DNA of 64,000 nucleotides, taken from positions 434,001 through 498,000 of the forward strand of contig JAGPNK010000019.1 in NCBI GenBank assembly GCA_020746835.1, given 5' to 3'. The stretch comes from Stachybotrys elegans. Its lineage: Eukaryota > Ascomycota > Sordariomycetes > Hypocreales > Stachybotryaceae. The position numbers and the translations under genes were made by a program. The notes below the pieces were generated by a model. That model was given only the letters and a program-made list of their open reading frames with translations. It was not told where the DNA came from and did no database searches. This document shows positions 1 to 64,000 of this stretch, piece after piece; the first letter of the stretch is position 1, and every line of letters starts with the position of its first letter.

Positions 1-330
1 AGTTTGAAGGATATTATTATCCTCTGCCTTGTGGATTATTCCAATTTCTACAACCCTCTTGAAGCTGAAGCCCATTATCTCGAGGTAGTTTCCATCGAAG
101 GCAACGAATACTGGTCATCTTTTCGCTGTATGCCATCTATGATATTCAGGCTGATCTAGAGAGATCTTGTCTTTGCCTGCGATTAGCCAAATGTACGTAT
201 CGGTAACTCTCCAGTCCGGAACCCATGATGGCATTTGGCTCTTCGAGGCCTTTAAAGAGGCGCTGGAGCCCTCAATAGCCTCAAGTCTCGATGATGAGAA
301 AGGATTGCCTTTGCGGACTGAATATATATG

Positions 331-465
331 TACCCTTGAGTTATGTAGGAGTTCCCGTTCATATGCCCAATGGAATACAGACCAGCGACTTTGAGGAGGC
401 TCCCTCTAACGATAAAGATAGTGTCAAATCAATAGATGACACTTGGCAAAATACGCTTGAGTTAT
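331..465 (+). repeat. Introner-like element copy A with 14 bp direct repeats
   Basis: Element body 345-451, flanked by TACCCTTGAGTTAT (331-344) and TACGCTTGAGTTAT (452-465), a 14 bp direct repeat with one mismatch. The body matches the other copies through the core CCCGTTCATATGCCCAATGG and runs to a 3' section ending near AATAGATGACACTTGG. It contains a branch-site-like CTAAC (about 406-410). GT begins at 345 and an AG lies at 466-467, so a 123-nt GT-AG interval is present. No intact host gene is recognisable here. Confidence 0.75.
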
Positions 466-508
466 AGTCAATCTTGATATCGATTTTTCTCGGCCCAAAA
501 TCGGTCGA

Positions 509-609
509 TGTGGGATTTCCCGTTCGTGTGCCCCAATGGGATACAGACCAGTGACTTCGAGGAGGCCCCCTCTGACGATAAATACAGTATCAAATCAATA
601 GATGACACT
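509..609 (+). repeat. Introner-like element copy B
   Basis: Full-length copy starting TGTGGGATTTCCCGTTCG and ending AATAGATGACACTA. Its first ~70 bp are almost identical to the copy inside the HET gene near 35.9 kb. I see no convincing flanking direct repeat, so the insertion may be older or rearranged. It contains CTGAC like the other copies. Confidence 0.75.
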
Positions 610-1151
610 ACACGACCCAGGGTGATCATGACGGACAACACGGAAGCCTTTGGTAACTATCTCTCCTTGGAGATACTCGATGCAGAGAGTATGGGCTATC
701 CGAGCCATGAAGGTTTAACACCGACGGTACTGAATGATGCCATGAGCTTTCCCGAGAAGATACAAAGCCCTCTCGTCCGAATGTTGGTGGGAATATGCAG
801 TGCTTCATCCATGTTGCTCTGCGTGCAGTTGTGGGCTTCTTTAGTGACCCCGATGTTCTTTTTAACCACCGGCTGCAAAGCTGTCCCGGAATGGTTTTAT
901 GCTATCGAGGCACAGAGAACCAAATCATGGCCTTACGATACTTAAAGGTGCCATATGCTCAAGCTCTGGGAGAACCATTACGCCTAGCAGGAATCTCAAC
1001 GGATGGATATATGTGGATGCACCATCAGGAGGGTAACCTGCTAACCCCCTGGACCGTAAGAGGTCTCAAGCTGTCAGGGTCATCCTGGGCTATCTTCTAC
1101 GAATCCAAATACCACAAGCTTAAGAAGCTTCAGGCTTGGGAAGAAACTTAA

Positions 1152-2850
1152 CATGTTGACACAAGTTTGGGTTAGGGATTCCGAGTCGGGTATGCCTAAG
1201 ATGTCGTTCCCAAACTTTCTGATCATATGTAGTATCGAGCGGCTACTTACCATCCATACTAATGCAAGCTATATAAGATGACGGCTGGACACGTTAAAAG
1301 CTTTTTACCCATCCTGGAAGGGTCTCAAGATCAACTTTATGAGATGTCTCTCGGGCCGCCTATCCCAGTCCAGTACATCGTAGCAGGAACGGTCCGGATT
1401 TCACAGATCTTTCCCCTTGAGGATATCCGCCTGATGAAATATTGAGACTTCCAAAATTTCACCAGAATTGCAGGATGCTTAAGGAATCAAGCCAGAATGG
1501 GATTTACAAATATTATATAATATTAGCCAAGTGAGAAAGAGACTGGCTCCAGCCAGAAGCCCTATTGGAGACCAAAAAGACTAGAAGAGACATGGCGGAT
1601 ACTCCCTCCTGCCTTGGGCGTCATAGGTTGGCAAGAAGCTTTGTTGGTAGTAGGTGCAAACTAAGGTTGAACTGAATTAACTTATGCCTACGGCTGAATG
1701 ACCGTGCTTTAAATAAGTGGTATCTTCCGTGCAGAAGGTCACCACTCAACACTTTCTACGATTACTTCAGACAAATTACTGCCGATGTCTTATTGAGTAC
1801 TGTCTCAGAGTCCGGATAGCGTTTTTTATCTACCCCTGCCCCGAAAGCGACACGATCTCGAAATGAAAGTTCATTTTGGACACAACGTTGATGAGCCTTG
1901 AAATATTTCACAGCATGGTGCCACGTCACCAGGGTGCCGTGCATGCTGCTCCAGGATGGCCGCTAATGGATATGGTACGTGTCCAGGTCAATAATATTTT
2001 AATTTATGCTTTGACGTGTCTTCTCGTTTTTGGGCGGATCAATTATGCTTCACGTACCTGCGCAAAACGCAGGGGTTTCCTCAGCGCTGCTAGCGACGTC
2101 TTGATGAGTATTCGAGGTATCAAGAAATGACATTATCTCTACTAAGGGTAGATTACGGCGTACTTTCCGGCCTCCAGTATTAGGCGCGATGTCTTCCACG
2201 AAGCCTTTTCGGGAGGCGTTTGCTTCCACGGTGTCTACAATGAGCCAACCGCGGCCAAGCGAAAGCCAAAAGGTTGGACATGTGCATGATGAGGACCACG
2301 GATCCTAAGATTATCACCGAGTTTCTCATCTCTGTTCTCGCGCACTTGGACATCCACGACTTCTCAAATTTGGAATACTTGAGACAAGGTGTTTTACCAC
2401 AGCAGCCTTTGCCTGTCTGGTTATATGCGTTGCTTTGCATTTGGCGTTCTTATGTGTCAATACAAACCGTCCAGGAAGCCTCAGTATTCGCCATGGGACG
2501 CATCGACGCATCACTACGAATTCGAGTGACCTACTCATGGCCATGAACGCCAAAATACGCCAGCGGCTGTTAAAGCTTGGCAGTGTATACAACAGTTTGC
2601 ACGAGGCGTGTTAGGCGGAATAGAACGTATCCTAGAGGGCATATGGCATCGGATCCAGCAGTTGGATTCGCAGTCTTCCTCTATCTGATTTGAGGGAACG
2701 AGATTTTCGCAAGGACACTCTGGGTTGGATGCCGGTGTTGGTGATTTTGCCCATCTTCCGAGACGACTCAACCAAAATTTGTTTCATTTCAAGCCTTCCT
2801 ACACTCTAAAAAAGTACAATGCCAATTTACTACGTTCAATTACAGAAGCA
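1152..2850. other. No gene recognised
   Basis: Mixed-composition sequence with only short overlapping open frames on both strands and no recognisable domain, tRNA or repeat. A few AT-rich runs (for example 1500-1530) do not reach the level of the RIP blocks. Confidence 0.4.
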
Positions 2851-2913
2851 TCAGGGGCCCCTCAAAGTTGCTGGTCTACATCCCATTGGGGCACACAAAC
2901 AGGAAATCCCACA
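2850..2913 (-). repeat. Introner-like element copy C, truncated
   Basis: The reverse complement begins TGTGGGATTTCCTGTTTG and keeps the CCCCAATGGGAT core and the GACCAGCAACTTTGAG section. It then diverges where other copies continue into the GCCCCCTCTGACGAT part. No flanking direct repeat was found. Confidence 0.7.
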
Positions 2914-3479
2914 TTCTTCTAAGTGCAATCAGGTTAAGTCAGACGAATACTGGCGCGAAAGTCACCACAAGAGGCAATGCACCAAGTGCGGCTACATTCG
3001 AAAGGCCATGGACCTTACCATATACACGAGTTGCCTTTGCCCTCCACCCTTGATGCATACTCAACAGTCTTTCCGCCGCTCTTCAGACACTGGCATGAGA
3101 ACCGCTTCCTGTAGTCCCATGTGCTAGGATGCACGTTTGGATCGTGCAACGCTCTCTGGGGCCAGTATAGCCTTCCAACCTACGCCGGTCTGTCGTTGTA
3201 CTTTACCCCTTCCACAAACCGGAACATGGTGTCACGCATCGCGATGCTAAAAGGTGGGAATGGTCGCGGAGGATGTCTCCAAATTGCCCTGCGTCACCGC
3301 CACTACAATAGCCGAATTAGGTCTTTCGTGGGCAGTCTTGACCAGAGCGACAAAATTGAGGAGAGATGCACGTACAAGCTCTGAAGTGCCCTGCAAAGGT
3401 TCTTGTGGACCATTACCTAGTACGGTGATAACAAGCTGGTTGTCATGCCCTTGGGACATGCCCCGATCCCCTGACTTGA

Positions 3480-4003
3480 TTCCACTTGACAATTGCATAT
3501 AGTGGCAGAATATTCTCGTCAGTCACAGCCTCCTTCGACAAACTTGAATACTTCCTCCAGTGTCCTATTAGGCAGGACCCTTAACTTATCTATTGGCCTG
3601 ATATTGTCTGTTAGAGGGGTCTCGTTGAAGTCGTTACCCTGTATCCCATTGGGGCACACGAACAGGAAATCCCATATCAGGCAGGACCTAATATTCTCCG
3701 AGAGCCACGTGGTCATTAAGACAACAGAATGCTTCATGCTCTTTTTAATGGATTGAACGGACTCTGACAAGCGAGTCATATCCTTTAACAGAGAAAACAC
3801 ACTGGTGAGAAGTGTCTGGAATTAAGCCCACCAGACTCAGCAGCATGGATTTGCTGAGATCTCTGCGGGAGGCAGAGAGAGCAGACCTGAGGGACCGAGT
3901 CCTAACGAACGCCCTGATATGCGGCTTGTCCTTCTGTCTCGACTCTTTAACCCTTATGCGTACACCAGAAGAGTTCTACGTTTGTTGCAATGCTCTGTTC
4001 TAA
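3480..4003 (-). pseudogene. Unrecognised decayed coding stretch hosting copy D
   Basis: The minus strand from 3800 to about 3690 has a protein-like frame, and a related frame resumes past the inserted element to about 3519. I do not recognise the family, and a start, an end and introns cannot be placed. The short plus-strand frame at 3812-4003 is the other possible reading. The repeat insertion and short frames suggest a broken gene. Confidence 0.25.
3566..3688 (-). repeat. Introner-like element copy D with 14 bp direct repeats
   Basis: Minus-strand insertion flanked by TATTAGGCAGGACC (3566-3579) and TATCAGGCAGGACC (3675-3688), a 14 bp direct repeat with one mismatch. The 95 bp body reads TGGGATTTCCTGTTCGTG at its 5' end and contains CTAAC. 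Removing one repeat plus the body deletes 109 bp. On the minus strand the left junction reads TTAG|GTCC, a possible proto-splice site, but the donor GTCCTG is poor. Confidence 0.75.
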
Positions 4004-4141
4004 AACAGGAAATGCAGAGGTCCTAAACGACGTGGATATCTGACTCTGCTGTTAGGGTCTGCCTGGAACTTGCTAGGTCCTTGCAGACAGAAGCATCAGC
4101 CATATATAGCATTGCCTAAGACAGTACATCTACTTTAGCCT

Positions 4142-4972
4142 ATTAAAGGCTATCCTTCCCTACTTATTAGACTAGTATTTTTTCTTTTAGATAATCTCTT
4201 TAATACTCTAGAGTACTTTATTAATACTCTTCCTTTTTATTTTAATTTCTTTATTTTTAGGCTTTAATTAAGTCTCTATCTATTTATTATTTAAGTTAAT
4301 TATTTATTATATATAGCTTATTACTATAGATAGCTTTTTCTAATAGATAGAGTTAGTAATATTTAGCTTATAGAATAATTAAGGGCTTAGCTAAGGGCTT
4401 TTTACTTTATAGCTAGACTTAACTATATTATTAGGCTTTATAATAGACTTAGTATTATATATTTAGTAAATATAGAAGAGTAAATATTATAGTTAATTAT
4501 AAGATTGTTCTAGCTTAAAGAAAGAAATAGAGAGTATATTTTATAAATATTAAGGCTTTAATAGATTAGTAGAAAACCTAATAACTTTTAATAAAGTTTT
4601 CTTTTATAGTAGTAACTTTAATTTAGTTATTTACTAAAGCTATAAAGCTAGTAGTAAATTAAATTACTAAAAGCTATTTTATAATTATTAAAAACCTTAA
4701 TATTATATTATTAATAGTAGCCTTAATTAAGCCCCTTAGAATAAACTATCTTATATATTATAATAGGCCTAACTATATTACTTACTAAAGCTATATTATA
4801 AAAGCCTTTTTATATATTTAGATATTTAATACTATAGTAATATCTTCTAGGCAATTATAGTAGCTAGAAAATTTTAATATCTACTATAGCTATAAGCTTT
4901 TCTTAATTAAATTTTTTAACTAATTATTATCTATTAATCTAATATTATCTTTATTATTAAAGAGAGCCTTCT
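4142..4972. repeat. RIP-saturated AT-rich block
   Basis: About 830 bp made almost entirely of A/T plus G or C in contexts RIP does not hit (CT, CC, GG, AG). Reading through it I find only about one CpA, one TpG and no CpG. Such dinucleotide loss, with TpA enrichment, is the known product of repeat-induced point mutation. The original repeat is not recognisable. The right edge is abrupt and lies inside introner-like copy F. Confidence 0.85.
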
Positions 4973-5023
4973 CAAAGTCACTGGTCTATATCCCATTGGG
5001 GCATATAAATAGGAAATCCCACA
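4915..5023 (-). repeat. Introner-like element copy F, half RIP-mutated
   Basis: The reverse complement starts TGTGGGATTTCCTATTTATA, keeps the CCCCAATGGGATATAGACCA core, and continues through a 3' half matching copy A but with nearly every C turned to T (section around 4915-4972). The 5' half still holds CA and TG dinucleotides. The element thus straddles the edge of the RIP block. Confidence 0.7.
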
Positions 5024-5039
5024 TATAGCATTATCCAGG

Positions 5040-7391
5040 GGCAATGGCCAGCTTACAAGACGGGAATCGACAGTTTATGAGAATTGGTTGACAAACAAGC
5101 CACACCGAGAGGGCTAAAGAGTATCTTGTCCATTTACACCTCTAATGGCGAAGTGCGCGTTAACGGAGTTCCGTTGAGTCGGCTACCCACTATATACGAG
5201 TCATTATATGTTCCGTGATTTTCAGACATACCACCATCGAGGTTGTACCGGGAATGCAATTCACAGAAAGTTGCCGGATTTACCTTGTATTTTGGAACTT
5301 CTGACGCATCGGAGCTTCTCATCCAAGCCCAAGACGGCAGAATCGCGCGTATGAGCTCGTACTTCGTGGTTGGGTCAAAGGATGTGTCCCCGTTGACTCA
5401 TCAAGAATTATGTCCACTGTCTCGACGTGGAGAGTGACTCGGTAGCTTCTGTCGAGACGAAAGCCCTGGGAGCTATCCGCGGCATCTGGATCCGAGAGGG
5501 TTAAACTTTGAGGTTCTGGTGTTTACATGGCAACAAACTACGCCTGGTCGATGTCCGAAGAGGCACAGCACAGACTTTTGGTATGATACTGAGGTCGCTT
5601 GAGGACCCATTTCATATTCAGTACAGCCTCGACTCACATACCGGTCTAGTTGAAATCGAGCTTGGCTTCTATGTTGCGGGAAACGACAGCCGAGTTTACT
5701 CCAGACAATATCGCAATAGATCAGGGACCCGGTGCCTTGGTCAGCCTTTCCAGCAGGCTCATTATTCGAACAGAAGTAACTCATCTCGAAAATTGCTGAT
5801 GCATAACATTTTCCTATGGCATGTCTCATGGCCATCAGCATACTTGTCAAGAAAGTTCAGCGATCAAGGTGTACCAACAGTGTGGACGAGGGCCAGTTAT
5901 CCGGATTATGGATATGCTATCTGCATGCCTTGCATCCCAGAACATCTCACCGGTACTCTTCTATTTAGTCAAACTTCTTTGGGAGATGTCCACTGTTATT
6001 GCTTGAGGCTATTCTTATTGGCCTATTCACCTGTTTACTGTTCCAAGAAATAAGTAATTACATTTTGCCACATATCAGCGCCAGCAGGCTGTGGCTACGC
6101 CACCTGCATAATGCGGCAGCCAGCGCCTGACCCAGCTTGCGAGGCAGATAATGATGCCCCTTTTACTATGGGCTGATGCGGTGTCTTCCTTGTTTAAGCC
6201 TACTTCGCTGTACCCCAATCGACCATACGCTGCCTCGTCGATTCAGACCGTGATGGCTGCTGAGCCTACTGGTCCGATGCCTCAAAAGCAATATATACGG
6301 TGTGCCTCGCGGCACCTGCTGGTCTAATGGCCATATGTGAGAAGAACGCCATGGCTTACAGTGGAGTAAGAGTCACTGAATCAGTTGTGATAAAACGGAG
6401 TTATTTGCCGTTGACCACTGTCAGCAATTATTTTTCTAAAGCTACGAAGCTCTGACCTTTTGCGTTGTGAGGAATCCCTTATGACTTGATGAAAATGAGA
6501 ACACTTTGTAAGGCTATGGCTAACGGCCTTTTGCTTGATACTAATGTTACCCTGCATGTCCGCCCTCGCGAGGAATGTCTCATTCAAGAGACAAGTTTTC
6601 ACAAAGATATCCCTATCGTGGAACGCAGGAGTGCCTAGAACTGATATATTTTTGAAATGATGTCCCCGAGAGCATTCGGGCACCACACCAGCTGTGCTGT
6701 TCGTGGGATATACGGGACCTCTGCTGACACACAGCATGCGTGCCAAGCATGTGGGCACCCAGCCCTCCCCCCCGCCGGACTGGAGACATTGCCGATGGGA
6801 ATAACCGCCCTCCTTTCCGTTGCAGCCAAAGGACTCTGGGCGGCAAGCAAGCTGAGCTGTCGTCGCAGCCACTCAGATCTGGTTCCTGCTCCAAAAGCAC
6901 ATGCGGAGAGACTGATTCTTGGTGCGGCTGGCTGGCTGAGAGGACCCCTGAAAGCGCCTGAGCCTCCAGAACAAAAATTGACAATCAGCTGCACAGGGTC
7001 CAACCCCTAGCTTCAGCTGGGCTCTTCCCTTGCACTGCTTCCCGTTTTCGAACCGGGGGCGTGGTCTCGAAGCACCTTGGGTGAGCCGTGTCCAGATTCA
7101 GGATAGCCTGATAGACTATTGCCTCTGCAGTCTGACCACGCGTCGGATGCACTTAGACAATACTCTCTGGAATTGAAGGGGGACGGACGGGACCTCGGGA
7201 GTTCCCGCACGGGGACGCCATTCTATTGGGATCAGGTCCAATACATATATACTCTGGGTCCTGCTTTGGTCTGGTGCTGCCGTCGTGAACCCTCCATGGT
7301 CTAAGTTCGCTCCCGAATATTGGTCGTCCCCAACGTTCCTCATCGTTGTTGTTGCTGTTGCCGCGCAAGAGTTGCGGCCGAGTATCACGCC
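5040..7391. other. No confident gene
   Basis: Several open frames overlap on both strands (plus 5243-5437, plus 5508-6053, minus 5473-5850, and a cluster at 6613-7010 open on both strands), but none shows a known domain or intron logic. From about 7240 there is a TATA-like ATATATA, then the upstream region of the large gene that follows. I treat the frames as chance or remnants. Confidence 0.35.
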
Positions 7392-10300
7392 ATGGCCAAC
7401 GCCGGCTGGGAAGACACGTACCTGGATGGATCGAACCATATCACCGCCTACGCGGACGGCCGCACGATCCGGGTCCGTCGCCTTCTCGCCCTCAGCCACT
7501 TCCAGCCACTCGGCCAGTACGACGAAGCCTGGGCGATGACATGGAACACCTACCTGCAAGGCGAGGATTATGTCCCGATTGGCGCACAAGTGTGGCAGTC
7601 ACTGGGCTTTCCCGCCGTCGAGGTTTGGCTCCCATTCGGCTTTGCAGCGCACTTGCTGTCCAACCAGTACAACTATGATCACACACCTTGGCTAGCCCTT
7701 CCGCAGGATCCGAACATAAGGAGCTACGTTCTCTTTGGCAGAACTGCCCAGGGCATAGCCCAGGAGATCGCCTCGACCCGGAAAGACCTCGATCTCGCAG
7801 CCGCCCTCGACGGCCTTGCCACTGCCCTTGATCGGGAGCTGTGTGGCTGGTTCCAGTTCACAAACGGGATTGGCAACTTCCGGACCATCGACACCAAGGA
7901 CCTGACGTTGCTCATCGAGCCCGTCGAGGACGGCACGAATGGCGTCTCCTTTGCCTTGGTCCGTCATGCTTTCGAGCAGGTCTACGCGGCGATCAAGCCC
8001 AAGACCAACTATATATTTGAGCGGCAGCAGGACTGTCATTATACACAAGTAAGGGAGGGACCAGTCGATTTCCTCCACGACGACGCCTGCTTGCTCTGCC
8101 GGACTGTCCGTCCCGTCCACATGCTAACATCGCTTGGTAGCTCTACATGAACCCGTTCTACCACTATCAGACGTCTATCCCGACGGCCGATATTTCCAAA
8201 TTCATCGGCAATGATCGGGGGCATCCGACCGCGACAGAGATGAGGCAAGAGCAGTTTGCTAAGTGGGCCGAGGACTGCTTCAAGTACGCCAAGGAGAATA
8301 ATCTGGGCTCAGTCGGCGCGTTCATGATGGAGAAGTCTCCCGAGTTCCTGGCCTGGATCAGGTACCGATGGACGTCCCAGGCCCCGATCAACTGTGACAA
8401 CATGGAGGCCGCGATCGGGACACGCTCGCAACAGGCCACCCAGAAGGTTGTCATGGGAGGCGTGTCGGCGAGCGACGTGAGTCTACCGCTTTCTAATGTC
8501 TTTCTGGATACTATGAAAATTTTGCCGGAGGCTTCCTGATTCGTCATGCTGATGTACTGGTCATCGCTAGGTGGCGTTCGAGTGCAAGGGGCCTTGGTTT
8601 TGGGACGCCAAGCCACGACCTGAATTTGCCATTAGTCCCGCAGAAGTAGGTCTCGCCCTATGAAGGCCTATGAATATTTCTCGCGCCTAACAAGTTGAAC
8701 TGCAACAGTGGCTCCATGTTATCGCATACTCCTTCGGGGGTCTGTCCGACAATGGAAACCCTGCGGATAGTCAGCTGGCTGAAAACATGATTTTCGGCTC
8801 GGCCGAGTGCAACTCGCACATGTTCAGGTAAGCAGCGTGTCTTTATCGACGGCTCACGGTTGAACTTGGAGCTGACCGAGGTGGCTGCCTCACCAGATAC
8901 GAAAAGGGTTGGCAGATGCTTCTGACGTACGAAAAGATACTGCGAGAGCTCGTCGACGACCAGACGGTGACCAAGGGCACGATCGACATCCGACGCAATG
9001 GCAAGAACAAGCAGGTCCGGTCTCTGTTCTCACCGTGGTGGACCATCACCGGCAACATCGAGGTGGACGGGCGCGAGAAGATGGCGCACAAGTACCCCTG
9101 GCTGTGCTACGTGATGGAGTACACGGTCCGGCTGGAGGGATACTGTCGGCTCTTCCGCTCGGACAACGTCATGCAGGCCACCGAATTCTTCCCTTTCAGC
9201 CGGCACTGCACGACCCGGACCGAGAGCGTCGTCGACAACTACCTGCTCGACGGACTCTTCTACAAGGAAAAGTCTCTGGCCGAGCACAACCGTCGCATGG
9301 CGGCCCAGCAGGCAGCCCTGAACACCGTGGTCTTTGGCAACGCCCTGGGCACATCCTTTGATGCTATCGTGTCCGGGCCGCCACAGTTCTCGCTCGAGAT
9401 GCACACGGCTTCGCTTGTTGCCGACGGGGCTGACAGCCTCGAGGCAGAACCGGAGCCGGTATTGGGTGCAATCAACGGCACATCTGGTAATCCAGAAGCT
9501 GCAGCAGCAAATGGTCTCAAACGTCGGTTCACTGCCGACGAGGAGGAGGACGCGGCCGCGAGCCGTCCGGCCAAGATGGCACACAACCCAGACAACCCCG
9601 TCACCACGATCCGGTCCCTAGAGGCCGGGCTGGTGGCCTCGGCCGACTTTGACCGGCTCGAGGCGTCTGACCTGCTGCTCGACCTGGCGGCGGCTGTGTC
9701 GGCTCCTGCACTGTCTCCCGCGTATGAGATTGCGCTCGACCAGGTCAACGGCATCGCTGCGAGGGAGAGCACGCCAGCAGAGTTGGCCATGCTGTTTGAC
9801 AGCGGCGTTGCGACCACGCACGCGCCAGAGCTGCGGATGAGCGCATCGTACAACAGCATCGCTCCAGCTCCGGCTCTCGAGCCCCTGAGCCCGGCGGTGC
9901 AGCCTGTCCGGCCACCCGTGCTTGTCGGTGGCGCTGAGGTCACCAACGTGGCCCTGGTCCTCACCGCGGCCGACAACAGCACCAGAGAGCTGCCCGTCGC
10001 CGTCGCGGCGCTGTCGGTTGATGAAAGTCAGGGTGGTCTGCTCCTCGTACCGACCAACGCCCTCGAGGTCCCGCAGCCTCCGATCCTCCTGCTTCCCTCT
10101 GCTGCTGTGGCCGAGCCTGTCGCAGGGAGCGAGATTGCCAGCGCTCCGGCTGGGCTTGCGACGATTTCCGAAGTCAAGACCCTGGCCCGCGAGACATTCA
10201 ATGCGACCACCAGCACGGTCAACCTCGATGCCTTTGCCTACACTGCCGACATCACCTCGCTCTTTGGTGTGCCCGGGCTGGCAGGCAAGCTGTCAGTCTT

Positions 10301-13300
10301 CAAGGACGCCACAGGCTCGGGACCGCTGATGGAAAAGGTTGTGCCTGTCCTCGACGACACGGCATCTGGGATCTTTGGCGGCCTGTTCCCTAACATCAGC
10401 AACGACATCATGAAGCACATCCCGCTGCGGGACGTGGCGCTCGTGTACTTGGAGAACGAGACTGACATGTTCCACCACGCGGGCCTGCGGCTCGAGGCCA
10501 AACTCGCGTTCGAGGGCGTGCTGCAGCCTGTCGCCGACACACTGCAGCACCTCGCTGGGCCGGACAACAAGGCACCGCAGGCGCTCAGCGTGGCGGCAGA
10601 CCTGTCGCGCACGCGCAACTGGGGCGCGCGGCCGGCGCTGTGCAGCGTCGTGCTGCAGGGCGCGCTGACAGACATGTCGTGGAAGCTCTGGGACGTGCTC
10701 GACTTCCGGACCGTCGGGGTCGAGGTGTCGACGACTAAAGTGGCCACGATCGGCGACGACAACTGCTGGAGCTTCGGCTACGGCTTCTTCGGCGAGGTAC
10801 ACGTCTGTGACATCTTTGGCCCCGCGCCGCTCGAGCTCAAGTACCGCATGAACAAGACCGGCGACCTCCTTGCCCTGCTCATGTCCTTCCAGAGTGACTT
10901 GTGGAAGGACGCCTGCGGTGTCAAGGGCTTTGATGTGAGGTTCCCCTGAACAACCCTTGTGAGGTTTGAGAGCTGATGTTTGTATGTACTTAGCTGAACA
11001 ATATCTCGTTCCAAACCACGTTCAAGGCAGAGGCCATCAAAGACACGTTCACGTGCCAGGTCTCGGCCCAGGGCAGACTGGGCGGCATCAACTTAACCCT
11101 CCGTGGTTTCTTTGGCAAGAGTAGGTTCTCGCTCATCACAGGTCACAGTCTCGACAAGCCCTGAACCATGTAACACTGACACTTGATCCTTTAGAGACAT
11201 ATCAGCTCGCCGCGCACGTCGGCAACCTCAAATGGGCCGACATTGCCGCCATCTACCACCAGGTCATGGGCACACCGCTGTCCGTCGACATGCACGGCAA
11301 CGACCTCACTTTTGAAGACCTGTCGCTGCAGATCTCCAACACGGGCGTCGAGTTCTACGGCAAGGTGACGTTCAACGGCCGCAGCAGCGCGAGCGGCTAC
11401 CTGCGCCTCGGCACTGACGGGCTGGCCATCGGCGGCGCCATCACCGACTACAAGGTTGGCGATACAGACATCACGATCAAGGAGGCCGCGCTCGACATTT
11501 TCATCGCCGTGAACAGGAGCAGCAGTGGCAGCAAGACGGCTAAGCCGACGCAGTTTGCTATTCGCGGCATGGTCGAGTTTGAAAGCTCTTCAGTCGAGTG
11601 CGGGCTGATGCTCAGCAAGAAGAAAGAGTCTGACTTGCAGTGGCTCGTGTACGGTTCGCTGACCAACATCAAGCTGTCCCGGTTCGTGCCAGAGCTCGAC
11701 GGGGGCGATTTTGACATTCATCTCAAGAAGATGGCCATCCTGGCTTCCAACAAGGCCAGTGATGGTGGCGCCGCCGGACAGGAGCCCGCGACTTTCGAAG
11801 GATTTCCCGTGGCTAAAGGTATGCCCTTTCTTTGAGCGGCACATATACACACCGCAATGCAACCTGAAGTCTCTAATACATGGGTGTCGCTACAGGAATC
11901 CAGCTCTGTGCTCTGATCGAGCCTATTCAGGCGGTCAAGAATCTGGGCGGCAAGGACAAGCCGCTGGGCGACTTGATGCTGGTCGTCGCGTACGATCCCG
12001 ACGGCAAGCTGTCCATTGTCATTAACCTGCCCGAGAACTTTGGCGTGAGTTCCCTTCCACCACGGGGCCATTTGCTGACTCTGCGGTGCGCTGACTTGTG
12101 ACCCTGGCAGATCGAGGGAGAGCGAGTCTCGGTGAACCACTTTGGTATGGGCGTCGAGATTTCGAGCAGCCCGCGGATCATGCTCAATGCCCACGTCGCC
12201 ATCAAAATGGAGAAGCAGGACGACCTCGTCTTGTCCACGACGATGGCGGGCACCATGACAGGGGCCGAGGGGAGCTTGTAAGTCGTCATCTGCGCCGCCA
12301 TTCTTTTTCTCCAATTTATTTTTCTTATGTCGAGGTGTATCTATCCTTTGGGTACCTGACCTTTGTGGTCCGGAAATGCGCAACAAGGGGACTGACCTTG
12401 AATAGCTCTACCCTCACCCCGTGGAAGAACCCGTTCAACGTCAGTGACCAGGTCGTCATTGAGAATATCAAAGGCAGCATGGGCATTGAATACGCGACCG
12501 TGGCTGCTACTGGGCCTTCGTGAGTTTGCCAAAGTGTGCTTTTCATCAAGACACGACTAACCCATGCCATCTCTTGCATGACAGAAGCTTTGCGTTGGGC
12601 GGCTCCGTGCGGGCAGGGAAGGTCCGATTCGGCGGTGCCCTGTCGATCGGGCAGCGGCCCGACCAGCAGCTGCTCATGGCCAACCTCGAAGGGCTGGACG
12701 TGGGCGAGCTGATCCAGTTCGCGGGCGAGATTGCCGACAGCTCGACCCTTAAGGAGCTGCGGTGCGAGGGCGACCTGCGGTTCGAAAAAGCGCACATGTA
12801 CTTCTCGACGGGCGCAACTATCCACAAGACCAAGTACGAGGCCGGCATGTCAGCATCGGGCCATATGGTGCTGTTTGGCAAGCATGCGGCTTTTAGCGCC
12901 TCGGTCGGCAAGACGGGCCTCGAGCTCTCGGCCGCCGTCGACAACTTCAAGATTGGCCCGCTTGAGGTCCGGTCGGCGAGCGGTGGCGATCAGGCGTCAT
13001 TTGAGTTTGCCATGACGACGAGCAAGCAGCTGATCAAGGTCGACGGGCAAATCAGCCTGTATGGGCTGTCAGTGGTCTGCCTAACGGAGATCTCGGTGCA
13101 GCCGCTCAAGTTTGACGTCTTCATCAAGGTCGTCTTCACTGACCAGCTGACGTTCAAGCTCAGGGCCAAGGCCGACGAGGTCAAGAGCCTCAAGGACCTC
13201 GCCGACGGCGACTTTATGTTTGAGCTCGATGTCAACGTCGACGTTGTCGGCATGCTGGCCGACGCCATTATCGCCGTTGTCGACGAGATCCGCAAGGCTG

Positions 13301-14713
13301 GGCTCGAGGGCTTTGACAATCTCGACCGCCTCCTACAGTCCGAGCTGGACGACAGCGCCGCCGAGCTGCGCAAGGCCGAGCAGGCGTTTGAGAACGAGAA
13401 GCACAAGGTGGCCGAGCGCAAGCAGGCGATAGAGGACAACATCAAGAAGTGGCAGGCGGAGCAGCAGGCCACGCGCGAAAAGATTGACAGTCTGAACGCC
13501 GACGTCGAGCAGAACCAGGCGGAGCTGAAACGGCGCAACGACGCGGCCGAGGCGGAGCTGCAGCGTGTCAAAAACGAGCAGCAGGCGCGCCGCGACGAGG
13601 AGAAGACGGAATGGAACCAGAACAAGGAAAAGACGCAGAGGGATTTGGACAATCTCTACCGCCAGCAGGAAAAGGAGACGGAGCTGAGCAGGACCATCTT
13701 CGCACCATTGGAGAGGGCCGTGAATGAAAAGAAGGGGGTCGTCGAGACCCTGGAAAGTAAGTCCCCCCTGTTGGTGTTCATCTCACCTCACATCACCAGC
13801 ATAACTGACCCAACCTTCCCACAGGGAATTACTACAAGTTTAAAAAGATCGCAGACGATGCAGAGTGGGAGTTTGACCGGCTGCCAGGCTGGAAAAAGAC
13901 ATACATGGTAAGTAGCCCAGTCTGGGTTAACAAGATCGCACTCGGAACTAAACATTCGCGAACTAGTCGTTCAAGGTCGGGTACCACAAGGCCGACCAAG
14001 GGTCCACCTGGTTAGCATGGAAGGGGGCGGAGAAGGGGCTTGAGGGGTTGGAGGCGCTCTTGGAAACTCCAGAGTGCAAACGCATCAGGAACATGCTCGA
14101 CGGCCTCAGCACAAAGATTAAGAACTCGACCAAGTACCTCGACAAGCTGAGTGACGACAACCTCAAGGCAATCCTCCAGGAGATGACTTCGGACGGCGAG
14201 GCCAAGATCGAGGCTGCGCGCGCGCGACGCGATGCCGCTATCAAAGCAAACATCTCGCTGAAAAAGACCATCGAGGACGCCATCACCGTGCTGGACCAGG
14301 AGAAGCCCGAGCTGGAGCAGACCATCAGTGAGCTGCAGCGTAAGATTGACGACTCCGAGGACGACAAGACACTCAAAATCCTCGAGGCGAACATGGTCGC
14401 GACCAAGATTGAGCAGCAGGCTCGGCAGGACCGAAACGACAAGGTCAAGGCTGCGCTCAAGACAGTCCGGCAAGGGTTTGACGACGGGACCACGGTCGTC
14501 TCGGACGCCCTCAAGTTCATCAAGCACAACACTTTCAGGATCACAAGGGTGTACATCACGGCCGACACAAAGGCAATGGAGGGGGGGAAGGGAATGACCT
14601 TTTCCGTTACGGCCTTTATCGCCGGGCAGGAGGTGACCCGAGTGATTGAGTGGAACCCGGCGCAGAGCGCTGCGGAGTGGTATAAGACGGCTGCCAAAGC
14701 TCTGTTGCATTAG
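7392..14713 (+). CDS. Large 13-exon gene, 2135-residue protein of unknown function
   Basis: Exons: 7392-8048, 8141-8476, 8571-8645, 8709-8827, 8897-10934, 10994-11120, 11195-11818, 11896-12044, 12111-12277, 12406-12519, 12585-13756, 13825-13907, 13967-14713. All junctions are GT-AG, phases agree, and the total is 6408 nt including the stop. Residues ~356-396 hold EWLHVIAYSFGG followed by NMIFGSAECN and an M..YE, resembling HNH-type nuclease-like segments of fungal proteins (inference). A basic KRR patch near residue 603 begins an Ala/Pro-rich linker (~600-790). Residues ~800-1700 look beta-rich with repeated Gly/Asp turns. Residues ~1724-1860 and ~1930-2050 are charged coiled coils. There is no signal peptide. 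I do not recognise the family. The ATG at 7392 is the first with coding character; an upstream exon cannot be excluded. A fragment of its linker recurs at 23.8 kb. Confidence 0.8.
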
Positions 14714-14774
14714 GATGTAGCTGTAATTTTGTATTAGGCAACGTTCATGATAGTTGTTACTTGTGCTCTTGGTG

Positions 14775-14990
14775 AGGTACAAAGCGTGGACGAAACAAGA
14801 AGTAGGCAGAGTCCTCAGCTGCTCCCGTAGTCTCAACCTTATAGCGACGTTTGAGGAGGCGCCGCTCGAGCTGCAGCAGACTATACAGCTCCCGCATGAC
14901 CATCTTGACGTGTGCGTGGTGGATAAGATCCCCGTAGCCGGCAATGCCGTGGGCAATACGGTCGAGCTGAATCTGAGCGGCGAGCCCTCG
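14775..14990 (-). pseudogene. Minus-strand coding-like remnant
   Basis: The minus strand from about 14990 to 14775 keeps one open frame with plausible composition (RIAHGIAGYG near the start, then a basic LLKRRYKVE stretch). It has no start, stops close to the 3' end of the large gene, and its upstream side is cut off by a dispersed repeat. Family unknown. It could be the 3' exon of a gene disrupted by the repeat. Confidence 0.25.
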
Positions 14991-14991
14991 C

Positions 14992-15172
14992 CAAGAGGTG
15001 TAGATTTATAAGTGCGGCCTGCTAAGGTCTTGAACAGGCCAATATTCTATCTTTACTTCGCTTGTAATGTCATATCAAGACGTTATGAGATTCCAGGGAC
15101 TAAGCCTGCCTTGCTCTGTCTTATGTAGGATATATACTCAGGCATGCCGTGAAGTTGTCTCGTTGATTAACA
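14992..15172 (+). repeat. ~175 bp dispersed repeat, copy 1
   Basis: Begins CAAGAGGTGTAGATTTATAA and ends CTCGTTGATTAACA. It matches 37270-37445 at roughly nine bases in ten, with a few indels. From TGTAGA to TTAACA it has TG...CA ends, so a short solo LTR or MITE is possible. No target duplication is visible. Confidence 0.75.
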
Positions 15173-15256
15173 TAAACAGCATACAATAGTTTGGTCCTCC
15201 AAGTCTAAGACAATCACCCAAGGCCGGCAGACATCGCTTCAAGCTATTAGTGGGCT

Positions 15257-16152
15257 CTAGCCTTGAGATGCCTCATACTGCCCAACAATATATTCAACCA
15301 CCTCGTCCAGGTAGGTGTCAAGGTACGACTCATGCACGCCAACCACGTGATGTGTTCCATCGGCACAGACCGAATCGCCCTCGTCGCAGTAGCTCCTGAT
15401 GCGTGTGCCGTACTTGTCGCAGGCCGCCTGGGAGTCATCGGTGCGGCTCATAAACTATAAAAGTTAGCTCCGCAATTCTCACTGTTATCAGGCTACTTAC
15501 TCCACGGTACTTGGACGAGGCTGTACCGTAGTTCCAGGTTGAGTGCCCCAGTCGAGTTGGGTCTGTAAAAGCCACAATGGCAACCACTGCAACCAGTCAG
15601 TAACAGCATGGCTTGTATGCTAAAACTGCTTACCATCCTTTGTCACGTTGAGCGGCAGTGCATACAGCATCCCTGGCACCTCTCCCGGAAAGTCAATGAC
15701 CGAGGTAGGGTCCAAGTTCCCGGGAGACAAGATATATCCGGTACCACAGATGGCGTTGCTAACAACATGGGCGCCCTAGATCATCTGAGCAACTTGCATC
15801 CATCTCCAATCTTGTTTAGCTCTGCACTTACCTGTGAAGCCCCCGTGATGACCATCTTGCCGCCCGGGCACGCCTCCGCGTACGAGACGATGGCCTCGCG
15901 CAGTGCCAGTGTGCCATTAATGACGGAGAAAAAGTACATGGGATCGATCAGTGAAGCGGGATAGTTGATGGCTTCGATGTCGCTCCCGGGGATGAGTGCC
16001 TGCACCGCTTCGCCCAGACGGCCAACGGCACCAGGACCCTCGGGCTCGCCGGTGCCGCGGGGAATGAAAAACTTGATGCCATCGACGCACTGAGTCTGGG
16101 CGGTGACGAAGCCGGAGAGAAGCGCCAATATGGCAATGGAGAAGGGACGCAT
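15257..16152 (-). CDS. Secreted cutinase-family esterase (CE5-like)
   Basis: Exons on the minus strand: 16152-15832, 15775-15634, 15586-15501, 15454-15257 (747 nt, 248 residues, all GT-AG). An N-terminal hydrophobic signal (SIAILALLSGFVTA) predicts secretion. The nucleophile elbow GASQG spans the first intron, with Ser near residue 106. The C-terminal part has CDEGDSVC (Asp about 210) and GVHESY (His about 224), the Asp and His positions typical of the cutinase/acetylxylan esterase fold, plus paired cysteines. Such enzymes hydrolyse ester bonds in cutin, lipids or acetylated xylan; the substrate cannot be told from sequence. A TATATAT lies about 25-30 nt upstream of the ATG. The gene appears intact. 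Confidence 0.88.
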
Positions 16153-17568
16153 GATAGGAATTTGTCTTGGGATAAGTATATATCCAGGGCAAATTTACAA
16201 AAGCAGGCTGTGCTATTCGTATCTATGTTTGAAACCGTGAGGTATAAGAGGACTATTTATTAAGAATAGATTTATTAGCCATTGACATGCGAAACTGTCG
16301 AAGGATTAAGCGAAGGCTTAGATGCTTGTTGAGTCGTCATCCCATAACTCAAGAGACTGCTGCAAATAAACATTCAATTACTAAAAGTGGAGCGCTGAGA
16401 AATTTCCGAAGGTGGCTGAGCATGACCCCGGGCGTCATGATGCGCTTGGCATCGTAATGCCAGCTACCGAGAGGGTTTGTAAACACTGTCCCCTTTCTCG
16501 ATATTGGTTCTCGCCCCCGGAAATGGGCCAGTGAGGTCTAGGCCTTCCGGTGCTAAAAACTGGACCCTGATATCCTCCTCTTTCTCCCCTCCTGCTTCAG
16601 TTCCTTGGTTCTCTCGCCACATGCTAGAACAGACGCGTTTTCTCAATACATACTCATATACAGTATCTTACAGTTGTGTGCAAAACCACCTTCCGCTTGT
16701 AAATAATCTTTGTTCTTTCTGTAGGCGCAGACACGCTATATGATCGGTCCGATTAAGCCAAAGTGGACAAGTGAGCCTAATTTACACACTCATTGTTGCA
16801 AAAAAGAGGAATCTGGTTTTGCACCAAACTGTGCATGAATGACCGAATGACGTGTTCTTGAAGAGACAAAAGAGACACAGGTATGATGAAAAGCGTCCAT
16901 TTTGACGTCGTGAGAACAATTCCCTCCACACGCGGCATATTCCTGACCGTTCACATCGCTCCTCTAACGTGGGCAATGCTTGGAGAGTGTTGTTATCTGG
17001 TCTCCGAGTACTTGGAAAAGTTAGCTGATTACGGATACAAATACTAATACCATGGATTTTTTTTTCCACTTATAGCTATAGAGGCACTATCGGCAAGACT
17101 GAAGCTGCATAGCTTGCAGCGTTCTGACACGCAGGGATCAACCATTGTGCCCATTGCGTCCATTGCGTCGTCATGTTACTTGGGAGCGCAATGAGATGAT
17201 GTGTTGAATGATGGTTGGGTGGGGAGTACAATGTAGGTGAAAATAACCATAAGACAAAACACAGTAAAGGTGGATCACGCTGAAGAGATGAAGTCGATAG
17301 TTCGTGATCCCACGTAGCTTCCGTAGGAGCTTTCCTGGCTACTGTGGAAGCTGTGAGGGGTTGCTGTCACGGTGGAGGTCTAAATACCCCTCACACTAGG
17401 TACAATAACGAAGAGTAAGGTGCATCATGCACAGCCATCCCATCACCAGCCACGAAGTGGCTGGAGGTCAGAAGTTCAAGGCAACTGGCCTGCTGAATGT
17501 TAGTCCGACGATTCCTCCGAATCCCCACTCTTCACATCGTGCCTCCATTTTCTTCAGGTCCACATGCT
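16153..17568. other. Intergenic, no gene recognised
   Basis: No coding frame with support. It holds the upstream region of the esterase gene, a polypyrimidine tract near 16570-16600 and an A-rich run near 17060. The plus-strand frame at 17427-17696 overlaps the 3' end of the RHS relic and has no recognisable content. Confidence 0.5.
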
Positions 17569-20500
17569 CTATAGCATTGAGCGATCCTCCATTTCCACAT
17601 CGGGATGAAACGTCCTCCTTCTCACAGCTGGACCGAATACTGCATCAATCCCGCCTTCCTGCTCTAGTCGACTACAAATCTGACGAAAGGTTGTGAAGTT
17701 TGGCCGTGCCTCTAGTATCCCATAGAAGCATCTGACTGGCCGATCAAGTGCATTAGCAACCGTTTGTCCGGAAAAGGAGTCTGCACCATGACATGCAAAG
17801 AGTGTGAAGCGCTGACCAGCAGCACGCTGTATATGACTCCCATGTGTCGCCACGGCGTCCTGTATGTTTGCCAACGCAAGAGGAGTGTTGGCCTCCGCAG
17901 GAGATAGACCTTTCCGACCTAGTAATATGCCTTCCGGGCTACCATGTGTTATAAATGCCTCACTTCCTTGTCTACCTCCTAGGCCCGTAAGGTACGCCAT
18001 CTCATTACCCCGAGCTTCGTTAAGGATATGAAAGTCGAAGCGCAGCAAGCGACGGGCTGACTGATGTACTGCGGGTGTAATGGTGAATGAGCCAGCTCGG
18101 CCCAGCGCTTTCTGTATGCCCCTTGCCGCGACCTTTGCACCTTTCGCCAGGAGTCTACCGCCGACCTCACCGATCGCTCCGTTCAGCGCATCGGTTCCCA
18201 CGCTTTTCCAGGTCGGCGTTTTCCCACTCGCCAAGTCATACACGGCCCCTGTGGCCACATCTGACGCGGCACCAGCTACAATGGCCACCCCGGCCGCGAT
18301 CGCCAAACTCGCGCCGCCGGTGAGCACCGCCGACGCAATGCCGACCCCAATACCAACTGCCATGACGGTCAGATCTCTCACGGTGAACTCCATGCGGAAG
18401 ATGCTGAACCTGCCACTTGGATCGACGCGGTTGACCGGGTCGCCTAAGCAGTAGGTGTAGGGGTTGATTTCCCCGGATGTAAAGGGACTCAATGTGTCCG
18501 GGGTATGAAAGCGCATCAGGACCGGGTTGTAGACGCGGTAGCCGTTACCGAGATGATACCAACCGGTGACCGGATCTCGCCATTGCCCATTGAAGCCGAT
18601 TGAGGAAGAGCCTCCTGCGCTAAAGCCATACGGCGTGTACGTTTGATTGTGGATGGCGTGGTCCGGCTGTTGAGTATTGAGGTACGCCAAAATCAATTAA
18701 TGGCTGTCTGACGCCCAGAGTTGGGTTTGAGCCGTGTCCATCCTGCTGCACGGTTTGGCCCCAGTATACTTTTCCATCGGATACATAACTGACCCGACGA
18801 TTGCCCATGGTGACTGCAATGAGTGCATTGCCTCGGTAGTGGAGATGTTGATCCGGCTGTCCGGGCACCATCTGACAAACCAGCCTGCCGGAGGCATCGT
18901 AGCGGTACTGGCTTAGGATCTGGCGGTTGGAGTCGCGGACAGTGCTCAGGCAATTCCTCGTGTCGTATTCCAGTATGCGGCCTTGCTCGTCCCGGGTCAA
19001 ACAACCGTTTTCATCGTACTCGAGGTTGATCTCTGAAGGGTATTCTGGGTGTGTGTTGGTGATCTGAGTGACTTGAGTACGGTCTTCCGCGAAACAAGAA
19101 TAGCATGCAATATTTTCAGCCCCATCCCGGAAGGTGGTTGAAACCTGAACAAGATTGTCATAATCATCAAAGCTGAAATCCGAAGGTGGTTTCCGTTTTC
19201 GTCAGCCGGCGGTCGAGCACCCTCACATTGATAGCGAATCAATCGGTTAGAGAGATCGTATTGAAAGTTCTCATGTCGTAACAGATTGCCATTACCATCT
19301 TCCAGATGGCGCTCAGTGACAAGACCTGTTTCGCTGTAGTTCTGGCCCAACCGGTACAGCATTTCTTCCCCTCTGTAGACGGTGCGTTCGATTTCCCGAC
19401 CAAAATCATCGTAGCTTAGGCGAGTGGTTAAGCTGGCGTTGTTTTCTTTTTCCTGCACGCGGCTCTCGGCCACGCGGTTTGCCTGGCCATACACAATTGT
19501 GACCTTCAAATCCCCTTGTGACAAATATTCGGGTCTGCCAAGAGAGTCATAGTGGATGTTGTGCGCCTGTCCGTGTACGTCCGTGTAGTATTGTAGCTTG
19601 CCGGCCATGGAATAGGTGGACTTTGCAGAAAACGCTGTATCCTCGTTGATCTGAATCCTTTCCTGCGCCAATAACCCAGAAGGCAGATACTGTAGATCCG
19701 TTGTACTCCAGGAGCCCGTCAGGCGTACCGGAGCCGCGGTCTGGGGATCGTACTGATAGGTGTCCGTATGATCGCCGCTCCTCCGACTCGTGAGCACATG
19801 GCCTAGGCCGCGCTCGTATTCGAGGTCGTGTCGGTCTCCTCTGGACGCCGTTATCTGAGCGGGTTTAGGCGTACTTGCTTGATGGGATAGAGTCGTCGTC
19901 CGCGCGCCGACTTTCCTGCCTGTAACACGGCCCAATCCATCAAAAGATTGCTCACCCAGAATGTAGCCATTAAGCGTGATTGACACGGGCAAAGCACCGG
20001 CGCTCTGGGATGTATACTGGGTACCCAAAATGCGGTTGTGAGAGGTGGTTTGAGTAATGCGGTCGAAGCAATCAAATCCGTACTGTGTGCTGTGACCTGA
20101 ATGATCTTTCTGTTCGACCCGGCGGCCCAGGCCATCATAGCTATACTCGACCACACTATAGCACGTGCCATCACTCTTGAATAGCGCCGTGCGTGTAGGA
20201 GCACCGTGAAGATTGAATTGAATCTTCGTTTGACCTTCGCCTTCAATGCCTTCCGTGCGTGTTAAAGAAATTGGATCTGTGAGTGAGGTAACCACACCAC
20301 TGCTGTCGGCGACTCTGCAGACGTGACCCCAATCATCATATTTCAAGCGTCGGATTTTTCGTTCTTCGGTCGGCTCTCCGTTCGTTCTCAGCCAGTCAAT
20401 GTCAACCACTTCAGTGCATTGATTCAGAGTGTTATAGCTGCGTTCCTGGACTCCACAGAAAGGTTCTTGGACTCCGTTGGTCATCACCATCCTCCTTCTC

Positions 20501-21110
20501 AACCCGGCGTACTCAATCTAAGCCGTCAGTGATGTAGTTTGTTCGCACACCCTTGGCATTGGTAACCGTCACACAGTATCATGCCTAAAGGCACTGTACT
20601 GGTGCCGCCGCACTGCTTCGTGAGGCGTGTCTGGAGCAACTACCGCTTTGACTAGTCGGCCGAGTCGATCGTACTCGAAGCGGTCTTCAACGCCTTCGTG
20701 ATCCTTATGGGTGAGGGTCAACCCGGAACACAGGGAATAAACCGTTTCCTCTTGAACAGTATAGCCATCGAAGCTTGTAACTGTGGTGGTTTCCGTCAAC
20801 TGCCCAGGGTTTGGGTATTGATAGGTCCAGCTGCGTGTTGTGGGATATCGTTCAAATATACGCGTGATTTGTTGCTGCAGGCGGCCGTGATTCACTCCGG
20901 CGGGCTCATCCACATAAGTATATTCTGCTCTGGAGAGATGCTGATTTCCCTCTAGGATGAGCTGTTGCCGGGTGGCAATGAAATACAGCGCACATGCGCC
21001 CCTGGCCGTGGGCAATTGACAGTATGTATAGCGCTCGCTCCGGGTGGGTGTTGGATAATTGCTCGCAGCTGGCGTGACGGTCTGTCGTAGGAGAACGGTA
21101 CTTTGGATGG
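17569..21110 (-). pseudogene. Broken RHS/Tc-toxin C-subunit-like gene
   Basis: Read on the minus strand in four pieces: 21110-20569, 20502-~19195, ~19195-~18700 and ~18696-17569. The first three carry many YD/RHS repeats (YDSLGR, YDDFGR, YDASGRLV). The last begins with the RHS-associated core (GFNGQWRDPVTGWYHLGNGY, then DPVNRVDPSG), closely resembling bacterial TccC proteins. It is followed by a variable C-terminal domain with two Gly/Ala-rich hydrophobic segments and a module with FITHGSP and LFACHGA, which could be a His/Cys pair. Breaks: frame changes near 20540 and 19195, a further frame change upstream of 18720, and an in-frame TAA at about 18695 where homologues keep coding. The N-terminus is missing. 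Tc C subunits are cleaved inside the RHS shell and deliver the C-terminal toxin; this copy looks dead. It is a candidate for ancient bacterial transfer. Confidence 0.85.
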
Positions 21111-22734
21111 ATATTTTGTGTATTAACCAAGCGGATGAAGACGAACGCATTGAAGTGGTTCAGAATATCCCCTCAATTTTCAGACATGCCGCGAAGACCA
21201 TTGTTGTCAAGGATGGGAAGGGGATCCGAATGTGCTGCCTGAACGCGATGGGTACAGTTGATGACTGGTTTGATTTACAAGAAGGTGCAAGAGTCCGACT
21301 GCTTCCCCACCTACGACAGCGCCATGTCCATGGAGGGTGTACTACTCAGACTCTGGCCTTTGCAGGAAATCATGCTCTCCGATCACCTACAATTCCTCAG
21401 CTGTAGAGCCGACTCCCGAAGAAGAGAACTACCCTAGGAACTTTAATCATCTTGCTTCGCGTGACTCCTTTCGAGCTCTGACGGACGAGATTCATGCATG
21501 CGCGCAGACTTGGTCGAGGGTCTTCTCCGATACGACGGACGTGAGCGCTGAGGAGAAGGCGTTCATCGCTGCTTTCCTCACAAACGGGTCCGTATCGCGA
21601 CGTAGTCGGGCTCGCGACAGCCGTGGTTTCTTCTCGGAAGGGTCAGAAATGGGCTTTCGGGACGAGCTATGGTCTCAGTTGAACAGTACTAGAGTCACCA
21701 GCAAGTCTCGAGATTTCATCCTTGCCATAATGCCACAATACGGGTGGTATGTGGTGCCTCCTCAAGCTCGGCAAATGTCGTTCGGCGAGCTTTTTGTGAA
21801 CTGCTTCCAGCAGGGCCAAGAGGCAGGGCGTGGCTTCGCTCCCCTTATTTCCAGTGGAATTATTGATGACGCAAGCAGCGGTCAGCCAATGTCAGCTGAA
21901 ATCCCAACTCCTACATGCTTGGGCGACTTTGTGAAACTCCTGCGAGGTCCAGAGCCGCATTCAATTTTCTACATGCCGCGATCGGACTATCTCGGTTTTC
22001 GAGTGATGTCAGTCACATTACAAGACGTGCCAATGCTGATGGACACTGCACTTGATATTATTACCAAATCTATGGATAAAAGTTCTTTATTGTGGGCAAT
22101 GGCACACAGAGGCGAGCTTCATCAATATGGCTCGTGGTCTATATGCTACGAAGGTTCCGACTACGACGAGGAGCTAGATTTGCTCCTTCGGGAACAGGAA
22201 CTCCAGCTCTTCCAACATAACACGGAAGACGCCCGAAGGGAAGCAGAAGACATCAGGGCTCGCCGGATTTTTTCTAATCGCGAAGCCCGGAGGAAGCAAC
22301 GGCAGAGTATTGATCCTTAGTTCTGTGCCGTCAACGCTATATCCGTTCTGAACGGAATGTGGGTTGGTCTCCATGAAGAAGACAGCTTCAGCGCAACGGA
22401 GTGGCACTGGGTACGTAATTGGCTTTTGCGAGATGCACCTTCTCACCTCTACGTTGCAAGTCTCATCCGACTCACGGCGCTTATCGCCTGCGGGCTCGGG
22501 ATTAGTGCTTATGCATGGTCAGAGCAACATCTAGCATCAATGCTCGTTGAACTGAACGGGCAGACGGAGCTCGTCCTGGTCTCTCGAGCTTACCTTACCA
22601 GCATTACGTCAAGGGAGGCATTTTGTGTAGCGAAACGGGTGGGAAATAACGGATCAGAGGATATGATTCTTATGGGCCGTATGCAAGGGCAACCGACCTT
22701 GACAACAGTTGGTCTCTTTCGTTCGTTGATATAG
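21095..22734 (+). pseudogene. 5'-truncated HET-domain pseudogene
   Basis: The plus-strand frame opens abruptly inside the HET domain at LWMDILCINQADEDER, the conserved WIDAICINQ-type block. Upstream HET motifs are absent because the sequence switches to the RHS relic. Frame changes occur near 21330 (into the LWPLQEIMLSDHLQFLSC frame) and near 21400. A long frame then runs to a TAG at 22318-22320, and a coding-like frame continues at 22357-22734. HET proteins trigger cell death on heterokaryon incompatibility. Truncation plus several breaks indicates a pseudogene. Confidence 0.75.
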
Positions 22735-22740
22735 GTATAG

Positions 22741-23061
22741 TCAAATGGTGATGTGTAAGAAAAGAATGGTATGGTCCATCAACTGGCTCAGGACCATGAC
22801 GGCGTTTTGTATATCAATGACAGGGTTACTATGCCAGGCCGTGGCTGCGCGTGTCTGTAGAGATGGTGGGGGTGGGTCGGGTTGGCTGGCGCACGGAAGT
22901 ATTCCGCAACCGCCATCAGCAGGTTTGCATCCGTACACAGCACACACTGTGTCGCCAACCATAATATCGGATATCAACATCACTTCAGGGCCCACGGCCA
23001 CTACCGTGTCGACAAAGTCGCTGCCAATGATAGCGCCGGGGCCTAGAAAAGCCGTACTCAT
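22741..23061 (-). pseudogene. Fragment of an MDR-type (alcohol dehydrogenase-like) reductase
   Basis: The minus-strand frame has GAIIGSDFVDTVVAVGPEV followed by VGDTVCAVYGCKPADGG. This is the N-terminal GroES-like part of zinc-independent medium-chain reductases, close to polyketide trans-enoyl reductases. No nucleotide-binding half follows. A related, longer relic lies at 48-49 kb. Confidence 0.6.
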
Positions 23062-23831
23062 CTTTTAATCAGTGGAAATGAGTGCTACCATAGTTGTTCA
23101 AACCAATATGGTTCCCGTTAGAGGCTAGAAACATGCGGCTCAGACAAGGACAATAAGGAGTCGATGGTGTTTATCTGATGCTATGTCTGGGAGTTAGTCG
23201 CACATGGCTCTTAATATCCTCCCTCCAAACTCATGCTGGCTCTTTTCCGTCAACCTGTTCATAGTCGTTGCTCGAAAGATCTATCGACAATACTTTATAC
23301 TTGAGATTCTCTTGGGAGCCAGCGGCTTTAACGTGGACCGCCGTTTGAAATGACGGCGCCAAAAGGCGCGGAGAAGAAGGACCAGTTTGAGTGGCTCCAT
23401 CATAGAACCCTCAGTATGTGACGCATCCTCCCTTGCAAGGAGTCTACTATAGCTTCCTAACCTCCCAAACGACTGAGCATACGTCAGCTAATCGGAAGTC
23501 TCTGACGATCCAGCCTGCTCGTTTGAAATTGGCCACAAAGGGCACGCAGCTTCCTGCAATCATGGCAGCGAGCTGCTGCAGATGACGGCGCCATCCGAGA
23601 AAGATGGAATCATCTTTGCTCGTGGCGGTTTTGAATACTCGCTTTACCGTTCTCTGGCTAGGGCACAGCGGGAACATGGAGGTGAAGCGACCTTGGGCTG
23701 AAGCTACTTTCAGTTGAGGAGGAAGTTGAGGCGTGCACGGTGAGTTCTCATCACGCTTACCGATAATCTTGAAACTAGAAGTTCTCATGGTCTATTTTCA
23801 TCAGCGCCCAACTTTATGTCTCGGAGACATG

Positions 23832-23990
23832 ATCGTGCTTATCAGTGGCGCTAAGGTTGCCAATGTAGCCGACAACAGTACCAGAGAGCTGCCTGTCGCC
23901 GTCGCAGCGCCATTAGTTAATAAAAGCCAGGGTAGTCTGCTCCTTGTGCCAACCAACGCCCTCGAGGTCCCGCAGCCTAATCACTCTCGA
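23832..23990 (+). pseudogene. Duplicated fragment of the 2135-residue gene
   Basis: About 150 bp match 9919-10080 in the linker of the large gene: shared GACAACAG.ACCAGAGAGCTG, CCAACGCCCTCGAGGTCCCG and intervening sequence. The copy has an 18 bp in-frame deletion, and many differences are transitions. It sits in an open frame (23733-24074) whose flanks do not match the source gene. Confidence 0.8.
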
Positions 23991-24079
23991 GCCCCGTATG
24001 CGACCAACCTGTGTCTGCATTGTGGCCTGTCAGATTGGCGGCAATGCCTAACGTGGTTAATGGCACACTTCTAACCATT

Positions 24080-24792
24080 GGCCATATCCACTTCATGGCA
24101 TGCTTACATTCAGCTTGTCACAGCCTCTTCATCGGATCAAAATGGTTTAGCTAACTAGATTTCATGTTGCTGCCTAGCCGAAACAACCAATAACAAAATT
24201 GCCGCATCCGATATAAGACAGAACATTAACGGGGCTGAGGCTAAAGTTCCTGTCGTTCAATGCTCCCTGATCGATAGCAGCCATGGTTGGAGCTCTGCAG
24301 CCATTCTAATCCTCTCTCTTACCCCTCTCCCTCCCCCCTCGGCGTATTCTACTGCAGCTGAAAGCTGAATTGTTAAGCCATTCTGGGAAATGATACTCCA
24401 GAAGTAGGAGTAGGTGCGTTTATATGTATATAATACGAATTGTGTGCTCAAATCGCGGGAGCAGTGACAAGTACTGCTACACGAAGCTGACAAATGTTCT
24501 GCTGAAAAACAATATTAACAGCCTCATTACCTGTCAGCCTCGTACCCTGATTTGTTGGCGAGACGTCAGGTGTGTGGGTTATATTCCTTGGCATGTAATG
24601 ACTCATGTACGTAGAAATTACCTCACGGCAATGATGACATATATCTGGATTTTCATCCGTTCGGATGCATCTTTTGACTGACATCGCCGCAAAATTTAAT
24701 CAATAGTTGCATGCAAGGCTGAGAATAGCCTCGAATTTCACGGAAGACAACTCAGGCTAAAACCCGGCACATCAAACAGAGCAATTTCGGAT
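24080..24792. other. Intergenic upstream region
   Basis: No supported gene. The short frames around 24424-24684 are open on both strands and have no recognisable content. The 3' end is the probable promoter of the CorA-like gene. Confidence 0.45.
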
Positions 24793-26500
24793 ATGGCGGC
24801 GAATCATAGCAGTGATGCTGTGAAACGAATGGAAGAAGCTCGGGATGGTGTTGGAGCACAGGAAAGCCCTCTGGAGAAAAACGATTGCTACTTCAAAGTG
24901 ATCGACATGCAAGCCGACGGTCAGGCAGTACACGACCGTGGTGGATGCTACAGCTTCGATGGTCTTGACCAGTTCTACAATCGTATTCCACCCCAACCAG
25001 TGAATTCCATCCGCGTCATCCTCGATGGCCGACCCCAACCAAATATCTGGGGCATCATCAATGACCCTGTCGATGGGGATTCATACCCTCGTTGTCGAAT
25101 TCACGTTGGATTCAATCACTTCGATCCTAGTAGGACCTGCCCGCTCTATTCGACTGAGGTAAAGATCAACCCGCTCGACTTCTACTACCTTCCTACGCTG
25201 CGTAAGTTGTTGGCCATGGAACCAAGGGCAGGTTGGTACGGTATTCGTTCCTTCGCTGAACATCCAATCTCCAATTGCCCCAATGCCCGAGAGTACGACG
25301 TGCTCCAACCAATGGAAGAGGATTGCTCCATGCATCTCACCGCTTGCCGCAATCGAGACGATCTTATCTCATGTATGTATACTCTCGTTCCCATTTGCCA
25401 TCTGTATTGATTTCTGTTACAGTGATTTGCTATGCTCCAAATGCACATATTGCGAAAAGATTTCGAAAATGTGCAAATGCTAGCTGGAGATTATTGGAAG
25501 AACTAAGTCTTTCGTTACAAAAAGTTGGCTTCTTGAGACTAGCGAATGGTCGTGAGACGCAAGCACTGCAATTTCTGATTATCCACACTCTCGCTCTGAA
25601 TTTGGAAACCATGATGGGATATATTCAAAGGGCTCATATCCAGAGGCTTGCTTGGTTGTTCCAGTTTACCAAAACTTCAAGGCTAGTCACGGTCGTTCTG
25701 CATTTACTCCTCTAATTCTATAGGGATTACATTCTAGACTGACACTTTTCTAACCGGCTAGATTTATCTCTAACGATGGTATTGATATTTTTAGTAAAGA
25801 TGCTTTGCTGGTCCACATGATTGAGGAAACGACGGAGTACCTCATTGGGGCGATCGAATATACTTCACAGACCCTTTTATCTACCGAGCAGGAGCAATCC
25901 GCACCTATTCATGTTCATCTCGATGAAATCCGCCAAAACTTCGACTTCTATAAGCAGTTAATCAGACAACATCAAGATAAGACTAAAATGATCAGAGACG
26001 TGCTCGCCAACAGGCTTAATGGAATGCAAGCAAACAGCGTCAATCGCCTTACCCTTCTTGCTACCTTCTTCCTTCCCCTGTCGCTTGCAGCTGGCCTGCT
26101 GAGCATGCAGACGCGTTTCTCCGAGCTTGACCTTCTTCTTTACGACTTTATGGGTGTGGTCTTTATTCTTGGTACAGTCGCAGCGTTCTTTTATTTGATC
26201 AGCCGCCATGGAAGAAGCTTCCTTGACAAGATCTTGCGTTACAACTACGGTTATAGGATCCAGAAGAGTGAATCCCTTCAGAGGTCCTTACGTATCGGTC
26301 TCGTTAGTATTTGGTGGCTTGCTGCTTTAGCATCTCTCCTGGTCGGTATGTTCAAAGGCGCTATCTTTGGTTTGCAGATTTTCGTATATGAAGTGGCTGG
26401 CATTACGGCTCTGTGGCTACTGTCCTTGCATCTGGTTCGGTGGGCATATGATTACAAGCAGACAGCCAAGGATGTCTATAATCGTCGTCCACGGCTTTAA
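24793..26500 (+). CDS. CorA-like membrane protein
   Basis: Exon 1 is 24793-25372 (donor GTATGT, phase 1). Exon 2 starts at 25433. A second intron probably ends at AG 25760-25761, with a likely but weak donor at 25686. The last exon ends at 26500. The N-terminal ~200 residues are soluble. The C-terminal part has a helix-rich stretch followed by LTLLATFFLPLSLAAGLLSM, the position of the first CorA membrane helix, and then three more hydrophobic segments (FMGVVFILGTVAAFFYLI, LVSIWWLAALASLLVGMF, AGITALWLLSLHLV). CorA proteins carry Mg2+ and related ions, and fungal CorA-like proteins often sit near HET genes. The canonical GMN after the first helix reads as SMQ here, so transport activity is doubtful. 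Confidence 0.7.
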
Positions 26501-26903
26501 GGTCTAGAAGCGGCTGGCCGAAACTATCAAAATCTTGCTTCCAGTCAAGGCAAGCGTCGGAGTCCTGCCAAATTATCTCGTTGGGTTTATCCCAAGGCAC
26601 ATCTTTATTGATGCATAGCCAGTAAGTGCGCCTAGACCTAGTTAGATGTCTCTCTACTGAATAGATGGCTAATTAATGAGCGCTTATAGCCAGTAAATGC
26701 GGACGGACCCTATGGGCACGATGTTTCTCTTGGCACGGAGCTTCTGCTTCCGAAGGACGAGATGGTCTCCTATGTTATCAGGTCGGGTTGTTGGTATAGC
26801 TGCTTGTGCTCCGTTCACTTCTCGGAGTGGGGGGTTCTTATGGCCTTCATCGATCTTGTCTACGTCGCTCATTTCGTCCCGATTGAAGGTGCTCGAGGAC
26901 TAA
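26490..26903 (-). pseudogene. Unrecognised minus-strand coding stretch split by a 71 bp insertion
   Basis: The minus strand carries two protein-like frames, 26872-26684 and about 26620-26490, meeting at SVRIYWL and YWLCINKDVPWDKP. If one copy of a 16 bp direct repeat and the sequence between are ignored, the frame runs straight through. Family unknown. The 3' part overlaps the end of the CorA-like gene on the other strand. Confidence 0.35.
26615..26701 (+). repeat. 71 bp insertion with 16 bp direct repeats
   Basis: ATAGCCAGTAAGTGCG (26615-26630) and ATAGCCAGTAAATGCG (26686-26701) flank the insert, differing at one base. On the plus strand the interval has a strong donor GTAAGT (from 26622), a CTAAT, and an acceptor TTATAG (ends 26689). 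It is unrelated in sequence to the ~105 bp element. Confidence 0.6.
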
Positions 26904-27112
26904 TGCATTAGGATTCGCCTATATGACCTTTGGACTACTTTAGGTTCGATCTGTCAAGACAGAAACATCTCTTAAGTGGCTTGGCCGTTGTTAAGTCTAA
27001 GAATACATGTGACCGGCAAAGGAGAGAATATCTGCATCTGGAAGTGGTTCATCACCTCTATGCGTGCATACCATCGATGAGAGAAAATCGCTAGACATAA
27101 CGAACGTCTTCA

Positions 27113-29465
27113 CTCACCAACTCCGCCCCCTAAATCCTCCCCCCTGCCAACCTTGGGCCGGTTCGGGCCCGACTTGACCGCCGGCATGGCCTTCAACGCC
27201 ACTATCAAACCCTCATCCTCAAAAGCCACCCTCACCAGCTGCGTCTCAAACGCGCTCGTCACCAGGACCTTGATAGCCACCGGCCCAGGCTGATCCGGCC
27301 TCGACTTATCCGCTTCTTCCATCATGCGAAGCAGGAACATCAACGCATCGGCCGCGTCATCTTCAAATTCAGGCTGCTCATAGTACGAAATGCCATCGAC
27401 GAGGAAAAAAACCGTCAGGTTCCGTGGCAAACATCGCACAAGCCAGCACAAGGCCGCACACAACCTGTCGACGCCGACCAAGTCCTCCATGATGCGATCC
27501 AGGCCGCCTCTTGTGATGTTGAGCTTGCCACTCTCCACCAACAGGGGCCCGCATTGCTGGAGCAGCTGCGTGATGAAGCTCCAGATCATGGCCTGGCCGC
27601 CCACGGCTTCGTCGTCCTCGTCCGTGCTGGCGTGGCGGCCGCAAAACCAGGCCAAGACGACAAACTCGTCCCGCTTGCGCAGCGACTGCGTCAGCGAGAC
27701 GCAAAAGGCCGACAAGGGCGATGTGGACTGCAGGCCCGAAAAGTTCCCGTGCACGAGAAGCTTGGTGGACGCCGGGGTGGTGAGCCATGTGTTGAACTCG
27801 ACCGTGACGGCAACTTGGTTAGCCCGGGCCAGGTCTTCTGACGCATCGTAGCGCGGCGCGTTTCGATTCTTTCCATGTCGGCGACTTCGATGTTGCAGCG
27901 CAGTTCGGCGAGCATCTCGGGGGCCTGGGCCTCAACGGGTTGGACGGCTGGAGAGGAGGGGTGTGTTGGGGCAGGGGTTGCCAGAAGAATCTGCTGGTTC
28001 AGCTTGGTGAGCTCGTCCGCCAGAACTGCCTTGACTTCTTGACTGATCTCTTTTTTTAAGAATTCTTTTGAGCCGCAAACTGCGTGTGTTAGCTTACGGC
28101 GAGGTAGTACATGGCTTGGAGGCCGGGGGTTGGGATTACCTCTTTCAAGGTGGGCGAGTAATTGCTCAGCGCCATCGTTGAAGAGATCGTGAAGACTATT
28201 AAATCCATTTGTGACTGTCTTTAGTAGGAGTTCTTGTGGTAAAATGGATTCCTGCCCTTTTAAGGGAATCTAGTTTTCGGTTGCATGCGCGCCGGAACTT
28301 GGGAATCTGCCATGTCAAAGACAGATGTGAGCATGAGACCTTTACGTTGGATAAAGCAAGATGGCCTATGCTTGTTCACTTCCCGTGCTGTATGGATGGT
28401 TTCCTTGGTCGTGGATTCCTGGGCTCTTTCTACCAAGGCTGCGGTTGGGTGCTGATGGTAATGCGTTCCCGCAGATTGCTCTCGTATTCGTCCTGCTGCA
28501 AAATGGCTTTACCAGCCCTTGCCCCTGAACCGATATTAGCATCGTTATTCTTGGTAGCAGTATTAGCGCACGACTTACACGGGCTTTCGAGAATCCAATT
28601 TTGGACTCTATGGCAAGGAGCACAGAAACGAGCAAGGACACCGACGCCTCTGTTATTCTCGATTCGTTGGGCCAGAGGACAAAAAAAAGCTCCATCATGA
28701 ATTTGAACTCTAGGTCGTCAAATGCTTCCAGGGCATCTTTCCTAGCTTGCGCAGCGCTGTTGACCGCCTTTGGTGCCATGTCAGCCTGTTTAATCGTAAA
28801 GGATCCTCTTAGACTTATATCCAACATGATCTCGACAATGCCCAGCACCGGCGTTATGTAGTCGATTTCGGGCACGAACCGCAGTAAGTTGCCGATGACC
28901 TACACGTTATCGCCAAGCGTGCGACCGGCCTCGCGGAGCTTGCCTGCGATTCCCTTGGTGTCAATGTATTTCCGGCGAGCCGCGCCGAGCTTCTCGTACA
29001 CGCCGATCCAGTTCTGCTCGAGACGGATGTGATAGGGGGATCGGGATAACTTCTTTGGCTCTGGGTTCCGGGCGAAGGATTTCATGGCCGTGGGAAACAT
29101 GGCGTCCCAAATGTCATGCGCGTGATGGACTTGACCTTGTCTTCCGATCGGGAGTCAGGGATCTCTAGCGTCAGCAGTTTGGAACGTTTGGAAGGGGTGG
29201 TGGGTGGGGATGGGGTGGGAGCCGGAGGTGGGGCCGGAGCCGGAGTCACAACCACCTTTGGACCATTGTGAAGAGTTGAGGCTGGTTCTGGGGCCTTTTT
29301 CGGCCTTTCCCCCATTTGAGGGGCATTGTGGAACTCTTTTCCGTCAGCACATATCGTTGGGTTGCGACATCGAAATGGGCCCGACCGGGCGAACAGCGGA
29401 TGGTCTTCCTGGAGATGGTTGTCAATGAAATCCACAGCCGGAGACTGAAGCAGAACCCGGGGCAA
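27113..29465 (-). pseudogene. DUF7708/NACHT-like (STAND-type) gene, damaged
   Basis: From 29465 the minus strand encodes a Pro-rich N-terminus, then (about 29100-28700) sequence like fungal DUF7708 proteins: WIGVYEKLGAARRKYIDTKG, FVPEIDYITPVLGIVEIMLD and KDALEAFDDLEF. The 27754-27113 part includes LVHGNFSGLQSTSPLSAFC, WSFITQLLQQCG and LTVFFLVDGISYYE. These resemble the P-loop-adjacent and Walker-B-like (FFLVDG) parts of a NACHT-like NTPase. Such proteins are the fungal counterpart of NLR receptors. Damage: a frame change near 29110, TAG at 28902-28900 where Gln is expected, a donor-like ATAAGT (28820 area) instead of GTAAGT, and further frame changes at 27900-28500. Divergent from the AAA gene, 516 bp between starts. 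Confidence 0.6.
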
Positions 29466-29980
29466 GCCACTCTTCTCTGTTCATAGGCACAACTGTCCAG
29501 CAGGGTCGGAGAGACGGTCGAACTTTGCTGCATGACGACGCAGAATAAGTACAAGTACCATTGGCATTTAAGGGACATGATTTAGTCCAGCCCGGAGCCT
29601 AATAGAGAGGGCCGTCATGAATGGCTGCCGGCATCTGCAGCTGAGGGAATATTTGTGACGAGTAAGAGCTGTGTAATACGCCAGCATTGAACGTGGGATA
29701 TCATGAATGGTCGTCGCCAGTGCCTGCCATGAGAAGCAATGATTGATTGGCAGCGTAGCCTTGCGGAAGGTATGTCGGTATGTATGCTAGGGCGCGATAT
29801 GCATGCAGCTCCTCGGGCCGCGTGTTTGCCACCTTTCCCTTAATACTGATCAATACTCCAAAGAGCCTCCGTCAGTGCAAATACCCAGACGAGCTGTTTA
29901 CTTACCTACCTACCTACTGTTCCTCAGCTGAGCGGCAGCAACCACATCTCGCGCAGCACAGCTACTCTGTTGGCAGCCAA

Positions 29981-32900
29981 ATGGATTTTTCCGTCATGAA
30001 AAAAATTTCCCGCAACGCCAAGATGCCCCCCAAGGCTGGACCCACGGGCAAGGGGATGCCGCCGGGAGATGAGAAGAAGGGGCTCCGGGAGGAAGGCGAG
30101 GCTAAGGGAAAGGGCGAGGAGGAAGGCGCGCAGGACTTGTTCGTGCTGACAAAAACGCTGATGGACGAGCTGCAGCGAATCCAAGCCAGGCTTGCCAGGG
30201 AGGAGACGTCCAAGGACGACATCGACTTTGAAAAGCTGGAGAGGGACTGGACCCGCACGCTTGAACATGTCGGCCCCAGAGAAGAGAGAGAGATGTGGGA
30301 GCGGTATTGGAGGGCGCGAGTCTTATCCCTCAGAGAGAAGACATTGGGCCAATCCCAGGGGCAGAGGTGGATGCACCAGCTGGGCAACGATTATCAACAA
30401 CAGCTGGAAAAGGAACGACTCTTTCACGCGCGCGTCAACGCCATTCGTCGCGAGTGGGAGGAGGAACACGGATATGAGCCGACGCGCACGGGCGACCATC
30501 TCGATAGCGACGATTTGTGGGAAGCGTCACTACCGGGTATAGGTTTAAGGTTCTCTGGCCTGAGCGAGTTGCGCCGTCCTTTTCTTCCGGCCATTCAGTC
30601 CACCTTGCAGCAGCCGCTGGAGCAACTACTTGACTTTGACCAGGTCATAATGAGCCGGTGGGATATAGAGGAGCAGATAGAAAGGGGAGTATGATGCCAA
30701 GAGGGAGATGGTGAGGTCTCAGCACAGATTGATTGATGTCGAGGCCGAGTCGGCACACAAGAGGATCGAGGCCGAAGTCGAACTAATGGCGGTGAAGATG
30801 AGGGAGACCAGATCGCGCCTCCGTCACAGAAGGTCACCATCGCCCGTAGTAGAGCGGCCCAGCTCCGCCAAGTCTGAAACAGCCGGACAGCAGCCGGAGC
30901 CGGGTGGCACGGACGAACCGGAGCAACAACAACCGATGGAGCCACAGCCAAAATACGCCAAGGCAAGCTTGAGGCAAGAAGAGTGGGCGACGTTCCGGGC
31001 CCTCGCCCGCCAAGAAGAACGTGAGGCCGTGGCCATCGACGTGCTCCTGGGCGAGCCTGCGCTGTCGTACGAAGACACGTATGCGATGGTCTTCGGCCCT
31101 CGCCACCACCGGCTGCCGAAAGACGCAAAGCCTGCCGCCGCGAAACCACCTACCTCCAAATCCGACCACGACTTGCTGCCGGAGCGCATTCGCATCCACT
31201 CGTCACAGCTATTGTCCATTTTGAAAGACCTACGCCCCGATGGCGATGACAGGACCCTCAGCAGCGCCCCCGCCGTCTTTGTCAGGCCTTTCAAGATGTT
31301 TTCGTACTATGAACAAGCGCTCCGAGACCGGTGTGATCAGTTGGCCAAGGGTATGGCGGTGCCGGCGGCAGCAGCAACGGCAGACGGCTCGCGCGACAGC
31401 GGACAGCCGGAGCCGCCGGCAAAAAGCGGAGGCCCCGATGATGCCATGGCTTTGGACCATCTTCGCTGTCTGCTGGAATTCATGGACAAGTACGTGGCAA
31501 AGAAGCTGGCCCACCTCAACAGTCGGGATTGCGTCAAGATTGCGTTCCCCGACGTCTGGCACCTCTTCCGGCCCGGCATCCACGTCGTCGGTGCCGACGG
31601 AAAGCAGGCCTATCGAGTCATCAGCGTTACCAGCGTCGGCCACAAGGTCATCCCCCCTTTCCGCAACTACCGCGATAAGGATGCCGCAAAGTCCGAAGAG
31701 ACGCCAATCACCATTGTATGCTCTTACATTGACTTTGACGGCAAACGGCTGGGCCCGGTCGCCGAGACCTTCGTCATCAAACGCTTCGACGGCCAGCGTC
31801 CCGTCGTGACACTGCCCGTCTTTCCGCTCCGATTTCATCCTTTGGATAGGGCTGTCGACGAACCGAAAATCGGCATGGGCGGTATCGACGGCGGCGGCGA
31901 CGGCGACAAGAGCTTAAGTGCAAAGGCTGGCCTACTACCGCCGGGGAAAAGGCTCATGGACATGCTCGTGGCCCGGGGGAAAAAGTTCGTCGACGTGGCT
32001 ACCTTCAAGAACCTCTCTTACACAGGCAAGCACATGTACTACTCCGGGCTGACGCTTGAGACCAAAGACGATGTCGAGAGCGAGGTGGTTGTCGACTTCG
32101 AGACAGCCCTGAGCATCAAAGATCACAAGGACAAGGGCTGGGCACCCAAGATCGAGTCCATCCTCGCCCTGCCCGCCAATGACGAGCACAAGACGCATCC
32201 CTGTGATGCCGACTGCTGCAAGTTCGACATGGTCCACGACGACTCGTATGTGGAGGAGCTCCGGAACTCGGACTACATTCGAGACCTCATGCCTACCACG
32301 CGCGACAAACAGATCACCGTGGCCATTGAGCCCCGGGAACTGACTGACGATATATTTACGCCAGACGAACTAGCCATCATGTCGAGCCGCGTCTTTGCTT
32401 ATATTCTTCGTTCGAGGAAATGGGGTGAGCAACCGCCTCCCATGATTAACCACAATCTATTTGTGCTGACTTCTTTTTTATTTTCCAGCGAAACTCGACC
32501 TGGACTACTTGAAAGGAGCGAAGGAGCGAAATACTGGCCTTGGTGTTGACCTTGCAGACAACTCTGGCCGAGCCGTGACTGAGGTGGCGGGACATGAAGA
32601 GCAACTTGAATCAAATAATGCGTTTGACCGGCTTGTCCTTCCTTCTGGACACAAAAAGGTGGTCTTCTCGCTTGTTGCCCAGCACTTCCGAAGCAAAGCC
32701 ATGGGCAGTGAAAGGGGCGAAGAGGTCGACGTTGTTCGAGGAAAAGGTAAGTAGAACGTTGAAAAATTGTTACAATGTATCGCGGCAACAGTCGCTGACG
32801 TTGATGGGGTATCTAGGCAAGGGTCTCATCATCCTGCTCCACGGCGCACCCGGAGTCGGCAAGACGAGTACAGCAGAGGGCGTAGCGGAAAAGTTCAAGA

Positions 32901-33997
32901 AGCCCTTGTTTCAAATCACCTGCGGTAAGCTTTCCCTTGAATGCTCATCCACTGAAACTCGGCTGTGAGTGGTGTATGTGTTGCTAACGCACTTACGTTC
33001 AGGCGATCTTGGGACGACAGCACAGTCGGTTGAAGATGCATTGGACAAGAATTTCACCCTGGCCAATCGCTGGGACTGTGTCCTCCTCCTCGACGAAGCT
33101 GACGTCTTTTTGGCCGCGCGAACCAAGGAGGACTTTCTGCGAAACGGCATGGTTGCAGGTGCGTCAGACGTCTCCTGACTATAAAACATATTAACATTTC
33201 TAGTGTTTCTACGCATGTTGGAGTACTATGCCGGGATTCTCTTCTTGACCACCAACCGTATCGGTGACTTTGACGAGGCCTTTGCCTCGCGTATCCACCT
33301 TAGTCTGCACTATCCCCCTCTCAACCAGAAAAACACAACCCGTGTGGTCGATCTCAACCTCGGTATGATTGATAAGCGCTTCAAGACCCAAGGACGCCTC
33401 ATCGACATTGAGACCAAGCCCATCCTGGCCTTTGCAGAGCGCTACTGGGAAGCATACGAGAAGGCGAGGTGGAACGGTCGGCAGATTCGCAACGCATGCC
33501 TCACCGCCTTGGCGCTATCCGAGAACGAATTTGAGGAGGCACGCCTCAAGGGCCAGGGCCCGGAAAGGGTCCTCCTCCGCCTGTCCCACTTCAAAATCGT
33601 TGCTAAGGCGTACCTCCGATTCACCAAATACCTCAAGGCGATTTACGGCAGCGATGAAGACGTCCGTGCCAGCGAATGGGGTCTGCGGGCTCTCGAGCAG
33701 GCATTTAAGAAAGCCAAGGTCACCGGAGCTGGAGCTGGGGGTGCTACTGGTGAAGTTGGCAGTACTGGCGGAATTTCGGACATGGAGCTTGAAGACCCCG
33801 AGGAGGAATACAGTGATCACGGAGAAGGGGAAGAAGAGAGTTGGCTAGACGAGGATGAGGAGCCCAAAAAGGCTAAGAAGGCGGCTCGCAGTGGTGGGAA
33901 GCAAAAGACCAAAAAGGCGGCGGCGGGTGTGAAACCACGCCTAAATGAACTTCGAAAGTTGGAGGCAAAGAAGAACAGGCAAAGGGGGGGGCATTAA
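29981..33997 (+). CDS. AAA+ ATPase, fungal long type, with one frameshift
   Basis: Exons: 29981-32424 (with a break), 32489-32746, 32817-32924, 33003-33158, 33204-33997; introns GT-AG and in phase. Walker A GAPGVGKT lies at 32843-32866 and Walker B VLLLDEADV at about 33080-33106. FLTTNR and ASRIHLSLHYP follow as sensor and second-region motifs. The long N-terminal half has charged helical segments (30000-31000) and a region of the fungal DUF7025 kind before the AAA module (DVWHLFRPG, YRVISVTSVGHKV). The C-terminus is a Lys/Glu-rich tail. The reading frame breaks at a GGGG run (30684-30687): a frame ending at 30694 and one from about 30690 would join if one G were absent. This may be a sequencing error or a real lesion. 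Function of this family is unknown; the divergent NACHT-like neighbour suggests a shared signalling role (inference). Confidence 0.78.
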
Positions 33998-33999
33998 TA

Positions 34000-34750
34000 G
34001 GTAAAGAAAGCTTGTTTTTCATTTGTTTGTAGATGAAATAGGTCGAAATCGGAGTTGCTCGGTGTGGTCGGAGTGTTAGCGCAGGATTTTTGCGTCCAAT
34101 TTACCGGCGGTGGTTTCGGCTGTGCCGATGAAGTGGGGCCGGATATAACGTTGAAGCCGGTCGGCCGGAGATGGCAGAATCCAAGAGCGATGTCCAGCGC
34201 CCACAGCCCCGAATGTAAGAGCCATCCTGAGGGCGTGCACTGCACAGCTATTCTTATAGCCAACAGCAACACAGTCCTGCAACCCCGCTCCCAACTGGTC
34301 AAGGGTTATCAAGGGCTGGTCAGGCTCCGCGTACATGTCTGGAACGCTAGGCATTCAAATAGTTTTGAGAGTAAAGAGCACAGTCCGATTTAGGATGCAA
34401 GGCTTAGAAGCTCTAGCAAGGCGATATGAACTTGGGATGGTTTAGAAAAGCTATGCCAAACATGAATTCTACCTTGGTCAATCTTGCACTTTACCATAGC
34501 TTGATATTTATATAGCCTTGTTGCTGAGCTGTAGAGCGGATCAGCCTCGAATCTGAATGACATTCATTAGTCGTCAAGCTGCAATGCAACGTTGCCTTGG
34601 CCAGACACCGAGCTGAATGTGCTGGCTTATCTCAAACTGTGAAATGAAATCATGGAGATAAACACCAATACCACCAGACTCTCGCGAACCACTCTCTGCC
34701 GACGAACTTTCCCTCCAACAAAACTTTATAAATAAGCCTCAAACATAGAC
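34000..34750. other. Intergenic, promoter of HET relic
   Basis: No supported gene. Plus 34055-34393 and minus 34354-34076 are open but unrecognised. TATAAATA at 34727-34734 lies 21 nt before the ATG at 34755, unusually close for a fungal TATA box. Confidence 0.45.
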
Positions 34751-34754
34751 GAAC

Positions 34755-36915
34755 ATGGCTTCCAGCTCCAAAGCCGTTGAAATATCAGCCGAGGGAGCAG
34801 CAGCCGTCCTTTACTCCCAAATTTCATCCTTCCAGACCCGGATCATTCGTCTTCTCAGGAGTGACGACTCTCCAGAATCTCCAATCAAATGCACCCTTCA
34901 CACAGCGACCATCCTCCATCCCAGCTTTGAAAGCTGACTTGCAATCCAATCGCTATCTGACACAGATCCTCAATCATCTCTGTCCTGCGGGCCAGAAGCG
35001 ATAAATTACAATGCTCTCTCCTATGCTTGGGGTCAAGATCACGCATCAGCGCAAATATATATTAACGGTGTGGCCTTTCCGGTCCGGCAAAACTTGTATG
35101 AAGCCTTGATTGAATTGCGCCGCTCTCAAAAGTCAACCCAGTTCATATGGATTGACGCGATCTGCATCAATCAGCTGGATAATAAAGAGAAGGCCATACA
35201 AGTGCAGAACATGTACCTCATCTACAAGGGCGTTGATCGTGTCATTGCCTGACTTGGACCTGATCATCCAGGAATCAAAGATGTCTTGAACATGAGCTCC
35301 TCAATTGATTCCAAAGCCCACCGCCGCCTCGGCATAAGAGGGAACTATCCACCGAATACCATCATAATACAGAGGAGATTCCTCCGGAAATCTTCTGGGA
35401 CATCTGTTTTGGGCTGTCATACCTTTATACAAGGCCATGGTTCGAGAGGCTATGGGTGCAGCAGGAGATCTTTGCAGCAAGGGAACTTGTGATGCAATGC
35501 GGAAGCCATCAATTTCGATGGACGTCAACTATATCGCAACTGACCAAACTTCCGGGGAAACCCCCGAAAAGCAAGTCGAGTTGGCTACTTTGGCGAAAGA
35601 AAGAGATTAAAGGTTCCCAACAGCTCGACCAGGAGCAAATTTTATCAGGGTTGGAGAAGCACGCAGCGCGGCAACTGAAATGGTTCGTTCTACTCAACGA
35701 TCGCTTTACGGAGAACTTCAACGTGCCCTTGAACGCGAAAGCATTGGCACAGTCCAACTACAACAGCCTTCGAACAGCTCGTCAGTTGGATTTTGTCGAT
35801 CTCCTGCTCCAAACGCATCATCTACAGGCGAGTAACCCTCGTGACTACATCTACGGCATCATAGGTATGTGGGATTTCCCGTTCGTGTGCCCCAATGGGA
35901 TACAGACCAGTGACTTCGAGGAGGCCCCCTCTGACGACAGTATCATAGGTATGACTGGGTTTCCGGCAAAAGCTATGTCGATAGCTGACTGGTTGGTCGC
36001 GAGGAAATCTGGAGACCTGTTCATTCCAATCGACTATGAGGCCGATATCAGGTCCGTGCTTTGTGCCGTGAGCTGGGTCTTGCTTATGATGGGTGGTCTT
36101 ACGATACTTGCAAAGTTCAAAGTGCATGGACCTCGCGACGCAGCCAGTTGCGAAGACTTACCGTCTTGGGTTATTGATTGGAAGCTGACAGGACCTTCAT
36201 TCCGCCAAGGCAACACAGAATGGTCATGGCAGCTTCCGGTGGAATTGGGCAATGCTTGGGATGTCCGAGACTTTGGAACAGATCCGAGGTTCAAGAGACG
36301 GAACATGATTCCCAAGCTTGTCCCTCGTTCACATAAGGAAATGGTGGAACACAATCGGATGTTCACTATTTCCTGTGACAGATTGCTAGTGCACGGAGCA
36401 ATCTTTCCCCAGTACTATGTGAAGAATAACCAAGTTTTTGAGAAGAGAGCCATTCTAGACAAACCACTATGGCCTTTATTTCCGATGCGCTTGATACAGA
36501 TATCGTTGTCTGGTTTCCAGCCTTTGAAGTAGGTGGTGGCATGGTTGGACACCCTGAAAATACCCGATCAGGATGCTTTGAGCAGACTTCACCTTCGAAC
36601 GGTGGTCTTTGGCTCTTGCGGCCTGTGGGAAATGGTGAATTTTCCTTGGTTGCCTGCCTCCCATGGCTTACTGAGCTGGGCTCAGCATGGTTCCTTTATG
36701 AACAGTGGTTATATCAAAGCTTGGATCTTGCTGATTCAGACGACAGTGCGCGTGGTCGTCTGACAAAATTCAACTACAAAAGGCTGACAACCTTTGGGCC
36801 ATACAAGGACGTCGTTGAAGGTTCCAAATCATCCCCAATGCATGACCAGAAACAGCGTGATAAGCTCCAGCGGGAACTATATGTACTTGTCAAGTATTTC
36901 GCTCCTCCCAGTTAA
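34755..36915 (+). pseudogene. HET-domain pseudogene carrying an introner-like element
   Basis: The order of HET blocks is clear: YNALSYAWGQ (about 35010), FIWIDAICINQLDNKEKAIQ, YKGVDRVIA, and later RPWFERLWVQQEIFAARELV. Lesions: a stop after the first 60 codons (34935-34937, possibly an intron edge); TGA at 35250-35252 where HET proteins have Trp (VIAWLG); and a frame change between about 35270 and 35390. Downstream the frame from 35456 contains the 84 bp element at 35865-35948, which reads through without a stop, and shifts again near 36470-36530 into the frame ending at 36915. The domain triggers incompatibility cell death in intact relatives. It looks non-functional. Confidence 0.8.
35858..35953 (+). 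repeat. Introner-like element copy E inside HET coding sequence
   Basis: The direct repeat ATCATAGGTATG occurs at 35858-35869 and 35942-35953 with 72 bp between. The target contains AG|GT, so the unit 35865-35948 starts GTATGT and ends CATAG. A branch site CTGAC (35931-35935) lies 14 nt from the AG. Removing these 84 bp leaves the joined codons G-I-I-G-M-T-G with no scar. Because 84 is divisible by three and the insert has no stop, retention would add 28 residues. Confidence 0.85.
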
Positions 36916-37269
36916 GAAGATGGTTATAGGAGGAATGAATCACAATATAGAGACCACCTAATATAAATATCATAGCCCTGATTGACGCTACCCAGATTCC
37001 AACGACAAATATTGCTCCTCTCGCGCCCATCAACAGGACGATGTGACCAAGGGTTCTGTATTGATCGCTGCCCAGCTATCATCAGTATTACACCAATGCC
37101 GATGAATTTGACACACAGGCCCACCAGCGGTATCGTTTTAGCGAGCAGTAGTCAGGTGGTATGCTAAACATACCAAGCAGGAATTATTGTCTACAGGACC
37201 AAGTAAGCGAGGCTCGAACAAACCACGACTGTAAAGCCGGCTGCATTACGGCAAGAGATAGGAGCCGTT

Positions 37270-37445
37270 CAAGAGGTGTAGATTTATAAGTGCGACCTGC
37301 TAGGGTCTTGAACAGGCCAATATTATATCTTTACTTCACTTGTAAGAACATATCAAGACGTAAGATTCCAGGGACTAAGCCTGCCTTGCTCTGTCTTATG
37401 CAGGATATATACTCAGGCATGCCGTGAAGCTGTCTCGTTGATTAA
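37270..37445 (+). repeat. ~175 bp dispersed repeat, copy 2
   Basis: Second copy of the repeat at 14992-15172, same orientation, from CAAGAGGTGTAGATTTATAA to CTCGTTGATTAACA. A few transitions and two short indels separate the copies. It lies between the HET pseudogene and the Cys-rich gene. Confidence 0.75.
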
Positions 37446-37623
37446 CAGTATAGACTGTTTGACAGTTAGCGCAGGTGACCCATACTAAGATCGCTGCCAT
37501 TTTATCATGTATTGTAGATGTCCAAAGCTTCAGATTCAGATTTATTTCAGGCAAGTGGACTTTGATACGAGCAGTATACTAGTGTCGGAGATACACAGGT
37601 TTTACGTAGTGATCACGTCATCT

Positions 37624-40053
37624 CTACACAACAACTGCTCCGTTCTTGGTCGTGCTTCCACATAACGGTGCATTGGCCCCGTTGGAGAGACAAATCTCGA
37701 GTGCACCAGTCCACTTGTTCCCGCTATAGGGCCAGCTCGCGCGGTAGAAATCGCTCCCCGAGTTGCAGCCCAGCGCGTTCTGATTGATGTGGTTGATGAT
37801 GTCCTGCGTGCTGACGCACACTGGTGAGTCAAAGCCCCTGCTGTAGCTACTCCGACCAAACGTGACGTAGCAGTTGTTGTTAGACGCAACAAGATACCAG
37901 TCTACCTGGCCATTGGCGCTAGTGCCGTGCGCCGGCCAGCTAATGGATGAGTCGGGAACGCAGAAGCCATCCCTGGATTTGAACCATGCGATCATGTCGG
38001 TGCAGTCTTTGTCGCAAGACTGTCCACCACCACCACCGTTGGACGGAGGGTTGGACGGTAGAATGCAAGAACATCCATAATATGCCGAAGTTGTACAGTA
38101 TCCCTCGCTCGGATTTGAGGACCGCGGCACGCCCTTGCAGATGGAGCTCCCGCAGGCACCGACCCCGATGGCGCTGCAGAAGCCAGGCGTCGTGTAGTCC
38201 GGGTTACACTTGCAGCCCGCATAAGCGTCCTGACAGCGCGCCACACCGTCGCTACCAATCTGGCCGTTGCAGCCATTCTTGCTGCATGCGGCCTGGGCGC
38301 CGCAGGTGTTGTCGCTGGGGACGCAGACGCAGTTCTTGAAGTTCTTGCTGCACCGCGCCACCCCGTTGCTATCCCACTTGCCCACGCACCCTCCGTCATC
38401 ACACGACTTGGGAGTGCCGCATGTATCTTGAGTAGGTGTACACTTGCAGCCGGCCCATTTGTTACGGCAGCGCGCGACGTTGGACTGTCCGACGTACGCG
38501 CCATCGCAACCGCCGGACTCGCACGGCTTGGGGCTGCCACAGGTGTCGTCGTTGGGGATGCAGCGACAACCTGCAAAGAAGCGGCTGCAGTATGCAATGC
38601 CTGTCGCCGTGTTGAACCTGCCCTCGCAGTGATTCGCGCTACAGTCCTTGGCTGGGCCGCAAGTCTCTGGCTGGGCTTGGCATTCGCAACCCTTAAACCA
38701 CTGCGAGCAGTATGCTTTGCCATCACTTGAGTCAAACTTGCCATCACAGTTATTCTTCTCGCAAGATGCCTTGGCTCCGCACGTGTCAGCAGATGCCTTG
38801 CATGCACAGCCACGGAAGAAATTGGAGCAGTAGGCTTTGCCGTCGTCTAAAGAGAACTTGCCCACGCAGTTGCCCTTTTCACAAGACTGAGGGCTGCCGC
38901 AGGTATCTAGCGTGCCCTTGCATTCACACCCCTTGAAGAAGTTGCTGCAATATGCCTTTCCGTCCGTCACGTTGTAGCTTCCATCGCAACTACCCTTCTC
39001 ACAGCTTTGAGGATCACCGCAAGTATCCTTGTCGGCAGTACATTCGCAGCCGCGGAAGAAGTTGCTGCAGTAGGCCTTTCCATCGCTCACGTCAAACTTG
39101 CCTACGCAGTTCCCCTTGGTGCAGCGCTGCGGTGCGCCACAGGTCTCCGGCTCGGCGTCGCATTGACACCCGTCGAAGAAGTTGGTGCAATAGGCCAATC
39201 CGTTGGTGACACTGAAGCTGCCATCGCAGTGTCCGGCTTCGCAGGACCGTGGCACCCCGCAGGTACCTGCAGTGGCCAGGCATTCACAGCCCTTGAAGAA
39301 GTCACGACAGTACGCCTTTCCATCCGTCACATTGAAGCCGCCGTTGCAGCCTCCCTTGTCACACCGTTGAGGCGCGCCGCACTGCCTATCATCGGCAACG
39401 CATTCACAGCCCTTGTACCAGTTCTTGCAGTAAGCCTTGCCGTCGGTGACGTTGAAGCTTCCGTTGCATTGATTGGCGTTGCATGATCGCCCACCCGCTG
39501 GCATCGCTAGGTTGCAGGTGGTAGAAGTTGGGTTGCATTGGCACGTCTGCCAGTTACCCTTGCAAGTCGCATTGCCGGTCGCTTGATCAAAGGTGCCATT
39601 GCAGCCACGAGCGTCACAGGACGCTGGTGATCCACAAAGGCGCGGAGTCGGACGACACGGACATCCCTTGAAGTCTTGCTTGCATGTCGCGTTGGCGCCT
39701 CCGTTGTCAAAGGTGCCGCCACAGTTAGCGCTGTCGCACGTGAGGTCCGCTGAGCAATATCCGGGCGTGTTGGCCGATGGAGTGCAGATGCAGTCCAGTC
39801 CAGCAGGGAATGCGCATGTCGCGGCGCCATTCTTGTATGTGCCCTGGCATGTCGTGCTTTCGCAAGAAGGTGTCGTGGCTTCGCACACGGCGACAAACAC
39901 ATCGGAAGGGAAACTGAAGTAAGGGACTGGTCCTGGTGATGGCCATAGAGATGGACAAAGTGCAGGAGCCGGTGCGCGTTCAACCAGTCCCGATATCGCG
40001 GCTCTGCTGCAACTCGCGTCAGCAGGTGATGGAATGGACAAAAGGAAGGCCAT
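37624..40053 (-). CDS. Cys-rich tandem-repeat secreted-type protein, 809 residues
   Basis: One open frame. After a short N-terminal part come about 15 units of ~40 residues, each with six cysteines in the pattern C-x(4-6)-C-x(4)-C-x(~10)-C-x(6-7)-C-x-C. Typical unit sections are CEKGSCDGSYNVTDGKAYC and NFFKGCEC; units 6-9 are most alike. A Gly-rich hinge (SNPPSNGGGGGQS) leads to a ~130-residue C-terminal domain with CDKDCTDMIAWF and DGFCVPDSS. An extracellular disulphide-rich role is likely, and NVTDG-type sequons suggest glycosylation. A classic signal peptide (MLSSTLLLVLLGTIATT) is encoded just upstream from ATG 40147-40145 but is out of phase (by one) with the main frame, so an unseen intron or a frameshift lies between. 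I do not recognise the repeat family. Confidence 0.75.
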   Translation of the reverse strand: MAFLLSIPSPADASCSRAAISGLVERAPAPALCPSLWPSPGPVPYFSFPSDVFVAVCEATTPSCESTTCQGTYKNGAATCAFPAGLDCICTPSANTPGYCSADLTCDSANCGGTFDNGGANATCKQDFKGCPCRPTPRLCGSPASCDARGCNGTFDQATGNATCKGNWQTCQCNPTSTTCNLAMPAGGRSCNANQCNGSFNVTDGKAYCKNWYKGCECVADDRQCGAPQRCDKGGCNGGFNVTDGKAYCRDFFKGCECLATAGTCGVPRSCEAGHCDGSFSVTNGLAYCTNFFDGCQCDAEPETCGAPQRCTKGNCVGKFDVSDGKAYCSNFFRGCECTADKDTCGDPQSCEKGSCDGSYNVTDGKAYCSNFFKGCECKGTLDTCGSPQSCEKGNCVGKFSLDDGKAYCSNFFRGCACKASADTCGAKASCEKNNCDGKFDSSDGKAYCSQWFKGCECQAQPETCGPAKDCSANHCEGRFNTATGIAYCSRFFAGCRCIPNDDTCGSPKPCESGGCDGAYVGQSNVARCRNKWAGCKCTPTQDTCGTPKSCDDGGCVGKWDSNGVARCSKNFKNCVCVPSDNTCGAQAACSKNGCNGQIGSDGVARCQDAYAGCKCNPDYTTPGFCSAIGVGACGSSICKGVPRSSNPSEGYCTTSAYYGCSCILPSNPPSNGGGGGQSCDKDCTDMIAWFKSRDGFCVPDSSISWPAHGTSANGQVDWYLVASNNNCYVTFGRSSYSRGFDSPVCVSTQDIINHINQNALGCNSGSDFYRASWPYSGNKWTGALEICLSNGANAPLCGSTTKNGAVVV

Positions 40054-40149
40054 ACTGTGAGATGGAAACGTCGTGCAGTTCTGACTGGAGACGAATCGTA
40101 GTGGCTATCGTCCCGAGAAGCACGAGCAGCAACGTGCTTGATAACATTC

Positions 40150-41235
40150 CGACTTATCTCAGATGAAATTGAAAGAATTCAGATGTGATACCTCCAAAGG
40201 CAGGAGAAGATGCCGAGGAAGGGCACGGATGTCGAGTCTGCAGGTAGCCTGTGTTATATCTGACCCTGCTTCAGATAATTGCAGGAAGACATGCTAAATA
40301 TTACAGGGCGAGCATCTCAGGAAAAGCTGCCATCACTTATCGTAGGACAAGAAGGCCGAGGAACAATTTTCTTAGCTTAACATCCCGGCTACCGCCACTT
40401 GCCCGTATCATTCGATTGCCTGGACTTTTGTGGTGTAATAGTGCTTTTTCGGCAGAGTGGGGCAAGAGTTGAACAAGCAAGAAAACCAGAGGACCCTTGA
40501 CACACTAATGGCCATTGTGCAGCATAGTACTTTCTCCACCAGGGGCGCAACGATTTCCTGCAAGAAGACTAGGGCGTTAGAAAGTTACGTCCAAATTTGG
40601 CTTAATTCCAGGTCTAGAATCTAGAAGGACCATGAAAAAAGCGGTTTGTTCAGCTGACAACAGGCATCGTACATGTAAGACAACAAATGCAACCATAAAC
40701 GGTATATAAATGATAAGTTTACTACCGGGGTATATTCGCGTATTGCTCCCATGGCTATGATGAGTGTAATACAAGTGGTTAGTTAATATAAGCGCTATGG
40801 TTATGTGACCATGACCTCCTGTTGAACCGGCAGGTGCCCTGTAGTGTTCCTACTGGTGTGAATTGCAGACTGTGGCGGGTTTTACAGTAACTATAGCGCT
40901 TATAATTGAATTACTCATATTCTCGCGTAATACTGTTATCCCGTACTGTACCTGGTAAGCTACTCGAAGCGAGGCCCTGTAGCCCCCTGGTTAGCATCTA
41001 AAATTTTCAGAGACTTACGGTGTAATTAATAGGAGATATAATGGGAACTGCTATGGAGTACGTAAAGAGTCATCGTGCATGATCAAACAACCTTACCACA
41101 AGAGCCCATTTCCCTTTCTTGTTTGTCTACTTTTTTCCCCTTTGTCCGTTGATTATACCATTATAACCAAGGGAGTCAAGCATCACCATCGTTGATCCAC
41201 GTCTCCCTCCCTCCATATAGGGACACACCTTGCCC
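40150..41235. other. Intergenic between two secreted-type genes
   Basis: No gene seen. The short frames at 40251-40472 and 40774-40577 lack support. It must hold the promoters of both flanking genes, which diverge. Confidence 0.5.
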
Positions 41236-44049
41236 ATGATGCTCTCTCACTTAACGACCGCATTGGTATTGATCACCTGCGTTGTTGCCCAAACGTGCTA
41301 CACAAGCTCTGGCGGCTGCAGTTCTGGACATGCTTACGACTCGGCCGTGTTCAAGGCAATTCAACAATTCGATCTCGATGACCGCTATGGAGGTGGTGGC
41401 GAAAGGGTCGTCTTCAGTGCCGGAGTAGCAAGTGGTGCTGCCGCCTTCATCTCTTACTCGTGCTCGGATGGACGTGTGCCCCCAGCCCTTGACGCAATCC
41501 AGATTCGCGACGCGTGAGTTATGCTTGGCCCTCCCCAATAAGAAAACCGGAAACAAAACACATTGATAGAGACCATACCATGGCAAATTAACTGATCTTG
41601 AATCCAGTGCATCGAAAATCAGCACCTGCTCCAACCAATGCGGCTCCATGCAAATCCAAGGAACTTGCGGAATCGCCATCATGATTACCGACTCCTCGGC
41701 GGAGAGCTGCTTCAGCAAAGCCATCGACGCGAAGCCACGCGGGTCCTGCTGCAGTCAAACGCCCTCCATCGAAGAGCTCAAAGCTCGGTTCGACGAGGTA
41801 TATGCCGACTATAAGATCCTGGAGCAAGATCTTCGCACCTGGCTGTCCGAGCTTCAAGCACAACAGCAGGGGAACTCAAAGAAGAAGAGAGAAGCTTCAG
41901 CCGTTCAACGTCAGGTCGAAGGGAGAGCTATAGACCTTGCTGTGTTAGTTTCGGGCATTCAGATGACATCTACAACTGTTTGTAAGCACGTCTTTCTATT
42001 TTCGCTATTCACTTTCTATGACGTTACGCCAGTTTTCACTGACTGTGGATAGCGAGAAGATCGTATCAGTTACTCGAAGAGCTGGAGATGCAGTCTTTAA
42101 GCAACAACGCAGTAAGTGCTGTCAAAACAGCGTAACCATCCTCGTTCTAAACGAGCCTTTGCATTTCTGACATCCACTTACATTAACGTTCTCAGGCTGC
42201 AAGCGAATTGCGTCCACAAGTACAGCGAGTCGGTAAGCTTGTCTGGGGTTGACATTCGGGTGTGGTGATATTCGACTAACCTGTACGTTTCGTAGCTGAC
42301 GCGTCAAACAACATCCAGAGAGCTGTGCAGGGAGCATCCGTCACAAACATTGGTCTTGCCGCTGCCCTCGTGAGTGGAGGAAGCGTCGTAGTTGCCGGCG
42401 TGACGATCAACCTCACTGCGTTATCGGTACTAGGTATGTCATCCTATATCAATCAGCTTGGTGACTATGGGAAGTCTCAACACTTGTCTTCTTGCTGCAA
42501 ATCGAGATCCTGTATCACTGATACTTCTTTGACCAGCATCCATCTGGCTTGCTGCTTTGGCCATTTTCGCGGCCAACAGCGGATCTGGAGGAGATCCCAT
42601 TAGTACCACGACATCAAGAACCACTACTTCCAGCATCACCATCACCACAACCTCCACAACCTCGACCACTACTACCACAAGCTCTGTCACGTCTTCTACT
42701 ACATCTTCAGTGCCGATATGTAGTTCCTGCGGCGAAATTCTCCTCGCACATGCTCTGCCCGACGACACAGTCCTAATCAACTCTCAAGAATCCGATGAGT
42801 CCACCGTCAGCCAAAGACTTCAGAAGCGAGCAGGCAGTGGCCGTCGCTATGGCGTGGAAGTCATTGGAGAGTACAACACCGGAAATCCAATCTCCGTGTG
42901 TCCGAGAGACCCGGATGTTCCAAACGGTGGCTTCGCCTTTTGGTGGTCCGCTTTCAAGTATCCTTCCACGAAAAGGCCCGATGGCACCGACGTCAACTCC
43001 AACTGGGACACATTTGACGACGGGGAGGATGAACCGGATGCCCCAAATCCTTCTTCTGCGCCAAATATTCCCGGCATTGGTTTGATAACCCCAAAAGACT
43101 TCCTAAACCCCTTAGATCAGCCATACATTACCTCTCGGGTGGTGGATGACGCTGATTGCAGTGTTGTTATATGGACGTACTCTTCGCCTGGCACTGCAAC
43201 CTATCACAGTAAGTTTTTGCAACTTGGCTCTTCCTGAAATTAGACAATGAAAACCGTTGGATTCCTTTTCTGACAAATGACTGGTACAGCTGAACACGTT
43301 TTTGAAAATCATATTGTCAAGGATTTCCTGTCCTGGATGATTCTTCAGGCACATACCGATTGTAAATTGATGAATGAGGCGGTTGGGCCAGGCTCGGAGG
43401 GTCTGGGACCTCTATCAGGCACGACCATTATCCAAGAGGCCATGCTTATGCTTGCCTGGTTTGATCCCAACTCCAGGTTCATGGAGCAGCATTCTCATAG
43501 GGACGAGCTCTTTGTCCTGGAAGGACCCCTTAATATCCTCAAGGCTGCGGTATGTCATTCATGATGATTATCATGAGCAATATCTAACTCGCGCCAAAAC
43601 AGATCATGCACGGCCGGCCCCTCGGTGAGGCCTACACGCCAGGAGTCATCCCCCGCGGTCCACGCAACTGGCTCGAATGCATAAAAAAGTTTGACGACAT
43701 CAAAATCGTGATGCAGTACCTCGCAGAGGGTGCAGTGGCGCAGGCTTGGCGCAACGCTCGTAACCGCTTCGGCAACTACTTTGCCAGGGATGACGTCGAC
43801 GCTGTCTTGGGCAGCGACTACGCGGGTCTCTGGAGGCAGTTCATCAACGCTTGGTTGACGGAGAGGCAGAGCAACCTAAATGCATGGTGGACTACTTACG
43901 GCGCGAGGTGCCTTTTATATGCAGCCATTCCACTACCTGACGAAACTCCTGCGATGACGCAATGCAGGGTGGCAAAGACGGCTGAGTGGTTCGCGACTGG
44001 TCGTTGGAACAGTTTGCACTATCTATTCCCGGCCTCCTATTGGTATTAG
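41236..44049 (+). CDS. Eight-exon secreted-type protein, 754 residues, unknown function
   Basis: Exons: 41236-41513, 41608-41981, 42053-42111, 42196-42232, 42296-42433, 42537-43208, 43290-43549, 43603-44049. All GT-AG with matching phases; 2265 nt including the stop. A signal peptide (MMLSHLTTALVLITCVVA) is followed by a Cys-rich N-terminal part (CYTSSGGCSSG, CSNQCGSMQIQGTC). Then come a helical stretch, a long Ala/Val-rich hydrophobic segment across exons 5-6, a Thr/Ser-rich linker (42600-42715), and a C-terminal half containing TEHVFENHIVKDFLSWM. That last motif recalls C-terminal parts of killer-toxin-like GH18 chitinase relatives, but this is a weak resemblance and no chitinase catalytic motif is present. 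It is divergent from the Cys-rich repeat gene, so co-expression is possible. It appears intact. Confidence 0.8.
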
Positions 44050-44169
44050 TAGCAGATGGAGGAGGATGGATGATTGTCTGGCAATATGAGCTGTATTTGG
44101 ACTTAGACTCTTACTTAAAGGGCACGATTCTTCTTAATTATAACATTAGCTACTAGACTGTCAGGCCGT

Positions 44170-45006
44170 ATTGCATTATAATGTTAATAATAATGGAGAT
44201 GGCTCTTTTATTGGCTCAGTAACCCCTTGATTCTGCTTGATTGGGTGCAACACGTTCAGCTGACAACTCCAATTGATCTGGCGCCTGTTTGGGCCCGGCA
44301 TGGGATTGCGAGCTCGGTGTCTGTTCTGCTTGGCCTCATTTCTCCAGTGGCCCCGAATTGTCTGCACGAGCCGTAGCCGAATCGGCATAATCACGCTGTA
44401 AGACGGGTGGGCAAAGCTTACCGCTTCGACGATTTGCCGTGCCCACTTGTCCCTGATAGCCCATGGAATCGGCTTTTGCGCTTCCACACTTTGCGGGAGC
44501 AATTCAGTGACGATGTGAGGCTCCGGGAACGTAGAAACGATTTTACGTATTGCCTGCAGCTGTTAGAAGAGTTCAGTAGGCAAGGGAGGCAAAACACTCA
44601 CCGGCTTTCGTCGAGCACTACATTAACCAGGTCGGAAATCCTCTTGCCCCCTTGAGATTTTTGAAACGCCTTGATCTCGCAGAAAAATAATTCCTCATTG
44701 CCATCCAAATGCATGTGCTTCTAGGAACAGCCCTTGCCCCTAAGCCTAACCTTCCAAGCCAATCTAGAGAGTCTTGTATCCATGGCAATGCTTCCCTCTG
44801 AGTACAACCCAGGCAAGGATGCCCTGCGTACGCTTAATCAGATCGCTATCCCTCTCATTGGTTTCAAGATGAACTCGAATGCTCTCTGAGGAAACCAGGG
44901 CCCAAAATCCCCAAAGACCCTTCTGTAGAGGCGATGATGTTAATGTTAGTTCCAAGATAGATAGTCCCTTATTGGCCAAATAATGATCGAGGAGGAAGTT
45001 TAGCAA
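44170..45006 (-). pseudogene. Kinase-like gene remnant
   Basis: Minus-strand exons can be read at about 44710-44597 (ELFFCEIKAFQKSQGGKRIS), an intron with GTGAGT and AACAG, then about 44560-44420 (ELLPQSVEAQKP, IPWAIRDKWARQIVEAV). The last block resembles kinase subdomains preceding the catalytic loop in fungal kinase-like proteins, but the catalytic loop itself is not recognisable. An upstream frame at 45006-44764 (LWGFWALVSSESIRVHLETN) may belong to the same gene. Confidence 0.45.
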
Positions 45007-45009
45007 CGG

Positions 45010-46115
45010 AATACTACTACGTGCCTAGAAGCAGGTGCAGCATCTCGGCATCGCCTTCGTATAAGTGTTTATACCCGTTAAACACAGCAGCAACAGAGAC
45101 CTATATCCTCCTCCAAGACCTGGGTGTTTGTAGCCACCATGTTTTACAACTGACCCGATAATGGAATGCAAGAACACACAGGCATCAAGATATTGTGGTG
45201 CCAATGTATCCACTGGCTACTGCTCAGGGATAAGGGATAAAGTTGCCCTAACCCGCCAAGTCGTCATCCAGAGAATTAGAAGAGAGTCGACGCTGGATGT
45301 GGCTCATCAGATAAGGGTATTGTCTCATGATACTTTCAACCTCGCCTACATCTTTCTTAGCTATCATGAGTAATTGCCGTCTAGTGTCTGCGTCTGCGTC
45401 TATATTTATGTCCGGGTCTGGGTCTGGGTCTAGGTCGATCTAGGTCCTAGAGCTCAGCTTAGTTCTAGTCATTACTAAATTCACCCTGCTAGTAAGCCTA
45501 TACCATGGGCTTAAGACGAGTCCGTATAGAACATTCAACGGAGAGGAGAAGCGTGAGTAATATGAACTTTAGGGATTCGGTCACAGTTCATAATATTTTG
45601 GAGACGCAGAGGGAAACAGGGAGCTACATAAGACACAAGCGAGGGATAGATGTATTAGAGGTTAACTCTATCCAATACAAAAAGAAGAGAGGGCAACTTT
45701 GAGAACTGAACTGGGAACATAGTATTGAATCTATTTGTATAATTAAACGAATAAATTTCACCAGCCTGCTTTTGATTGTCTAGAGTACTTAAGGAATAGA
45801 TTGTTATCTATAGTATCTACTTACAAGATGGTGTAAATTTGACGCCCGAATCGGTGACTACTCTATTGAGCTTAAGGTCTTGATCCCAAAATCTTTTATT
45901 CTAAGGTTTGTAAGAAGTACGTCTCTGTCTACAGTGCAAAAAAGAACAATATGAAAGGCTAATAAAGGCTAATAGGAACGAAGAGACTGGTTGTTATTGT
46001 GTTCATATAAGCATTTCTTATTCCTCTTTCTATTTAAATCAATATCTGCCAACTGACTATTGATTATCTAAGACTCTTTAGGCACGAACTAGGGTAAGGC
46101 TATAAGTAGCCAGGA
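45010..46115. other. Intergenic with a short GGTCTG-type satellite
   Basis: No gene recognised. At about 45383-45446 there is an imperfect hexamer array (GTCTGC, then GGGTCT and AGGTC units). Similar CCGGGTCTAGGTC units occur near 61.1 kb. The remainder is AT-leaning with no supported frame. Confidence 0.45.
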
Positions 46116-46330
46116 TCACATTAACAGGTTAGAAGTAGGTAACACCACCGGTAAGAGAGTTACCGGAGCCTCCAGAGGTAATGCCTTGGGCCTGGGATCC
46201 ACTGTACCAAGGGCCACCAGAGTCATCAGGCTCAGCGCAGACATTGGCTTGGGTAAGGCCGGTAACACGGCCTTGGGGATAGACAACAGTCCTGGTGTCT
46301 CCCAAAGTCCTCGGCAGGCAGCCACATGAC
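46116..46330 (-). pseudogene. 3' fragment of a chymotrypsin-family (S1) serine protease
   Basis: The minus-strand frame has [20 protein letters not shown] followed by [14 protein letters not shown]. This is the active-site Ser block of streptogrisin-like S1 proteases; the usual GDSGG reads DDSGG. The His and Asp parts of the triad are absent. The fragment ends at a junction with the transcription-factor relic on the opposite strand near 46325. Confidence 0.7.
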
Positions 46331-47220
46331 ACCAAGCGCAAGAAGCGGCAAGACAATCGGCGTAGCGCTGGGCTCCTTGGTCGACTCCCAAAACCAGATT
46401 GCGAGCCTGCAGAGGGACCCAGATCCTGACGACTATTTCGCCAGACTATCGCGCCTGAATCTCAATATGGTCGCCCAGCTTGCTCGAATTGGCCGTGGGC
46501 GGCCGATGGTGGACTTAGATTATCTGATTACGCCGGCCGACGAGACGGATCCCAAGTCCACATCGCCCGTCGATGACTTAATGGCCAGCACCAGAGACGT
46601 CATTGAGGTTTTGGAGCTGATGTCTCGTACATCAACACTTCCGTCCAGCCGATCAGATCATCCACCCAGTGATGCTCAAAAGATCACGCCGTGTCCTGGA
46701 TGATACAAGTCCGGAATTCATATGCTGGCAACACCTAAAGAAAGTCTTGCAGGTTTGCCGGAACCTCCAAGTGAACCCGAATGCCCCGTTGATGTCACAG
46801 TCTTGCTGTTGGTTCTCAATTGTTACACTCATGTTTTGCGTCTATACGTCATTCTTTTCTTCCACATCTACGATTTTCTAAATGAGCTTGCCCAGAGCGA
46901 TGACCCCACGCTCTGTGCTATCCCCGGTCTTGCTTTCGGGACGTTTCCCCTTTGTGGGGCCGCCGAGTTCATTCTTATGGCAAAGGCGGGGTTCCGTGCC
47001 AACTGAGACACAGCATCCGGAAACCTTCAAGCAACTGTATTCACCCAGATTGCCACCGGTCTTTTCGAGAAATTAGAGAGTCTGGATGGACTGCCCCGGG
47101 AGTTTCGGATATCACAACGAATACCACAACACGGAGACCAGCATGGCGCTCTCTTCAGTGAGGAAGACGTCATCAGCATTGCTAAGTTGGTGACATCTAA
47201 AGACGAGATAGGCAGGTCTG
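46326..47220 (+). pseudogene. Zn2Cys6-type cluster regulator, C-terminal relic
   Basis: Plus-strand frames 46326-46703 and 46722-47006 join through a frame change near 46700; a third frame carries on to about 47220 (GLFEKLESLDGLPREFRIS, ALFSEEDVISIAKLV). VLLLVLNCYTHVLRLYVILF and the following FNELAQ-like section match the C-terminal regulatory part of fungal secondary-metabolism transcription factors. The DNA-binding Cys cluster is missing. TGA at about 47004-47006 and the frame changes show it is dead. Confidence 0.5.
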
Positions 47221-47223
47221 AGA

Positions 47224-47511
47224 ATGGAAGAGGGGGTGAAAATGGCTTGGTACGAGGGAGATTTGCGACAACCCCGGCTAGGACTCTCGGAATTTCAGGC
47301 CGAGAGCATCTTCAGGGCCGTTACACTCATTGTGCACAACGGCGCCGACGTATCGCATGTCAAGACGTACCGCTCGCTGCGCAACGCCAACGTGCAATCG
47401 ATCAAGGAACTAGTCGAGCTCAGCCTACTCCAAGGGCGTCGTATTCCGGTGCACTACGTCTCCACAGCCGGCACCGCCACGTTCTCAAAATTCTTTCCAA
47501 TGTGGATTTGA
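47224..47511 (+). pseudogene. Thioester reductase domain fragment
   Basis: The frame reads YEGDLRQPRLGLSE, VTLIVHNGADVSHVKTYRSL, NVQSIKELVEL and IPVHYVSTAG. These are characteristic of the SDR-type thioester reductase domain that ends fungal polyketide or nonribosomal synthetases. Only about 90 residues survive, with no upstream carrier or adenylation/ketosynthase domain. Confidence 0.7.
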
Positions 47512-48120
47512 CCCTGAAACTGACCCAATCCCTACTGCACAGGAGTTTCGAAACAAAAGAAAATCCCGACCAATTTTGTCCCTGGTCGTAGGGCGCAGCG
47601 TGGATTCGGCGGTTCAGACTGAATCCGATTGTTGGAACGCAACACTGATTTGCATAATTAGACGGGCATGCAAGCAGCACGGGAAACGCAGTACCCTGCA
47701 TCTGGCCACCCGAAAACAAATGGCAGGAAAAGCAAAATTGACCAAAGTATAATACGAATGCACGTGTGCAGGCGTATGCTGCCAAGGCGACAGTGCTCAA
47801 CGAAAGGTCTGATAGATGCCATGTGGCAGATCGGCAACTTTGAGCCTGTTATGACTCCGTTCCGATCGAGCCGTCTCAAACACCAGAATCGTGCCATGAA
47901 TTCGGGTGTAAAATATAGGACAGGCACTCGGATCTCGGAGCACACATGTAGCAGGATATGACGCTCTGGTGACCATACTATGCCTACATTATCCTAGTAT
48001 GACTATGTAGGTTTTGCTTTTATTTTTCCAGCTTCTCGATTCTCCACTGATGGACATTTGCGCTGGCCATTCTGTCTATGTCACAATACAACTGTCCATC
48101 AGAATGCCCTTTTCCCGTCT

Positions 48121-49297
48121 ATGGCCACCACTCCATCCCATTGCCTATCGGAATTGCCGCACATGCAACAAGCACTTACTCAGGACTCAAAAGGTTGGCC
48201 CTTTCTTGATGAGAATGCCTCTTTGCCTGCTCTCACCCCGGGCACGGTCTTAGTCAAGTGCAGCAGTGGGCCTGAATCCATCAGATGTTAAGATTTCCCA
48301 AACAAATTCCGACCCCCGGGGCTGTATGTGGCCTAGACTATGCTGGCGTAATTGTCCGCATGGATGACGAGGTAGTCAGACTTCGTCCGGACTTGAAAAT
48401 TGGCGATAGGGTCTGTGGCTTGGTCCACGGGTCCAACCCAACAGACAAGGGCAATGGATCCTTTGCTGAGTACATCTGCGCCCTAGTACAGCTTGTGATA
48501 AACGTTCCAGAAGCATTGAGCTTGAATCAAGCTTTGGCGTTAGGTGTGGCACTCACTACAAGTTGTCTCGCGCTCTAGGAGTGTCTCGACATCCCTGGAT
48601 CTCTGTCTTCCCCGACCCCCCAGCCATTTGACGCTCTCGTTTGCGGAGGGAGTACGTGCTGTGGTACAATGGCTATTCAATTACTGAAGCTGTATGTTTC
48701 AACTCAAGGTCGAACGCTACCACCACAAACTGAATAAACGCTGACTGTAAAGCTAGCTCTGGGGCCCGTGTAATTGCGACGTGCTCACCTAGAAGTTTTG
48801 ACTTGGTAAAGAAATATGGTGCTGATCTGGCATTCGACTACGCAGAGGCTGGCGCCACAGAGGCCGTAACGGCGTTGACGAAGTGCAGGCTTCGATATGC
48901 CCTTGACTGCATCGCCAACGAGGACTCGGCTTCGTTTTGCTACACGTCACTTGGCAGGTCAGGCGCTCGATATACCAGCCTGGAACTATGCCCCAGCAGT
49001 TTCAGACGTAGAAAGGTAGTAAACTATGACTGTGTGATTGCATTGGAGATTTTTGGGAAGGATGTTAAGATGGGTAGTGATTATAGCAGAGCTGCGAGCC
49101 CTGTGAAGCACGACATAGCTGTTCGCTGCTTCCAGATGTTCCAGAAGTTGCTGGAAGATGGTTTAATTCGACCGCATCCAATTCGAGTCCTTCATAGTCT
49201 AGGGTCCATATGTGAAGGTCTCGACTTATTAAGAACAGGATCAGTTTCTAGGCTGAAGTTGTATGTCTTCAAGATAATTAATAAGGTACCTTATTGA
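48121..49297 (+). pseudogene. Trans-acting enoyl reductase pseudogene
   Basis: The start ATGGCCACC at 48121 leads to QALTQDSKGWPFLDENASL, the N-terminus of LovC-like trans-enoyl reductases. The frame changes near 48270 into GAVCGLDYAGVIVRMDDEV, then GDRVCGLVHGSNPTDKGNGS. TAG at 48576-48578 sits where Gln is expected. DALVCGGSTCCGTMAIQLLKL is the nucleotide-binding Gly motif (GGSTCCG). An intron near 48690-48755 precedes GARVIATCSPRSFDLVKKYG, and the C-terminus ends at 49297. Intact relatives reduce the enoyl intermediate for a polyketide synthase lacking its own active domain. It was once part of a polyketide locus with the two upstream relics. Confidence 0.7.
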
Positions 49298-49399
49298 GAT
49301 ACAATAGAGCAGCTACATACAGTGATTAAAATCGAACAATAGAGACAGCTAACAATAGCCTTTTGCAAACAGTAATGGGTGCTATGTTGCCCACAAGAC

Positions 49400-49640
49400 C
49401 AGAGTATATTAAAGTAATGAAGGGATCGCCAGGCTGTGGCATCTCGACTTCACCCAGTGACCAGAGCCGAAGAACAGGGAGGCAGGCTGTGCCAGCAGCA
49501 ACCACATACAAGAATTCGTATACAGTCAGGGGACCTACGGCTAGCAGGCTGGCCTCCATGTGTGCACATTCCGTTTGTCGGCCTTTCCTTGCGTTCTGAC
49601 CAGGCGAATGCGCTGGGTAAGAAGTGATTTCCGACAATCA
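49400..49640 (+). repeat. Diverged copy of the 57.4 kb repeat
   Basis: Sequence such as AATGAAGGGATCGCCAGG, GGGGACCTACGGCTAGCAGG and CGTTTGTCGGCC parallels 57420-57550. It is diverged and has extra sequence, but is not RIP-saturated. Confidence 0.5.
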
Positions 49641-50909
49641 TGTGCCGGATAGCTCAAACGTAACAAGCTTTCTCATTTCGCGGTCTGGGACCAGTTTCGT
49701 GGCTGGACCACTGATCGTACGGATTTCAGGGATAATAGCTTGACTCGCTGTAAATCATCATCCTAAGAATTCATACGCCAGTGTTTGGATCTGCTTGAAT
49801 GTAAGCAAAGTTCGTGTAATACACGTGATATAACTAAAGAGTTCTTTTGTGATGACTTTATATTAATTATCTTGATAGCTAGAACAATAAATGATTCATG
49901 TGCTAGAGTCTTGGACTGAACTGATTGCGAAAATCCTAGCCTGGACGCTTCCTTTAGAGTCCTGCTGTTGTGGGTTACCATGGGTTGAACTCCTTGCTAG
50001 TTCAGCTTTCTTTGTTTCAAATATACCACAAGTCATTATATAAAGGTGCAGATATAGCGTGGTACAGCTGTGCACAAATTTATTTCCATTCTAGTCTCTT
50101 GTCTACATCTCTAACCAATAAGTGTGATGAGAAGGCCAATTGTCCGTCTCCGCACTATAGAATTGATAAATACTGTTTACCATATCCGCCTTAAAGCGTT
50201 TGGCAGCAGACTGTGGCCAATATTGACTAGAACATTGATTGGTTTGCTTCGAGCCTTGCGCCGAGATTTGACTGGACAGTCCGATTCTGGCATGTCTGTG
50301 CATGCCACTTAGGGAATACAGACAATGAACCTCTGGATACTTCCGCGAGGGAGCTAATACCGAAGGTTTCAATGTAAGCCCTCGAGATTATCTAAGTCAG
50401 CTCGCCTAGAGAAAGCATGAATGATAGAGTCGAGCCGGCTCGTAAAAATGATGCTGCGTTCAAGTCGTCATTAACTGTTTCGATGGTAACATCGCCATTG
50501 AGTGTGGTTTAGGGGGACCGCTGCTACCTTGACATATCCTGATATGTAGCATAGACCCTGCAGCATCGCCCTGGTTTGTTCTTGACACTGTTTTGCTACA
50601 AATATGCTACAAGAATGCTCTGGAGGCTGTGATACCAGTAGGTCAACGTTGCAGCACTCTGCGAAATTCAGCAAGCAAATCTACGCGCTTAGCTATCGCC
50701 AGAGACCTGGTTAATGCTTCATGACGGCCATTGGAGATGAAAAATCGTATATTATAACTGGCATAAGCCACGAGCAAGGTGTGAATTCCAACACGACTTG
50801 CTCGCTGCCTTGGCCGCCCCGTGGACGTTGTCCTGTCATGATTAGTACACGACATCAGCGGTGATGGACTGCAACAAGGCGATTGAGTCAGGGAGGAGCC
50901 TCGTATATT
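49641..50909. other. Intergenic, no gene recognised
   Basis: Only short unsupported frames. ATTCATACGCCAGTGTTTGGAT-like AT-rich sequence gives way near 50500 to mixed-composition sequence downstream of the HET gene. Confidence 0.45.
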
Positions 50910-53162
50910 TTAAACTAAATAAATTGACTGTAGTAAAGCATGCTTAGACATTCTCCGCACTTCACTGCCATTTAGCCTCCCACAGCCAACCCTTTCATAA
51001 ACATTTCGCAACCCATTGATTACTTTAGGTTGTAAGAGCAGAACGTGACTAACGGTTGCAAAAAATAACTCTCTGCAGGTAGTTTCTCTGACGATAAATG
51101 CCTGCAAGGTAACGGCCTCGTCTGTCTGGTACTCTGGATGCTCCAACGATGCCCATCCAGCAATGAATTCTGGCTCTGTAGGTACTGCTACAGGCCGCCA
51201 CATGTCCTTGCCAAATTCAGACTTGTAGTTCGTCACCGCTGCTATGACATCCAAGTCTGCGTCACTGAATCGATCGTGTATGCGCACTGGCAAGAGTTTT
51301 CCCTTTAGCTTGAGCATGCCAAATCGGTTCATTGGATTGAAGAAATCAGGGGGCTCCATTGTTCGTCTGGCCTCAAAATCTGGTTTGAATGTTCGGAGAT
51401 CAACGTGCACGAGAACAACTTGCTCTAACTGGCATATGTCCTCGGTGTGAGATGGTGGCCGGTGTAAATCTGACCATCCGACAGACATTCCCGATAAAGT
51501 TGGGAAGCCATCGCTGTCAAGTGTCGGCTCACTCTTGTCGTTTCGTTTCAGGACAGCCATAGACGCCCACGACCAGGTGGGTATCCCGGTGACCCTTACT
51601 TTTTCGCCAAGACATGTCTGCTCCCACATAAGACCATGGGTGTTGCCAGTCCAATGTCCGGAGATATAAGCAGTCTCGGGGTCCTGATCCTGCTCTTTGA
51701 TGACAGAGCTAAACTCCCCAACTATACCAGCCAGTGCGACTAATCGATCTCTTGTCAATCTTGTGAGTTCTAGGCCTGAGTATCTCTCAATGACTTGCAG
51801 CCATGACGGAAAAATGTTGTGAGTCTTGGATAAGTCAATGTTGAGCGTGCTCCTGAAGGAGATTTCGTTGACATCCTCCGACCTAACCTCGTCGTTGTGC
51901 AAAGAACGTGGCCCATGCGTGCGGCACTGCAAGAATAAGCCCCCGGCAGCACCCGAGAAGGTCAGCAAACGTGGACTGAGCATCCATTCCTGGAAGACCC
52001 ATCCTCTACTCAAGAGATGGCTTTTGCTGATGTTTTCCTTGTAGTCATCAGGCAAAGCCGTCTCCGAGCATTGTATATAAAAGTATCCCTCCTGCAGTCC
52101 GTCTCGTTGACGTCTATATGGCAGTCTCGCGATCTTTGAGATGTTTTCGTCTGAAATCGGGCCAAAAAGTCCTCCGTTTGAAGCAAGTGCCGTACAACAA
52201 ATAGTCAGGCATGCCTTTTGATAGTACTCAGACATCTTGATAGCCTCGCGCTCCCAATCATCGTCATCGTCTTGAACAATGCATAATGAGTCGATCCAAA
52301 TATACTTGATCCCCAGTGCAGCAGTAAGCATGGCAGCATCTTGGAATAACTGAGTGATGGGAGGTATAGTGCCTCTACAGATGTTGCAAGTAGTTGTCTG
52401 GCATTCCCTACTACGACACTGTAGCGTAGCCCTGGTTGTCTTGCATAGCTCCGTGTCTTGCCCCCATCGATGACTGAGAATAATATAGTTTCCGCTTTGA
52501 CCAGAGGTGTTTCGAAGAATATGTGAATAAGATGATGCACCGTTGCTGAGGATTTCCACACATCGAGACGGGAGAGGTACTTGAGCGGATGAAAAGTTCC
52601 GAACATTGGAAAAGCTCATTGAACATTTCGAATGGTATCGACGACACTTGGTAAGCCATGATTGAATGGCATTGACATTCGAGGCAGACCATGTTAGAGA
52701 ATGAGAGAACAATTGCCCAATGACATCCTCAGTCTGGTGCGCAGGTGTGCCATGATCTGCAGCAACATTGAACCTTAATGCTGGATATCGGATCAGAGAA
52801 CTGGGGTTGCAGACGAAAACTTTCAGGGCTTCAATCTGCAGACCATCGATTCCTCTGGCTGTAGTTGACTCGCCTCTGACAACATACATATTGATCCAGG
52901 TTTGCGCGAAAAATTGGCTTGCCAGGTGCTTATACTTCTCCCAAATTGAAGCGTTCGGCGATGTTCCCTTGATAGCATTCCTCAGCAACAAACGTCTTGT
53001 CTCTTTCCTTTCAAAGAGAAGCAGATTCTCAATGAGCATGGCGCAAAAGGAGCACCCATGCTGGGCCGCCCTTGCTGTCTCGGTGAGCGAATAGCCATGA
53101 ACAGGGCTACTCTTGCCAAAAGCTTGAATATCAAAGGCGCGACACTTCTGGCAAAGCTCCAT
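50910..53162 (-). CDS. HET-domain protein, intact
   Basis: Single-exon gene. The open frame extends to 53258, but ATG 53162 (MELCQKCRAFDI) is the better start because a C-x-x-C near the N-terminus opens many HET proteins; the protein is then about 750 residues. The HET domain runs from YIILSHRWGQDTELCKT through IKYIWIDSLCIVQDDDDDWE to LSRGWVFQEWMLSPRLLTF, the three standard blocks. The C-terminal half has DRLVALAGIVGEF and GIPTWSWASM, typical of TOL/HET-6-like proteins. Intact members act in non-self recognition and cell death. Divergent from a membrane-protein gene, about 295 bp between starts, with a TATA-like TCTATATTAATA near 53372-53383 between them. Confidence 0.88.
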   Translation of the reverse strand: MELCQKCRAFDIQAFGKSSPVHGYSLTETARAAQHGCSFCAMLIENLLLFERKETRRLLLRNAIKGTSPNASIWEKYKHLASQFFAQTWINMYVVRGESTTARGIDGLQIEALKVFVCNPSSLIRYPALRFNVAADHGTPAHQTEDVIGQLFSHSLTWSASNVNAIQSWLTKCRRYHSKCSMSFSNVRNFSSAQVPLPSRCVEILSNGASSYSHILRNTSGQSGNYIILSHRWGQDTELCKTTRATLQCRSRECQTTTCNICRGTIPPITQLFQDAAMLTAALGIKYIWIDSLCIVQDDDDDWEREAIKMSEYYQKACLTICCTALASNGGLFGPISDENISKIARLPYRRQRDGLQEGYFYIQCSETALPDDYKENISKSHLLSRGWVFQEWMLSPRLLTFSGAAGGLFLQCRTHGPRSLHNDEVRSEDVNEISFRSTLNIDLSKTHNIFPSWLQVIERYSGLELTRLTRDRLVALAGIVGEFSSVIKEQDQDPETAYISGHWTGNTHGLMWEQTCLGEKVRVTGIPTWSWASMAVLKRNDKSEPTLDSDGFPTLSGMSVGWSDLHRPPSHTEDICQLEQVVLVHVDLRTFKPDFEARRTMEPPDFFNPMNRFGMLKLKGKLLPVRIHDRFSDADLDVIAAVTNYKSEFGKDMWRPVAVPTEPEFIAGWASLEHPEYQTDEAVTLQAFIVRETTCRELFFATVSHVLLLQPKVINGLRNVYERVGCGRLNGSEVRRMSKHALLQSIYLV

Positions 53163-53456
53163 GTCGATATAGTTGTCAAAGCGGCTCGCCTGTAACAGGG
53201 AAAAGGGGCTCAAGGACCCTTTTAATGCTCGATGGAGCGGCAAAACTAATTTACACATATGCTTACAGCAACAGTGCAGTATCTAAAAATGAGACCGGGC
53301 TGTGTATGGTGGCTGTGTTGCGACTGTGCCTCTGACCTGCACGCGACCCCGCACCTTGAATTGAAACGTTATCTATATTAATAAACCCCGACCAGAATAC
53401 CTTCTCATCTGGCTCACTTCAATTTGCCCTCTTCAAAATCACCAATTTTGAACGCA

Positions 53457-54783
53457 ATGGCTGGGGGGAAATCAGCTTCAGTTATACGGATCAAATTTTT
53501 TGCCAATGTTATCAGCACTGGCATCAGTTTGTTGAGGGTCCTTTGGATGCCTTCGTTGCTCGATGATTTTACTGCAAATGAACAACCTATTGAACACAGT
53601 CATCTACGAGCCTGTCGCATACTTTTGCTAGTCATGCTAGCCCTTTTCCCATTTCATATTATCAACATCATCTCTGTTTCGTTATTTTTCGACTGGATCT
53701 ACCTGCGATTCGCATTTGCGTTTATTTTCGACCTCGCCAGTCTTATACTCACGGTGGTACTCTATTGGCTGGTGCGTCCGCTAGCTTCGGCCACAAGGTT
53801 TACTGTGGAGTTCACTTTGGGCCTCGTCATTGTAGAGTGTGGACTTCGCACTCTTGCGACGCTCTCGACGTGGGCCGTCCCAGCCCACAACCGTTTCCCG
53901 AATCGATACAGACCTATAACTAGCAGTAGGTGGTTCTTTGATGGCTGGATGCTTGGCTCCAATGAACAGCACCAAGGAGCTGCGCTCAATGAGCTACAAA
54001 GCGACCCCTTACATCTAGAGGAAATCTATCAGCAGCATTTAATAACAAAGCACTCGTTCATACCCATTGAATCCAAAGTAAGCCCTAGCATACAGGTCAT
54101 CTATAGTTTACTAACCATGCTTCCAAGTCTAACAGTTCGCGCAAATGGTTAACCCTTACGCCTATAACCTCTGCGGAGTCTCGGACAAGCCCTCGTCTCC
54201 ATCCTGCTGTTCAGTACTGGTGCATTAGCAAGAATTCACCCAGTGGTTTTCAGGTCCAACTTCAGAAAGCCATTGGGCTAATCTGCTTTCGGCTTGCCTC
54301 TGAGATACCACTTCTTGGTATATCGCTAGTCATATACCAACAATATGAATGGTAGGCTATCTCTAAAAATGAACCGCAAGATATAATGTCTTCACTCTTA
54401 CTTATTATACCTTTGGTATTAGGTCGGGCTACACTATCCTTGGTCAAATTTGCACCTATTTTATAATCATTTTTATTCTATTTCGCCTCCCCACTAACCT
54501 TTTTATTCTCCAATATCGTCTCTGGAGTGTGAATAGCTTAAGGGCATTTATATTTATTACCCTTACCATTCTATTTGTCAATGACTTATGTTTGTGTATT
54601 TACCGGATGACACAGTATGACTGGTTTAATGTTCAGACTGGAAGACAAGGGAGTAGTAGCTCCAAGCAAGACAGTATACATACTGCTTTACTGATCTTTC
54701 TGATAGCGTCAACTGCATCGGGTTTCATTATCAATGTAGCTATTCTATGGAGTTTCGTGCTATTATCTTATTCAAGCCTTTAG
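53457..54783 (+). CDS. Polytopic membrane protein, 401 residues
   Basis: Exons: 53457-54077, 54128-54351, 54423-54783 (1206 nt including the stop; introns of 50 and 71 nt, GT-AG, phases match). About seven or eight hydrophobic helices, for example RILLLVMLALFPFHII, FAFIFDLASLILTVVLYWLV, LGLVIVECGLRTLATLSTW, YTILGQICTYFIIIFILF, AFIFITLTILFVNDLCLCIY and IASTASGFIINVAILWSFVL. A hydrophilic loop lies in exon 1 (residues ~150-205). No family recognised; a transporter or receptor is possible. The alternative ATG at 53424 adds 11 residues. Its head-to-head arrangement with an intact HET gene hints at joint regulation. Confidence 0.7.
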
Positions 54784-54872
54784 ATTAGGTATCTACATAA
54801 TGTAAGTAGTAATTTACAGTGGGATTGGCTATAATATAAGCAACGATGAATGTAAGTACGTGTGCAGTTATA

Positions 54873-56645
54873 TTATGGCCCGTAAAGAGACACAACAAAT
54901 AGCAAAACGGCAGGTATAGCCTTCCACCAGACCGATGGGCCCTCTTCCTCGTTGATGGTTGCTAAGCCGTCAAACATTTTAGACTGTTGGTGCCCAAAAA
55001 TATGACCTACGATGATAGCCACAGTGAACACGACGAAAGAAAGTCGCAGCCATGGCCGAAGAACAAATCGTGAACGGTTGCGGTACTCCCATGCGTTAAA
55101 CGCCGTCTCCTGATCCGGCACAGGCCTATAACGGCTCGCCCTCTGATCGTCGTCCAGGAAATGAATCAACGACCCCAGCAGCGTCGTAGGATCTCGATGC
55201 CACGCCATGAATATCGTGCCGACTTTCCAGCAGACCCAGCTTGCAATCAGAGTTAAAACAGCAAATAGAACCGCCATGGCAATACAGGCAGCCTCGTTCA
55301 CTTGAAGTCGTACCACAGTGACGGTCATCGATCCGTCAACCGAGCTCGTTTCCGCCTTGCGAAACTGGTAGTGTGAGAGCATCGGCCCGATATTTTGGAC
55401 CAGATTCGTGACCACAGTGCTGAAATTGTGGTTTTGTACCTGCATGGCCTCCTGGTAGTTGATATTGAGCCCCTGAACTTGATATCTGCCAGGAAAGGAC
55501 CGACGGGTCCAAAACTGAGGGTGGCAAACGGATTCCATCCACCCAAGAAAGAAGGAACGGACATGGCCAAAAGAGGCCAAAAGTTCGTTTTAATCATCCT
55601 TTTTTCCTGTCCTTGCAGCACGGTTATGTTCGGGTCGAGCCACCTGAATCTTTGTGACCCACGAACGGGTTGAGCAGATGACTTCCTGTGCTAGAGCTGG
55701 CCGGGTCAAATTCCCGGCGCCAGTCCGGTTAGATTGTCTAAACGGTATTCGCGCATAAATAAGGGGCTAGTGCTGTTGCGGCAGTGCCGCACAAGGGCGG
55801 CTCGAAGCGCCCTCGTTTCTGATGAACCAAAATACTGAATCTGGGTCCTCTATCAATGATTGTCTCTTTGACAAGTATCTTCTGTCATCAATTTTCAAAG
55901 TCCCAGCAAAGTTGAACAATTCCACTAAATCGGCCCGGGAAAGCGATCTGTTGCAGCCCTTGAACTGAAAATCTCTCGCAATAGTCTCGAGCTCCAAACA
56001 CATTTAATATGTGAAAAAGAGCCCATCAACGACAGCTGTCAACGGGGCACGAGTTCCGCGGTTGTTTGGTTTTCCAAAACGCTGGCAGGAGCAGTTGTTT
56101 GCGGTACCAAAGGGAGGGGCAATATGGAAGTCCTTGACGACCTGCGCGTTATAGTACGCGAGTTCTCGAGTCCCGTTCCCTAGATTTGCCATATTATTTT
56201 CATCGAGCTTCGTGGCGCGAACGAATGGAAACCCATCGAGCATTGAGAACAGATCTTTGGTAATGGCGAATGAGTCCTAGACATTGATATCTTTCGAACG
56301 GAGTTGCTAGACGTTTTGAGGCTCAAAAAGAAGAAGTAAAGGAATGATTTAAACTCTTAGCAGAATCGTTACTACTGACGAGAAGAATATAAGAAAGTGT
56401 ATGCGTTTGAAAGAGTGTCACAAGACTTGTTGAAAGAACATGTCTCTATAATCAACATAAAGCTCATCAGCGTCGGTGGACATGGCGGTACCGGCATTCA
56501 ACCAGCGCGTGTATCTCAGGCTCTGGAACTCTACCCGAGTCCAAAGTACCGAAATTAGCGTAAGAACCAAATACCAAAGGTCAAAACCGAAGACAATCCA
56601 GCGCACTGTCCGGGGATCATACCAGCTAGTAGCCCAAATCTCCAC
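54873..56645 (-). pseudogene. Broken multi-pass membrane-protein gene
   Basis: Minus-strand pieces: 56645-56418 (WIVFGFDLWYLVLTLISVLW), 56243-56004 (AQVVKDFHIAPPFGTANNC), 56003-55767, 55621-~55480 (FWPLLAMSVPSFLGGWNPF) and 55480-54873 (ACIAMAVLFAVLTLIASWVC, LRLSFVVFTVAIIVGHIFG, WWKAIPAVLLFVVSLYG). They look like successive parts of one membrane protein with an extracellular loop. Some gaps may be introns, but the change of frame near 55480 and stops between pieces suggest decay. Family not recognised. Confidence 0.45.
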
Positions 56646-57229
56646 AAGTTATTCATATCCTGCTATGTTTCAAACAGCCCACCGTGACTCTTTAAGTACA
56701 AAAGCATAGTGGGTAATATGATTAGAAGAGTTAAGAATGCGCAGCAGAAGCTGAGAAGAGCCGACCGTCTCAGCCAAAATAGACGCCATATTGGGAGTAG
56801 ACCGCCCTATGACGTTTTCAGCATGTTTGGCCAACAATGGTCTATATTAAGGGGATTTCAGTTGTCTGAAATTAGCTATCTAGTATTTTCACGGTATCGT
56901 TTGGCCCTGGTCCGAGGCACGTCAAGAGCTATCTTCCACTAAGAGCGGATACCTCTTATTTACTAAGGAGGCTGGCACTCCATGAACTGATATATTGGGA
57001 TTGTTACTTGTTCACAGGAGACATACCATTACTACCAATTGGTTTGGTTAGTATTTATGATTTGATTGCTATTGCTATCGAAGAAGGAAAAGGCAGCCAT
57101 CTGTTTCACTATACACTGTAAGCAAGCATAAAGAACGAAGGATTCCGTCTTAGCCACAATGCAACTTGATGCTTACATGTTTTCCCAATCGGTCATACGT
57201 CAATTCCTAATGCAGCTATCACCTAAGGA

Positions 57230-57990
57230 TTAATTAGAAAGGCGACAGAGCTCCTAAGCAGCGTGCGATAGAGCTGTCCACACAACTCTCGAGCACCTAG
57301 CGTGCCATCTAAAGGTAAATATAATGGTGTAGGTACGTGTAGTAAGGGAAAAGAACAATAGCGTATATGAACAATAGTGGCCCTGCTGCCGGCAGGACTA
57401 AAGAAAAGAGTCAAACAATAAAGGGATCGTTAGAATCACCCATTGGCCGGAGCCAGAGAACAATAAAGGGGCTGTAGCAGCGGCAGAAAAACCGTATAGG
57501 GTCGGGGGGACCTGCGGTTAGTAGACTGGCCGTTTGTCAGCCGTAATGCCAGCAAAGGTCCTCAAACTGCGTGGGCGACGAAGAAGCTATCTAACTCACC
57601 ATGTGACAGCTGTGGGTGCGGATAGTGCCGTGGCATTAGGCCAGAAATTCGTGATCTGGCGCGAGGCCCGGCCCTAGAATGGAGTTCGATAGATGTGCAC
57701 AAGAAGGCCTTCGCCCTCTCTGTTACCTCTCTCTTTCTCTTCCTTCCATGCACCGAAATCTAACGACACAGTCTGAAGCCTGAATGAATAACTCCAACCA
57801 TGACGCTAGGGGCATTGCAAACCCCCCTATAGAACAAGTAGGATAGCCTAAGGCTAGAAACTGCCAGGCTGCCAAGGTGAGTCCATCCGTCCCGAGAGGT
57901 CTTCTTCGACCCATTGCAGAACAGTATTGCTGACAGTAATAGACCTAGGCTTTTAAGCCCTTCTAGCAATAGCTAGATAGTCTAGACCCT
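57230..57990 (+). repeat. Dispersed repeat, copy not saturated by RIP
   Basis: It contains GAACAATAGCGTATATGAAC (57353), the core GAGCCAGAGAACAATAAAGG, and a C/T-rich stretch (57715-57750). It aligns position by position with 58330-59170, where C is replaced by T and G by A. A further diverged relative lies at 49.4-49.6 kb. No coding capacity is seen; an LTR or MITE-like origin is possible. The boundaries are approximate. Confidence 0.65.
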
Positions 57991-58009
57991 AAGCCCCCCT
58001 GAAACCGGA

Positions 58010-59490
58010 AGGGGAAAAAGAAGGTAGATAAGATTACTAAGTATATAAAGGTTTTATACTAGTAATAGCTTTATATTTTTAATAACTATTTACTTAATTA
58101 ACTTACTATAACTAGGGAAAAATAAAAGGCTTTAAAAGTCTAGTATTTTATATAATAAATAATAGTAAATAGTTATAAATTTTAAATAATTTTAATATAT
58201 TTTTTAATTTAAAAATAAAAAACTATTAAACTATATAATTAATAATAACTATATTAATTATAAAAGTACTAAGTATTACCTTTACTATTTATTTACTTTT
58301 TACTATTTATACTTTATATTATAAACTCTTTTTTTATTATATAATTAGTAATTATATAGGTTTTTTATTTAATTTAAGTTTAAAAGAGTATAATATAATT
58401 TAATATAATATAGTAAGTATATTTAGTATAGAAAAAAGAATAATAGTATATATAAATAATAGTAGCTTTACTATTTATAAAACTAAAGAATAGTATTAAA
58501 TAATAAAGAGATTATTAAATAACATTTTCTATTAACTAGAGCTAGAAAATAATAAAAGGGCTATAATAGTAATAGTAATAGTAAAAGTATATATAGTTAG
58601 AGGAACTTATAGTTAGTAAACTAGCTATTTATTAGTCTATTTACTATTATATTAAGTATTATTCTATAAATAATAAAAATAGTAATATAAATACTCTAGC
58701 TTTTATATATATTTTAATAAAGCAAAGGTATATAATTTTAATAGAAGTCTTTAAACTATATAAATAATAAAGAAGTATATAATAGCTATAACTATAAATG
58801 GTATTATAGTTATATTAAGCTAGGAATATATAATTTAGTATATAAAGCCTAGCTTTAAAATAGAGTTTAAAAGATATATATAAAAAGGCCTTTGCCTTTT
58901 TATTACCTTTTTCTTTTTCTTTCTTTTATTTATATACTAAAATCTTTATTATTAATACTATATATAGTAGTTTAATAGAGAATATAAACTAAAATACTAG
59001 AAATAGTACTAAACTAACCCCCTTAGAGTAAGGGCACTAGTAGTCTACTTAGGCTAGAAATAGCTAAACTATAAAGATAAGTCTATTTATTTTAAAAGAC
59101 TAAGAAATAGTATTACTAATAGTAATAAACTAGGGTTTTTAAGCTCTTTAAATAATAGTTTAATAGTTACTATTTTAAATTTATAATAAACTTTTAAATA
59201 GTTAATTAATAGAGAGAGTTTAATTTATATTAAAGTAATAGTTTACTTTAAATATTATATTTATAGAGTTTATTAAATTAAGTTTAAAAGAGTTTATTAA
59301 ACTCTTTTTTCTTTCTTTTTTTAAATATATTTTATTTTACTATTAATTTAATTTTATTACTTAGTAAGCTATTTTAATTTAATTAAAATAAAATAAAATA
59401 ATTAGTTATATAATTATACTAAATTTATATTAAATTTATATTAATTAAACTAAACTTTAAATAAATATTAAACTTAGAGTTAGAGTTACT
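58010..59490. repeat. RIP-saturated block including the mutated repeat copy
   Basis: Almost no CpA, TpG or CpG. From about 58330 to 59170 the sequence is the RIP-altered counterpart of 57230-57990, for example GAATAATAGTATATATAAAT at 58439 against GAACAATAGCGTATATGAAC at 57353. The spacing between matches is about 1.1 kb. The rest is AT-rich sequence of unknown origin. Confidence 0.8.
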
Positions 59491-59495
59491 TAGGG

Positions 59496-60206
59496 TTTTA
59501 ACTTATTTCTATTTACTTATTTAGCTATTCTACTAATTTACTATAGGGTAACTAAAGGTAAATGGAAACTAGGGGTATTAGGGGTATAGAGTAGGGGAAT
59601 TAGGGGTCTAGGGTAGGTATAGAATAAGCTAAAGTAGTAGAGTAGGGAAGAGTAAGGGAATTAGGGGTCTAGAGTAGGTATAGAGTAAGCTAGGGTATTA
59701 GAGTAGGCTAGGGTAAGCTAGAAAGGGTATAATTTAGTTAGTATAGGGGCTTATAGTGGGTTATAGGGGGTATAGAGAGTAGGAAAGAAAGTGAAATAGA
59801 AGAGATAGAGGGCTATAAGGGAAGGTATAGAGGGGATAGGGGGTTTTAAAAGGGTTAGAGTTTTAACTTACTTCTATTTGCTTATCTAGCTATTCTACCA
59901 ATTTACTATAGGGTAACTAAAGGTAAATGGAAACTAGGGGTATTAGGGGTATAGAGTAGGGGAATTAGGGGTCTAGGGTAGGTATAGAGTAAGCTAGAGT
60001 AGTAGAGTAGAGAAGGATAGGGGAATTAGGGGTCTAGGGTAGGTATAGAATAAGCTAGAGTATTAGAGTAGGCTAGGGTAAGCTAGAGAGAGTATAATTT
60101 AGTTAGTATAAGGGCTTATAGTGGGTTATAAAGGGTATAGAGAGTAGGAAAGAAAGTGAAATAGAAGAGATAAAGAGCTATAAGGGAAGGTATAAAGAGA
60201 ATAGAG
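59496..60206 (+). repeat. Tandem duplication, ~365 bp unit, two copies
   Basis: TTTTAACTTA begins both units at 59496 and 59861, and the following ~345 bp are almost identical (ACTAAAGGTAAATGGAAACT, GTATAGAGAGTAGGAAAGAA). Each unit also has an internal near-duplication of an AATTAGGGGTCTAG section. The sequence is RIP-altered and adjoins the retroelement. Confidence 0.85.
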
Positions 60207-63200
60207 GGTTTTAGAAGGTTTTCTACACTGCTATAGGGGCCTTCTTTATAGGGGCTCTAGGGGTTCTAGAGGCTATAGAGGCTACTATAGCTGCCTAGGT
60301 ATATAGGAAAGTTAGGCTAACCTACTTTAATATTTAAGCAGTTACTATAGACTCTACTAGCTTTTATATCTTTTTATAGGCCTTAGCTAATTTAAAGCTT
60401 ATAAAACCCCTTATAAAGAGAATTATAGAGGTAAACTTAAGGCTTAGGCTCTTATATTTATTCTTTTTAATAGTCTCTGCCTTTATAAGGGTATTATAGA
60501 GAGTCTCTTTTACTAATTCCTTAGATAGACTTATAATTTAAAGGTTATAAAAGTGCTAGCCTAAGGAAAGTATTATAGCTAGATCTATTTATTAGTCTAT
60601 AGGCTTATTTAGGGCTTTTACTAAAGGGGGCTTAAAGGTAGCTTCTAGAGCTATATTAGTAAATAGAGCCTATAATAGAGCTTTATTTATAGTACTATAT
60701 TAGGCTATCCACTTTCTCTTAGTAGCCTTATAGGTGTCTTTATAATTTAGAGCTATCTCTAAGCTATAGTGGGTATAGGGGGTTTTTAAAGGCTTAATAG
60801 AAAGCTATAGCTAGCTTCTAAAAGCCTCTATAACTTCTAAGTTTACTAATTCTAGTTGTTTTTATATAGATAGAACTTAGAGCTATAAGCGGCCTAGATA
60901 GCTAGTAGCTTCTAGTCTAGCCCTCTATTAGTTAGGGCTTAAAACCCTCTATAGCTTAATGAGTTAGGCTTTTACTGCCCCCTTTAGGGCTTTCTAAGCT
61001 ATAGGAATAGGGCTTTTAGAGCCCTAAAGGGGTCTCTAGCGCTATATAAGGGCCTGGCTGGCACTAAGGCCCCTATATTAGTTCTTTAAAGGCCCTATGC
61101 CCGGGTCTAGGTCCGGGTCTAGGTCTAGGGCATTCGGGGCTCTGCCAGGCTTCCGGGGGCCTAGGGGGGCTGCTAGGTCTAGGTTTAGGGGGTTAGAGCC
61201 CTGCGGGAGCCTTAGGGCCTTCTATAAAATAGACCTAGTAGCTTCCCTAGCTGCCCTATAGAGGTCCTAAACTACCTCTTTATATAGAAGGATGCTTAGG
61301 CCCTTCTGCTAGGCAGGCAGGAAGATAAAGTCTTTATATAGGGCTTTTAGAGACTCTTTTCCCTTTCTTCTAGAGGCTAGGGCTTCTATAGCTTCTACTA
61401 GAGCCCTATTTACAGCCTCCTAGAGACCTTTTAGGCCTTTAGAGTCTAGCTACTAGACTAGGTGCCTTAGAAAGAGCTAGTTAAACTCTCTTAGTAGTAG
61501 TAGAGCTAACTGCCTAAGTAGGTTAGAGAGATAGCTAAGGACCCCTATAAGCTCCTTTAGCTTTTTCTTTAAGAAGGCTTTTCTAAACTCTATAAGGCTT
61601 ATAAAGGTTTCTAAAGCCTTAATACTCTCCTTTCTAGTCTTGCTAATAGAGATAAAAAAGCTCTTTAATAAGTTAAACTAAAAGCCTATATTCTTTAGGC
61701 CCTTCTATATCTTCTTTAGTAGCTTTATATTTAGGGTATTTAAGCTATATAGGTTATTTAAATAGACTATAAAGTTTACTATAGGGGCTGCTTTTTATAG
61801 CTGCTTTAATATAGACTAGAAGGCTAGAAAGAAAAATAGAGGGCTTAGGGAGTTCTTCTACTAGACCCTCTATACTAAGGCTAGAGCCTACCCCCCTTTT
61901 AAAACTAATAGAGAAGGCCTATTATAAACTCACTTAGCTATTCTATAGAAAGTAAAGGTATAGGCCTTTATAATAGTAGCTATAAAGAGTTTACTTACTA
62001 AGTTAAAGGCATTTTTTAAGTCTATAAAGGCTATAGACTTATAGCCTTTACTATTAGACTTTAGAATAGTATTTTCTAGCTAGAAAATAATAGACTTAAC
62101 CTCCCTAGGGCTTTTAACCCCTAGCTAGTTTAGAAGTAGCATTCTAAGCTTATATAGAATAGCTAGAATAGCTTTTATAGCTATTCTATATATTAGATTC
62201 CCTATAGTAATAGACTTAATGCCTTTATTATTCTTAAATAAACTTACTAACTAGAAGGCTAGTAGAAGGTTTTAGCTAAGGGCTATACCCTACTGGATTA
62301 TATTTACTAGTAGCTTTAGAAGGTCTAGAATAAGTCTTTTTTAAAGCTCTTTAAACCCTATAGCTATTTCTAATAGAGACTTAGTTTACTTATTAAGCCC
62401 TAGAGTAGTCTCCTTATAAGTACTATAAATAGTAGCTTTTATAGTCTCTAGGGTAATATACTAGCCTAGGCTAGAGATAGTCTTACCTCTCTAAAAGAAC
62501 TTAAAGAGCCCTATAGAGTATTTTTCTTTTAGAAATACTATATTTTCCACTGTAAAGGCTATTATAGAGGACTAATTAATTAAAGCCTTAGCTACTTTAC
62601 TAATATAGCCCCTTTTTAATAGCTTCTAGGCCCTCTATACTAGGTTCTAGTCTAGGGTAGTTTAGAATCCCTATAGTAGCTTAAAGTCTTTTAGGTTAGC
62701 TAGCTACTACTCTAGAGGGCTTAGGGAGCTTTTAAACTACTGCCTTAACCTTTCTAGCTTCTTAGAGCATAGAGTAGCTAGCTAAGCCTATAGAGTAGGG
62801 AGATTCTTTAGATATTTCTTTAGAAGGTTCTTTAAGTTTCCCTTTAGTAGGCCTAGGCCTAGAATCTAAGGAAATAAAAGGAAATATAAAAGGGTTTTAC
62901 CCTTAGGCTTTTTTATAAAGTCCTTAACTACTCTAAAAGTAACTTTAAAATAGACTATAGCCTGCCTAGTATATAGTGTTTTCTTTAGTATAGGGACTCT
63001 AGAGAAGGCTAGAAGGGTCTAGATTTCTTTTCTAGCTAGAATAGACTGTATAGCTTTAATATATTCTAATTCTAGGGGGTTTATAGGGCTCTTAGGCCCT
63101 ATAGTGCTCCCTAGGTTAGAGAGACTACTTTATAAAATATAGGATTTCTCTAGAGCCTTTATAAGCCTCTAAATATAGTTTACCCTTCTTTTTAAAACTT

Positions 63201-64000
63201 CTAGCTTAAAAGAGCTAGGGGTTTTAAATTTAAAAAGGCCCTTTTACTATTACTACTACTATTACTATTACTAAGGGTTATCTAGGTCTATTATAAAGGC
63301 TTCTAGTAGTTCTAGAGGCCTCTAAAACAGCTATAATAAAACTAATCTATAATAGCCCCTACTAGGGCTTCTATTACTAGGGCTCTTACTATTAAACTCT
63401 TTAAAGACTCTTTTTATTTCTATAGCTAGGCTTCTAAAGGGCTTACTAGGGGACTATCTCTAGAACTCCCTAGCTCTCCCTCTAGAAGCCTTACTAAGGG
63501 GCCTTCTAAGAGTTTAATTAGGTATTTCACTAGAGGCCCTACTAAAAGCCCTACTAAGGGCTCTACTAAGGGCTTTACTAAAGGCTTTACTAAGGGCTCT
63601 ATTAGGGGTCTTAGTAAAAGCCCTACTAAAGACCTTATTAGGGAAGCCCCTAGAGGTTTTAAATACTACTAACCCTTTTAAGCTTATAGAGCTAGCTACT
63701 CTATAGTATGAAGTTAAGGGCTATAGGGTAGGTAAGAGAGTCTGGGCTATTCTCTTATAGCCCTAGCTCTACTAAGCTAGTAGCTCTATAGGGCTTAAGG
63801 ACTGGCTTGCCTAGTTTAAGTCTAGGCCTAGGGCTTAGCTATCTAGGATTTCTAGGGGGCTTAAGGGCTAGAGCAGTAGGTCTATAGCTAGGAATTTAAG
63901 CTAGATAGTAGGGAGGTCTAGGCCCGGGCTTAGGCTATAGGTAGGTTTCTTAGTTAGGCTAGCTACTAGGAATTTAAGTAAGTTAGCTATAACTATTAGA
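60207..64000 (-). mobile_element. RIP-inactivated non-LTR-type retroelement
   Basis: The minus strand at about 62240-61740 translates, with many TAG stops, to a reverse-transcriptase order: a GNLIYRIAIKAIL section, SIAFIDLKNAFNLVSKLFI (61980-62040, the catalytic Asp block), NRPSLL, LSPLFFFLAF (matching the RQGDPLSPLLF region) and VNFIVYLNNLY (the YxDD block, now NN). Most stops are TAG where CAG is likely. This matches LINE-like RVT_1 elements. The 5' side of the element (62.3-64.0 kb) is coding-like but unassignable and runs off the window. TAG-dense frames show it is dead. Confidence 0.75.

Follow-up and report, generated by a model that had tools for sequence, protein, structure and literature searches.

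Dispersed repeats of Stachybotrys elegans as probable retrocopies of a spliced, apparently noncoding RNA with its source next to a reverse transcriptase gene

The short repeats found in the window (the whole 64-kb stretch of DNA that was analysed, C11:434001-498000; C numbers denote the 61 contigs of the 43.4-Mb genome) can be explained, with good confidence, as truncated retrocopies of a spliced, alternatively spliced and apparently noncoding RNA, for which the likeliest copying enzyme would be the endonuclease–reverse transcriptase (EN–RT) encoded next to the source of this RNA, or kin of that enzyme. One intron-bearing source is found, on C3, and the comparison of the copies with this source makes it almost certain that it was the spliced RNA that got copied.

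The preliminary description of this DNA listed six copies of a mobile element of ~105 bp and proposed that they behave like introners. All six are present in the window sequence at the positions given, on both strands. Flanking direct repeats of 12-14 bp had been claimed for three of them, and target duplications are now found for four of the six. The copies of this family (family 1) in the window, together with two matches to a second noncoding source, located on C23, are as follows.

345..451, minus strand: family-1 retrocopy of 107 nt, 5′-truncated, with a 14-bp duplication (331-344 and 452-465, 1 mismatch).
510..609, minus strand: family-1 retrocopy with its 3′ end at 510 (previously given as 509-609), no duplication found.
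2850..2912, plus strand: short 3′ piece of a family-1 retrocopy (previously given as 2850-2913), no duplication found.
3580..3674, plus strand: family-1 retrocopy of 95 nt, with a 14-bp duplication (3566-3579 and 3675-3688, 1 mismatch).
4114..5019, plus strand: family-1 retrocopy of 906 nt, AT-rich, with a 13-bp duplication (1 mismatch).
35870..35941, minus strand: family-1 retrocopy of 72 nt inside a HET-like frame, with an exact 12-bp duplication (35858-35869 and 35942-35953).
49502..49556, minus strand: match of 55 bp (82%) to the C23 noncoding source, from sequence comparison.
57320..57749, minus strand: spliced retrocopy of the C23 noncoding source, from sequence comparison with that source.

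The unit length of ~105 bp has to be revised, as the 5′ cut points vary and the full sequence is ~1.0 kb. The copy described earlier at 4915-5023 is really the 3′ end of the longer AT-rich copy at 4114-5019, which aligns along its length with long copies elsewhere in the genome. When this copy is compared with four of these long copies, C>T or G>A changes make up 69-93% of the mismatches, as RIP would give.

A search of the genome for the repeat, a check called for by the preliminary description, gives 331 matches of the 42-nt repeat end with at most 3 mismatches (173 forward and 158 reverse), and 0 matches, within the same limit, when the reversed 42-nt pattern is used as a control. Clearly, the repeat family is real and far above chance. 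Read in the orientation of a retroposon, the copies end on the 3′ side at one fixed point, ..GGGAAATCCCAC, and their 5′ ends are variable. A duplication of 11-17 bp (score of at least 11) is found at 26 of the 57 distinct 3′ ends examined in the fetched loci, a sample that is not random and leans toward young or long copies, these loci having been chosen as best matches or for long 5′ parts. The other 31 ends have no clear duplication, and in the shuffle control (best of five) a score of at least 11 is reached at none of the 57. The duplication-bounded copies span 97-939 bp; a poly(A) tail is absent from them, and the duplication follows directly after CCCAC(A). When considering the target before insertion, the duplication begins with A in 23 of 26 cases and has T as its second base in 24 of 26, and AT are the two bases after CCCAC in 51 of the 57 ends.

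A fixed 3′ end, 5′ truncation and such duplications are marks of target-primed reverse transcription, as known for LINEs. The fixed 3′ end of the copies, their variable 5′ truncation and their duplications of 11-17 bp therefore point to LINE-type target-primed retroposition, and the mobility claimed earlier for the copies is confirmed. A DNA transposon or MITE was rejected on the test of two fixed ends or terminal inverted repeats, as only the 3′ end is fixed and the 5′ ends vary over 97-939 bp.

A genome search that uses the 5′ portion of the longest copies as the query locates the source at C3:635172-637476 on the minus strand, where at least 17 introns interrupt the ~1-kb copied sequence. 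The sequence of one copy (L039), for example, lies here in 17 blocks, with gaps of ~43-164 bp between them. At the best split, a GT or GC donor and an AG acceptor are found in 196 of the 235 distinct copy-versus-source junction contexts, such that the source introns are missing from the copies at exact splice sites, as in processed retrocopies; random splits with an equal number of ties give 1.9% GT/GC-AG, and 39 of the 235 junctions have no split fitting this rule. The supported junctions map to 18 donor positions or close donor pairs, and the source introns resemble fungal spliceosomal introns, the motif of which is GTAYGT, CTGAC/CTAAC and YAG. With 661 bp of the source as the query, 108 matches are obtained from 36 scored candidates; the full-length match is only at the source, and elsewhere the matches are mostly pieces stopping at exon borders. 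From these exon-border pieces and the GT/GC-AG junctions, it follows that the source is a many-intron gene and that the spliced RNA of this gene has been copied to give the repeats.

The copies also differ in the way in which this RNA was spliced. Alternative donors are used among them (7306/7313, 7406/7410 and 7560/7564, in reverse coordinates of L072, the locus of the C3 source), as are alternative NAG acceptors, and the exon between 7488 and 7616 (same coordinates) is skipped in copies L006, L008 and L010. Intron sequence is retained at three places (on C1, C12 and C27), as partly spliced RNA would give. It is hardly conceivable that the C3 locus is instead the derived state, a formerly intronless element that gained introns, with the intronless repeats as the older state. 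Short, densely packed introns such as those at C3 might be expected from an intron burst, but what sets the copies apart is which of the same alternative donors or acceptors they use, together with exon skipping, and some copies hold single retained introns; this is what splicing leaves. Two further loci show the same pattern with sequences of their own.

The source RNA is apparently noncoding, as the long copies, when translated and compared by eye, have no long frame common to them. The copies at C24, C60 and C26 start within ~12 nt of one another (a duplication, of 9 bp, being present only at C24 and no clear one at the other two), and a TATA box, TATATAAA, lies ~40-55 bp upstream of the copied start at C3. 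This suggests, without being proof, that the transcript starts near this TATA-type sequence. A SINE with a Pol III head was considered as a candidate and rejected: the tRNA scan of the source regions (L072-L076) finds none, and Rfam gives no match in the window (gathering score) or in the C3 source (L072, E ≤1).

Upstream of the copied part of C3, on the same strand and ending 0.9 kb before it, is a gene with an endonuclease domain (PF14529) and a reverse transcriptase domain (PF00078). An in-frame TGA is present between the EN and RT domains of this frame, and the RT partnering the largest family thus appears to be defective at present. The nearest relatives of this RT in the genome are located on C14 (41% identity) and on C23 (40%), and these have long open frames, of 1236 aa and 1093 aa, respectively; the ATG frame at C23 starts within the endonuclease domain (the PF03372 match begins at position 125). 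In a tree of 27 proteins, the C3, C14 and C23 proteins group with five database proteins, one of which is named as coming from a Trichoderma, with a support of 100/99. The closest database RTs are 31-40% identical, among the matches listed.

An intron-dense region is found behind both the C14 and the C23 RT genes, in the same strand and order as at C3, and all three members of this RT clade in the genome have an RT gene together with an intron-dense noncoding unit of which spliced copies exist. The strict intron motifs of the three units, counted in the sense/antisense directions, are 11/1 (C3), 18/3 (C23) and 23/4 (C14). In the three RT coding parts the counts are 0, 0 and 0 in the sense direction and 1, 0 and 0 in the antisense direction, and past the 3′ ends of the units they are 2/2 (C23) and 1/1 (C14). 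Two ordinary LINE frames (C22 and C37) served as controls; a 2.5-kb stretch close to the end of each has 0/1, and the whole 64-kb window has 30 sense and 24 antisense motifs. When considering the spliced copies, GT/GC-AG is found at 12 of 17 junctions for C23 and at 4 of 5 for C14, every one of the latter from a single copy (L048). With the C14 query, 24 scored candidates yield 48 matches (counting the query itself), of which many share end positions and some cross introns, and a C23-family copy in the L048 locus has the duplication ATATTTCTGCAACAT (read by eye). The genome matches of the 3′ ends (at most 3 mismatches, sources included) number 57 for C23 and 76 for C14, with 0 for the control. 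The three ends differ, and the last exons of the three units fold no better than shuffles; a 3′ stem-loop for recognition of the RNA by the RT is not claimed. As this layout recurs at three loci and each locus has spliced copies of its own, the pair of RT gene and intron-dense noncoding RNA gene looks like a repeated, stationary cassette.

It is possible, although in our judgement unlikely, that a single LINE comprises both the RT gene and the noncoding region, with its introns gathered in the 3′ untranslated part, the copies being strongly 5′-truncated products of its spliced RNA. This would be in agreement with strand and order being the same in all three cases and with the position of the first intron motifs, which begin 189 bp (C23) and 346 bp (C14) past the RT stop; with these distances, a separate transcript start is putative at C23 and C14. 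However, in the protein search of the genome, no copy of the C3, C14 and C23 RT genes is found above 41% identity, each being single copy, and a 1,116-bp query spanning the last part of the C3 RT frame and the gap behind it matches only itself in the genome, in a search in which repeat counts may be incomplete. On these two results, the RT frame does not appear to be copied along, as it would be in a LINE. The C3 gap, moreover, contains 0 intron motifs, and the three C3-family copies mentioned above start at nearly one point just below the TATA box, with the caveat on their duplications given there. The reading of gene and noncoding region as a single LINE is, on these comparisons, disfavoured.

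It is quite unlikely that a host noncoding RNA has been mobilised by an unrelated active LINE, with the adjacency of the RT as chance or by-product. Other LINE and RT genes, some with long open frames, are present in the genome, which fits this explanation, as does the stop in the C3 RT frame; the layout, however, accompanies each of the three members of this RT clade in the genome and is absent in the two other LINE stretches tested. This linkage in three of three clade members, with its absence in two of two LINE stretches, makes it likely that the linked RTs are the copying enzymes. Two points speak against this: the C3 frame contains a stop, and other LINEs could supply the enzyme.

For retrocopying of the spliced noncoding RNA, the following mechanism can be proposed. 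The C3 noncoding gene would be transcribed from below the TATA box, giving a transcript with at least 17 short introns, which the spliceosome would strip to an RNA of ~1 kb with the fixed 3′ end ..GGGAAATCCCAC(AU). A LINE-type endonuclease/reverse transcriptase would then nick the DNA at N|AT, priming on the RNA 3′ end may proceed via a short AT match, and reverse transcription over a variable length, followed by joining, would leave the duplications of 11-17 bp. The enzyme would most likely come from the single-copy EN-RT gene located 0.9 kb upstream or from a relative of that gene.

A further reading, which is tentative, is that these loci represent a new retro-system, in which a resident, non-mobile RT has a dedicated template in the hyper-intronic noncoding RNA gene that is kept with it. 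The RNA would be spliced before copying, its isoforms being recorded in the copies, the cassette would be old, as the three divergent pairs and the related database RTs (one named from Trichoderma) suggest, and antisense copies on AGGT could become introns. Should the copying be done by the linked RT, its gene would remain in place and the noncoding template alone would spread, in contrast with LINE/SINE pairs, in which the enzyme gene itself is mobile. A noncoding gene with at least 17 introns and hundreds of spliced genomic copies would be a natural archive of alternative splicing, and the C3 locus makes it testable why a retroposed RNA should be so intron-rich.

When compared with known systems, the family appears to work like LINE/SINE retroposition and like the formation of processed pseudogenes, but no Pol III-type head is detected and there is no poly(A). 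Processed pseudogenes are retrocopies of spliced RNA made by LINE enzymes, with introns removed, 5′ truncation and duplications. The family copies are likewise without introns, 5′-truncated and with duplications, and they differ in the absence of poly(A), in having a fixed 3′ end of their own and in coming, in their hundreds, from one noncoding gene; unlike processed pseudogenes, they also capture alternative isoforms, and an RT gene adjoins their source. The closest LINE type for these RT genes is presumably the fungal Tad1/jockey type, with which endonuclease and reverse transcriptase domains and 5′-truncated copies with duplications are shared. Unlike in Tad1/jockey LINEs, the three RT genes have no other copy above 41% identity, and the downstream noncoding unit is copied instead.

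An extract from a paper on the AfuSINE families of Aspergillus fumigatus (PMC5063351) describes SINEs as Pol III transcripts derived from tRNA or 5S rRNA and gives duplications of 4-14 bp for AfuSINE2. As in the SINEs of this extract, the family is noncoding and short and has LINE-type duplications (11-17 bp versus 4-14 bp for AfuSINE2), and its enzyme would be encoded elsewhere, a dependence that we infer for the C3 family. Unlike in SINEs, the source on C3 is a gene that has many introns and a TATA box, and no tRNA or Rfam match is found for it (window and C3 source). In the open-licence literature, neither a retroposed spliced noncoding RNA family in fungi nor an RT gene linked to such a source was found, which is weak evidence.

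Introner-like elements of fungi are reportedly the subject of work by Torriani (2011) and van der Burgt (2012). In an extract from PMC8469720 they are described as canonical introns, seamlessly placed in exons and with internal symmetry. The family resembles such elements in that it consists of short repeated elements, of which one, the copy in the HET-like frame, could be an intron; unlike the elements of this extract, it has duplications, variable truncation and mostly no splice border. The border needed for excision, AG|GTATGTGGGATTTCC (AGGTATGTGGGATTTCC), is found exactly at 5 places in the genome. The HET copy is one of these and lies in a gene, the empty-site frame at the C4 site is 91 aa, no frame above ~80 aa runs across the empty site at C20, and at the C23 and C60 sites no clear duplication is found within the 701 bases retrieved. 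Of the 26 clearly duplicated copies, 8 have their empty site inside an open frame of at least 150 aa, compared with 120 of 300 random positions, so the count of copies at introns or genes that had been asked for gives no enrichment in reading frames. That the repeats are multiplying introns is very improbable on this evidence and in view of the variable 5′ truncation and the spliced-RNA origin, even though the HET copy fits a precise intron of 84 nt with an empty site in its homologues. The introner behaviour proposed earlier for the whole family has to give way to 5′-truncated retrocopying of a spliced noncoding RNA, and introner membership is rejected for the family, with this one copy as the fitting case. 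The features of the HET locus are as follows.

35456..36532, plus strand: HET-like reading frame carrying an in-frame insertion, from homologue comparison.
35865..35948, plus strand: possible 84-nt intron, GTATGT..CTGAC..ATAG, predicted, the removal of which restores the empty site.

The AG|GT edges and the 84-bp length noted earlier for this exonic copy agree with the sequence, in which AG|GT lies in the duplication, the border reads GTATGT, CTGAC lies within and the end reads ATAG. The insertion is antisense to the HET-like frame, which is open through the insert too. In the comparison with homologues, proposed earlier as a check, the 28 residues of the insertion are missing in 4 of 4 HET homologues (35-43% identical). 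The HET copy could be a precise 84-nt intron, and it provides a concrete, testable example of the way in which a fragment of retroposed RNA could give rise to such an intron.

A similar stretch, CTGACGAT..CC.TC.TTG, is seen by eye to open the last exon of both the C23 and the C14 noncoding sources (the intron-dense genes that follow the endonuclease-RT genes of these two contigs), and both sources, also as judged by eye, end in ..ATCAT. This sharing of the last-exon start and of the terminal motif hints at a common descent of the C23 and C14 noncoding genes. The window holds these copies of the C23 source:

57320-57749, minus strand: spliced copy of the C23 noncoding source
49502-49556, minus strand: copy of the C23 noncoding source

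Two frames at window 17569-20502 (minus strand) give, on reading the translation, the impression of an RHS/YD-repeat-like protein. Copies of the C3, C14 and C23 families are all present at one locus on contig C60 (L048, around C60:1072701-1072859).

The C3 noncoding gene may have grown through exon-intron duplication, because neighbouring exons at 7025-7214 of the reverse strand of L072, the locus carrying the C3 source and its RT gene, resemble by eye repeats of one unit, GACTGC.TCACTCGCC.AAGCC.CATCGTA.GT. At about 236-291 on the L072 reverse strand, ahead of the start of the RT frame, there is a short 3' piece of the C3 family, matching at 87.8% across 41 bp. In the single-copy C3 RT gene, an in-frame TGA (L072 6031-6033, minus strand) separates the endonuclease and RT domains. 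The RT genes of L072 and of L078, a second locus, may each hold an intron of their own just before the endonuclease start, since a CTAAC..AG stretch, recognized by eye, directly precedes the first endonuclease residues in both.
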